Below are positions 1-64,000 of a stretch of DNA of 64,000 bases, piece after piece (the first letter of the stretch is position 1; every line of letters begins with the position of its first letter). Both the position numbers and the translations under genes were made by a program. Origin of the DNA: Haliclystus octoradiatus. Its lineage: Eukaryota > Cnidaria > Staurozoa > Stauromedusae > Haliclystidae. The stretch covers positions 13,016,538 to 13,080,537 of the forward strand of contig OU744446.1 in assembly GCA_916610825.1 (NCBI GenBank), given 5' to 3'. The notes beneath the pieces were generated by a model. The model was not told the origin of the DNA. It saw nothing but the letters and a program-made list of their open reading frames with translations, and made no database searches.

Positions 1-329
1 AACATCATCTGGATGTTGATCTTTCTTTGGCTCCTTTGCTACAGCTTTTCCCTTAGTTGGCTTCTTCCCTTTGTATGCTTTTTGGGAAGGTTGTCCAGAC
101 TCCTTTTTGACAAGGTCAACATGTTCTTTTCCTTTTCCGATTGGCTTTTTCTTCGTGTCAACCTTCACGGTCATAGGGCTATCCTTAGGTTTATCTTTTT
201 GAGGTATGTTTTTCCCTTTTTTTGGTTTCTCTTTGGATATCTTTTTCAATGGCTCGTCAGGTTGACTTTTAGATGGTGATGACGGCTGCACAAGCTCTCC
301 AACAGAGGGCTTAGCTAATGCCTGCTTTT
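1..329 (-). other. Window-edge part of the giant exon, K/P-rich
   Basis: About 110 residues rich in Lys, Pro and Glu (K-G-K-K-P, K-K-P-I-G-K-G-K) continue the second repeat region in degenerate form. No stop or splice donor is evident before base 1, so the exon continues outside the window. Confidence 0.75.
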
Positions 330-3300
330 CAACTGTCAAAGTGACAGGTTTTTCATCAGTGGGTTCATCTGACACTGGTTCAGTCTTTCCTCGCTCAGAT
401 GGTTCGCATGTCTTTGTTTCATCATCAGGAGTTGGTTCCAAGATGGTCTCTGGCACACTCTCTTCGAATACAACAGGAACATCAGCTACAATAACAGGCT
501 CGAGTTCATCTTCGGAAATCTGCTTTTGATTGGGAAAGTTCTTTTCAATAGGCTGGCTCTTCTTTTCTTCATTCTCGTCTGGCACTAAATATTCATCAAT
601 AGATCCTACATCAACATGTAAAACTCCTTGAGGTATATACTCAACATCCTCAGATTTCGTAGGCTCTATTGAAATTACAGTGGGTGCAGATTTGACCTTT
701 TCCTCAGAGGGAGCTATTTCAATCTTCTTCACTTCAACGTTAAATGTGAAGCTGTCATCATCTGGCTTCTTATCACTTTGTTCCGGTTCATCTGGCTTCT
801 TATCACTTTGTTCCGGTTCATCTGGCTTCTTATCACTTTGTTCCGGTTCATCTGGCATATCTTTTCCTTTCTTTGGCTTCTTTCCCTTTGGTGTTTTCTT
901 TGATGATTTTTCTGGTTCCTTTGTTTGTTTGGCACTAGATTTAACAGGCTCCTTTGCTTTACTCTTAGGTGATGTTGGCTTGTCAACTTTCGGTTCCTCT
1001 GACTCTTTCTTTGGCTTTTTCTTTGATTTCGTCTTAGAAGGCTGTTCAGGTTTACTTTCAGAAGGTGACAATGCCTTCATGATATCATCAACAGAAGGCG
1101 TAGAAGATATTGTCTGCGGTTCAATTGTCAAAGTGACAGGTTTGTCATCAGTGGGTTCATCTGACACTGGCTCAGTCTTTCCTCGCTCAGATGGTTCGCA
1201 TGTCTTTGTTTCATCAACAGGAGTTGGTTCTAAGATGGTTTCTGGCACACTCTCTTCGAATACGACAGGAACATCAGCTACAATAACAGGTTCAAGTTCA
1301 TTTTCGAAAATCTGCTTTTGTTTGGGCAAGTTCTTTTCAATAGGCTGGCTTTTCTTTTCTTCATTCTCGTCTGGCACTAAATATTCATCAATAGATCCTA
1401 CATCAACATGTAAAACTCCATGAGGTATATACTCAACATCCTCAGATTTCGTAGGCTCTTTTGAAATTACAGCGGGTGCAGATTTGACCTCTTCCTCAGA
1501 GGGAGCTATTTCAATCTTCTTCACTTCAACGTTAAATGTGAAGCTGTCATCATCTGGCTTCTTATCACTTTTCTCCGGTTCATCTGGCATATCTTTTCCT
1601 TTCTTTGGCTTCTTTCCCTTTGGTGTTTTCTTTGATGATTTTTCTGGTTCCTTCTTTGTTTGCTTGGCACCAAATTTAACAGGCTCTTTTACATTTCTCT
1701 TAGGTGATGTTGGCTCGTCAACTTTCGGTTCCTCTGACCCTTTCTTTGGCTTTTTCTTCGATTTCGTCTTAGAAGGCTGTTCAGGTTTACTTTCAGAAGG
1801 TGACAATGCTTTTACAGTATCATCAACAGAAGGCGTAGAAGATATTGTCTGCGGTTCAATTGTCAAAGTGACAGGTTTGTCATCAGTGGGTTCATCTGAC
1901 ACTGGTTCAGTCTTTCCTTGTGCAGATGGTTCGCATGTCTTTGTTTCATCAACAGGAGTTGGTTCTAAGATGGATTCTGGCACACTCTCTTCGAATACGA
2001 CAGGAACATCAGCTAAAATAACAGGCTCGAGTTCATCTTCGGAAATCTGCTTTTGTTTGGGCAAGTTCTTTTCAATAGGCTGGCTCTTCTTTTCTTCATT
2101 CTCGTCTGGCACTAAATATTCATCAATAGATCCTACATCAACATGTAAAACTCCTTGAGGTATATACTCAACATCCTCAGATTTCGTAGGCTCTTTTGAA
2201 ATTACAGCGGGTGCAGATTTGACCTCTTCCTCAGAGGGAGCTATTTCAATCTTCTTCACTTCAACGTTAAATGTGAAGCTGTCATCATCTGGCTTCTTAT
2301 CACTTTTCTCCGGTTCATCTGGCATATCTTTTCCTTTCTTTGGCTTCTTTCCCTTTGGTGTTTTCTTTGCTGATTTTTCTGTTTCCTTCTTTGTTTGCTT
2401 GGCACTAGATTTAACAGGCTCTTTTGCATTACTCTTAGGTGATGTTGGTTCATCTGACTTGGGCTCATCTTTCGTCGAAATTGGTTTACTAGACGCAGGC
2501 TCTTTTTCACTAGGTTCCTCTGCTGGAGATGGTTCTGGTGTAGTTTCTGGTTTTCGTTCTACAACTGGCACAGGAGCATCAGCCATTACAACTGGATCAA
2601 GTTGTCCCTTTGGTTTTTCTTTTTTGGGTTCCTCTGCTCCTTTCTTTGGCTTTTTCTTTGATTTCTTCTTAGAAGGCTGTTCAGGTTTACTTTCAGAAGG
2701 CGACAATGCTTTCACAGAATCGTCAACAGAAGGCGTAGAAGATATTGTTTGTGGTTCAATTGTCAAAGTAACAGGTTTGTCATCAGTGGGCTCATCTGAC
2801 TTGGGCTCATCTTTCGTCGAAATTGGTATACTAAACTCAGGCTCTTTTTCACAAGGCTCTTCTGCTGGAGATGCTTCTGGTGTAGTTTCTGGTATACTTT
2901 CTACAACCGGCACAGGAGCATCAGCTACTACAATCGGTTCGAGCTGTTCTTTAGGTTCATCCTTTTGGGGGGCATCCTTCCGTTTTTTTAGTATCTTTTT
3001 CTTCGATTTCGTCTTAGAAGGCTGTTCAGGTTTACTTTCCGAAGGTGACAATGCTTTCACAGAATCGTCAACAGAAGGAGTAGAAGATATTGTCTGTGGT
3101 TCAATTGTCAAAGTGACAGGTTTGTCATCAGTGGGCTCATCTTTCGCAGAAATTGGTATACTAGACTCAGGCTCTTTTTCACTAGGCTCCTCTGCTGGAG
3201 ATGGTTCTGGTGTAGTTTCTGGTTTTCGTTCTACAACTGGCACAGGAGCATCAGCCATTACAACTGGATCAAGTTGTCCCTTTGGTTCTTCTTTTTTGGG

Positions 3301-6300
3301 TTCCTCTGCTCCTTTCTTTGGCTTTTTCTTTGATTTCTTCTTAGAAGGATGTTCAGGTTTACTTTCCGAAGGTGACAATGCTTTCACAGAATCGTCAACA
3401 GAAGGAGTAGAAGATATTGTCTGTGGTTCAATTGTCAAAGTGACAGGTTTGTCATCAGTGGGCTCATCTTTCGCAGAAATTGGTATACTAGACTCAGGCT
3501 CTTTTTCACTAGGCTCCTCTGCTGGAGATGGTTCTGGTGTAGTTTCTGGTTTTCGTTCTACAACTGGCACAGGAGCATCAGCCATTACAACTGGATCAAG
3601 TTGTCCCTTTGGTTCTTCTTTTTTGGGTTCCTCTGCTCCTTTCTTTGGCTTTTTCTTTGATTTCTTCTTAGAAGGATGTTCAGGTTTACTTTCCGAAGGT
3701 GACAATGCTTTCACAGTATCGTCAACAGAGGGCGTAGAAGATATTGTCTGTGGTTCAATTGTCAAAGTAACAGGTTTGTCATCAGTGGGCTCATCTGACT
3801 TGGGCTCATCTTTCGTCGAAATTGGTATACTAAACTCAGGCTCTTTTTCACAAGGCTCTTCTGCTGGAGATGCTTCTGGTGTAGTTTCTGGTATACTTTC
3901 TACAACCGGCACAGGAGCATCAGCTACTACAATCGGTTCGAGCTGTTCTTTAGGTTCATCCTTTTTGGGGGCATCCTTCCGTTTTTTTAGTAGCTTTTTC
4001 TTCAATTTCTTCTTAGAAGGCTGTTCAGGTTTACTTTCCGAAGGTGACAATGCCTTCACCGTATCATCAACAGAGGGCGTAGAAGATACTGTCTGTGGTT
4101 CAATTGTCAAAGTGACAGGTTTGTCATCAGCAGATTCTGCATCTGGTTCGGCTTTCTTCTCTTTTGGTTTAATATTTTCTGGCCGTTCAGAGTTGGTACC
4201 TTTGTTAGGTTCAATTCCAGACTCTGTTGGAATTTCATTTTTCAGAAATTGGTTTGGCTTAGCACTGTCTAATGGGCTATGTGTTTGTTCCCAGCTACCT
4301 GTTAATGAAGCTATTGGCTCTTTAGAACTCTGATCTATGGTATTTGGCGTATAGATAATCTTACGATGTACAATTCTTCTTGTGTGGACATCTTTCCTCT
4401 TCCTGATAATTTTCTTCTTGATATTACCTTGCTCGTCCTTAACTTCCTCAAATGAGTCTGTAAATTCCCCACTTTTAATAAGAGAGGAAGGTTCAACAAC
4501 CACTTCACTACTTCCATCTTGCGCTAGAACCTGTCGCATAACTGGAGAATTTTCAACTGGAATTTCAACAATTTCTTCAATAGGTTCTTCGGATGATGTT
4601 TTATCTGAGTTGGAATCTTTTAGCTTACGGCGTTTCACAATATCATGCTTTGTTACAGTTGAGCGAATTTCTTTTGTTTCTTGCCTATTATCTTCAGGAT
4701 TTTCCTTTGTACTAATGGTGAGAGATTCTTCGACTTTCAAAGATGATTTAAGTGGCTGATGTTGGTCTTCTCTTTCTGAAATCCTGTATGTTGTTTCGGG
4801 GGTATAATGCAAAACACGCCTTGGTACAGCCATGTTGCTATCATCTGGATCTTCATCACGTTCGGTTTCAGTAACGTGTCGCTCTAACTCCACTTCTTCG
4901 CCATCTTGGAAAACAACTACCTTCTTAACAACTACAGTCTTAATCGTCATGTACACTTTTCTGTACACATAAGTTTTTGTTATTGGGATAGATGGCTCTA
5001 CGAAGTCTTCTTCATGTGACGATAAGAGTGGAATGTAAGGTGATACTGACTCATATTCATCTAACAATGTTTCTGTGCCATCAGGTTGACGAATAACACG
5101 CTCAACAATACGCCTTTCAACATCTTGAGCATCTGGAGTAGATTCATCCTTAGGAATTCGCACCACTTCACATGGTGGTTCTTCTTGGCTCTCTTCGTTA
5201 ACAATTTCTTCACCATCTTCATTGTCGACTGTTGATCTGATGACAGTACGACGAGTAACAACAGGCAATGATTTACGTACAACTGTTCTGAAAGAAGTAC
5301 CAGTTTTAACAACAGACATGCCTTCAGGTTCCTGGGTTTCAACAGGAACAAGAGTTGCGTTAAATTGATCAGCAATACCATCTACACTTTCTGGATATTG
5401 TTCTACGAGACACAGCTTGTATTCAACAGGTGAAACTTTCAAATCAACATCGTCAACTGTTCGAAGATTTACTTTCTTTGTTTCTTTCTCGACACGCACT
5501 ACAACATGGACAGAATCAGAAGCACCACTACCTTCTTCAACAACATCAGGGGAAAATTCTGACAAAGATGACTCTAAAGGTGTCACATCAAATTGTTCAT
5601 TGCTATCTAGAGAATTTACCAAAGAAGTAGGCAACGCAACAGGATCAATATACTCTTTTGAATCAGAAATATCCGTCCTGAGAACTTCTTCTTTGTCGTC
5701 TTCAATCCTTAACCGTCGAGTAATAATTCTTTCCCTAACAACACATACATTTTCATCTCCAGGCAATAAAGCTGACTTCATAGGGTCAACTGGAAAAACA
5801 TTCTCAGATTGGCTGACTAATTTCTCTTCACCCTTTCTGTCTACCTTTAGAACACGAACAATACGCCTTTCAACAAAAAAAGGATCAGATGCTGGAACAC
5901 CATCAATAGGTCTTGGCTGATCGTCTTCTGGCACGCTCTCCACAGTGCCAACGTCCATGGGGACAGGAATGTCTTCTTCCACTGGCTCCTCGACCTCTTC
6001 CACCTTCTCTGTGCCGTCGGGCAACACGATAATCCTCTTGATGGTCCTTCTGGTGACAGTGCGCACAGTTCGGCGGATGATCTTGCCGTCCTGCATGGTG
6101 ACACCGTCTTCTGGCTCCTCTGGAGCAGGAGTAGGTTCACCAACGACAGTACGGTGTACTTGACGACTGGTCACCACTTCTTGCTCAGGCAAGCTTTCGG
6201 CGACAGGCTCTTGAGTTGGTGCAAAGAGTTCCTCGATTGGTTCATCAACGTCTGACTTGGGTTCTTCCACGCTCTCCTCGACGCCTTGCTCTTCTCCTTG

Positions 6301-9300
6301 AGGGGTGTAGATAACCTTCCTGTACACCTTTCTCCTTGTCACGACAGGCACAGGTCGGCGCACAACTCTCCTCGTCACAACTCCCTGTACGTCTTTCACT
6401 TCTTCCACTTGTGGCGTCGACTCTACAGGCATCTCGTACTGTGGCTGCTCAATGACTTCCTCCTCGCCGTCAGCCTTGCGGATGATGCGCCTCACAATGG
6501 TGATGCTGGTAGGTTCTACCGGTTCGTCAACGGTGTCCTCCACTGGGCCTTCACTGCTGCCATCAGGCAACTGCACCACTTTGCGGATAACACGGCGTTG
6601 AGTGGTCACTTGTTGTTTTCGAACCACAGTGCGGTAGACCTCTCCATGTTTGGTCTCCTCCTCGACTTCTGGCTCCGATTCTGTGGTGAGAGAAACCTCT
6701 AGCGGGCTAACAAGCTCGGGCTCTTCGACCACAGTCTCTTTGCCAGTTTCGTCTTTGACCACTCTCTTGACCATGCGCCTGCTGACTGTCGGTGAGGCTT
6801 CTTGTTTCTCGCCTGACTCCTCGATACTACTCTCTAGGTCCTCCTCTTTGCCGCTTGGGTGAACAACGCTGCGTCTGATCACTGTTCTCTTGCTAGTCAC
6901 CATAACTGGACGTCTAACAACAGTGCGCAGGATCACGCCTCCTGTATCCTTCTCCTCTTCAATTTGTTCAGGCAGTTGTTCCTCAGGAGTCATCTCCACA
7001 GGAACGATAGTCTCTGACTCGTCGATCAGTTGCTCTTGTCCGTCTGGCTGTCGCACAACACGTCTCACAAGAGTCCTCTCCACAGCTCTTGGCATGTCGA
7101 CGGCAACAACCTCGCGGTGCACCTGTCTACGAGTCACCTCCTCTGGCTCTCTCTCGTAACGTTGGACAGTGCGGTGGACAACACGGGTTGGCTGATCGTC
7201 TTCTGGCACGCTCTCCACAGTGCCAACGTCCATGGGGACAGGAATGTCTTCTTCCACTGGCTCCTCGACCTCTTCCACCTTCTCTGTGCCGTCGGGCAAC
7301 ACGATAATCCTCTTGATGGTCCTTCTGGTGACAGTGCGCACAGTTCGGCGGATGATCTTGCCGTCCTGCATGGTGACACCGTCTTCTGGCTCCTCTGGAG
7401 CAGGAGTAGGTTCACCAACGACAGTACGGTGTACTTGACGACTGGTCACCACTTCTTGCTCAGGCAAGCTTTCGGCGACAGGCTCTTGAGTTGGTGCAAA
7501 GAGTTCCTCGATTGGTTCATCAACGTCTGACTTGGGTTCTTCCACGCTCTCCTCAACGCCTTGCTCTTCTCCTTGAGGGGTGTAGATAACCTTCCTGTAC
7601 ACCTTTCTCCTTGTCACGACAGGCACAGGTCGGCGCACAACTCTCCTCGTCACAACTCCCTGTACGTCTTTCACTTCTTCCACTTGTGGCGTCGACTCTA
7701 CAGGCATCTCGTACTGTGGCTGCTCAATGACTTCCTCCTCGCCGTCAGCCTTGCGGATGATGCGCCTCACAATGGTGATGCTGGTAGGTTCTACCGGTTC
7801 GTCAACGGTGTCCTCCACTGGGCCTTCACTGCTGCCATCAGGCAACTGCACCACTTTGCGGATAACACGGCGTTGAGTGGTCACTTGTTGTTTTCGAACC
7901 ACAGTGCGGTAGACCTCTCCATGTTTGGTCTCCTCCTCGACTTCTGGCTCCGATTCTGTGGTGAGAGAAACCTCTAGCGGGCTAACAAGCTCGGGCTCTT
8001 CGACCACAGTCTCTTTGCCAGTTTCGTCTTTGACCACTCTCTTGACCATGCGCCTGCTGACTGTCGGTGAGGCTTCTTGTTTCTCGCCTGACTCCTCGAT
8101 ACTACTCTCTAGGTCCTCCTCTTTGCCGCTTGGGTGAACAACGCTGCGTCTGATCACTGTTCTCTTGCTAGTCACCATAACTGGACGTCTAACAACAGTG
8201 CGCAGGATCACGCCTCCTGTATCCTTCTCCTCTTCAATTTGTTCAGGCAGTTGTTCCTCAGGAGTCATCTCCACAGGAACGATAGTCTCTGACTCGTCGA
8301 TCAGTTGCTCTTGTCCGTCTGGCTGTCGCACAACACGTCTCACAAGAGTCCTCTCCACAGCTCTTGGCATGTCGACGGCAACAACCTCGCGGTGCACCTG
8401 TCTACGAGTCACCTCCTCTGGCTCTCTCTCGTAACGTTGGACAGTGCGGTGGACAACACGGGTTGGCTGATCGTCTTCTGGCACGCTCTCCACAGTGCCA
8501 ACGTCCATGGGGACAGGAATGTCTTCTTCCACTGGCTCCTCGACCTCTTCCACCTTCTCTGTGCCGTCGGGCAACACGATAATCCTCTTGATGGTCCTTC
8601 TGGTGACAGTGCGCACAGTTCGGCGGATGATCTTGCCGTCCTGCATGGTGACACCGTCTTCTGGCTCCTCTGGAGCAGGAGTAGGTTCACCAACGACAGT
8701 ACGGTGTACTTGACGACTGGTCACCACTTCTTGCTCAGGCAAGCTTTCGGCGACAGGCTCTTGAGTTGGTGCAAAGAGTTCCTCGATTGGTTCATCAACG
8801 TCTGACTTGGGTTCTTCCACGCTCTCCTCGACGCCTTGCTCTTCTCCTTGAGGGGTGTAGATAACCTTCCTGTACACCTTTCTCCTTGTCACGACAGGCA
8901 CAGGTCGGCGCACAACTCTCCTCGTCACAACTCCCTGTACGTCTTTCACTTCTTCCACTTGTGGCGTCGACTCTACAGGCATCTCGTACTGTGGCTGCTC
9001 AATGACTTCCTCCTCGCCGTCAGCCTTGCGGATGATGCGCCTCACAATGGTGATGCTGGTAGGTTCTACCGGTTCGTCAACGGTGTCCTCCACTGGGCCT
9101 TCACTGCTGCCATCAGGCAACTGCACCACTTTGCGGATAACACGGCGTTGAGTGGTCACTTGTTGTTTTCGAACCACAGTGCGGTAGACCTCTCCATGTT
9201 TGGTCTCCTCCTCGACTTCTGGCTCCGATTCTGTGGTGAGAGAAACCTCTAGCGGGCTAACAAGCTCGGGCTCTTCGACCACAGTCTCTTTGCCAGTTTC

Positions 9301-12300
9301 GTCTTTGACCACTCTCTTGACCATGCGCCTGCTGACTGTCGGTGAGGCTTCTTGTTTCTCGCCTGACTCCTCGATACTACTCTCTAGGTCCTCCTCTTTG
9401 CCGCTTGGGTGAACAACGCTGCGTCTGATCACTGTTCTCTTGCTAGTCACCATAACTGGACGTCTAACAACAGTGCGCAGGATCACGCCTCCTGTATCCT
9501 TCTCCTCTTCAATTTGTTCAGGCAGTTGTTCCTCAGGAGTCATCTCCACAGGAACGATAGTCTCTGACTCGTCGATCAGTTGCTCTTGTCCGTCTGGCTG
9601 TCGCACAACACGTCTCACAAGAGTCCTCTCCACAGCTCTTGGCATGTCGACGGCAACAACCTCGCGGTGCACCTGTCTACGAGTCACCTCCTCTGGCTCT
9701 CTCTCGTAACGTTGGACAGTGCGGTGGACAACACGGGTTGGCTGATCGTCTTCTGGCACGCTCTCCACAGTGCCAACGTCCATGGGGACAGGAATGTCTT
9801 CTTCCACTGGCTCCTCGACCTCTTCCACCTTCTCTGTGCCGTCGGGCAACACGATAATCCTCTTGATGGTCCTTCTGGTGACAGTGCGCACAGTTCGGCG
9901 GATGATCTTGCCGTCCTGCATGGTGACACCGTCTTCTGGCTCCTCTGGAGCAGGAGTAGGTTCACCAACGACAGTACGGTGTACTTGACGACTGGTCACC
10001 ACTTCTTGCTCAGGCAAGCTTTCGGCGACAGGCTCTTGAGTTGGTGCAAAGAGTTCCTCGATTGGTTCATCAACGTCTGACTTGGGTTCTTCCACGCTCT
10101 CCTCGACGCCTTGCTCTTCTCCTTGAGGGGTGTAGATAACCTTCCTGTACACCTTTCTCCTTGTCACGACAGGCACAGGTCGGCGCACAACTCTCCTCGT
10201 CACAACTCCCTGTACGTCTTTCACTTCTTCCACTTGTGGCGTCGACTCTACAGGCATCTCGTACTGTGGCTGCTCAATGACTTCCTCCTCGCCGTCAGCC
10301 TTGCGGATGATGCGCCTCACAATGGTGATGCTGGTAGGTTCTACCGGTTCGTCAACGGTGTCCTCCACTGGGCCTTCACTGCTGCCATCAGGCAACTGCA
10401 CCACTTTGCGGATAACACGGCGTTGAGTGGTCACTTGTTGTTTTCGAACCACAGTGCGGTAGACCTCTCCATGTTTGGTCTCCTCCTCGACTTCTGGCTC
10501 CGATTCTGTGGTGAGAGAAACCTCTAGCGGGCTAACAAGCTCGGGCTCTTCGACCACAGTCTCTTTGCCAGTTTCGTCTTTGACCACTCTCTTGACCATG
10601 CGCCTGCTGACTGTCGGTGAGGCTTCTTGTTTCTCGCCTGACTCCTCGATACTACTCTCTAGGTCCTCCTCTTTGCCGCTTGGGTGAACAACGCTGCGTC
10701 TGATCACTGTTCTCTTGCTAGTCACCATAACTGGACGTCTAACAACAGTGCGCAGGATCACGCCTCCTGTATCCTTCTCCTCTTCAATTTGTTCAGGCAG
10801 TTGTTCCTCAGGAGTCATCTCCACAGGAACGATAGTCTCTGACTCGTCGATCAGTTGCTCTTGTCCGTCTGGCTGTCGCACAACACGTCTCACAAGAGTC
10901 CTCTCCACAGCTCTTGGCATGTCGACGGCAACAACCTCGCGGTGCACCTGTCTACGAGTCACCTCCTCTGGCTCTCTCTCGTAACGTTGGACAGTGCGGT
11001 GGACAACACGGGTTGGCTGATCGTCTTCTGGCACGCTCTCCACAGTGCCAACGTCCATGGGGACAGGAATGTCTTCTTCCACTGGCTCCTCGACCTCTTC
11101 CACCTTCTCTGTGCCGTCGGGCAACACGATAATCCTCTTGATGGTCCTTCTGGTGACAGTGCGCACAGTTCGGCGGATGATCTTGCCGTCCTGCATGGTG
11201 ACACCGTCTTCTGGCTCCTCTGGAGCAGGAGTAGGTTCACCAACGACAGTACGGTGTACTTGACGACTGGTCACCACTTCTTGCTCAGGCAAGCTTTCGG
11301 CGACAGGCTCTTGAGTTGGTGCAAAGAGTTCCTCGATTGGTTCATCAACGTCTGACTTGGGTTCTTCCACGCTCTCCTCGACGCCTTGCTCTTCTCCTTG
11401 AGGGGTGTAGATAACCTTCCTGTACACCTTTCTCCTTGTCACGACAGGCACAGGTCGGCGCACAACTCTCCTCGTCACAACTCCCTGTACGTCTTTCACT
11501 TCTTCCACTTGTGGCGTCGACTCTACAGGCATCTCGTACTGTGGCTGCTCAATGACTTCCTCCTCGCCGTCAGCCTTGCGGATGATGCGCCTCACAATGG
11601 TGATGCTGGTAGGTTCTACCGGTTCGTCAACGGTGTCCTCCACTGGGCCTTCACTGCTGCCATCAGGCAACTGCACCACTTTGCGGATAACACGGCGTTG
11701 AGTGGTCACTTGTTGTTTTCGAACCACAGTGCGGTAGACCTCTCCATGTTTGGTCTCCTCCTCGACTTCTGGCTCCGATTCTGTGGTGAGAGAAACCTCT
11801 AGCGGGCTAACAAGCTCGGGCTCTTCGACCACAGTCTCTTTGCCAGTTTCGTCTTTGACCACTCTCTTGACCATGCGCCTGCTGACTGTCGGTGAGGCTT
11901 CTTGTTTCTCGCCTGACTCCTCGATACTACTCTCTAGGTCCTCCTCTTTGCCGCTTGGGTGAACAACGCTGCGTCTGATCACTGTTCTCTTGCTAGTCAC
12001 CATAACTGGACGTCTAACAACAGTGCGCAGGATCACGCCTCCTGTATCCTTCTCCTCTTCAATTTGTTCAGGCAGTTGTTCCTCAGGAGTCATCTCCACA
12101 GGAACGATAGTCTCTGACTCGTCGATCAGTTGCTCTTGTCCGTCTGGCTGTCGCACAACACGTCTCACAAGAGTCCTCTCCACAGCTCTTGGCATGTCGA
12201 CGGCAACAACCTCGCGGTGCACCTGTCTACGAGTCACCTCCTCTGGCTCTCTCTCGTAACGTTGGACAGTGCGGTGGACAACACGGGTTGGCTGATCGTC

Positions 12301-15300
12301 TTCTGGCACGCTCTCCACAGTGCCAACGTCCATGGGGACAGGAATGTCTTCTTCCACTGGCTCCTCGACCTCTTCCACCTTCTCTGTGCCGTCGGGCAAC
12401 ACGATAATCCTCTTGATGGTCCTTCTGGTGACAGTGCGCACAGTTCGGCGGATGATCTTGCCGTCCTGCATGGTGACACCGTCTTCTGGCTCCTCTGGAG
12501 CAGGAGTAGGTACACCAACGACAGTACGGTGTACTTGACGACTGGTCACCACTTCTTGCTCAGGCAAGCTTTCGGCGACAGGCTCTTGAGTTGGTGCAAA
12601 GAGTTCCTCGATTGGTTCATCAACGTCTGACTTGGGTTCTTCCACGCTCTCCTCGACGCCTTGCTCTTCTCCTTGAGGGGTGTAGATAACCTTCCTGTAC
12701 ACCTTTCTCCTTGTCACGACAGGCACAGGTCGGCGCACAACTCTCCTCGTCACAACTCCCTGTACGTCTTTCACTTCTTCCACTTGTGGCGTCGACTCTA
12801 CAGGCATCTCGTACTGTGGCTGCTCAATGACTTCCTCCTCGCCGTCAGCCTTGCGGATGATGCGCCTCACAATGGTGATGCTGGTAGGTTCTACCGGTTC
12901 GTCAACGGTGTCCTCCACTGGGCCTTCACTGCTGCCATCAGGCAACTGCACCACTTTGCGGATAACACGGCGTTGAGTGGTCACTTGTTGTTTTCGAACC
13001 ACAGTGCGGTAGACCTCTCCATGTTTGGTCTCCTCCTCGACTTCTGGCTCCGATTCTGTGGTGAGAGAAACCTCTAGCGGGCTAACAAGCTCGGGCTCTT
13101 CGACCACAGTCTCTTTGCCAGTTTCGTCTTTGACCACTCTCTTGACCATGCGCCTGCTGACTGTCGGTGAGGCTTCTTGTTTCTCGCCTGACTCCTCGAT
13201 ACTACTCTCTAGGTCCTCCTCTTTGCCGCTTGGGTGAACAACGCTGCGTCTGATCACTGTTCTCTTGCTAGTCACCATAACTGGACGTCTAACAACAGTG
13301 CGCAGGATCACGCCTCCTGTATCCTTCTCCTCTTCAATTTGTTCAGGCAGTTGTTCCTCAGGAGTCATCTCCACAGGAACGATAGTCTCTGACTCGTCGA
13401 TCAGTTGCTCTTGTCCGTCTGGCTGTCGCACAACACGTCTCACAAGAGTCCTCTCCACAGCTCTTGGCATGTCGACGGCAACAACCTCGCGGTGCACCTG
13501 TCTACGAGTCACCTCCTCTGGCTCTCTCTCGTAACGTTGGACAGTGCGGTGGACAACACGGGTTGGCTGATCGTCTTCTGGCACGCTCTCCACAGTGCCA
13601 ACGTCCATGGGGACAGGAATGTCTTCTTCCACTGGCTCCTCGACCTCTTCCACCTTCTCTGTGCCGTCGGGCAACACGATAATCCTCTTGATGGTCCTTC
13701 TGGTGACAGTGCGCACAGTTCGGCGGATGATCTTGCCGTCCTGCATGGTGACACCGTCTTCTGGCTCCTCTGGAGCAGGAGTAGGTACACCAACGACAGT
13801 ACGGTGTACTTGACGACTGGTCACCACTTCTTGCTCAGGCAAGCTTTCGGCGACAGGCTCTTGAGTTGGTGCAAAGAGTTCCTCGATTGGTTCATCAACG
13901 TCTGACTTGGGTTCTTCCACGCTCTCCTCGACGCCTTGCTCTTCTCCTTGAGGGGTGTAGATAACCTTCCTGTACACCTTTCTCCTTGTCACGACAGGCA
14001 CAGGTCGGCGCACAACTCTCCTCGTCACAACTCCCTGTACGTCTTTCACTTCTTCCACTTGTGGCGTCGACTCTACAGGCATCTCGTACTGTGGCTGCTC
14101 AATGACTTCCTCCTCGCCGTCAGCCTTGCGGATGATGCGCCTCACAATGGTGATGCTGGTAGGTTCTACCGGTTCGTCAACGGTGTCCTCCACTGGGCCT
14201 TCACTGCTGCCATCAGGCAACTGCACCACTTTGCGGATAACACGGCGTTGAGTGGTCACTTGTTGTTTTCGAACCACAGTGCGGTAGACCTCTCCATGTT
14301 TGGTCTCCTCCTCGACTTCTGGCTCCGATTCTGTGGTGAGAGAAACCTCTAGCGGGCTAACAAGCTCGGGCTCTTCGACCACAGTCTCTTTGCCAGTTTC
14401 GTCTTTGACCACTCTCTTGACCATGCGCCTGCTGACTGTCGGTGAGGCTTCTTGTTTCTCGCCTGACTCCTCGATACTACTCTCTAGGTCCTCCTCTTTG
14501 CCGCTTGGGTGAACAACGCTGCGTCTGATCACTGTTCTCTTGCTAGTCACCATAACTGGACGTCTAACAACAGTGCGCAGGATCACGCCTCCTGTATCCT
14601 TCTCCTCTTCAATTTGTTCAGGCAGTTGTTCCTCAGGAGTCATCTCCACAGGAACGATAGTCTCTGACTCGTCGATCAGTTGCTCTTGTCCGTCTGGCTG
14701 TCGCACAACACGTCTCACAAGAGTCCTCTCCACAGCTCTTGGCATGTCGACGGCAACAACCTCGCGGTGCACCTGTCTACGAGTCACCTCCTCTGGCTCT
14801 CTCTCGTAACGTTGGACAGTGCGGTGGACAACACGGGTTGGCTGATCGTCTTCTGGCACGCTCTCCACAGTGCCAACGTCCATGGGGACAGGAATGTCTT
14901 CTTCCACTGGCTCCTCGACCTCTTCCACCTTCTCTGTGCCGTCGGGCAACACGATAATCCTCTTGATGGTCCTTCTGGTGACAGTGCGCACAGTTCGGCG
15001 GATGATCTTGCCGTCCTGCATGGTGACACCGTCTTCTGGCTCCTCTGGAGCAGGAGTAGGTTCACCAACGACAGTACGGTGTACTTGACGACTGGTCACC
15101 ACTTCTTGCTCAGGCAAGCTTTCGGCGACAGGCTCTTGAGTTGGTGCAAAGAGTTCCTCGATTGGTTCATCAACGTCTGACTTGGGTTCTTCCACGCTCT
15201 CCTCGACGCCTTGCTCTTCTCCTTGAGGGGTGTAGATAACCTTCCTGTACACCTTTCTCCTTGTCACGACAGGCACAGGTCGGCGCACAACTCTCCTCGT

Positions 15301-18300
15301 CACAACTCCCTGTACGTCTTTCACTTCTTCCACTTGTGGCGTCGACTCTACAGGCATCTCGTACTGTGGCTGCTCAATGACTTCCTCCTCGCCGTCAGCC
15401 TTGCGGATGATGCGCCTCACAATGGTGATGCTGGTAGGTTCTACCGGTTCGTCAACGGTGTCCTCCACTGGGCCTTCACTGCTGCCATCAGGCAACTGCA
15501 CCACTTTGCGGATAACACGGCGTTGAGTGGTCACTTGTTGTTTTCGAACCACAGTGCGGTAGACCTCTCCATGTTTGGTCTCCTCCTCGACTTCTGGCTC
15601 CGATTCTGTGGTGAGAGAAACCTCTAGCGGGCTAACAAGCTCGGGCTCTTCGACCACAGTCTCTTTGCCAGTTTCGTCTTTGACCACTCTCTTGACCATG
15701 CGCCTGCTGACTGTCGGTGAGGCTTCTTGTTTCTCGCCTGACTCCTCGATACTACTCTCTAGGTCCTCCTCTTTGCCGCTTGGGTGAACAACGCTGCGTC
15801 TGATCACTGTTCTCTTGCTAGTCACCATAACTGGACGTCTAACAACAGTGCGCAGGATCACGCCTCCTGTATCCTTCTCCTCTTCAATTTGTTCAGGCAG
15901 TTGTTCCTCAGGAGTCATCTCCACAGGAACGATAGTCTCTGACTCGTCGATCAGTTGCTCTTGTCCGTCTGGCTGTCGCACAACACGTCTCACAAGAGTC
16001 CTCTCCACAGCTCTTGGCATGTCGACGGCAACAACCTCGCGGTGCACCTGTCTACGAGTCACCTCCTCTGGCTCTCTCTCGTAACGTTGGACAGTGCGGT
16101 GGACAACACGGGTTGGCTGATCGTCTTCTGGCACGCTCTCCACAGTGCCAACGTCCATGGGGACAGGAATGTCTTCTTCCACTGGCTCCTCGACCTCTTC
16201 CACCTTCTCTGTGCCGTCGGGCAACACGATAATCCTCTTGATGGTCCTTCTGGTGACAGTGCGCACAGTTCGGCGGATGATCTTGCCGTCCTGCATGGTG
16301 ACACCGTCTTCTGGCTCCTCTGGAGCAGGAGTAGGTTCACCAACGACAGTACGGTGTACTTGACGACTGGTCACCACTTCTTGCTCAGGCAAGCTTTCGG
16401 CGACAGGCTCTTGAGTTGGTGCAAAGAGTTCCTCGATTGGTTCATCAACGTCTGACTTGGGTTCTTCCACGCTCTCCTCGACGCCTTGCTCTTCTCCTTG
16501 AGGGGTGTAGATAACCTTCCTGTACACCTTTCTCCTTGTCACGACAGGCACAGGTCGGCGCACAACTCTCCTCGTCACAACTCCCTGTACGTCTTTCACT
16601 TCTTCCACTTGTGGCGTCGACTCTACAGGCATCTCGTACTGTGGCTGCTCAATGACTTCCTCCTCGCCGTCAGCCTTGCGGATGATGCGCCTCACAATGG
16701 TGATGCTGGTAGGTTCTACCGGTTCGTCAACGGTGTCCTCCACTGGGCCTTCACTGCTGCCATCAGGCAACTGCACCACTTTGCGGATAACACGGCGTTG
16801 AGTGGTCACTTGTTGTTTTCGAACCACAGTGCGGTAGACCTCTCCATGTTTGGTCTCCTCCTCGACTTCTGGCTCCGATTCTGTGGTGAGAGAAAACCTC
16901 TAGCGGGCTAACAAGCTCGGGCTCTTCGACCACAGTCTCTTTGCCAGTTTCGTCTTTGACCACTCTCTTGACCATGCGCCTGCTGACTGTCGGTGAGGCT
17001 TCTTGTTTCTCGCCTGACTCCTCGATACTACTCTCTAGGTCCTCCTCTTTGCCGCTTGGGTGAACAACGCTGCGTCTGATCACTGTTCTCTTGCTAGTCA
17101 CCATAACTGGACGTCTAACAACAGTGCGCAGGATCACGCCTCCTGTATCCTTCTCCTCTTCAATTTGTTCAGGCAGTTGTTCCTCAGGAGTCATCTCCAC
17201 AGGAACGATAGTCTCTGACTCGTCGATCAGTTGCTCTTGTCCGTCTGGCTGTCGCACAACACGTCTCACAAGAGTCCTCTCCACAGCTCTTGGCATGTCG
17301 ACGGCAACAACCTCGCGGTGCACCTGTCTACGAGTCACCTCCTCTGGCTCTCTCTCGTAACGTTGGACAGTGCGGTGGACAACACGGGTTGGCTGATCGT
17401 CTTCTGGCACGCTCTCCACAGTGCCAACGTCCATGGGGACAGGAATGTCTTCTTCCACTGGCTCCTCGACCTCTTCCACCTTCTCTGTGCCGTCGGGCAA
17501 CACGATAATCCTCTTGATGGTCCTTCTGGTGACAGTGCGCACAGTTCGGCGGATGATCTTGCCGTCCTGCATGGTGACACCGTCTTCTGGCTCCTCTGGA
17601 GCAGGAGTAGGTTCACCAACGACAGTACGGTGTACTTGACGACTGGTCACCACTTCTTGCTCAGGCAAGCTTTCGGCGACAGGCTCTTGGTTGGTGCAAA
17701 GAGTTCCTCGATTGGTTCATCAACGTCTGACTTGGGTTCTTCCACGCTCTCCTCGACGCCTTGCTCTTCTCCTTGAGGGGTGTAGATAACCTTCCTGTAC
17801 ACCTTTCTCCTTGTCACGACAGGCACAGGTCGGCGCACAACTCTCCTCGTCACAACTCCCTGTACGTCTTTCACTTCTTCCACTTGTGGCGTCGACTCTA
17901 CAGGCATCTCGTACTGTGGCTGCTCAATGACTTCCTCCTCGCCGTCAGCCTTGCGGATGATGCGCCTCACAATGGTGATGCTGGTAGGTTCTACCGGTTC
18001 GTCAACGGTGTCCTCCACTGGGCCTTCACTGCTGCCATCAGGCAACTGCACCACTTTGCGGATAACACGGCGTTGAGTGGTCACTTGTTGTTTTCGAACC
18101 ACAGTGCGGTAGACCTCTCCATGTTTGGTCTCCTCCTCGACTTCTGGCTCCGATTCTGTGGTGAGAGAAACCTCTAGCGGGCTAACAAGCTCGGGCTCTT
18201 CGACCACAGTCTCTTTGCCAGTTTCGTCTTTGACCACTCTCTTGACCATGCGCCTGCTGACTGTCGGTGAGGCTTCTTGTTTCTCGCCTGACTCCTCGAT

Positions 18301-21300
18301 ACTACTCTCTAGGTCCTCCTCTTTGCCGCTTGGGTGAACAACGCTGCGTCTGATCACTGTTCTCTTGCTAGTCACCATAACTGGACGTCTAACAACAGTG
18401 CGCAGGATCACGCCTCCTGTATCCTTCTCCTCTTCAATTTGTTCAGGCAGTTGTTCCTCAGGAGTCATCTCCACAGGAACGATAGTCTCTGACTCGTCGA
18501 TCAGTTGCTCTTGTCCGTCTGGCTGTCGCACAACANNNNNNNNNNNNNNNNNNNNNNNNNNNNNNNNNNNNNNNNNNNNNNNNNNNNNNNNNNNNNNNNN
18601 NNNNNNNNNNNNNNNNNNNNNNNNNNNNNNNNNNNNNNNNNNNNNNNNNNNNNNNNNNNNNNNNNNNNNNNNNNNNNNNNNNNNNNNNNNNNNNNNNNNN
18701 NNNNNNNNNNNNNNNNNNNNNNNNNNNNNNNNNNNNNNNNNNNNNNNNNNNNNNNNNNNNNNNNNNNNNNNNNNNNNNNNNNNNNNNNNNNNNNNNNNNN
18801 NNNNNNNNNNNNNNNNNNNNNNNNNNNNNNNNNNNNNNNNNNNNNNNNNNNNNNNNNNNNNNNNNNNNNNNNNNNNNNNNNNNNNNNNNNNNNNNNNNNN
18901 NNNNNNNNNNNNNNNNNNNNNNNNNNNNNNNNNNNNNNNNNNNNNNNNNNNNNNNNNNNNNNNNNNNNNNNNNNNNNNNNNNNNNNNNNNNNNNNNNNNN
19001 NNNNNNNNNNNNNNNNNNNNNNNNNNNNNNNNNNNCTGTACGTCTTTCACTTCTTCCACTTGTGGAGTCGACTCTACAGGCATCTCGTACTGTGGCTGCT
19101 CAATGACTTCCTCCTCGCCGTCAGCCTTGCGGATGATGCGCCTCACAATGGTGATGCTGGTAGGTTCTACCGGTTCGTCAACGGTGTCCTCCACTGGGCC
19201 TTCACTGCTGCCATCAGGCAACTGCACCACTTTGCGGATAACACGGCGTTGAGTGGTCACTTGTTGTTTTCGAACCACAGTGCGGTAGACCTCTCCATGT
19301 TTGGTCTCCTCCTCGACTTCTGGCTCCGATTCTGTGGTGAGAGAAACCTCTAGCGGGCTAACAAGCTCGGGCTCTTCGACCACAGTCTCTTTGCCAGTTT
19401 CGTCTTTGACCACTCTCTTGACCATGCGCCTGCTGACTGTCGGTGAGGCTTCTTGTTTCTCGCCTGACTCCTCGATACTACTCTCTAGGTCCTCCTCTTT
19501 GCCGCTTGGGTGAACAACGCTGCGTCTGATCACTGTTCTCTTGCTAGTCACCATAACTGGACGTCTAACAACAGTGCGCAGGATCACGCCTCCTGTATCC
19601 TTCTCCTCTTCAATTTGTTCAGGCAGTTGTTCCTCAGGAGTCATCTCCACAGGAACGATAGTCTCTGACTCGTCGATCAGTTGCTCTTGTCCGTCTGGCT
19701 GTCGCACAACACGTCTCACAAGAGTCCTCTCCACAGCTCTTGGCATGTCGACGGCAACAACCTCGCGGTGCACCTGTCTACGAGTCACCTCCTCTGGCTC
19801 TCTCTCGTAACGTTGGACAGTGCGGTGGACAACACGGGTTGGCTGATCGTCTTCTGGCACGCTCTCCACAGTGCCAACGTCCATGGGGACAGGAATGTCT
19901 TCTTCCACTGGCTCCTCGACCTCTTCCACCTTCTCTGTGCCGTCGGGCAACACGATAATCCTCTTGATGGTCCTTCTGGTGACAGTGCGCACAGTTCGGC
20001 GGATGATCTTGCCGTCCTGCATGGTGACACCGTCTTCTGGCTCCTCTGGAGCAGGAGTAGGTTCACCAACGACAGTACGGTGTACTTGACGACTGGTCAC
20101 CACTTCTTGCTCAGGCAAGCTTTCGGCGACAGGCTCTTGAGTTGGTGCAAAGAGTTCCTCGATTGGTTCATCAACGTCTGACTTGGGTTCTTCCACGCTC
20201 TCCTCGACGCCTTGCTCTTCTCCTTGAGGGGTGTAGATAACCTTCCTGTACACCTTTCTCCTTGTCACGACAGGCACAGGTCGGCGCACAACTCTCCTCG
20301 TCACAACTCCCTGTACGTCTTTCACTTCTTCCACTTGTGGCGTCGACTCTACAGGCATCTCGTACTGTGGCTGCTCAATGACTTCCTCCTCGCCGTCAGC
20401 CTTGCGGATGATGCGCCTCACAATGGTGATGCTGGTAGGTTCTACCGGTTCGTCAACGGTGTCCTCCACTGGGCCTTCACTGCTGCCATCAGGCAACTGC
20501 ACCACTTTGCGGATAACACGGCGTTGAGTGGTCACTTGTTGTTTTCGAACCACAGTGCGGTAGACCTCTCCATGTTTGGTCTCCTCCTCGACTTCTGGCT
20601 CCGATTCTGTGGTGAGAGAAACCTCTAGCGGGCTAACAAGCTCGGGCTCTTCGACCACAGTCTCTTTGCCAGTTTCGTCTTTGACCACTCTCTTGACCAT
20701 GCGCCTGCTGACTGTCGGTGAGGCTTCTTGTTTCTCGCCTGACTCCTCGATACTACTCTCTAGGTCCTCCTCTTTGCCGCTTGGGTGAACAACGCTGCGT
20801 CTGATCACTGTTCTCTTGCTAGTCACCATAACTGGACGTCTAACAACAGTGCGCAGGATCACGCCTCCTGTATCCTTCTCCTCTTCAATTTGTTCAGGCA
20901 GTTGTTCCTCAGGAGTCATCTCCACAGGAACGATAGTCTCTGACTCGTCGATCAGTTGCTCTTGTCCGTCTGGCTGTCGCACAACACGTCTCACAAGAGT
21001 CCTCTCCACAGCTCTTGGCATGTCGACGGCAACAACCTCGCGGTGCACCTGTCTACGAGTCACCTCCTCTGGCTCTCTCTCGTAACGTTGGACAGTGCGG
21101 TGGACAACACGGGTTGGCTGATCGTCTTCTGGCACGCTCTCCACAGTGCCAACGTCCATGGGGACAGGAATGTCTTCTTCCACTGGCTCCTCGACCTCTT
21201 CCACCTTCTCTGTGCCGTCGGGCAACACGATAATCCTCTTGATGGTCCTTCTGGTGACAGTGCGCACAGTTCGGCGGATGATCTTGCCGTCCTGCATGGT

Positions 21301-24300
21301 GACACCGTCTTCTGGCTCCTCTGGAGCAGGAGTAGGTTCACCAACGACAGTACGGTGTACTTGACGACTGGTCACCACTTCTTGCTCAGGCAAGCTTTCG
21401 GCGACAGGCTCTTGAGTTGGTGCAAAGAGTTCCTCGATTGGTTCATCAACGTCTGACTTGGGTTCTTCCACGCTCTCCTCGACGCCTTGCTCTTCTCCTT
21501 GAGGGGTGTAGATAACCTTCCTGTACACCTTTCTCCTTGTCACGACAGGCACAGGTCGGCGCACAACTCTCCTCGTCACAACTCCCTGTACGTCTTTCAC
21601 TTCTTCCACTTGTGGCGTCGACTCTACAGGCATCTCGTACTGTGGCTGCTCAATGACTTCCTCCTCGCCGTCAGCCTTGCGGATGATGCGCCTCACAATG
21701 GTGATGCTGGTAGGTTCTACCGGTTCGTCAACGGTGTCCTCCACTGGGCCTTCACTGCTGCCATCAGGCAACTGCACCACTTTGCGGATAACACGGCGTT
21801 GAGTGGTCACTTGTTGTTTTCGAACCACAGTGCGGTAGACCTCTCCATGTTTGGTCTCCTCCTCGACTTCTGGCTCCGATTCTGTGGTGAGAGAAACCTC
21901 TAGCGGGCTAACAAGCTCGGGCTCTTCGACCACAGTCTCTTTGCCAGTTTCGTCTTTGACCACTCTCTTGACCATGCGCCTGCTGACTGTCGGTGAGGCT
22001 TCTTGTTTCTCGCCTGACTCCTCGATACTACTCTCTAGGTCCTCCTCTTTGCCGCTTGGGTGAACAACGCTGCGTCTGATCACTGTTCTCTTGCTAGTCA
22101 CCATAACTGGACGTCTAACAACAGTGCGCAGGATCACGCCTCCTGTATCCTTCTCCTCTTCAATTTGTTCAGGCAGTTGTTCCTCAGGAGTCATCTCCAC
22201 AGGAACGATAGTCTCTGACTCGTCGATCAGTTGCTCTTGTCCGTCTGGCTGTCGCACAACACGTCTCACAAGAGTCCTCTCCACAGCTCTTGGCATGTCG
22301 ACGGCAACAACCTCGCGGTGCACCTGTCTACGAGTCACCTCCTCTGGCTCTCTCTCGTAACGTTGGACAGTGCGGTGGACAACACGGGTTGGCTGATCGT
22401 CTTCTGGCACGCTCTCCACAGTGCCAACGTCCATGGGGACAGGAATGTCTTCTTCCACTGGCTCCTCGACCTCTTCCACCTTCTCTGTGCCGTCGGGCAA
22501 CACGATAATCCTCTTGATGGTCCTTCTGGTGACAGTGCGCACAGTTCGGTGGATGATCTTGCCGTCCTGCATGGTGACACCGTCTTCTGGCTCCTCTGGA
22601 GCAGGAGTAGGTTCACCAACGACAGTACGGTGTACTTGACGACTGGTCACCACTTCTTGCTCAGGCAAGCTTTCGGCGACAGGCTCTTGAGTTGGTGCAA
22701 AGAGTTCCTCGATTGGTTCATCAACGTCTGACTTGGGTTCTTCCACGCTCTCCTCGACGCCTTGCTCTTCTCCTTGAGGGGTGTAGATAACCTTCCTGTA
22801 CACCTTTCTCCTTGTCACGACAGGCACAGGTCGGCGCACAACTCTCCTCGTCACAACTCCCTGTACGTCTTTCACTTCTTCCACTTGTGGCGTCGACTCT
22901 ACAGGCATCTCGTACTGTGGCTGCTCAATGACTTCCTCCTCGCCGTCAGCCTTGCGGATGATGCGCCTCACAATGGTGATGCTGGTAGGTTCTACCGGTT
23001 CGTCAACGGTGTCCTCCACTGGGCCTTCACTGCTGCCATCAGGCAACTGCACCACTTTGCGGATAACACGGCGTTGAGTGGTCACTTGTTGTTTTCGAAC
23101 CACAGTGCGGTAGACCTCTCCATGTTTGGTCTCCTCCTCGACTTCTGGCTCCGATTCTGTGGTGAGAGAAACCTCTAGCGGGCTAACAAGCTCGGGCTCT
23201 TCGACCACAGTCTCTTTGCCAGTTTCGTCTTTGACCACTCTCTTGACCATGCGCCTGCTGACTGTCGGTGAGGCTTCTTGTTTCTCGCCTGACTCCTCGA
23301 TACTACTCTCTAGGTCCTCCTCTTTGCCGCTTGGGTGAACAACGCTGCGTCTGATCACTGTTCTCTTGCTAGTCACCATAACTGGACGTCTAACAACAGT
23401 GCGCAGGATCACGCCTCCTGTATCCTTCTCCTCTTCAATTTGTTCAGGCAGTTGTTCCTCAGGAGTCATCTCCACAGGAACGATAGTCTCTGACTCGTCG
23501 ATCAGTTGCTCTTGTCCGTCTGGCTGTCGCACAACACGTCTCACAAGAGTCCTCTCCACAGCTCTTGGCATGTCGACGGCAACAACCTCGCGGTGCACCT
23601 GTCTACGAGTCACCTCCTCTGGCTCTCTCTCGTAACGTTGGACAGTGCGGTGGACAACACGGGTTGGCTGATCGTCTTCTGGCACGCTCTCCACAGTGCC
23701 AACGTCCATGGGGACAGGAATGTCTTCTTCCACTGGCTCCTCGACCTCTTCCACCTTCTCTGTGCCGTCGGGCAACACGATAATCCTCTTGATGGTCCTT
23801 CTGGTGACAGTGCGCACAGTTCGGCGGATGATCTTGCCGTCCTGCATGGTGACACCGTCTTCTGGCTCCTCTGGAGCAGGAGTAGGTTCACCAACGACAG
23901 TACGGTGTACTTGACGACTGGTCACCACTTCTTGCTCAGGCAAGCTTTCGGCGACAGGCTCTTGAGTTGGTGCAAAGAGTTCCTCGATTGGTTCATCAAC
24001 GTCTGACTTGGGTTCTTCCACGCTCTCCTCGACGCCTTGCTCTTCTCCTTGAGGGGTGTAGATAACCTTCCTGTACACCTTTCTCCTTGTCACGACAGGC
24101 ACAGGTCGGCGCACAACTCTCCTCGTCACAACTCCCTGTACGTCTTTCACTTCTTCCACTTGTGGCGTCGACTCTACAGGCATCTCGTACTGTGGCTGCT
24201 CAATGACTTCCTCCTCGCCGTCAGCCTTGCGGATGATGCGCCTCACAATGGTGATGCTGGTAGGTTCTACCGGTTCGTCAACGGTGTCCTCCACTGGGCC

Positions 24301-27300
24301 TTCACTGCTGCCATCAGGCAACTGCACCACTTTACGGATAACACGGCGTTGAGTGGTCACTTGTTGTTTTCGAACCACAGTGCGGTAGACCTCTCCATGT
24401 TTGGTCTCCTCCTCGACTTCTGGCTCCGATTCTGTGGTGAGAGAAACCTCTAGCGGGCTAACAAGCTCGGGCTCTTCGACCACAGTCTCTTTGCCAGTTT
24501 CGTCTTTGACCACTCTCTTGACCATGCGCCTGCTGACTGTCGGTGAGGCTTCTTGTTTCTCGCCTGACTCCTCGATACTACTCTCTAGGTCCTCCTCTTT
24601 GCCGCTTGGGTGAACAACGCTGCGTCTGATCACTGTTCTCTTGCTAGTCACCATAACTGGACGTCTAACAACAGTGCGCAGGATCACGCCTCCTGTATCC
24701 TTCTCCTCTTCAATTTGTTCAGGCAGTTGTTCCTCAGGAGTCATCTCCACAGGAACGATAGTCTCTGACTCGTCGATCAGTTGCTCTTGTCCGTCTGGCT
24801 GTCGCACAACACGTCTCACAAGAGTCCTCTCCACAGCTCTTGGCATGTCGACGGCAACAACCTCGCGGTGCACCTGTCTACGAGTCACCTCCTCTGGCTC
24901 TCTCTCGTAACGTTGGACAGTGCGGTGGACAACACGGGTTGGCTGATCGTCTTCTGGCACGCTCTCCACAGTGCCAACGTCCATGGGGACAGGAATGTCT
25001 TCTTCCACTGGCTCCTCGACCTCTTCCACCTTCTCTGTGCCGTCGGGCAACACGATAATCCTCTTGATGGTCCTTCTGGTGACAGTGCGCACAGTTCGGC
25101 GGATGATCTTGCCGTCCTGCATGGTGACACCGTCTTCTGGCTCCTCTGGAGCAGGAGTAGGTACACCAACGACAGTACGGTGTACTTGACGACTGGTCAC
25201 CACTTCTTGCTCAGGCAAGCTTTCGGCGACAGGCTCTTGAGTTGGTGCAAAGAGTTCCTCGATTGGTTCATCAACGTCTGACTTGGGTTCTTCCACGCTC
25301 TCCTCGACGCCTTGCTCTTCTCCTTGAGGGGTGTAGATAACCTTCCTGTACACCTTTCTCCTTGTCATGACAGGCACAGGTCGGCGCACAACTCTCCTCG
25401 TCACAACTCCCTGTACGTCTTTCACTTCTTCCACTTGTGGCGTCGACTCTACAGGCATCTCGTACTGTGGCTGCTCAATGACTTCCTCCTCGCCGTCAGC
25501 CTTGCGGATGATGCGCCTCACAATGGTGATGCTGGTAGGTTCTACCGGTTCGTCAACGGTGTCCTCCACTGGGCCTTCACTGCTGCCATCAGGCAACTGC
25601 ACCACTTTGCGGATAACACGGCGTTGAGTGGTCACTTGTTGTTTTCGAACCACAGTGCGGTAGACCTCTCCATGTTTGGTCTCCTCCTCGACTTCTGGCT
25701 CCGATTCTGTGGTGAGAGAAACCTCTAGCGGGCTAACAAGCTCGGGCTCTTCGACCACAGTCTCTTTGCCAGTTTCGTCTTTGACCACTCTCTTGACCAT
25801 GCGCCTGCTGACTGTCGGTGAGGCTTCTTGTTTCTTGCCTGACTCCTCGATACTACTCTCTAGGTCCTCCTCTTTGCCGCTTGGGTGAACAACGCTGCGT
25901 CTGATCACTGTTCTCTTGCTAGTCACCATAACTGGACGTCTAACAACAGTGCGCAGGATCACGCCTCCTGTATCCTTCTCCTCTTCAATTTGTTCAGGCA
26001 GTTGTTCCTCAGGAGTCATCTCCACAGGAACGATAGTCTCTGACTCGTCGATCAGTTGCTCTTGTCCGTCTGGCTGTCGCACAACACGTCTCACAAGAGT
26101 CCTCTCCACAGCTCTTGGCATGTCGACGGCAACAACCTCGCGGTGCACCTGTCTACGAGTCACCTCCTCTGGCTCTCTCTCGTAACGTTGGACAGTGCGG
26201 TGGACAACACGGGTTGGCTGATCGTCTTCTGGCACGCTCTCCACAGTGCCAACGTCCATGGGGACAGGAATGTCTTCTTCCACTGGCTCCTCGACCTCTT
26301 CCACCTTCTCTGTGCCGTCGGGCAACACGATAATCCTCTTGATGGTCCTTCTGGTGACAGTGCGCACAGTTCGGCGGATGATCTTGCCGTCCTGCATGGT
26401 GACACCGTCTTCTGGCTCCTCTGGAGCAGGAGTAGGTTCACCAACGACAGTACGGTGTACTTGACGACTGGTCACCACTTCTTGCTCAGGCAAGCTTTCG
26501 GCGACAGGCTCTTGAGTTGGTGCAAAGAGTTCCTCGATTGGTTCATCAACGTCTGACTTGGGTTCTTCCACGCTCTCCTCGACGCCTTGCTCTTCTCCTT
26601 GAGGGGTGTAGATAACCTTCCTGTACACCTTTCTCCTTGTCACGACAGGCACAGGTCGGCGCACAACTCTCCTCGTCACAACTCCCTGTACGTCTTTCAC
26701 TTCTTCCACTTGTGGCGTCGACTCTACAGGCATCTCGTACTGTGGCTGCTCAATGACTTCCTCCTCGCCGTCAGCCTTGCGGATGATGCGCCTCACAATG
26801 GTGATGCTGGTAGGTTCTACCGGTTCGTCAACGGTGTCCTCCACTGGGCCTTCACTGCTGCCATCAGGCAACTGCACCACTTTGCGGATAACACGGCGTT
26901 GAGTGGTCACTTGTTGTTTTCGAACCACAGTGCGGTAGACCTCTCCATGTTTGGTCTCCTCCTCGACTTCTGGCTCCGATTCTGTGGTGAGAGAAACCTC
27001 TAGCGGGCTAACAAGCTCGGGCTCTTCGACCACAGTCTCTTTGCCAGTTTCGTCTTTGACCACTCTCTTGACCATGCGCCTGCTGACTGTCGGTGAGGCT
27101 TCTTGTTTCTCGCCTGACTCCTCGATACTACTCTCTAGGTCCTCCTCTTTGCCGCTTGGGTGAACAACGCTGCGTCTGATCACTGTTCTCTTGCTAGTCA
27201 CCATAACTGGACGTCTAACAACAGTGCGCAGGATCACGCCTCCTGTATCCTTCTCCTCTTCAATTTGTTCAGGCAGTTGTTCCTCAGGAGTCATCTCCAC

Positions 27301-30300
27301 AGGAACGATAGTCTCTGACTCGTCGATCAGTTGCTCTTGTCCGTCTGGCTGTCGCACAACACGTCTCACAAGAGTCCTCTCCACAGCTCTTGGCATGTCG
27401 ACGGCAACAACCTCGCGGTGCACCTGTCTACGAGTCACCTCCTCTGGCTCTCTCTCGTAACGTTGGACAGTGCGGTGGACAACACGGGTTGGCTGATCGT
27501 CTTCTGGCACGCTCTCCACAGTGCCAACGTCCATGGGGACAGGAATGTCTTCTTCCACTGGCTCCTCGACCTCTTCCACCTTCTCTGTGCCGTCGGGCAA
27601 CACGATAATCCTCTTGATGGTCCTTCTGGTGACAGTGCGCACAGTTCGGCGGATGATCTTGCCGTCCTGCATGGTGACACCGTCTTCTGGCTCCTCTGGA
27701 GCAGGAGTAGGTACACCAACGACAGTACGGTGTACTTGACGACTGGTCACCACTTCTTGCTCAGGCAAGCTTTCGGCGACAGGCTCTTGAGTTGGTGCAA
27801 AGAGTTCCTCGATTGGTTCATCAACGTCTGACTTGGGTTCTTCCACGCTCTCCTCGACGCCTTGCTCTTCTCCTTGAGGGGTGTAGATAACCTTCCTGTA
27901 CACCTTTCTCCTTGTCACGACAGGCACAGGTCGGCGCACAACTCTCCTCGTCACAACTCCCTGTACGTCTTTCACTTCTTCCACTTGTGGCGTCGACTCT
28001 ACAGGCATCTCGTACTGTGGCTGCTCAATGACTTCCTCCTCGCCGTCAGCCTTGCGGATGATGCGCCTCACAATGGTGATGCTGGTAGGTTCTACCGGTT
28101 CGTCAACGGTGTCCTCCACTGGGCCTTCACTGCTGCCATCAGGCAACTGCACCACTTTGCGGATAACACGGCGTTGAGTGGTCACTTGTTGTTTTCGAAC
28201 CACAGTGCGGTAGACCTCTCCATGTTTGGTCTCCTCCTCGACTTCTGGCTCCGATTCTGTGGTGAGAGAAACCTCTAGCGGGCTAACAAGCTCGGGCTCT
28301 TCGACCACAGTCTCTTTGCCAGTTTCGTCTTTGACCACTCTCTTGACCATGCGCCTGCTGACTGTCGGTGAGGCTTCTTGTTTCTCGCCTGACTCCTCGA
28401 TACTACTCTCTAGGTCCTCCTCTTTGCCGCTTGGGTGAACAACGCTGCGTCTGATCACTGTTCTCTTGCTAGTCACCATAACTGGACGTCTAACAACAGT
28501 GCGCAGGATCACGCCTCCTGTATCCTTCTCCTCTTCAATTTGTTCAGGCAGTTGTTCCTCAGGAGTCATCTCCACAGGAACGATAGTCTCTGACTCGTCG
28601 ATCAGTTGCTCTTGTCCGTCTGGCTGTCGCACAACACGTCTCACAAGAGTCCTCTCCACAGCTCTTGGCATGTCGACGGCAACAACCTCGCGGTGCACCT
28701 GTCTACGAGTCACCTCCTCTGGCTCTCTATCGTAACGTTGGACAGTGCGGTGGACAACATGGGTTGGCTGATCGTCTTCTGGCACGCTCTCCACAGTGCC
28801 AACGTCCATGGGGACAGGAATGTCTTCTTCCACTGGCTCCTCGACCTCTTCCACCTTCTCTGTGCCGTCGGGCAACACGATAATCCTCTTGATGGTCCTT
28901 CTGGTGACAGTGCGCACAGTTCGGCGGATGATCTTGCCGTCCTGCATGGTGACACCGTCTTCTGGCTCCTCTGGAGCAGGAGTAGGTTCACCAACGACAG
29001 TACGGTGTACTTGACGACTGGTCACCACTTCTTGCTCAGGCAAGCTTTCGGCGACAGGCTCTTGAGTTGGTGCAAAGAGTTCCTCGATTGGTTCATCAAC
29101 GTCTGACTTGGGTTCTTCCACGCTCTCCTCGACGCCTTGCTCTTCTCCTTGAGGGGTGTAGATAACCTTCCTGTACACCTTTCTCCTTGTCACGACAGGC
29201 ACAGGTCGGCGCACAACTCTCCTCGTCACAACTCCCTGTACGTCTTTCACTTCTTCCACTTGTGGCGTCGACTCTACAGGCATCTCGTACTGTGGCTGCT
29301 CAATGACTTCCTCCTCGCCGTCAGCCTTGCGGATGATGCGCCTCACAATGGTGATGCTGGTAGGTTCTACCGGTTCGTCAACGGTGTCCTCCACTGGGCC
29401 TTCACTGCTGCCATCAGGCAACTGCACCACTTTACGGATAACACGGCGTTGAGTGGTCACTTGTTGTTTTCGAACCACAGTGCGGTAGACCTCTCCATGT
29501 TTGGTCTCCTCCTCGACTTCTGGCTCCGATTCTGTGGTGAGAGAAACCTCTAGCGGGCTAACAAGCTCGGGCTCTTCGACCACAGTCTCTTTGCCAGTTT
29601 CGTCTTTGACCACTCTCTTGACCATGCGCCTGCTGACTGTCGGTGAGGCTTCTTGTTTCTCGCCTGACTCCTCGATACTACTCTCTAGGTCCTCCTCTTT
29701 GCCGCTTGGGTGAACAACGCTGCGTCTGATCACTGTTCTCTTGCTAGTCACCATAACTGGACGTCTAACAACAGTGCGCAGGATCACGCCTCCTGTATCC
29801 TTCTCCTCTTCAATTTGTTCAGGCAGTTGTTCCTCAGGAGTCATCTCCACAGGAACGATAGTCTCTGACTCGTCGATCAGTTGCTCTTGTCCGTCTGGCT
29901 GTCGCACAACACGTCTCACAAGAGTCCTCTCCACAGCTCTTGGCATGTCGACGGCAACAACCTCGCGGTGCACCTGTCTACGAGTCACCTCCTCTGGCTC
30001 TCTCTCGTAACGTTGGACAGTGCGGTGGACAACACGGGTTGGCTGATCGTCTTCTGGCACGCTCTCCACAGTGCCAACGTCCATGGGGACAGGAATGTCT
30101 TCTTCCACTGGCTCCTCGACCTCTTCCACCTTCTCTGTGCCGTCGGGCAACACGATAATCCTCTTGATGGTCCTTCTGGTGACAGTGCGCACAGTTCGGC
30201 GGATGATCTTGCCGTCCTGCATGGTGACACCGTCTTCTGGCTCCTCTGGAGCAGGAGTAGGTACACCAACGACAGTACGGTGTACTTGACGACTGGTCAC

Positions 30301-33300
30301 CACTTCTTGCTCAGGCAAGCTTTCGGCGACAGGCTCTTGAGTTGGTGCAAAGAGTTCCTCGATTGGTTCATCAACGTCTGACTTGGGTTCTTCCACGCTC
30401 TCCTCGACGCCTTGCTCTTCTCCTTGAGGGGTGTAGATAACCTTCCTGTACACCTTTCTCCTTGTCACGACAGGCACAGGTCGGCGCACAACTCTCCTCG
30501 TCACAACTCCCTGTACGTCTTTCACTTCTTCCACTTGTGGCGTCGACTCTACAGGCATCTCGTACTGTGGCTGCTCAATGACTTCCTCCTCGCCGTCAGC
30601 CTTGCGGATGATGCGCCTCACAATGGTGATGCTGGTAGGTTCTACCGGTTCGTCAACGGTGTCCTCCACTGGGCCTTCACTGCTGCCATCAGGCAACTGC
30701 ACCACTTTGCGGATAACACGGCGTTGAGTGGTCACTTGTTGTTTTCGAACCACAGTGCGGTAGACCTCTCCATGTTTGGTCTCCTCCTCGACTTCTGGCT
30801 CCGATTCTGTGGTGAGAGAAACCTCTAGCGGGCTAACAAGCTCGGGCTCTTCGACCACAGTCTCTTTGCCAGTTTCGTCTTTGACCACTCTCTTGACCAT
30901 GCGCCTGCTGACTGTCGGTGAGGCTTCTTGTTTCTCGCCTGACTCCTCGATACTACTCTCTAGGTCCTCCTCTTTGCCGCTTGGGTGAACAACGCTGCGT
31001 CTGATCACTGTTCTCTTGCTAGTCACCATAACTGGACGTCTAACAACAGTGCGCAGGATCACGCCTCCTGTATCCTTCTCCTCTTCAATTTGTTCAGGCA
31101 GTTGTTCCTCAGGAGTCATCTCCACAGGAACGATAGTTTCTGACTCGTCGATCAGTTGCTCTTGTCCGTCTGGCTGTCGCACAACACGTCTCACAAGAGT
31201 CCTCTCCACAGCTCTTGGCATGTCGACGGCAACAACCTCGCGGTGCACCTGTCTACGAGTCACCTCCTCTGGCTCTCTCTCGTAACGTTGGACAGTGCGG
31301 TGGACAACACGGGTTGGCTGATCGTCTTCTGGCACGCTCTCCACAGTGCCAACGTCCATGGGGACAGGAATGTCTTCTTCCACTGGCTCCTCGACCTCTT
31401 CCACCTTCTCTGTGCCGTCGGGCAACACGATAATCCTCTTGATGGTCCTTCTGGTGACAGTGCGCACAGTTCGGCGGATGATCTTGCCGTCCTGCATGGT
31501 GACACCGTCTTCTGGCTCCTCTGGAGCAGGAGTAGGTTCACCAACGACAGTACGGTGTACTTGACGACTGGTCACCACTTCTTGCTCAGGCAAGCTTTCG
31601 GCGACAGGCTCTTGAGTTGGTGCAAAGACTTCCTCGATTGGTTCATCAACGTCTGACTTGGGTTCTTCCACGCTCTCCTCGACGCCTTGCTCTTCTCCTT
31701 GAGGGGTGTAGATAACCTTCCTGTACACCTTTCTCCTTGTCACGACAGGCACAGGTCGGCGCACAACTCTCCTCGTCACAACTCCCTGTACGTCTTTCAC
31801 TTCTTCCACTTGTGGCGTCGACTCTACAGGCATCTCGTACTGTGGCTGCTCAATGACTTCCTCCTCGCCGTCAGCCTTGCGGATGATGCGCCTCACAATG
31901 GTGATGCTGGTAGGTTCTACCGGTTCGTCAACGGTGTCCTCCACTGGGCCTTCACTGCTGCCATCAGGCAACTGCACCACTTTGCGGATAACACGGCGTT
32001 GAGTGGTCACTTGTTGTTTTCGAACCACAGTGCGGTAGACCTCTCCATGTTTGGTCTCCTCCTCGACTTCTGGCTCCGATTCTGTGGTGAGAGAAACCTC
32101 TAGCGGGCTAACAAGCTCGGGCTCTTCGACCACAGTCTCTTTGCCAGTTTCGTCTTTGACCACTCTCTTGACCATGCGCCTGCTGACTGTCGGTGAGGCT
32201 TCTTGTTTCTCGCCTGACTCCTCGATACTACTCTCTAGGTCCTCCTCTTTGCCGCTTGGGTGAACAACGCTGCGTCTGATCACTGTTCTCTTGCTAGTCA
32301 CCATAACTGGACGTCTAACAACAGTGCGCAGGATCACGCCTCCTGTATCCTTCTCCTCTTCAATTTGTTCAGGCAGTTGTTCCTCAGGAGTCATCTCCAC
32401 AGGAACGATAGTCTCTGACTCGTCGATCAGTTGCTCTTGTCCGTCTGGCTGTCGCACAACACGTCTCACAAGAGTCCTCTCCACAGCTCTTGGCATGTCG
32501 ACGGCAACAACCTCGCGGTGCACCTGTCTACGAGTCACCTCCTCTGGCTCTCTCTCGTAACGTTGGACAGTGCGGTGGACAACACGGGTTGGCTGATCGT
32601 CTTCTGGCACGCTCTCCACAGTGCCAACGTCCATGGGGACAGGAATGTCTTCTTCCACTGGCTCCTCGACCTCTTCCACCTTCTCTGTGCCGTCGGGCAA
32701 CACGATAATCCTCTTGATGGTCCTTCTGGTGACAGTGCGCACAGTTCGGCGGATGATCTTGCCGTCCTGCATGGTGACACCGTCTTCTGGCTCCTCTGGA
32801 GCAGGAGTAGGTTCACCAACGACAGTACGGTGTACTTGACGACTGGTCACCACTTCTTGCTCAGGCAAGCTTTCGGCGACAGGCTCTTGAGTTGGTGCAA
32901 AGAGTTCCTCGATTGGTTCATCAACGTCTGACTTGGGTTCTTCCACGCTCTCCTCGACGCCTTGCTCTTCTCCTTGAGGGGTGTAGATAACCTTCCTGTA
33001 CACCTTTCTCCTTGTCACGACAGGCACAGGTCGGCGCACAACTCTCCTCGTCACAACTCCCTGTACGTCTTTCACTTCTTCCACTTGTGGAGTCGACTCT
33101 ACAGGCATCTCGTACTGTGGCTGCTCAATGACTTCCTCCTCGCCGTCAGCCTTGCGGATGATGCGCCTCACAATGGTGATGCTGGTAGGTTCTACCGGTT
33201 CGTCAACGGTGTCCTCCACTGGGCCTTCACTGCTGCCATCAGGCAACTGCACCACTTTGCGGATAACACGGCGTTGAGTGGTCACTTGTTGTTTTCGAAC

Positions 33301-36300
33301 CACAGTGCGGTAGACCTCTCCATGTTTGGTCTCCTCCTCGACTTCTGGCTCCGATTCTGTGGTGAGAGAAACCTCTAGCGGGCTAACAAGCTCGGGCTCT
33401 TCGACCACAGTCTCTTTGCCAGTTTCGTCTTTGACCACTCTCTTGACCATGCGCCTGCTGACTGTCGGTGAGGCTTCTTGTTTCTCGCCTGACTCCTCGA
33501 TACTACTCTCTAGGTCCTCCTCTTTGCCGCTTGGGTGAACAACGCTGCGTCTGATCACTGTTCTCTTGCTAGTCACCATAACTGGACGTCTAACAACAGT
33601 GCGCAGGATCACGCCTCCTGTATCCTTCTCCTCTTCAATTTGTTCAGGCAGTTGTTCCTCAGGAGTCATCTCCACAGGAACGATAGTCTCTGACTCGTCG
33701 ATCAGTTGCTCTTGTCCGTCTGGCTGTCGCACAACACGTCTCACAAGAGTCCTCTCCACAGCTCTTGGCATGTCGACGGCAACAACCTCGCGGTGCACCT
33801 GTCTACGAGTCACCTCCTCTGGCTCTCTCTCGTAACGTTGGACAGTGCGGTGGACAACACGGGTTGGCTGATCGTCTTCTGGCACGCTCTCCACAGTGCC
33901 AACGTCCATGGGGACAGGAATGTCTTCTTCCACTGGCTCCTCGACCTCTTCCACCTTCTCTGTGCCGTCGGGCAACACGATAATCCTCTTGATGGTCCTT
34001 CTGGTGACAGTGCGCACAGTTCGGCGGATGATCTTGCCGTCCTGCATGGTGACACCGTCTTCTGGCTCCTCTGGAGCAGGAGTAGGTTCACCAACGACAG
34101 TACGGTGTACTTGACGACTGGTCACCACTTCTTGCTCAGGCAAGCTTTCGGCGACAGGCTCTTGAGTTGGTGCAAAGAGTTCCTCGATTGGTTCATCAAC
34201 GTCTGACTTGGGTTCTTCCACGCTCTCCTCGACGCCTTGCTCTTCTCCTTGAGGGGTGTAGATAACCTTCCTGTACACCTTTCTCCTTGTCACGACAGGC
34301 ACAGGTCGGCGCACAACTCTCCTCGTCACAACTCCCTGTACGTCTTTCACTTCTTCCACTTGTGGCGTCGACTCTACAGGCATCTCGTACTGTGGCTGCT
34401 CAATGACTTCCTCCTCGCCGTCAGCCTTGCGGATGATGCGCCTCACAATGGTGATGCTGGTAGGTTCTACCGGTTCGTCAACGGTGTCCTCCACTGGGCC
34501 TTCACTGCTGCCATCAGGCAACTGCACCACTTTGCGGATAACACGGCGTTGAGTGGTCACTTGTTGTTTTCGAACCACAGTGCGGTAGACCTCTCCATGT
34601 TTGGTCTCCTCCTCGACTTCTGGCTCCGATTCTGTGGTGAGAGAAACCTCTAGCGGGCTAACAAGCTCGGGCTCTTCGACCACAGTCTCTTTGCCAGTTT
34701 CGTCTTTGACCACTCTCTTGACCATGCGCCTGCTGACTGTCGGTGAGGCTTCTTGTTTCTCGCCTGACTCCTCGATACTACTCTCTAGGTCCTCCTCTTT
34801 GCCGCTTGGGTGAACAACGCTGCGTCTGATCACTGTTCTCTTGCTAGTCACCATAACTGGACGTCTAACAACAGTGCGCAGGATCACGCCTCCTGTATCC
34901 TTCTCCTCTTCAATTTGTTCAGGCAGTTGTTCCTCAGGAGTCATCTCCACAGGAACGATAGTCTCTGACTCGTCGATCAGTTGCTCTTGTCCGTCTGGCT
35001 GTCGCACAACACGTCTCACAAGAGTCCTCTCCACAGCTCTTGGCATGTCGACGGCAACAACCTCGCGGTGCACCTGTCTACGAGTCACCTCCTCTGGCTC
35101 TCTCTCGTAACGTTGGACAGTGCGGTGGACAACACGGGTTGGCTGATCGTCTTCTGGCACGCTCTCCACAGTGCCAACGTCCATGGGGACAGGAATGTCT
35201 TCTTCCACTGGCTCCTCGACCTCTTCCACCTTCTCTGTGCCGTCGGGCAACACGATAATCCTCTTGATGGTCCTTCTGGTGACAGTGCGCACAGTTCGGC
35301 GGATGATCTTGCCGTCCTGCATGGTGACACCGTCTTCTGGCTCCTCTGGAGCAGGAGTAGGTTCACCAACGACAGTACGGTGTACTTGACGACTGGTCAC
35401 CACTTCTTGCTCAGGCAAGCTTTCGGCGACAGGCTCTTGAGTTGGTGCAAAGAGTTCCTCGATTGGTTCATCAACGTCTGACTTGGGTTCTTCCACGCTC
35501 TCCTCGACGCCTTGCTCTTCTCCTTGAGGGGTGTAGATAACCTTCCTGTACACCTTTCTCCTTGTCACGACAGGCACAGGTCGGCGCACAACTCTCCTCG
35601 TCACAACTCCCTGTACGTCTTTCACTTCTTCCACTTGTGGCGTCGACTCTACAGGCATCTCGTACTGTGGCTGCTCAATGACTTCCTCCTCGCCGTCAGC
35701 CTTGCGGATGATGCGCCTCACAATGGTGATGCTGGTAGGTTCTACCGGTTCGTCAACGGTGTCCTCCACTGGGCCTTCACTGCTGCCATCAGGCAACTGC
35801 ACCACTTTGCGGATAACACGGCGTTGAGTGGTCACTTGTTGTTTTCGAACCACAGTGCGGTAGACCTCTCCATGTTTGGTCTCCTCCTCGACTTCTGGCT
35901 CCGATTCTGTGGTGAGAGAAACCTCTAGCGGGCTAACAAGCTCGGGCTCTTCGACCACAGTCTCTTTGCCAGTTTCGTCTTTGACCACTCTCTTGACCAT
36001 GCGCCTGCTGACTGTCGGTGAGGCTTCTTGTTTCTCGCCTGACTCCTCGATACTACTCTCTAGGTCCTCCTCTTTGCCGCTTGGGTGAACAACGCTGCGT
36101 CTGATCACTGTTCTCTTGCTAGTCACCATAACTGGACGTCTAACAACAGTGCGCAGGATCACGCCTCCTGTATCCTTCTCCTCTTCAATTTGTTCAGGCA
36201 GTTGTTCCTCAGGAGTCATCTCCACAGGAACGATAGTCTCTGACTCGTCGATCAGTTGCTCTTGTCCGTCTGGCTGTCGCACAACACGTCTCACAAGAGT

Positions 36301-39300
36301 CCTCTCCACAGCTCTTGGCATGTCGACGGCAACAACCTCGCGGTGCACCTGTCTACGAGTCACCTCCTCTGGCTCTCTCTCGTAACGTTGGACAGTGCGG
36401 TGGACAACACGGGTTGGCTGATCGTCTTCTGGCACGCTCTCCACAGTGCCAACGTCCATGGGGACAGGAATGTCTTCTTCCACTGGCTCCTCGACCTCTT
36501 CCACCTTCTCTGTGCCGTCGGGCAACACGATAATCCTCTTGATGGTCCTTCTGGTGACAGTGCGCACAGTTCGGCGGATGATCTTGCCGTCCTGCATGGT
36601 GACACCGTCTTCTGGCTCCTCTGGAGCAGGAGTAGGTACACCAACGACAGTACGGTGTATTTGACGACTGGTCACCACTTCTTGCTCAGGCAAGCTTTCG
36701 GCGACAGGCTCTTGAGTTGGTGCAAAGAGTTCCTCGATTGGTTCATCAACGTCTGACTTGGGTTCTTCCACGCTCTCCTCGACGCCTTGCTCTTCTCCTT
36801 GAGGGGTGTAGATAACCTTCCTGTACACCTTTCTCCTTGTCACGACAGGCACAGGTCGGCGCACAACTCTCCTCGTCACAACTCCCTGTACGTCTTTCAC
36901 TTCTTCCACTTGTGGCGTCGACTCTACAGGCATCTCGTACTGTGGCTGCTCAATGACTTCCTCCTCGCCGTCAGCCTTGCGGATGATGCGCCTCACAATG
37001 GTGATGCTGGTAGGTTCTACCGGTTCGTCAACGGTGTCCTCCACTGGGCCTTCACTGCTGCCATCAGGCAACTGCACCACTTTGCGGATAACACGGCGTT
37101 GAGTGGTCACTTGTTGTTTTCGAACCACAGTGCGGTAGACCTCTCCATGTTTGGTCTCCTCCTCGACTTCTGGCTCCGATTCTGTGGTGAGAGAAACCTC
37201 TAGCGGGCTAACAAGCTCGGGCTCTTCGACCACAGTCTCTTTGCCAGTTTCGTCTTTGACCACTCTCTTGACCATGCGCCTGCTGACTGTCGGTGAGGCT
37301 TCTTGTTTCTCGCCTGACTCCTCGATACTACTCTCTAGGTCCTCCTCTTTGCCGCTTGGGTGAACAACGCTGCGTCTGATCACTGTTCTCTTGCTAGTCA
37401 CCATAACTGGACGTCTAACAACAGTGCGCAGGATCACGCCTCCTGTATCCTTCTCCTCTTCAATTTGTTCAGGCAGTTGTTCCTCAGGAGTCATCTCCAC
37501 AGGAACGATAGTCTCTGACTCGTCGATCAGTTGCTCTTGTCCGTCTGGCTGTCGCACAACACGTCTCACAAGAGTCCTCTCCACAGCTCTTGGCATGTCG
37601 ACGGCAACAACCTCGCGGTGCACCTGTCTACGAGTCACCTCCTCTGGCTCTCTCTCGTAACGTTGGACAGTGCGGTGGACAACACGGGTTGGCTGATCGT
37701 CTTCTGGCACGCTCTCCACAGTGCCAACGTCCATGGGGACAGGAATGTCTTCTTCCACTGGCTCCTCGACCTCTTCCACCTTCTCTGTGCCGTCGGGCAA
37801 CACGATAATCCTCTTGATGGTCCTTCTGGTGACAGTGCGCACAGTTCGGCGGATGATCTTGCCGTCCTGCATGGTGACACCGTCTTCTGGCTCCTCTGGA
37901 GCAGGAGTAGGTTCACCAACGACAGTACGGTGTACTTGACGACTGGTCACCACTTCTTGCTCAGGCAAGCTTTCGGCGACAGGCTCTTGAGTTGGTGCAA
38001 AGAGTTCCTCGATTGGTTCATCAACGTCTGACTTGGGTTCTTCCACGCTCTCCTCGACGCCTTGCTCTTCTCCTTGAGGGGTGTAGATAACCTTCCTGTA
38101 CACCTTTCTCCTTGTCACGACAGGCACAGGTCGGCGCACAACTCTCCTCGTCACAACTCCCTGTACGTCTTTCACTTCTTCCACTTGTGGCGTCGACTCT
38201 ACAGGCATCTCGTACTGTGGCTGCTCAATGACTTCCTCCTCGCCGTCAGCCTTGCGGATGATGCGCCTCACAATGGTGATGCTGGTAGGTTCTACCGGTT
38301 CGTCAACGGTGTCCTCCACTGGGCCTTCACTGCTGCCATCAGGCAACTGCACCACTTTGCGGATAACACGGCGTTGAGTGGTCACTTGTTGTTTTCGAAC
38401 CACAGTGCGGTAGACCTCTCCATGTTTGGTCTCCTCCTCGACTTCTGGCTCCGATTCTGTGGTGAGAGAAACCTCTAGCGGGCTAACAAGCTCGGGCTCT
38501 TCGACCACAGTCTCTTTGCCAGTTTCGTCTTTGACCACTCTCTTGACCATGCGCCTGCTGACTGTCGGTGAGGCTTCTTGTTTCTCGCCTGACTCCTCGA
38601 TACTACTCTCTAGGTCCTCCTCTTTGCCGCTTGGGTGAACAACGCTGCGTCTGATCACTGTTCTCTTGCTAGTCACCATAACTGGACGTCTAACAACAGT
38701 GCGCAGGATCACGCCTCCTGTATCCTTCTCCTCTTCAATTTGTTCAGGCAGTTGTTCCTCAGGAGTCATCTCCACAGGAACGATAGTCTCTGACTCGTCG
38801 ATCAGTTGCTCTTGTCCGTCTGGCTGTCGCACAACACGTCTCACAAAAGTCCTCTCCACAGCTCTTGGCATGTCGACGGCAACAACCTCGCGGTGCACCT
38901 GTCTACGAGTCACCTCCTCTGGCTCTCTCTCGTAACGTTGGACAGTGCGGTGGACAACACGGGTTGGCTGATCGTCTTCTGGCACGCTCTCCACAGTGCC
39001 AACGTCCATGGGGACAGGAACGTCTTCTTCCACTGGCTCCTCGACCTCTTCCACCTTCTCTGTGCCGTCGGGCAACACGATAATCCTCTTGATGGTCCTT
39101 CTGGTGACAGTGCGCACAGTTCGGCGGATGATCTTGCCGTCCTGCATGGTGACACCGTCTTCTGGCTCCTCTGGAGCAGGAGTAGGTTCACCAACGACAG
39201 TACGGTGTACTTGACGACTGGTCACCACTTCTTGCTCAGGCAAGCTTTCGGCGACAGGCTCTTGAGTTGGTGCAAAGAGTTCCTCGATTGGTTCATCAAC

Positions 39301-42300
39301 GTCTGACTTGGGTTCTTCCACGCTCTCCTCGACGCCTTGCTCTTCTCCTTGAGGGGTGTAGATAACCTTCCTGTACACCTTTCTCCTTGTCACGACAGGC
39401 ACAGGTCGGCGCACAACTCTCCTCGTCACAACTCCCTGTACGTCTTTCACTTCTTCCACTTGTGGCGTCGACTCTACAGGCATCTCGTACTGTGGCTGCT
39501 TAATGACTTCCTCCTCGCCGTCAGCCTTGCGGATGATGCGCCTCACAATGGTGATGCTGGTAGGTTCTACCGGTTCGTCAACGGTGTCCTCCACTGGGCC
39601 TTCACTGCTGCCATCAGGCAACTGCACCACTTTGCGGATAACACGGCGTTGAGTGGTCACTTGTTGTTTTCGAACCACAGTGCGGTAGACCTCTCCATGT
39701 TTGGTCTCCTCCTCGACTTCTGGCTCCGATTCTGTGGTGAGAGAAACCTCTAGCGGGCTAACAAGCTCGGGCTCTTCGACCACAGTCTCTTTGCCAGTTT
39801 CGTCTTTGACCACTCTCTTGATCATGCGCCTGCTGACTGTCGGTGAGGCTTCTTGTTTCTCGCCTGACTCCTCGATACTACTCTCTAGGTCCTCCTCTTT
39901 GCCGCTTGGGTGAACAACGCTGCGTCTGATCACTGTTCTCTTGCTAGTCACCATAACTGGACGTCTAACAACAGTGCGCAGGATCACGCCTCCTGTATCC
40001 TTCTCCTCTTCAATTTGTTCAGGCAGTTGTTCCTCAGGAGTCATCTCCACAGGAACGATAGTCTCTGACTCGTCGATCAGTTGCTCTTGTCCGTCTGGCT
40101 GTCGCACAACACGTCTCACAAGAGTCCTCTCCACAGCTCTTGGCATGTCGACGGCAACAACCTCGCGGTGCACCTGTCTACGAGTCACCTCCTCTGGCTC
40201 TCTCTCGTAACGTTGGACAGTGCGGTGGACAACACGGGTTGGCTGATCGTCTTCTGGCACGCTCTCCACAGTGCCAACGTCCATGGGGACAGGAATGTCT
40301 TCTTCCACTGGCTCCTCGACCTCTTCCACCTTCTCTGTGCCGTCGGGCAACACGATAATCCTCTTGATGGTCCTTCTGGTGACAGTGCGCACAGTTCGGC
40401 GGATGATCTTGCCGTCCTGCATGGTGACACCGTCTTCTGGCTCCTCTGGAGCAGGAGTAGGTTCACCAACGACAGTACGGTGTACTTGACGACTGGTCAC
40501 CACTTCTTGCTCAGGCAAGCTTTCGGCGACAGGCTCTTGAGTTGGTGCAAAGAGTTCCTCGATTGGTTCATCAACGTCTGACTTGGGTTCTTCCACGCTC
40601 TCCTCAACGCCTTGCTCTTCTCCTTGAGGGGTGTAGATAACCTTCCTGTACACCTTTCTCCTTGTCACGACAGGCACAGGTCGGCGCACAACTCTCCTCG
40701 TCACAACTCCCTGTACGTCTTTCACTTCTTCCACTTGTGGCGTCGACTCTACAGGCATCTCGTACTGTGGCTGCTCAATGACTTCCTCCTCGCCGTCAGC
40801 CTTGCGGATGATGCGCCTCACAATGGTGATGCTGGTAGGTTCTACCGGTTCGTCAACGGTGTCCTCCACTGGGCCTTCACTGCTGCCATCAGGCAACTGC
40901 ACCACTTTGCGGATAACACGGCGTTGAGTGGTCACTTGTTGTTTTCGAACCACAGTGCGGTAGACCTCTCCATGTTTGGTCTCCTCCTCGACTTCTGGCT
41001 CCGATTCTGTGGTGAGAGAAACCTCTAGCGGGCTAACAAGCTCGGGCTCTTCGACCACAGTCTCTTTGCCAGTTTCGTCTTTGACCACTCTCTTGACCAT
41101 GCGCCTGCTGACTGTCGGTGAGGCTTCTTGTTTCTCGCCTGACTCCTCGATACTACTCTCTAGGTCCTCCTCTTTGCCGCTTGGGTGAACAACGCTGCGT
41201 CTGATCACTGTTCTCTTGCTAGTCACCATAACTGGACGTCTAACAACAGTGCGCAGGATCACGCCTCCTGTATCCTTCTCCTCTTCAATTTGTTCAGGCA
41301 GTTGTTCCTCAGGAGTCATCTCCACAGGAACGATAGTCTCTGACTCGTCGATCAGTTGCTCTTGTCCGTCTGGCTGTCGCACAACACGTCTCACAAGAGT
41401 CCTCTCCACAGCTCTTGGCATGTCGACGGCAACAACCTCGCGGTGCACCTGTCTACGAGTCACCTCCTCTGGCTCTCTCTCGTAACGTTGGACAGTGCGG
41501 TGGACAACACGGGTTGGCTGATCGTCTTCTGGCACGCTCTCCACAGTGCCAACGTCCATGGGGACAGGAATGTCTTCTTCCACTGGCTCCTCGACCTCTT
41601 CCACCTTCTCTGTGCCGTCGGGCAACACGATAATCCTCTTGATGGTCCTTCTGGTGACAGTGCGCACAGTTCGGCGGATGATCTTGCCGTCCTGCATGGT
41701 GACACCGTCTTCTGGCTCCTCTGGAGCAGGAGTAGGTTCACCAACGACAGTACGGTGTACTTGACGACTGGTCACCACTTCTTGCTCAGGCAAGCTTTCG
41801 GCGACAGGCTCTTGAGTTGGTGCAAAGAGTTCCTCGATTGGTTCATCAACGTCTGACTTGGGTTCTTCCACGCTCTCCTCGACGCCTTGCTCTTCTCCTT
41901 GAGGGGTGTAGATAACCTTCCTGTACACCTTTCTCCTTGTCACGACAGGCACAGGTCGGCGCACAACTCTCCTCGTCACAACTCCCTGTACGTCTTTCAC
42001 TTCTTCCACTCGTGGCGTCGACTCTACAGGCATCTCGTACTGTGGCTGCTCAATGACTTCCTCCTCGCCGTCAGCCTTGCGGATGATGCGCCTCACAATG
42101 GTGATGCTGGTAGGTTCTACCGGTTCGTCAACGGTGTCCTCCACTGGGCCTTCACTGCTGCCATCAGGCAACTGCACCACTTTGCGGATAACACGGCGTT
42201 GAGTGGTCACTTGTTGTTTTCGAACCACAGTGCGGTAGACCTCTCCATGTTTGGTCTCCTCCTCGACTTCTGGCTCCGATTCTGTGGTGAGAGAAACCTC

Positions 42301-45300
42301 TAGCGGGCTAACAAGCTCGGGCTCTTCGACCACAGTCTCTTTGCCAGTTTCGTCTTTGACCACTCTCTTGATCATGCGCCTGCTGACTGTCGGTGAGGCT
42401 TCTTGTTTCTCGCCTGACTCCTCGATACTACTCTCTAGGTCCTCCTCTTTGCCGCTTGGGTGAACAACGCTGCGTCTGATCACTGTTCTCTTGCTAGTCA
42501 CCATAACTGGACGTCTAACAACAGTGCGCAGGATCACGCCTCCTGTATCCTTCTCCTCTTCAATTTGTTCAGGCAGTTGTTCCTCAGGAGTCATCTCCAC
42601 AGGAACGATAGTCTCTGACTCGTCGATCAGTTGCTCTTGTCCGTCTGGCTGTCGCACAACACGTCTCACAAGAGTCCTCTCCACAGCTCTTGGCATGTCG
42701 ACGGCAACAACCTCGCGGTGCACCTGTCTACGAGTCACCTCCTCTGGCTCTCTCTCGTAACGTTGGACAGTGCGGTGGACAACACGGGTTGGCTGATCGT
42801 CTTCTGGCACGCTCTCCACAGTGCCAACGTCCATGGGGACAGGAATGTCTTCTTCCACTGGCTCCTCGACCTCTTCCACCTTCTCTGTGCCGTCGGGCAA
42901 CACGATAATCCTCTTGATGGTCCTTCTGGTGACAGTGCGCACAGTTCGGCGGATGATCTTGCCGTCCTGCATGGTGACACCGTCTTCTGGCTCCTCTGGA
43001 GCAGGAGTAGGTTCACCAACGACAGTACGGTGTACTTGACGACTGGTCACCACTTCTTGCTCAGGCAAGCTTTCGGCGACAGGCTCTTGAGTTGGTGCAA
43101 AGAGTTCCTCGATTGGTTCATCAACGTCTGACTTGGGTTCTTCCACGCTCTCCTCGACGCCTTGCTCTTCTCCTTGAGGGGTGTAGATAACCTTCCTGTA
43201 CACCTTTCTCCTTGTCACGACAGGCACAGGTCGGCGCACAACTCTCCTCGTCACAACTCCCTGTACGTCTTTCACTTCTTCCACTTGTGGCGTCGACTCT
43301 ACAGGCATCTCGTACTGTGGCTGCTCAATGACTTCCTCCTCGCCGTCAGCCTTGCGGATGATGCGCCTCACAATGGTGATGCTGGTAGGTTCTACCGGTT
43401 CGTCAACGGTGTCCTCCACTGGGCCTTCACTGCTGCCATCAGGCAACTGCACCACTTTGCGGATAACACGGCGTTGAGTGGTCACTTGTTGTTTTCGAAC
43501 CACAGTGCGGTAGACCTCTCCATGTTTGGTCTCCTCTTCGACTTCTGGCTCCGATTCTGTGGTGAGAGAAACCTCTAGCGGGCTAACAAGGTCGGGCTCT
43601 TCGACCACAGTCTCTTTGCCAGTTTCGTCTTTGACCACTCTCTTGACCATGCGCCTGCTGACTGTCGGTGAGGCTTCTTGTTTCTCGCCTGACTCCTCGA
43701 TACTACTCTCTAGGTCCTCCTCTTTGCCGCTTGGGTGAACAACGCTGCGTCTGATCACTGTTCTCTTGCTAGTCACCATAACTGGACGTCTAACAACAGT
43801 GCGCAGGATCACGCCTCCTGTATCCTTCTCCTCTTCAATTTGTTCAGGCAGTTGTTCCTCAGGAGTCATCTCCACAGGAACGATAGTCTCTGACTCGTCG
43901 ATCAGTTGCTCTTGTCCGTCTGGCTGTCGCACAACACGTCTCACAAGAGTCCTCTCCACAGCTCTTGGCATGTCGACGGCAACAACCTCGCGGTGCACCT
44001 GTCTACGAGTCACCTCCTCTGGCTCTCTCTCGTAACGTTGGACAGTGCGGTGGACAACACGGGTTGGCTGATCGTCTTCTGGCACGCTCTCCACAGTGCC
44101 AACGTCCATGGGGACAGGAATGTCTTCTTCCACTGGCTCCTCGACCTCTTCCACCTTCTCTGTGCCGTCGGGCAACACGATAATCCTCTTGATGGTCCTT
44201 CTGGTGACAGTGCGCACAGTTCGGCGGATGATCTTGCCGTCCTGCATGGTGACACCGTCTTCTGGCTCCTCTGGAGCAGGAGTAGGTTCACCAACGACAG
44301 TACGGTGTACTTGACGACTGGTCACCACTTCTTGCTCAGGCAAGCTTTCGGCGACAGGCTCTTGAGTTGGTGCAAAGAGTTCCTCGATTGGTTCATCAAC
44401 GTCTGACTTGGTTTCTTCCACGCTCTCCTCGACGCCTTGCTCTTCTCCTTGAGGGGTGTAGATAACCTTCCTGTACACCTTTCTCCTTGTCACGACAGGC
44501 ACAGGTCGGCGCACAACTCTCCTCGTCACAACTCCCTGTACGTCTTTCACTTCTTCCACTTGTGGCGTCGACTCTACAGGCATCTCGTACTGTGGCTGCT
44601 CAATGACTTCCTCCTCGCCGTCAGCCTTGCGGATGATGCGCCTCACAATGGTGATGCTGGTAGGTTCTACCGGTTCGTCAACGGTGTCCTCCACTGGGCC
44701 TTCACTGCTGCCATCAGGCAACTGCACCACTTTGCGGATAACACGGCGTTGAGTGGTCACTTGTTGTTTTCGAACCACAGTGCGGTAGACCTCTCCATGT
44801 TTGGTCTCCTCCTCGACTTCTGGCTCCGATTCTGTGGTGAGAGAAACCTCTAGCGGGCTAACAAGCTCGGGCTCTTCGACCACAGTCTCTTTGCCAGTTT
44901 CGTCTTTGACCACTCTCTTGACCATGCGCCTGCTGACTGTCGGTGAGGCTTCTTGTTTCTCGCCTGACTCCTCGATACTACTCTCTAGGTCCTCCTCTTT
45001 GCCGCTTGGGTGAACAACGCTGCGTCTGATCACTGTTCTCTTGCTAGTCACCATAACTGGACGTCTAACAACAGTGCGCAGGATCACGCCTCCTGTATCC
45101 TTCTCCTCTTCAATTTGTTCAGGCAGTTGTTCCTCAGGAGTCATCTCCACAGGAACGATAGTCTCTGACTCGTCGATCAGTTGCTCTTGTCCGTCTGGCT
45201 GTCGCACAACACGTCTCACAAGAGTCCTCTCCACAGCTCTTGGCATGTCGACGGCAACAACCTCGCGGTGCACCTGTCTACGAGTCACCTCCTCTGGCTC

Positions 45301-48300
45301 TCTCTCGTAACGTTGGACAGTGCGGTGGACAACACGGGTTGGCTGATCGTCTTCTGGCACGCTCTCCACAGTGCCAACGTCCATGGGGACAGGAATGTCT
45401 TCTTCCACTGGCTCCTCGACCTCTTCCACCTTCTCTGTGCCGTCGGGCAACACGATAATCCTCTTGATGGTCCTTCTGGTGACAGTGCGCACAGTTCGGC
45501 GGATGATCTTGCCGTCCTGCATGGTGACACCGTCTTCTGGCTCCTCTGGAGCAGGAGTAGGTTCACCAACGACAGTACGGTGTACTTGACGACTGGTCAC
45601 CACTTCTTGCTCAGGCAAGCTTTCGGCGACAGGCTCTTGAGTTGGTGCAAAGAGTTCCTCGATTGGTTCATCAACGTCTGACTTGGGTTCTTCCACGCTC
45701 TCCTCGACGCCTTGCTCTTCTCCTTGAGGGGTGTAGATAACCTTCCTGTACACCTTTCTCCTTGTCACGACAGGCACAGGTCGGCGCACAACTCTCCTCG
45801 TCACAACTCCCTGTACGTCTTTCACTTCTTCCACTTGTGGCGTCGACTCTACAGGCATCTCGTACTGTGGCTGCTCAATGACTTCCTCCTCGCCGTCAGC
45901 CTTGCGGATGATGCGCCTCACAATGGTGATGCTGGTAGGTTCTACCGGTTCGTCAACGGTGTCCTCCACTGGGCCTTCACTGCTGCCATCAGGCAACTGC
46001 ACCACTTTGCGGATAACACGGCGTTGAGTGGTCACTTGTTGTTTTCGAACCACAGTGCGGTAGACCTCTCCATGTTTGGTCTCCTCCTCGACTTCTGGCT
46101 CCGATTCTGTGGTGAGAGAAACCTCTAGCGGGCTAACAAGCTCGGGCTCTTCGACCACAGTCTCTTTGCCAGTTTCGTCTTTGACCACTCTCTTGACCAT
46201 GCGCCTGCTGACTGTCGGTGAGGCTTCTTGTTTCTCGCCTGACTCCTCGATACTACTCTCTAGGTCCTCCTCTTTGCCGCTTGGGTGAACAACGCTGCGT
46301 CTGATCACTGTTCTCTTGCTAGTCACCATAACTGGACGTCTAACAACAGTGCGCAGGATCACGCCTCCTGTATCCTTCTCCTCTTCAATTTGTTCAGGCA
46401 GTTGTTCCTCAGGAGTCATCTCCACAGGAACGATAGTCTCTGACTCGTCGATCAGTTGCTCTTGTCCGTCTGGCTGTCGCACAACACGTCTCACAAGAGT
46501 CCTCTCCACAGCTCTTGGCATGTCGACGGCAACAACCTCGCGGTGCACCTGTCTACGAGTCACCTCCTCTGGCTCTCTCTCGTAACGTTGGACAGTGCGG
46601 TGGACAACACGGGTTGGCTGATCGTCTTCTGGCACGCTCTCCACAGTGCCAACGTCCATGGGGACAGGAATGTCTTCTTCCACTGGCTCCTCGACCTCTT
46701 CCACCTTCTCTGTGCCGTCGGGCAACACGATAATCCTCTTGATGGTCCTTCTGGTGACAGTGCGCACAGTTCGGCGGATGATCTTGCCGTCCTGCATGGT
46801 GACACCGTCTTCTGGCTCCTCTGGAGCAGGAGTAGGTTCACCAACGACAGTACGGTGTACTTGACGACTGGTCACCACTTCTTGCTCAGGCAAGCTTTCG
46901 GCGACAGGCTCTTGAGTTGGTGCAAAGAGTTCCTCGATTGGTTCATCAACGTCTGACTTGGGTTCTTCCACGCTCTCCTCGACGCCTTGCTCTTCTCCTT
47001 GAGGGGTGTAGATAACCTTCCTGTACACCTTTCTCCTTGTCACGACAGGCACAGGTCGGCGCACAACTCTCCTCGTCACAACTCCCTGTACGTCTTTCAC
47101 TTCTTCCACTTGTGGCGTCGACTCTACAGGCATCTCGTACTGTGGCTGCTCAATGACTTCCTCCTCGCCGTCAGCCTTGCGGATGATGCGCCTCACAATG
47201 GTGATGCTGGTAGGTTCTACCGGTTCGTCAACGGTGTCCTCCACTGGGCCTTCACTGCTGCCATCAGGCAACTGCACCACTTTGCGGATAACACGGCGTT
47301 GAGTGGTCACTTGTTGTTTTCGAACCACAGTGCGGTAGACCTCTCCATGTTTGGTCTCCTCCTCGACTTCTGGCTCCGATTCTGTGGTGAGAGAAACCTC
47401 TAGCGGGCTAACAAGCTCGGGCTCTTCGACCACAGTCTCTTTGCCAGTTTCGTCTTTGACCACTCTCTTGACCATGCGCCTGCTGACTGTCGGTGAGGCT
47501 TCTTGTTTCTCGCCTGATTCCTCGATACTACTCTCTAGGTCCTCCTCTTTGCCGCTTGGGTGAACAACGCTGCGTCTGATCACTGTTCTCTTGCTAGTCA
47601 CCATAACTGGACGTCTAACAACAGTGCGCAGGATCACGCCTCCTGTATCCTTCTCCTCTTCAATTTGTTCAGGCAGTTGTTCCTCAGGAGTCATCTCCAC
47701 AGGAACGATAGTCTCTGACTCGTCGATCAGTTGCTCTTGTCCGTCTGGCTGTCGCACAACACGTCTCACAAGAGTCCTCTCCACAGCTCTTGGCATGTCG
47801 ACGGCAACAACCTCGCGGTGCACCTGTCTACGAGTCACCTCCTCTGGCTCTCTCTCGTAACGTTGGACAGTGCGGTGGACAACACGGGTTGGCTGATCGT
47901 CTTCTGGCACGCTCTCCACAGTGCCAACGTCCATGGGGACAGGAATGTCTTCTTCCACTGGCTCCTCGACCTCTTCCACCTTCTCTGTGCCGTCGGGCAA
48001 CACGATAATCCTCTTAATGGTCCTTCTGGTGACAGTGCGCACAGTTCGGCGGATGATCTTGCCGTCCTGCATGGTGACACTGTCTTCTGGCTCCTCTGGA
48101 GCAGGAGTAGGTTCACCAACGACAGTACGGTGTACTTGACGACTGGTCACCCCTTCTTGCTGTTGATGTTGTTCTTCTGGTAAACATTCTACCTCATCAA
48201 CATCAACAGGAACAGATATGTCTTCTTCTATCGGTTCTGCATCGTCTACTTCCACAACCTTCTCTGTGCCATCTTCCATTCTAATCACTCTTTTGATTCT

Positions 48301-51015
48301 TCTTTTTGTAATGGTGCGGATTGTACGGTGAATTTTCTTGTCCTGCTGTTTATCAGCATGGGGGGAAAACTGATCTTCAGGTGTTATTTCTTCTGTTGAA
48401 TCTTCAAATGTTTTCCTGCCCCCCTTCTCAAATATTATTTTCCTTACAATTTTTCGTTTTGTGATCACAGGGATAATCTTTGTAATTGTACGCCGTGTTG
48501 GATGGCCTTGATCATCTGTCTCCTCGTCAACTGTCTCTTGAACCTCCTGTGAGGTATTTTCTGCCTCAACTGGATGTAGAATTATCCTTTCCTTGACATT
48601 TTCTGAGAAGTCATTTGAATTTATTAAAGTATCTTGAGCATAACTTGTTGTTGTAATGTTAGCAATTCTTCGTATAACTCGACTAATTAAACCTTCGTCA
48701 CTGCTTTCTTCAGATATTACAGTTTCTGAATTTTCGAAGTTTGTTGATGCTTCAAGAGGAGATAGACCTTTTACACTTATACCAGCTGCAGATAAGGATG
48801 AAGTTAACACTCCATCTCCTTCATCCTCGTCATAAACAGAAGACTCAATGCTACGTTCAATTTCTTGCTCTGTGCCATCAGGATGCTGCCGCACAGTAAT
48901 GTAAATTGTGCATTTCTTTGTGACCGCTAAAGATTTTTGAAAACGTCTTCTGATCGTATTACCTTCATTATCAATTTCTTCTTCTTCTGATATGGACCCA
49001 TCATCTATTTGATATTTGCTCAAGTTTTCATCAGCCGGAATCAATGTTTCAGAAGAGTCAAGAAGAGTTTCTTCCCCAGAAGGAGTTCTAGTGACACGAG
49101 TAACAATGTAACGGTGCACAGGTTTTGGTGTTAAACTTCTTGCAACTGCCCAATACCTAACATCTCTAGTTGAAGGAATGTTTTGCTGCTTACCGTCAGG
49201 ACTAACAATAGTCTTACTGATTTCTTTACGGACTGTTCTAAGCACGGTAGATGTAGTTGTTGTCCGTGTAATAATGTTACCATGAACATCAATATAGATG
49301 TGTTGTAATGAAGGATCCATATTCAATTGTGATATTTGAGTTGGTCTGATGGTCAAAACATTATTTCCACTTATACCTGGTAATTGGATTTGAAGAACAC
49401 GCCGTGAAGGTATATCTATACCAACTGGTTCTTCAACTACATGACTGGTTTCCTTTTCAACACCATTCTTATCAATTTCATATGTTACTATAACTGTGCG
49501 AACCGTTCTAATTGGCAAATCAAGAGTATTCACAAGATGTGTCATTTGTCTTTCTTTATACTGTTTGGGAAACTTGACAGGTGAAAAGTCTAACATGTTT
49601 GAGACTGGGGTAGGGTAATTAGATTTTACTTGACAGACACTTTCACTGCCATCAGGCTTTCTACGTATCTGTTGTACAGTTTTCACACTACTTTCTTCCT
49701 TTGGAAAATAAATCACATCATTTACTTCTTTTGGTTTACTCTCGCGCTGCAACAATAATGTTGACATTACATTGTATGTTTTTTTTCTTAATTCCTTGTC
49801 ACCTTTTTTTCTTCTAATTAACGAGCCTGAGGCTGATGCAATATTTCCTGTGTATGACATTCTCAATGGAATAATATGCTCCACCTTTACAAGACCCCCT
49901 TCTTCATCATCTTCTTCATGATCAACAACCTGACACAACAGATGAGGTTGAAGCATGTTGTCATCAATAGCTGGTGCCTTACTACTAATAACTTTTCGTT
50001 CAGTTTCTTCGGATTCTACTCCTTTATCATTTTCATAAACACGTCGCTCTACAACAAAGTCAACTTCACCAAATACTCCAACTTGTTTTTTAACACTTGT
50101 CGATTGACCATTTTGATCTGAGCTACCAAAATGGCTTTCCCTTGGTGGTTTGATCAAACCTTCCTTCATTGGAACGATAAGCTCTACATGACTCAAGGGC
50201 TCAATTCGACCAGACCCAAGCCTTTTTTGTTTGATTATTACGTACCTTTCAACGGGTACTGGGCTATCTCCAAGTACTCCGGAACTTCCGTCTTTTGTTT
50301 TGACTAATGGTGAGTTGTTGTCTTCTCTTCTATCTCCAGAATCTGTATCATCAGTTGACATAGTGATAACAGTTGATGATGTTACACTATCTTTAACATT
50401 TACAATCTTTGTCGTTTTAGGTTCAGCATCCTTGACAGGGACATATCTAGGTTTGCCTCCCTCTATAATATTATCAAACGATTCATCAAAAGAAATTGGT
50501 ACAGATTCAGCTACATCCATTGCTTCGACGGAAACTATTTTCTCATGAACAGGAGCAGATTCAATCACAACAAACTTGTCATCAGCATCTGGAATTGCTT
50601 GTTGGGTAAGTGTCTTTTTAGATACGAGTGTTGTTGTAAATTGAAATGGCTCCGTACCAACAGGAGTAGATGAAACAGCTCCATTACGGCTTAACTTTCC
50701 AGCTGAGAATGGGCTAAAGGATAACTTGGATCCAGGGGATACTGGTTCAAGGATATCAAGTGGACTAACATATGTCTTTCTCACGACTGTTGTTCTAAAA
50801 TTTGTTACTGGGGATGTTGGTTCAAGAGTGAATTTCATTGGCTCTTCTGGTGTTGTCAATACAAAAACTTGTGACTCAGGAACCACAGCTTCTGGTTCCA
50901 TTGTCAAAACATTTGGGGGTATTTCTACACTCGGCATTTTGCTTCTCAATGGTACATCGGTTGGGCTTTGGACTAATCTCCTTTTGCGAGTGTCATGAAG
51001 TAAGGTTGAATTAAC
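1..51015 (-). CDS. Giant coding exon (exon L), partial: V/R/E/P-rich repeat protein segment, at least 17,005 codons
   Basis: One minus-strand reading frame is open from a splice acceptor at 51016-51017 to the window edge, with no stop. The first exon codon is GTT at 51015-51013 and the last codon in the window ends at base 1 (51015/3 = 17005). The phase agrees with the exon ending at 55230. I translated the low-coordinate part by hand and found it open throughout. Layout in protein order: unique segment, 33-copy array of 425 residues, diverged repeats, then K/E/P-rich repeats. No enzyme domain, membrane segment or catalytic motif is visible; the composition is rich in Val, Arg/Lys, Glu and Pro. 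At roughly 110 Da per residue the part seen would be near 1.9 MDa. The frame is interrupted only by the N gap at 18536-19035 and by a compensating -1/+1 indel pair at 17690 and 16893. The function is unknown; a structural or elastic cytoskeletal role is inferred from the linked spectrin rod. The C terminus lies outside the window. Confidence 0.88.
330..4130 (-). repeat. Second coding repeat family: K/E/P-rich modules with two spacer types
   Basis: A shared block (D-E-P-T-D-D-K-P-V-T-L-T-I-E-P-Q-T, then S-V-D-D-x-V-K-A-L-S-P-S-E-S-K-P-E-x-P-S and a Lys-rich run) occurs seven times plus one degenerate copy. Anchors (plus-strand caattgtcaa) are at 4101, 3756, 3429, 3102, 2757, 1857 and 1122, with a degenerate one at 330. 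Spacings are 345, 327, 327, 345, 900, 735 and 792 bp, all multiples of three. Short spacers contain V-A-D-A-P-V-P-V-V-E. Long spacers contain K-K-T-P-K-G-K-K-P-K-K-G-K-D-M and a hydrophobic S-F-T-F-N-V-E-V segment. Copies are far more diverged than the 1275-bp array. The protein is predicted disordered by composition; the function is unknown. Confidence 0.88.
761..850 (-). repeat. In-frame 30-bp minisatellite, three copies
   Basis: Plus-strand tctggcttcttatcactttg followed by ttccggttca occurs three times in perfect tandem, encoding a decapeptide of the form E-P-E-Q-S-D-K-K-P-D. Paralogous positions near 1553 and 2288 have one slightly different copy, so this is a local, recent expansion. Confidence 0.9.
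4131..5916 (-). other. Diverged V/R/E-rich segment after the array
   Basis: The frame passes straight out of the array (E-D-D-Q-P then R-P-I-D-G-V-P) into about 595 residues of diverged modules. Three stretches align with parts of the 425-residue unit. About 5212-5315 (R-T-V-V-R-K then V-V-T-R-R-T-V-I-R) matches modules 1 and 4. About 5040-5135 (V-E-R-R-I-V-E-R-V-I-R-Q-P-D-G-T-E) matches module 3. About 4339-4450 (E-E-V-K-D-E-Q-G then H-R-K-I-I-Y-T-P) matches the module 7 to module 1 junction. GC is about 37-42%. This is the old repeat field on the C side of the amplified unit. Confidence 0.8.
16893..17690 (-). other. Compensating 1-nt indel pair (frame off for about 800 bp)
   Basis: Compared with every other copy, one base (a, plus strand) is missing between 17689 and 17690, and one extra a lies in the run at 16893-16896. 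Between them the giant frame is shifted, giving a premature stop at 17647 if read literally. After 16893 the original frame returns, and unit spacing 16486 to 17761 is still 1275. Both lie on the contig side ending at the gap, so consensus error is likelier than a real double frameshift, but it must be checked. Confidence 0.85.
18536..19035. other. Assembly gap of exactly 500 N inside the array
   Basis: The gap interrupts one unit. Landmarks on either side (17761 and 20212) are 2451 bp apart, where two units would be 2550 bp. The true missing length is therefore 599 bp, or 599 plus any number of 1275-bp units, if the period holds. The 99-bp shortfall is 33 codons, so the placeholder happens to keep the frame. 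Confidence 0.95.
48161..48510 (-). repeat. Diverged repeat copy bordering the array on its N side
   Basis: The translation follows the order of array modules 1 and 2. A T-R-R-T-I-T-K and V-I-T-K-R-K-I-V-R-K-I-I segment matches unit residues 4-25, and I-T-K-R-R-I-K-R-V-I then M-E-D-G-T-E-K-V matches residues 110-129. A stretch E-E-D-I-S-V-P-V-D-V parallels the array's E-E-D-I-P-V-P-M-D-V. DNA identity to the unit is low, but protein order and spacing are kept, so this is an old relative rather than a recent copy. Confidence 0.75.
48161..51015 (-). other. N-side non-array segment of the giant exon (about 950 residues)
   Basis: Unique sequence begins with V-N-S-T-L-L-H-D and a basic K-R-R stretch. 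The first 450 residues or so are Ser/Thr/Pro/Val-rich with acidic patches and no recognisable fold. From about 49.7 kb downwards, degenerate versions of the array module appear, each with a basic Val/Ile/Arg run and then a turn such as K-P-D-G-S-E, S-P-D-G-K, T-P-S-G-E-E or H-P-D-G-T-E and an acidic tail. GC is about 37-42% in sampled lines, lower than the array. It looks like the old, diverged edge of the repeat field. Confidence 0.8.
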
Positions 51016-51035
51016 CTGAAGTAACAAGAATAATA
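51016..51035 (-). promoter_or_regulatory. 3' splice site of the giant exon
   Basis: On the minus strand a T-rich tract ending in ATTCTTGTTACTTCAG stands directly before GTTAATTCAACC. The AG lies at 51017-51016. Upstream of it the frame happens to stay open to an ATG at 51078, so a naive ORF starts in the intron. The phase-0 junction matches the phase-0 donor at 55229. Confidence 0.85.
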
Positions 51036-54000
51036 TTATCCATGCAAAGTTGAATTCTTTCAATGAGTAATTAATCATGAAAATCGACGATGATAATCCA
51101 GTGATAATGACGAATGAAATTCCATGACATCAGATGATGTGATATGAAAATGACGATTATGTTAGTCGTTAGTTACCATGACGATAGTTAGGCTGATATT
51201 AGTGGGAAATGATGTTAATGACGAAGTTCAATTAGTCTTGCATTTTGATTGTAATTAGTTTGTCAATGTCAAGTAGAAAAAAAATCTTACTGTGTCTGTC
51301 ATACTATTCATTACCCTATTCCAAAGCTACTGTAACATTCACTTGACAAAGTTATGTAAAAACACACAATAAATGCAAATAATACTGATAGGTAATAGCA
51401 TAATGAAGACAACAATACATAAATAAATAATAACTAATGTTCCATCACTATACTTAAATGTTAGATGACTCTTAGCTTAAACTAATTCTGCTACTTCAAT
51501 TCTAAAATTACATATACATTAAGTTGTGATAAACTGAAACATTTGCAAAATTCGTTGTGTTTGCATATGAAAACAAAATTTACATGCTGAAAATCTTAGT
51601 TGTTGAATGCGGACTTCTTGTGAAAAATTTGCATTTAATTAATTATTTAAAATAACTAATAAAATTGATTGGTCAAGTTTTGAAGCCAATCTGATAAGAA
51701 GTAACAGAGATATCAATGTTTTAATAAGTTCATTCTGCTCCATGTTTATCTACATGACATAGCTATTCAATAATAAGTTGTCCGAGAAAAAATTGAATAG
51801 TGACATCAGAAAAATAAACGTGCCGCAGACTGAGCGTATTGAAGCATTGATATATTTGTCATTTCTGATCAGAACGGCTTCAAATTTAACCAGTCATTTT
51901 CAATATTTATTTCACATCACAATCAATCATTCAATTGAAGTCAATGTTTTCCTAAGAAACACAATTCAAAAAGATTATTATCCAATGATGCAGACAATTG
52001 ACTTCGAATGTATCAGAATATCACAACGTAACTTGAACACTATGCAATGTTTACCCTTTATAAACAACAACTGTCTAAGGGACATAGAAAAGTCACAATA
52101 GTCAGCTGTTATAAATATATAGAGAGGTAAAGATATTATATTTGGTTATATTATAAAAATAACTGTGATTTACTGCCTTATTAATACATTTTGAATTCAA
52201 TACAGTTGAACACAGTCAATAGTTAAGACAACGTTGAAATCGTTTTGCATTGTATGAAGATTATTAACTATAGCACAAAATAAATTTTGAATGAGGTCTG
52301 TGATCGACAGGTTAGAATTACCCCAAGCATGTCAATAAATCAGACAGCTTTTAAAAAACAAAAAATATGATGATTTTTGGTGCAAATAAAGATTTCAAAA
52401 ACAGTTTCAACACCAGGTGACAAGTGTAGTATTTTGTGTGATTCTAATTTAGAGTTGAAAACGAGAGAAATAACTGCAAACTGTGTTCAGCTGTATTAAA
52501 ACTCAATCAACTTAGAGATGTTAAATTAATTGTCAAACTCTAAGTATTGCCAAGAAGATTGTTATGGCAGAAAATGGGCTATAAAAATCCTTTTGTTTTT
52601 AACTTTTTAAAAGAAAATAGTCGATTAACAAGTTGTTGAAAAGTGATTGAGGACATATTATAAGTTTTGTGTCAGTTGCTAATTGGATGTATCAAAAGGG
52701 ATTTTTCTGAGATATATAATTTGGATAAAGTAGACAATATGTTTAGATAATTCTTTTGAAAATTGGAAATTTATTTATTCCACAAAAGCTGTTGCTAATG
52801 ATGCAATTATTATTCAGAATAATGCTTAAAACAAGCTACTCAAAAATAGATGTTTGAATTGTAACCAATTGCCAATAACATGTGTTATATTTCAATAGCA
52901 TACAACACGATCAGAAGCATCAAGCAAATTTTAGATAATTTGGATTTTGAAAACATAAGAAAGAAAATAAAATTATTAGGCTGATTTTACGTTCAAGAAA
53001 AGCTTGAAATTGTTATTCTTATTTAACCACTTTCTGCCATAACATCTGAATAACTTAAAATATAAAATGTTCTAGTTGTGTAAATTATCTATAATGGAAT
53101 GTGTAGAAATGTGCAGTTGTGTATGCGTAACAGTGAATGATTGAGTAGTTTCCATAAATAAGTTACAGCTATATTTAATATTTCTGGTGGAAAGTTTTAA
53201 TATGTTAGAGTTAATAAGGTTTAAAGAGCATTTTGTTATCACAAAAGGAAGTTCTCTTCAATTAAGACCTGCTAATACTTCAAAAAGGATTTTGATAAAC
53301 GAACAAAGACCAAAAAAAGATTCGAAAATTTTTTCTTTCAATTTCTGTACCAGTGCTGCCATTGCCATGGTATCATCGCGATATCGGTTTTCTTATTCAT
53401 TTCATTTAAGGTAATAGATTAAAATTGAATGATGAAATCTATTTTTTCAGACTTTGGACAGGCTTCCAGTTTCCTAGTTGCGTGAAATTATTTGTCAATT
53501 TGCTTGAAACGAGTATATAATCCATTAACAAAATATGGAAATCTGTTTCCAACTTTCTGATAACTGATTCTGTAGTATTTGCTGGCTGATGTGTTGGAGA
53601 GAACTTCCTAATGAGTAGTCTGTGGCGATGGAGAACAGCTTTTAATGTTCAAATTAGGGCTAGAATAGTTATTTGGTTAGTTATTGGTTATATAACAGTT
53701 ACTGGACAACTCTGTTTTGGTCATTATCACCTGAAAATGACCATTATCAGTGGATAATGACTGAAGCAGAATCAAGATGGTCATGTCGAGATTAAATGAG
53801 AATTAGATCACCAGCTTGTCACATAATTTGTCACATCTTGACGCCATTGACACTGATTTGTTATTCAGCGCAGTCATTATACCTTTTAAATTGATTGCTG
53901 GCTGACTGATCGACCATCATACATGATAATTATATTGAGCTGTTGAATTACTCCGATCATCTAAAAATTTGTTTTCCATTGTTATTAAATTATTACAATT

Positions 54001-54752
54001 AATGTACCCTACTCAAGTGCGATTCAACATTGCCAGCGATTTTTATTGCACTTATTCGAATTTGCACTAATTCAGAATTGTTTAACAAAGACTTGACCAC
54101 AAAATATTAAGGTTTCAAAGCAATGTTGCATTTAGGTGGAAAGTTCAGTTACTGGTATCTGAATTGCACTTAACTGGGGTGCAGTAATCTACTAGCATTG
54201 TTATATGTTTGGTTGTCACAGTATATGCGCTGTCGATATTAGTAGATTATTAGTATTGAAATGGTGAAGTTTGATTATTAGTTTTGATTTAGATTAATTT
54301 AATAGATATTAATATGAAATTAATGTGTTATTAACTCAAATTTGACTAGTTGTAAAAAATATAAAACCATCTGATGATAAATTGTGAGTAATCAATAATA
54401 TTAGACATTGAATTAGCTCTTTATGATAATTGTTAGTTCAAAATTAGTTGAGTTGATTAATTAGTGTTCTGAGAATATGAAGGGTTATGCGTTTGAAGAT
54501 GAGAGATGAGATACCACCGCAAATATACCATTAACAGCGTAATGACAAGAATCAATGGTTTAAGATTAATGTTTTGTAAAACAGCGAAATCAATCCAGAA
54601 TTGGATTACACATCAACTCATTGCAAAAAAATTCAAAAAACATTTGTTTTACAAATTCAAGTGCTTTGTGGTATATTTGCATTGTTTTCTTAATGATAAT
54701 AATTGCATATGAATTAATTATGTTGATATGAGAAGATGAGTTGATTAAAAGT

Positions 54753-54775
54753 GAATGAATGAATGAATGAATGAA
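54753..54775. repeat. (GAAT)n microsatellite
   Basis: Five to six perfect gaat units inside intron K-L. Confidence 0.9.
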
Positions 54776-55229
54776 CAAGTTAAAATACAATAACCAATAA
54801 ACTTCACTGTACAATATTTGGGCATTTTTCTAGACACAGAACGCTTCTTCACACCCAGACGTGATCATTTTTTCAGACTAAAATAATGGTGAAATCTTTA
54901 GAAATCATTCAGCAGTAAAGTTATTAAACTCATCATAAATGATGATTAACAGTTTCACAACAATACGAAGTAAACTGTCACGTTGTAACAATTGTACATT
55001 TACAGCTTCATAAGATTGGGAGGCGTTACTCACTTCTGGTTGTTACTAGATTATTTATACTGTTAGTATCTATCATTGATTAAAACATAGATCAACCAGG
55101 AATATACTTTTGGTGTAGAAAAATTGAAAATTCATTTTGACAGTTCTGTGTCATAGAAAAGACCCATACTACTGTACATTAAAGGGAGATTATGAACCTA
55201 TGCTATGTGCTACATCAATCAAATGATAC

Positions 55230-55463
55230 CTCTTGCTCTGGCTCTTGCTTTTCCACCTCCTCGGGTGTTCTTAAACGAACTCGTCCAAGCATATACGGAG
55301 ATTTCTGCAACGTAACATTTAAACCAGTCCATCCTTTTTCCATTTTATTGAGCTGCTGGCGCAAAGGACTACGGTCCACATCATCAGTGGCCATAAAATC
55401 CTTCGCGGTCTGATAGACAATGTAGTACACCCGTTCAAAATTTGTAATTTCAATATGAAGCTC
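55230..55463 (-). CDS. Exon K: last spectrin-repeat exon and linker into the giant exon
   Basis: 234 nt, 78 codons, phase 0 at both ends. Acceptor CTCTTTCATAG before GAGCTTCATATT; donor CAAGAG|GTATCA. It encodes a helix B-like segment, then a helix C motif (L-R-Q-Q-L-N-K-M-E-K-G-W-T-G-L-N), then a Pro/Glu/Lys-rich linker ending E-K-Q-E-P-E-Q-E. The linker's acidic, low-complexity character prepares the change from helical rod to extended repeat region. Joining to GTT of exon L is in frame, which is the evidence that rod and array are one protein. Confidence 0.87.
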
Positions 55464-55780
55464 CTATGAAAGAGGGACATACATGATATTGAATCAAGAA
55501 CATTAATAACAAAATAAAATAATGTAGTAATCAATCTACAACAATGCATTCTATTGTTGAAACAATTGCACACCAATAACTCAACAACCAAATGAAAACG
55601 CATATATTTAAATAATTGAAAGAAAACCTTTATAGTTCAAGCACAAACTACTTGATGTGAACAAGGTAAAGTTAAACTTAGTCAACAATTTAAAGTCAGA
55701 TCTGTATACATAATGCCAATACAAATTGAAAATCATAATCAAATCAAAAATGTACTGCATACAATTGATGTAAGACTTAC
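55464..55780 (-). other. Intron J-K (317 bp)
   Basis: Donor ATCCAA|GTAAGTCTT and acceptor TTTCATAG. AT-rich; nothing else seen. Confidence 0.85.
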
Positions 55781-56095
55781 TTGGATATAGCGTTCAAATT
55801 CTTTCTTTTGCGGTCGTCTACGATTCATTTCTAAAACTTCTTGCTCTTTGTTTGTAACCCAAATTTGAAGTTGAGTAACGTCTTCTTCAAATTTGGTACG
55901 CAAAGCTTTCTCAAGAAAAGTTTGCCTGTGATTTGCAGCTTCACAAATCCTCTCCCAGCGTACCGATAGGTTATCAATTTGAGCTTGGACTTCAGGAGCA
56001 CCTGTTACTTGCGGTCGACCGTCAATTAGTTCTTTACCACAGTCAATGGTACGACCAATGTCTTGGATGCCTTCATTGAGATCTCTTTGAAACAA
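55781..56095 (-). CDS. Exon J: spectrin-repeat exon
   Basis: 315 nt, 105 codons, phase 0/0, the length of one spectrin repeat. Acceptor TGTTGTTTTCCATAG before TTGTTTCAAAGA; donor GTAAGT. Helix B is followed by helix C (I-D-N-L-S-V-R-W-E-R-I-C-E-A-A, the conserved Trp present) and the next helix A (V-T-Q-L-Q-I-W-V-T-N-K-E). A basic stretch N-R-R-R-P-Q-K-K lies near the end. The apparent TTG start of the open frame is simply the first codon after the splice. Confidence 0.9.
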
Positions 56096-56487
56096 CTATG
56101 GAAAACAACAGGCAGGATAAATAACAAATAGAAAGTTTCATTGATGAATTATAAACAAATAGCAATGAAGAAAATGTTAATACAGTCAATATTAACACAA
56201 AAACAGCAAATTGAACCAACAAACATTAATTATGCATAAAATATAACAAAGATAATTCCTTAATAAGCCCAAAGCAATGTCGGACAGAAGGTTTAGCTTT
56301 CCTGAATCATTTTCTTCAGTATATTTTGAGTATTTTTTTAAGTTTGAGCTCTATATGAGAAAACTACTAACAGTCTTATGAATTTGCTCTAAACTTCCTG
56401 GATCAAGGATCATCCCCAGGATTGTGTAGGACACTGGCCAACAGTATTCATAAACAAAAATTCTCCTTTTTCTATAAGTAAACCTAC
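56096..56487 (-). other. Intron I-J (392 bp)
   Basis: Donor GAGCATCGG|GTAGGT; acceptor TTTTCCATAG. The open frame reading on past the donor into the intron is not coding. Nothing else seen. Confidence 0.85.
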
Positions 56488-56732
56488 CCGATGCTCAATG
56501 AGTTGACGTCTGACTATTTCAAGAGTTGTTCCAGGTTTTCCATGTCTGCTTTGAAGATTTTCAGCACTTTCAATCCAAGCCAAAAGATCAATGTAAATAA
56601 TTTGATAACGTTCAGCTTGTGTTAATGTCATTTCAAGATTGACACCACGTGCTTCGAGAATTGTAACAACGTCATTGAATCTCTCTCTTAAAGCTTTGAT
56701 TTGGATCTCGAGAGGACTCATTTCACGATTAT
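56488..56732 (-). CDS. Exon I: spectrin-repeat exon
   Basis: 245 nt, starting with two bases of a codon whose first base (G) comes from exon H, making Asp; ends in phase 0. Acceptor GCATTTTATAG before ATAATCGTGAAATG. It encodes helix C (I-K-A-L-R-E-R-F-N-D-V-V, with Phe where Trp is usual) and the following helix A (Y-I-D-L-L-A-W-I-E-S-A-E-N-L). The split codon agrees exactly with exon H. Confidence 0.9.
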
Positions 56733-57528
56733 CTATAAAATGCAAACATACATAATCAATAACTCAACGGCTTTGTTCCAACACCTTTAACATTGCCTTT
56801 GTGACAAGATATATTCTAGTATTCGACAGATTTTTAAGTGAAAAACCTATCATACCAGCATCCCTCGGGGTCACCAAAAAATAAAACCAAACAAACACCT
56901 ACATTTAAATAAGATCTAGTTCCAAAGTTACATACTTTTCGTGAAAAAGTATATAATTTGCGCCCCATTCATCTATTCCACCCACAGAAAGAAATGTTCT
57001 TTATTTAAGTGCAATGCATGTGAAGGGTATTAAACTACACTACACTAGGTATGTTAAAGCAGGGACCCAATCTCATTGGTTAACTATAACAATGTGATTT
57101 TGATCCCATATCAGCAGATCACATTACCAACCATAGACCTGCTTTCTATTTCTTAATGCGCAGCTCGAAAAATTCTATTTCAACCATTCATTCTTAAAGA
57201 TAGGTGTTTTCAAGCTGACAGGTAGGACATAGGGGTTTGTAAGGATAGGCAAGTATGTCAAATGTAGGGTCTTAAAAATGACTTTCTCTAGAACCCTTAG
57301 CGGACTTGATACTTTCCTCAAGAAATGTTTGAGTCAGCATGCAGGCTATAATGATAGTGCAGCCACTCACTATTACTTTTTACAAATCTTCAAAAAATCT
57401 GGTTAATTAAGGGCAGGGTAGCCCCGGCAAACTTCGTCCACATTTTCAATGTAGAAACACTTAAATTGGTCAGAAACTGTAAAGACAACCACAGAACGTT
57501 ATTTATCAAAAAAATAAATAAGACTTAC
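56733..57528 (-). other. Intron H-I (796 bp)
   Basis: Phase-1 intron, donor TTGATG|GTAAGTC, acceptor GCATTTTATAG. AT-rich; no gene or notable repeat seen. Confidence 0.82.
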
Positions 57529-57631
57529 CATCAACAGCATCAGGTGGTCTCATGATGTTAATAAGAGCCTGACCCACAGTACAAACAATCTCAACTGTTC
57601 CTTTGTGATTATAAGCATCATTGAGCAAAGC
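57529..57631 (-). CDS. Exon H: short spectrin-rod exon
   Basis: 103 nt, 34 codons plus one base. Acceptor TTTTCTATATCAG before GCTTTGCTCAAT; donor GTAAGTC. It encodes a helix B-like stretch (V-E-I-V-C-T-V-G-Q-A-L-I) ending R-P-P-D-A-V-D. With exon I it makes a 116-residue repeat-sized block. Confidence 0.88.
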
Positions 57632-57954
57632 CTGATATAGAAAACAAAATGTACCGTGAAATAATAATAATAGTAATAATAAATGGAATCCAGTGCTAGA
57701 GGCCATCATTAAATATAAGAGAGATAAAAAGACAAATACCAAAAATGGTTTAACAAATCACGATTTTAAGAATTTCTTAGCGAAATTAAACTATTTCAAA
57801 AAGTTGACTTTCAATATTACTCTAAAAATACTAAAATAACATTGACAATTCTATGCATAATGTTATATTACTTGATATGTGACCAATGGGTAGCTTACAT
57901 GCTTGTAATTACAAATAAAATTCAAAATAAAAACATGCATTAAATTGGACTAAC
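57632..57954 (-). other. Intron G-H (323 bp)
   Basis: Donor CAAAAG|GTTAGT and acceptor CTATATCAG. Nothing else seen. Confidence 0.83.
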
Positions 57955-58281
57955 CTTTTGTTCACTCATTTGTTCTAAAACACCTTGCGGTATGACGCAC
58001 ACCTGTGGTAGAGTAGTGACACGTCCTTCCATTTTTTCAAGCCATATCATTAATGGTTGCATAGTACCATGAAATTTTTCAGAACATTTAACAACTTCGT
58101 CATATTTCCTATTATGACTCAACATGTAAATTGCAACTGTTTGCCAATTTTTATTCACCATGTCAAGAGTTGATAATAATTCAGAAGTTGTACGATTCTT
58201 GTCAAGAGTAATTAATTCATGTCCACATTGATTCACCAATTGGAAGGTGTGTCGCTGCTTCTCGACTTCTTGCATGATTTT
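57955..58281 (-). CDS. Exon G: spectrin-repeat exon
   Basis: 327 nt, 109 codons, phase 0/0. Acceptor ATTCTACTAG before AAAATCATGCAAGAA. Helix B (Q-L-V-N-Q-C-G-H-E-L-I), helix C with the conserved Trp (D-M-V-N-K-N-W-Q-T-V) and the next helix A (M-Q-P-L-M-I-W-L-E-K-M-E) are seen. A one-repeat exon like C and J. Confidence 0.9.
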
Positions 58282-59459
58282 CTAGTAGAATTCAATGAAA
58301 ACATCCATTTTAATTGGGGTTAGGTAGCCTACTCAAATCAAAAACAGCAAGTCAACAATCTCACTCTACAGTTATACAACAACAAAAAAAAAGGCATTTA
58401 TACAAAGTCAGAGAAAAAATGATGAGGTGTGTCAATTGTGAGTATTACAGGGTCCAACAACAGTGGGAATTCTGTGATCCAAGGTCTTGGAAGGGTAAAG
58501 AAAATTGATATATGTCTGATTCATAACTAGCATCAACAAAAAGGCATACATTTAAATAATGTTCTAGAATAAATATGAAAATTTTTGAAATATATATTTA
58601 AACCAATTTTCTTTTCTGTTTTCTTTTCTACTATATAAACGTTGATGTATCTACTGTATTTGAGATTCACGCTTCAAATGGTAAATGTATCAAAACCAAA
58701 CTTTCGGTGGAGTATCTTATAATTATTCGTGGCAGCATAGGCATTTCATGTCCGTATCTTTATATTCCTTAATTGACGGCCCGAAGCATATTTTTTTCGT
58801 AGGACTTCCTCTTGCGGCTCCATAGAAAGAACAAAATTAAGTTATCATGTCCGTCACGCTTCATCTTTCACAACCAACTAACCTTCAGTTCTATTGTTTA
58901 TTTATGAATTGCAGTGTAATAGTGTATGCATGTACTATGTCCGCTAATACTACAGCATGACTACAGTAAGATATAACGATTTTGCATCATCGACATGATC
59001 ATCATCATTTATTCAGAATTTGAATATTAGCTAAAAGCTTTCTTTCACAACACTGATTTAAATATATATATATATTAAAATCTTAAATATATATCTCAAA
59101 TCTTATTCAAACTTACTCGAATATCAGACCATTAATTTTGATTTCAAATGACATGTATCCTATATGGTTCACAATCCTTGGTGCTTCAGTTTTTGTTCAA
59201 GCACTGATCACTTCAAGGTTTAGTTTAGGTTAACATGCAAATTAATTGTCAATCTACTATATCAATCACAATTCAAAGTACAAGTGCATTATTTTTTAAC
59301 TTCTAGCAATTAAATGTTCTGTTTTTTATTTTCAAAATTTTACACAGCGTAGCGGGTTCACTTCACTGGTCAATTCGTATGATACATGTTACATATAGCA
59401 TCATAAGAATACATTTCTACACAATCACAAATCGAGCTTTTGGTTTACAAAAAACTTAC
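58282..59459 (-). other. Intron F-G (1.18 kb)
   Basis: Donor TTATCG|GTAAGT and acceptor TTCTACTAG. Contains a short (AT)n run near 59062-59075. A small plus-strand open frame at 58314-58508 has no recognisable product. No gene seen. Confidence 0.8.
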
Positions 59460-59750
59460 CGATAAATTGTCTTCAAATTGTATAATGTCAGTGGTAATAA
59501 GCTGACCACTTTCAAGTCGTCGAATAACAGTTAAAAGCCATGAATCAAATTGCATTACAAGTTTCTTGTACATAACAGAAATCTCTTGCTTTCTCCTCCC
59601 ACATCTGGCATCAACATCTTTGTAATTTTTTCGCAGTTGGTTAACTTTGTCAGCTAGTTTGCCAGCAGAAGGATCCTTCTTTTGCCTTTGACAATTGTCA
59701 TAGAGAGCTTCGACACTTGATCGGCGACAATCCACCTCTAAGATCACAAA
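59460..59750 (-). CDS. Exon F: spectrin-repeat exon
   Basis: 291 nt, 97 codons, phase 0/0. Acceptor TTTTGTTTTCAG before TTTGTGATCTTAGAG; donor GTAAGT. It encodes a short helix B, a basic helix C (V-N-Q-L-R-K-N-Y-K-D-V-D, Tyr in place of Trp) and helix A (F-D-S-W-L-L-T-V-I-R-R-L). It is about ten residues shorter than a standard repeat. Confidence 0.88.
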
Positions 59751-60166
59751 CTGAAAACAAAAATCAGAAGAGAATATTACAAAATGTCTCTAATCATCAG
59801 TTAGTAAAACAGCAAAACCGGTGAAGTCAGAAAATAAATAGGTGGGTAATATAACCATTGGGACCTTTCAAGTTCAAAACATCTTTTGACACAAGATACA
59901 TAATTAAATAATTTTTACACTAAATAATTCCAAAATTTAACTTTCCGTGCTCACAGATCTTGAAAACATTTCAAAAACTTTATCGGAATTTATTTAATAT
60001 AGATTCAACAATAAAATATGCTTTAGAGTGTGGATTACACTGTGGTTAGGCCTACTATTCAAGCACCATATAAAATCTTACTAATCAAGCTACTTTATGA
60101 GAACATAATTCATTAGGATGTAGAATTGCAGCCCAATCAGATGCCTTTTCATAAATCAAGACTTAC
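59751..60166 (-). other. Intron E-F (416 bp)
   Basis: Donor CTTAAA|GTAAGTC; acceptor GTTTTCAG. Nothing else seen. Confidence 0.83.
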
Positions 60167-60396
60167 TTTAAGTTCTTTAATTTGTTTCTGAAGAACCACA
60201 AAATCTGATGAAACTGGAGACATCTTATCAAACGTTTTACGAGAAACCTCAATCCATTTTGTGAAGTTATCAACGCCTTCTTTGGGACTTTGAGATGCAA
60301 CAAGAATAGCTTGACAACGACTTTCAAAACTACAGATACTGACAGCAAGATCTTGATAACGCTTGATAACTGATGCAGTTGTACGAACCCACATAC
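60167..60396 (-). CDS. Exon E: spectrin-repeat exon
   Basis: 230 nt, beginning with the last two bases of a Gly codon split with exon D; ends in phase 0. Acceptor TATTTTTTGTCAAG before GTATGTGGGTT. It encodes helix C (T-A-S-V-I-K-R-Y-Q-D-L-A) and helix A (V-D-N-F-T-K-W-I-E-V-S-R-K). The first exon bases resemble a donor site, but the matching split codon in exon D supports this acceptor. Confidence 0.86.
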
Positions 60397-61061
60397 CTTG
60401 ACAAAAAATAATAATAGGAATTAAATATGATCAAATATAAATGGTACTTCTTGCAGGTATAAATGGTATAAGTGGGTCGCTGATATTAAAAACTGTTGTT
60501 AAGTAAATTAACGATTCAAAAACACTGGACAGGCTTTGAAATGTAAGAAAATCCATACCGGTAACGTTCAGATTTCAGTGTGAAACCAAAATACTTATAT
60601 AGGTGAAAACATTGGACTGTGTTTGAATTGGAATTTATTGATAGCTCAAGGACAGGCTAAAATGGCGCAAATGATTCAGATCAGATAATTTACTTCGATG
60701 AAAATGGTCTAGGTATGTCAATTTGAAGATAACTTCATCTAGAAATATTTTATTTTCATGTTCAATGGACATAAAACTCCATACCATCAGTTTTGCATCA
60801 AGCCAAATATGTCAGATAATTGAATACATTGCAGTTACTTATGACAATATGAGGCTAGCAGGAGGAATCGAAGAATATCTTGCAATGTGGAATGTAAAAC
60901 CAGACATTTTTCATACAAAAATCAGGCAAAATTCTAAAACATTTAATAAATTTGTATGTGGCATGATGTCCAAGTCCAGTAGATTTTGTCTTCTCCTAAA
61001 TTTCCGGCACCTTTTTACATACATGTTTGTCAAGGCAATAGATGATTTATGTTTCACATAC
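60397..61061 (-). other. Intron D-E (665 bp)
   Basis: Phase-1 intron, donor AATG|GTATGTGAA, acceptor TTTTTTGTCAAG. A plus-strand open frame at 60723-61088 overlaps it and exon D and is not supported. Nothing else seen. Confidence 0.8.
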
Positions 61062-61188
61062 CATTCGACATTCTTGGTGATTTCATAGTATCTGGTTGCT
61101 CTCTATTATCCAAGCTTGTCAGTACCTCTGATGCCATTTGAATAGTGACCAAATCACGATGCCGGGACTGGACATCATTTTGAAAGGC
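61062..61188 (-). CDS. Exon D: short spectrin-rod exon
   Basis: 127 nt, 42 codons plus one base. Acceptor TTTCATATTTCCAG before GCCTTTCAAAATGATG; donor GTATGT. It starts A-F-Q-N-D-V-Q-S-R-H, the same A-F-Q opening as exon C, then a helix B-like stretch ending at K-S-P-R-M-S-N. With exon E it forms a 119-residue block. Too short and mixed-frame to stand out as an open frame. Confidence 0.85.
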
Positions 61189-62002
61189 CTGGAAATATGA
61201 AAGGAAAGCAAATTAATATCAATGTTACCATTACCTGGGTCATCAGTCATGAAATAAGAAGACAATTTAATGATGTCAAAACTAGACAAAAAACAATTAA
61301 GAAAAATATTGTTCTTTTAATCATTCATTTTTAATTTTCTGAATGTGAAGGGAACGAATAACTGAATGAAGTTTTTCACACAAAAAAGTGATATTAAATG
61401 AAATCATCTGTACTCTGTATCCATCCATTATTCCTTTTCAATTACTTAATGTTATAACAAATGACAGAAGATGTTAAACTTTCAACAAAATTAATCAAAA
61501 ATGTGTCAACAAAAACATGGAATATTGTATCACCTATTGAACATTTTTGTGATTTGCAACAATTAAGGTTAAATTTGAAACTAAAAACTCCATGCATCGA
61601 TAATTTAAAATTATGAATTAAAAATCCCATGACATTGTATCTTTGGGAAATGTGGAGGAAGTAATAGCCTAACTGATCTTAAAGTTGAATTCATCATTGA
61701 TACTACCATACCTTCTATTTTATTACTATTATTATTATTATTAGTGAAGGGGGAGGAGGTTGTAATTTCAGATTATGACACCTATATAAAGTCAATATCT
61801 TATTATCTTACATTAGCGGCTCCGAAAAAATAACATGCGTTCCAATTCATGCCTTTTCAAATTGGATTTTTCACAACTACTCTTTTGAGTTAATAGCACT
61901 TTGCTTGATATGGAACTTTGTTACATCGTATATGAATGTTGATACAGGACAGACTTCAACACATTACTGAAAAATTAATATTTAAGATTACAAATTTCTT
62001 AC
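61189..62002 (-). other. Intron C-D (814 bp)
   Basis: Donor ATAAGG|GTAAGA; acceptor ATATTTCCAG. Holds an (ATT)n run at 61722-61743. No gene seen. Confidence 0.82.
61722..61743. repeat. (ATT)n microsatellite
   Basis: A slightly interrupted att run within intron C-D. Confidence 0.85.
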
Positions 62003-62320
62003 CCTTATACTATCAATTTTTCGAATAATTTTTCTTCCATCAGAAGGTACTTGCTCTTGCATTTCTCTAGACAACTGACGTTCAGCTTCAGCAAGCCAAG
62101 GTAGGAATTGCTCTATTTTTTGGAGATAATCCTGATGCTTTTGCAAAGACTCACTGATTAATCTTCCTTTGAATGCTAACAATCTCAATAGTTTGCGATA
62201 ACGGTCATTAATTTCATGTAATTTTTGTTCCAAGACCCAAGTTTGACTTGTAGCGGTCATAGCTGGATTCAAATTATCAGGTATGCTAGCAAGGTAATGT
62301 TCTAGCTCTTTCTGGAATGC
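62003..62320 (-). CDS. Exon C: spectrin-repeat exon
   Basis: 318 nt, 106 codons, exactly one canonical spectrin-repeat length, phase 0/0. Acceptor AACTATTTTTTCCAG before GCATTCCAGAAA; donor GTAAGA. Opens A-F-Q-K-E-L-E-H, then helix C (L-H-E-I-N-D-R-Y-R-K-L-L) and a clear helix A (I-E-Q-F-L-P-W-L-A-E-A-E-R-Q-L) with the conserved Trp-Leu. This is the best spectrin-repeat match in the window. Confidence 0.92.
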
Positions 62321-63019
62321 CTGGAAAAAATAGTTGGAAAAACTTAAGAAAAGACATATGTACCAGAAATAAAAATAAAAATGACACACAATTTAATTTT
62401 GACTCAATCTAATTTTGCTTCCACTCATGAAGCCAAACCAAAAAGGGAAGGAGTACATTTGACGCTCTCTATTCGCCAATTAAAAAACTTAACACTCCAC
62501 TCACAATATATACAAAAGGCATTATAACAACAACAATACCACATAATATAAATATATTAAATAACACAATTGGCACAACATATTTATTTGTAACTTCGCA
62601 CTCTATAAATTATAATCCTGATAATGTTGGCCTGTACTTCTAAATTAAAAAAAAATCAGCTGTAACTATGAGGTCACATGACCCATTTTATTATCGTAAT
62701 TTTGAAGATAGAATCCCAATTTGTAAAGGGCAGTAGTGTGTTCTTGAAATCTTCTAGTTTTGCTGTCTAATGTTTCTGATTGATTTGAATAATGTATTTA
62801 TGTTAAACACCCAATCAGACCTGTGAGCTGGAGATCTTATGTAATGAATCCAGGTCAAAGCCTCTTAACATAATACTTTCAATTGACGAGGAAATAATGG
62901 GCAGTAGCAATCAATTGATTATAGGACAGACAATATATTTAATGCATGCAACACTTATCATATTGTTTCTGTCGCCATGAATGTTGCATTCACATTGCCA
63001 TAGAGAACTGATCACATAC
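62321..63019 (-). other. Intron B-C (699 bp)
   Basis: Donor GCCAAG|GTATGTG; acceptor TTTTTTCCAG. AT-rich; no gene or repeat of note. Confidence 0.83.
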
Positions 63020-63103
63020 CTTGGCTTCTGCCAAAAATGCCTCGCCATGGTGATTGACCCGTTGAAGGTCCTCATCACGACGTTTAACTTCTTCAACAAA
63101 AGA
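63020..63103 (-). CDS. Exon B: short spectrin-rod exon
   Basis: 84 nt, 28 codons, phase 0/0. Acceptor ATTTATTTTTCAG before TCTTTTGTTGAAGAA; donor GTATGTG. It encodes S-F-V-E-E-V-K-R-R-D-E-D-L-Q then V-N-H-H-G-E-A-F-L, a typical helix B stretch. Too short for ORF finding but well bounded. Confidence 0.85.
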
Positions 63104-63898
63104 CTGAAAAATAAATTAAAGATGTATTAAATAAGAGCACTTGCTAGAATAATATTGTATGCAACCAATACAATTCTGCTTTATAACATTCATAGAATTC
63201 ACAACATCTTTTTGAAAGAGCCTAAGCTATCTTCACGATTCAGAGCAGCCCAATTTGGAGCTTTTGAAAACTTAGGAATAATAACTGTAAAATGTGTTAT
63301 CCTTACACTAGACCGTATACACTCCCATCCATATGCAATATGGCCTATAGCTTATTCAAATTACACGGTAAATATTAATGCTGCTATATACACATAGTAC
63401 ACTGACTAATTGCAAATAGTTTGACTTAACTTTTGAAATAGTCTGATATTTTACAAATATTACCAGTACAAAAGATAATATAAATTGCTACAAATTATAT
63501 TTCTTTAAAATTATATTACCAAAAAATGCATCATCATAGACATACGAGGTACTCAACATTAAAAAGTCTACAAATTTTGTGATTATAGGATAGAGAGAAC
63601 TTTAATTTGAAAAAAAAATTGAGATAAAGCACTGGCCAACATTTCGTCTACATTTGATGAAATTTTGCATCCATGTTGTGAAAATGCTGCCTGGGGTGGC
63701 CAAATATAGCCAGCATTTTCACAACATCAAAGAGAACAATAGAATGTTTGCAAATTTTTTGATCATCTTTAAAGTGCAAGCCAACAAATAGAAATGATCT
63801 CTTAAAGCAACATTTAATTATGATTCAAAGATGGATAGAGTTAGCCTAATAAATATTTTTAACAAGAATGAGAGATTTGAATAAAACATAACATTTAC
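63104..63898 (-). other. Intron A-B (795 bp)
   Basis: Donor TATCAG|GTAAATG; acceptor TTTTTCAG. Contains a 17-bp inverted repeat at 63673-63727. A plus-strand open frame (63155-63397) has no support. Confidence 0.8.
63673..63727. repeat. Perfect 17-bp inverted repeat (hairpin) in intron A-B
   Basis: Arm atgttgtgaaaatgctg at 63673-63689 and its exact reverse complement at 63711-63727, separated by 21 bases. It could be a decayed inverted-repeat element or a chance hairpin. Confidence 0.85.
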
Positions 63899-64000
63899 CT
63901 GATACTGGCGTAATAGGTCTTTTACGCTTTCAAAATCTGGAGCATTAGTATAAAAACGTTGTGCTTGTTCTTCTGCCCGTTGTAACCATATCTGCATAAC
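63899..64000 (-). CDS. Exon A (partial): spectrin-rod exon cut by the window edge
   Basis: At least 102 nt, 34 codons, ending in phase 0 at TATCAG|GTAAATG. It encodes the end of a helix A (I-W-L-Q-R-A-E-E-Q-A) and a helix B start (F-E-S-V-K-D-L-L-R-Q-Y-Q) that runs smoothly into exon B. The acceptor and the rest of the rod lie beyond base 64000. Confidence 0.85.

Follow-up and report, generated by a model that had tools for sequence, protein, structure and literature searches.

A probable giant coding exon built around a tandem array in a spectraplakin gene from Haliclystus octoradiatus, a stalked jellyfish

The window, meaning the whole stretch of 64,000 nucleotides that was analysed (bases before its first position carry negative numbers), contains on its minus strand the features listed in Table 1. 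The original prediction had described a frame open from an acceptor at 51016 to the window edge over 17,005 codons, one gap and one cancelling indel pair aside, and both parts of this description were borne out. Stops are absent from 51129-17650 (33,480 nt, reading across 500 N) and, in the same frame, from 16899-1 (16,899 nt), which gives 17,005 codons (51015/3) inside the window; the exceptions are the 500 N at 18536-19035 and the indels at 17690/17689 and 16896. The acceptor (TATTATTCTTGTTACTTCAG/GTT) scores 8.2 bits with a matrix built from 34 putative acceptors of the same spectraplakin gene, the leave-one-out median of which is 7.0 bits. Extending the sequence below base 1, as had been proposed in order to find the stop or donor, revealed that the frame stays open to a stop at -489, which comes after a donor (CAG/GTAAGT, 13.1 bits) with the last exon base at -455. 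As assembled, the exon measures 51,471 nt from the acceptor at 51016/51015 to this base, or 17,157 codons, a figure that includes the gap and the indel pair. Its length is divisible by 3 with phase 0 at both ends, which by arithmetic is true for any whole number of missing units. By eye, the 3' end of the exon encodes the first half of a spectrin repeat.

Table 1. Features at the locus, given in window positions (the slash marks the splice junction).
Feature	Position	Strand	Remarks
Upstream spectrin-like exon	61993..62392	-	Spectrin_SYNE1 8.1e-5 and Spectrin 0.0023, below cut-offs; alpha-spectrin chain 1u4q E 0.001
Upstream spectrin-repeat exon	55743..56095	-	PF00435 E 1e-5, 26.4 bits, below curated cut-off 29.9
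Next exon upstream; 78 codons in phase 0, resembling spectrin by eye	55230..55463	-	Donor GAG/GTATCA weak, 1.7 bits
Giant-exon splice acceptor (TTACTTCAG/GTT)	51016..51035	-	8.2 bits vs leave-one-out median 7.0
Unique 5' part of exon, 956 codons; diverged relatives of array modules toward its 3' side	48148..51015	-	Open frame, log10 P -30.7; module matches i-E 3e-7, 2e-6, 1e-8
Tandem array, 1275-bp (425-aa) unit, about 33 copies as assembled	5915..48147	-	0.936 identity at lag 1275
Consensus-identical array unit	22648..23922	-	Query for family and structure-database searches
500-N gap inside array, read as scaffolding placeholder	18536..19035		Across the gap, the register differs by 99 bp from a whole number of units
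Two cancelling single-base indels near gap	16896..17690	-	Alignment to unit
Diverged module copies 3' of array	4318..5914	-	Module matches i-E 1.6e-12, 4.4e-5, 7.8e-6
K/P-rich 3' part of exon, running outside window to donor after -455	1..4317	-	Open frame
Second tandem array, 5 copies of 327-bp K/P/E/S-rich unit	2450..4130	-	Tandem Repeats Finder, 88% matches

The length of the exon does not count as independent evidence: about 42 kb of the 17,005 open codons are one 425-codon unit copied some 33 times, and a single unit gives a log10 P(open) of -8.2 under mononucleotide composition. By the same measure, the unique 5' part (2,868 nt) and the 3' part (6,369 nt) reach -30.7 and -62.9. In these two parts, zero stops were found in the sense frame and 25-292 in each of the five other frames, and the diverged module relatives in both flanks are in frame with the array. 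The DNA sequence supports a single open coding frame, bounded by a good acceptor and a strong donor, whose coding flanks on either side go beyond chance.

Within the array of about 42 kb, the 30 full copies compared carry 23 distinct variants, which occur in 17 of the 22 full units on the left contig and in 3 of the 8 on the right, i.e., fewer than one variant per unit overall. When the genome was searched with a 207-aa array piece, all matches listed (101 rows) lay at this locus. The predicted product is rich in V (18%), E (17%), R (10%) and P (9%), and P, E, V and K together make up 48% of the arginine-rich unit, for which no known fold was found in Pfam (best E 0.19), the PDB (best E 0.21) or NCBIfam (nothing up to 0.1). 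Disorder estimated from charge and hydropathy was rejected as not discriminating, since a spectrin rod exon was classed with disordered sequence and the 5' flank with folded sequence. Purifying selection among the copies was likewise set aside, as 16 nonsynonymous to 7 synonymous variants at 2924:901 opportunities give no signal of it. Three 78-aa blocks in the 3' flank also gave no selection signal (pairwise S,N of 1,1; 0,5; 1,6), and the 93 S to 62 N of its seven 40-aa blocks, summed over non-independent pairs, are suggestive only. In the array, GC at fourfold sites is 0.49, compared with 0.17-0.24 across five further coding parts of the gene, which suggests GC-biased homogenisation; if transcribed whole, the exon would be a candidate case of this process inside coding sequence.

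Judged by its domain matches, the host gene is a spectraplakin. The C-terminal side carries a GAS2-related domain (PF02187, 2.7e-31) with MACF1 as best PDB match (2.9e-25), preceded at the expected place by an EF-hand_1 match (0.003, below cut-off); the ORF next to this match has no Pfam match. For the downstream spectrin rod, two of the seven ORFs tested exceeded the PF00435 cut-off (43 and 41.3 bits; 6.8e-11 and 2.4e-10) and two matched below it, while many of the 66 non-overlapping downstream ORFs of at least 75 aa, spurious ones included, are spectrin-like by eye only. No meaningful Pfam match was obtained for the exon directly downstream of the giant exon. The plakin domain N-terminal to the rod is represented by an ORF at about 88.7 kb, which matched no Pfam plakin model and whose four PDB rows are all plakins (plectin 3.8e-5 and 2.2e-4, BPAG1 3.3e-4, desmoplakin 0.068). 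A CH2-like fragment gave CH proteins in 18 of 19 PDB rows, with a weak best E of 0.0073 and MACF1 at 0.15; it had no Pfam match, and no PF00307 match was listed at the locus at E<=0.001. The order of the matches along the locus places the giant exon between the plakin domain and the spectrin rod. Plakin (plectin) repeats (PF00681) were absent up to E 1 from one unit and from the flanks inside the window; the genome also gave 0 matches, a weak result, as 14 control genomes gave 0 as well. A giant ankyrin exon, considered first for its repeat style, was rejected given a single UPA_2 match on contig C2 and the spectraplakin domains on either side. A nesprin/ANC-1 identity was rejected too, the Spectrin_SYNE1 matches being weak and below cut-off and GAS2 favouring a spectraplakin.

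The published assembly was scaffolded with SALSA2, and its HiFi fragments measure 12-20 kb; an alternate haplotype has been deposited as GCA_916610655.1. Because the gap, read as a scaffold join, falls within the array and its 500 N are a placeholder, the exact exon length is uncertain. Compared with the other copies, the indel pair consists of one base fewer at 17690/17689 and one more at 16896, and in the stretch that separates them the matching frame continues, still open, in a different register (16766-17716). If the assembly is taken at face value, translation would stop at about 17649 owing to the first indel. Neither indel is more than 1.7 kb away from the gap, and the 30 full copies compared are free of indels, so the pair is likely to be an error. 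It is a substantial possibility, somewhat short of an even chance, that the assembled length is substantially wrong and that the animal's own array is far shorter or far longer, since the SALSA2 join and the indel pair beside it lie in an array with fewer than one variant per unit, and fragments of 12-20 kb cannot span 42 kb. Against this stand the 68-fold HiFi data with a QV of 56.6 (PMC9975415) and the variants that mark most full units of the left contig, though few of those on the right. Moreover, the contig ends can be overlapped without gaps in one way only, over 676 bp, where 1 mismatch falls on a variant 31 nt from the edge of the left contig, and the longer in-register overlaps (1951 and 3226 bp) would also require ignoring the indel at 17690. 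The exon therefore has a floor of about 47.7 kb, if the contigs are right.

How such an exon stays unspliced had been tentatively attributed to a scarcity of acceptors. The low density stands, as the array has 5.5 acceptor-like sites per kb, about half the 10.4 of the introns (12.2 and 9.1 in the exon's own flanks). As an explanation, however, it is weakly supported, because the 7 sites of the unit are what its codons in random order predict (6.6 +/- 2.4). The lack of donors is clearer: the unit has 0 donor-like sites, codon shuffles have 1.5 +/- 1.2, and a best donor as low as that of the unit occurred in only 4.3% of 300 shuffles; zero donors in a randomly recoded unit are not rare (P 0.10-0.16). 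The exon may thus stay single since the amplified unit happens to lack usable donors and has few acceptors.

We consider it probable that the spectraplakin gene of H. octoradiatus contains a single giant coding exon, some 51,000 bases long, on the minus strand, a judgement that applies jointly to the whole of the following explanation. At least some transcripts would include the exon in whole, after the plakin domain and ahead of the spectrin rod, at the position of the plakin-repeat-region exon in Shot and MACF1. As it keeps the frame, it could be left out and may be a giant cassette under regulation; that it is spliced as one exon, is translated and can be skipped is what we infer from the sequence. 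A plain skip would join two second halves of spectrin repeats, given the half repeat at the 3' end, and skipping may require an internal acceptor. The exon would code for an extended insert of great length and so make the linker longer that connects the actin or membrane end of the protein with its microtubule end. Unequal exchange and gene conversion within the exon would expand and homogenise the array, and GC-biased conversion would have raised its GC. Among the observations that run counter to this explanation are the indel pair, which breaks the frame as assembled, and the weak donor of the upstream exon (1.7 bits). By score, an extra exon of 112 nt between the upstream exon and the giant exon is possible (acceptor 55145, donor 55034).

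Other readings were weighed as well. With donor- and acceptor-like sites in both unique flanks and a donor-rich 5' flank (1.05 donor-like sites per kb vs 0.24 in introns), the array could be spliced out of a real exon, from a 5'-flank site to a 3'-flank site like an exitron-like intron, so that little or none of it is translated in most or all mRNAs. Donor-like sites lie at 50246 (8.3 bits), 49194 (8.2), 49983 (7.3) and 48448 (7.0), acceptor-like sites beyond the array at 5331 (7.1), 2132, 1397 and 605 (7.3), and the composition of the array is unlike the remainder of the gene. We regard this as unlikely, for these donors fall below the median of 10.8 bits of the gene's own putative donors, each unit has 425 open codons, and the array is in frame with both flanks and with its diverged relatives there. 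Separate transcripts with their own promoter have a precedent in the epidermal isoform of dystonin. The weak upstream donor and the intron of about 4.2 kb behind it would suit a giant exon that is the first coding exon of such a transcript, unjoined to the upstream exons, yet the good acceptor at 51016/51015 is in phase with the open frame and the upstream exon could be joined to it in frame, at phase 0, which makes this reading decidedly unlikely. A non-coding, satellite-like array that is open by chance is highly improbable: near-identical tandem DNA with divergent GC and a neutral-looking variant ratio would fit it, but not flanks open over 9.2 kb (log10 P about -31 and -63), in-frame module relatives in both of them and splice sites at both exon ends.

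Returning to the giant exon spliced in whole, it has the tandem coding repeats within one exon that characterise a coding VNTR exon. It is conceivable, though we hold it only tentatively, that the whole array is translated into a spectraplakin of very roughly 25,000-30,000 residues (17,157 exon codons plus ORF sums that include spurious ORFs), the length of which would differ between individuals, the exon behaving as a coding VNTR. If true, this would be a cytolinker with a heritable tether of variable length. At 0.36 nm per residue for a fully extended chain, the insert alone would reach about 6 micrometres if the whole array is translated. Transcribed whole, the exon would be among the longest coding exons known to us, in a conserved cytoskeletal gene of a cnidarian; at 51 kb it would test how exon definition works at such length, and it asks what the little-explored central region of spectraplakins does when lengthened without plakin repeats. 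It also cautions against counting the open-frame length of a tandem array as independent evidence, and against trusting HiFi assemblies for the copy number of tandem-repeat exons, which is fragile there.

The exon appears to be an extreme member of a recognised kind of giant exon; no published report of it was found among the matches listed in the open-licence literature. As in the titin PEVK spring, the insert, rich in P, E, V and K, would belong to a giant cytoskeletal protein. The two differ in that titin PEVK is divided among many small exons and that the Haliclystus unit is arginine-rich; the likeness is one of composition. The plakin-repeat-region exon of Shot is much shorter than the giant exon. 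Exon 12 of Drosophila shot-RH and the plakin-repeat region of MACF1/dystonin share with it the gene family and a large exon between plakin domain and spectrin rod; the Haliclystus exon has the 425-aa array instead of plakin repeats, none of which were found in it. In Shot-PH, according to a passage in PMC9320987, the plakin-repeat region is contained in this one exon, which is spliced in alternatively. Giant cassette exons that code for protein have been described as a class in cytoskeletal genes (ANK3, ANK2, MAP2, MAP4, NIN, CLIP1); they are controlled by SAFB proteins, and MAPT is given as the one exception to their adenosine bias (PMC10901741). The Haliclystus exon resembles them as a huge in-frame exon of a cytoskeletal gene with a purine-rich sense strand (60% in the array; 59.6% before rounding) and GAAGAA above expectation. 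Unlike them, its array stays below the class value of >33% adenosine (28.5% A), and only the flanks are biased (34-38%), with 36.1% A in the unique 5' part and 34.1% and 38.0% in two 3' segments. Human mucin VNTR exons, notably MUC12, are also single coding exons built of tandem repeats, although the Haliclystus product would be a cytolinker inside the cell and not a mucin, encoded by 1275-bp units that are almost perfectly identical. As excerpted from a 2026 preprint, MUC12 repeat-exon alleles predict proteins of 4,677 to 23,080 aa (PMC13345508), which leaves the rank proposed for the exon, among the largest coding exons anywhere, unsupported. C. elegans ANC-1 is likewise a giant cytoskeletal linker with near-identical tandem units, almost 100% conserved at the nucleotide level in the relevant passage of PMC8139857; it is a nesprin orthologue with six units of 903 residues, compared with about 33 units of 425 residues in the Haliclystus spectraplakin.

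The giant exon is encoded on the minus strand, where the ORF scan of the window showed two stretches free of stop codons in its frame, 51129–17650 and 16899–1. The original prediction of a frame open from the acceptor at 51016 to the window edge was borne out when the coordinates were recounted, with 51,015 nt or 17,005 codons between the acceptor (51016/51015) and base 1. Extension into the contig below base 1, numbered here with negative positions, located the stop of this frame at -489 and, ahead of it, a donor (CAG/GTAAGT) that makes -455 the final exon base. As assembled, the exon comprises 51,471 nt, a multiple of 3, of which 50,971 nt are known bases.

Most of this exon is a tandem array of a 1275-bp unit (425 aa), with about 33 units if the gap is counted in. 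Across 30 full unit copies, 23 distinct variants were found and 10 copies were identical to the consensus; this count excludes the indel-bearing copy and the partial copies at the array end and at both contig edges, the left one of which carries one variant. Each unit contains about five diverged modules of roughly 60–98 aa, one of them weak (i-E 2.9e-5), in which a V/R-rich strand, a PDG-like turn and an E-rich strand can be recognised by eye, and diverged relatives of these modules are present in both flanks. The 3' part of the exon contains a second tandem array with a 327 bp unit. About two-thirds of the exon directly downstream is likewise a coding tandem array, with 6.1 copies of 261 bp and 75% matches, and thus three tandem expansions of differing divergence lie in two adjacent exons.

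Features of the giant exon and its downstream neighbour (window positions)
Feature	Position	Length	Strand	Remark
Unique 5' part of giant exon		2,868 nt	minus	
1275-bp tandem array	48147 to about 5915		minus	0.936 identity at lag 1275; edges mapped separately
Run of N	18536–19035	500 nt		within the open minus-strand stretch
Exon directly downstream	about -3588 to -1165	about 2.4 kb		

The assembly was built with HiCanu and SALSA2 from HiFi DNA sheared to 12–20 kb (PMC9975415). The reading frame is identical on both sides of the 500-N gap and is kept by any integer number of missing 1275-bp units. SALSA2 inserts gaps of a fixed length of 500 N, and the array register across the gap is 99 bp away from whole units, an offset that fits the 500 N as a placeholder. 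The sole ungapped overlap of the contig ends with less than 2% mismatch is 676 bp long and contains one mismatch, a variant 31 nt from the edge of the left contig, and overlaps that keep the register, of 1951 and 3226 bp, require that the indel at 17690 be disregarded too. Provided that both contigs are correct, the exon has a floor near 47,745 nt and no ceiling.

The window lies on chromosome 1 (13,016,538–13,080,537) of the stalked jellyfish Haliclystus octoradiatus (jrHalOcto1.1), an assembly of 262 Mb in 33 scaffolds whose mitochondrial genome measures 18.3 kb (PMC9975415). Downstream of the giant exon, 66 non-overlapping ORFs of at least 75 aa were obtained by a greedy count that includes spurious ORFs, and many of those listed are spectrin-like by eye. 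In a Pfam search with seven of them, Spectrin was above the cut-off in two and sub-threshold in two, GAS2 was found in one (E 2.7e-31; best PDB match MACF1, 2.9e-25) and one was matchless; the seventh, the exon that follows the giant one, gave nothing meaningful. Upstream, Spectrin was matched below the cut-off (Pfam, up to E 1) by two of three ORFs in one set and three of ten in another. All four PDB rows of the ORF near 88.7 kb are plakins (best plectin, 3.8e-5), with no Pfam plakin model matched, and 18 of 19 PDB rows of the ORF near 96.2 kb are weak CH-domain matches (best E 0.0073), with no Pfam family matched. The upstream ORF at about 74.9 kb gave no useful match, and none of the 31 places listed in a genome-wide CH search lies at this locus. 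Read from these matches, the order CH-like, plakin, giant exon, spectrin rod, EF-hand-like and GAS2 is that of a spectraplakin, the cytolinkers to which Shot, MACF1 and dystonin belong. A second strong GAS2 domain is located on another contig (C4:13213902-13214093, 83 bits), and the genome therefore holds at least one further GAS2-containing gene; weaker matches occur on C1, the contig of the window, and on C2 and C6.

In the plakin-repeat position, a giant exon that keeps the frame would encode a very long extended tether joining the two ends of the cytolinker, and unequal exchange would have expanded it. The gene, the frame, the exon ends and the array are seen in the sequence; we infer that the exon is transcribed, included as a single exon, may be skipped and functions as such a tether. 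By eye, a spectrin repeat seems to start in its last ~55 residues, which look like a first half, and to be completed by the next exon, which begins like a second half. The upstream exon also encodes a second half, so that simple skipping would produce a broken repeat. This upstream exon has a weak donor (1.7 bits). Predicted human MUC12 proteins are reported to reach 23,080 aa and the largest human exon is attributed to MUC12 (2026 preprint, PMC13345508), ANC-1 contains six units of 903 residues with almost identical DNA (PMC8139857), and the plakin-repeat region of Shot-PH lies in one exon, whose role is termed functionally unexplored (PMC9320987). Because of these precedents, the giant exon is a new, extreme case of kinds already known and no new kind.

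Splice-like sites were scored with a matrix built from putative sites of the same gene (34 acceptors, 22 donors), drawn from 67 candidate ORFs. Acceptors were chosen for their pyrimidine content and a TAG, C being permitted afterwards, and donors by GTRAG, which biases them to strong sites. Seven sites per unit are acceptor-like, i.e., above the 10th percentile of the matrix set, which corresponds to 5.5 per kb as opposed to 10.4 in introns, 3.9 in the next exon and, for the two exon flanks, 12.2 and 9.1. The proposal that composition makes acceptors scarce holds insofar as their density in the unit is half that of introns; however, there is no depletion beyond codon content, with 6.6 ± 2.4 sites expected from codon-order shuffles and 7.0–7.7 from synonymous recodings. 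Donor-like sites are absent from the unit, compared with 1.5 ± 1.2 in shuffles and 1.9–2.1 in recodings, but zero is not rare in recoded units (P 0.10–0.16), so this absence is only suggestive. Amplification of one donor-free unit would produce a long exon with no selection for length needed. Masking of the SAFB type, which acts on purine-rich giant exons (PMC10901741), may contribute. The sense strand of the array is 60% purine but not adenosine-rich, and GAAGAA occurs 2.35 times per kb in the unit (0.64 expected) and 4.7–5.6 times in the flanks (0.7–0.8 expected).

GC at fourfold sites is 0.49 in the array (5915–48147), more than double the value of the other gene parts tested, with 0.21 in the 5' flank, 0.17 in the 3' module part, 0.21 in the K/P-rich part and 0.24 both in the next exon and in ten rod exons. 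G and C are both raised, which GC-biased gene conversion during homogenisation of a coding array would explain; selection on codons is a possible alternative.

About 45–48 kb upstream of the window, at about 13,126,000–13,128,000 of the same contig, translations examined by eye contain ORF fragments that are reverse-transcriptase-like and belong to a non-LTR retrotransposon. The mitochondrial contig comprises 18,316 bases, and its genes, named by eye, are ordered cox2, trnW, atp8 and atp6 with cox1 on the opposite strand, an arrangement consistent with a medusozoan. In its COX1, TGA is read as Trp and AGR as Arg at conserved positions.
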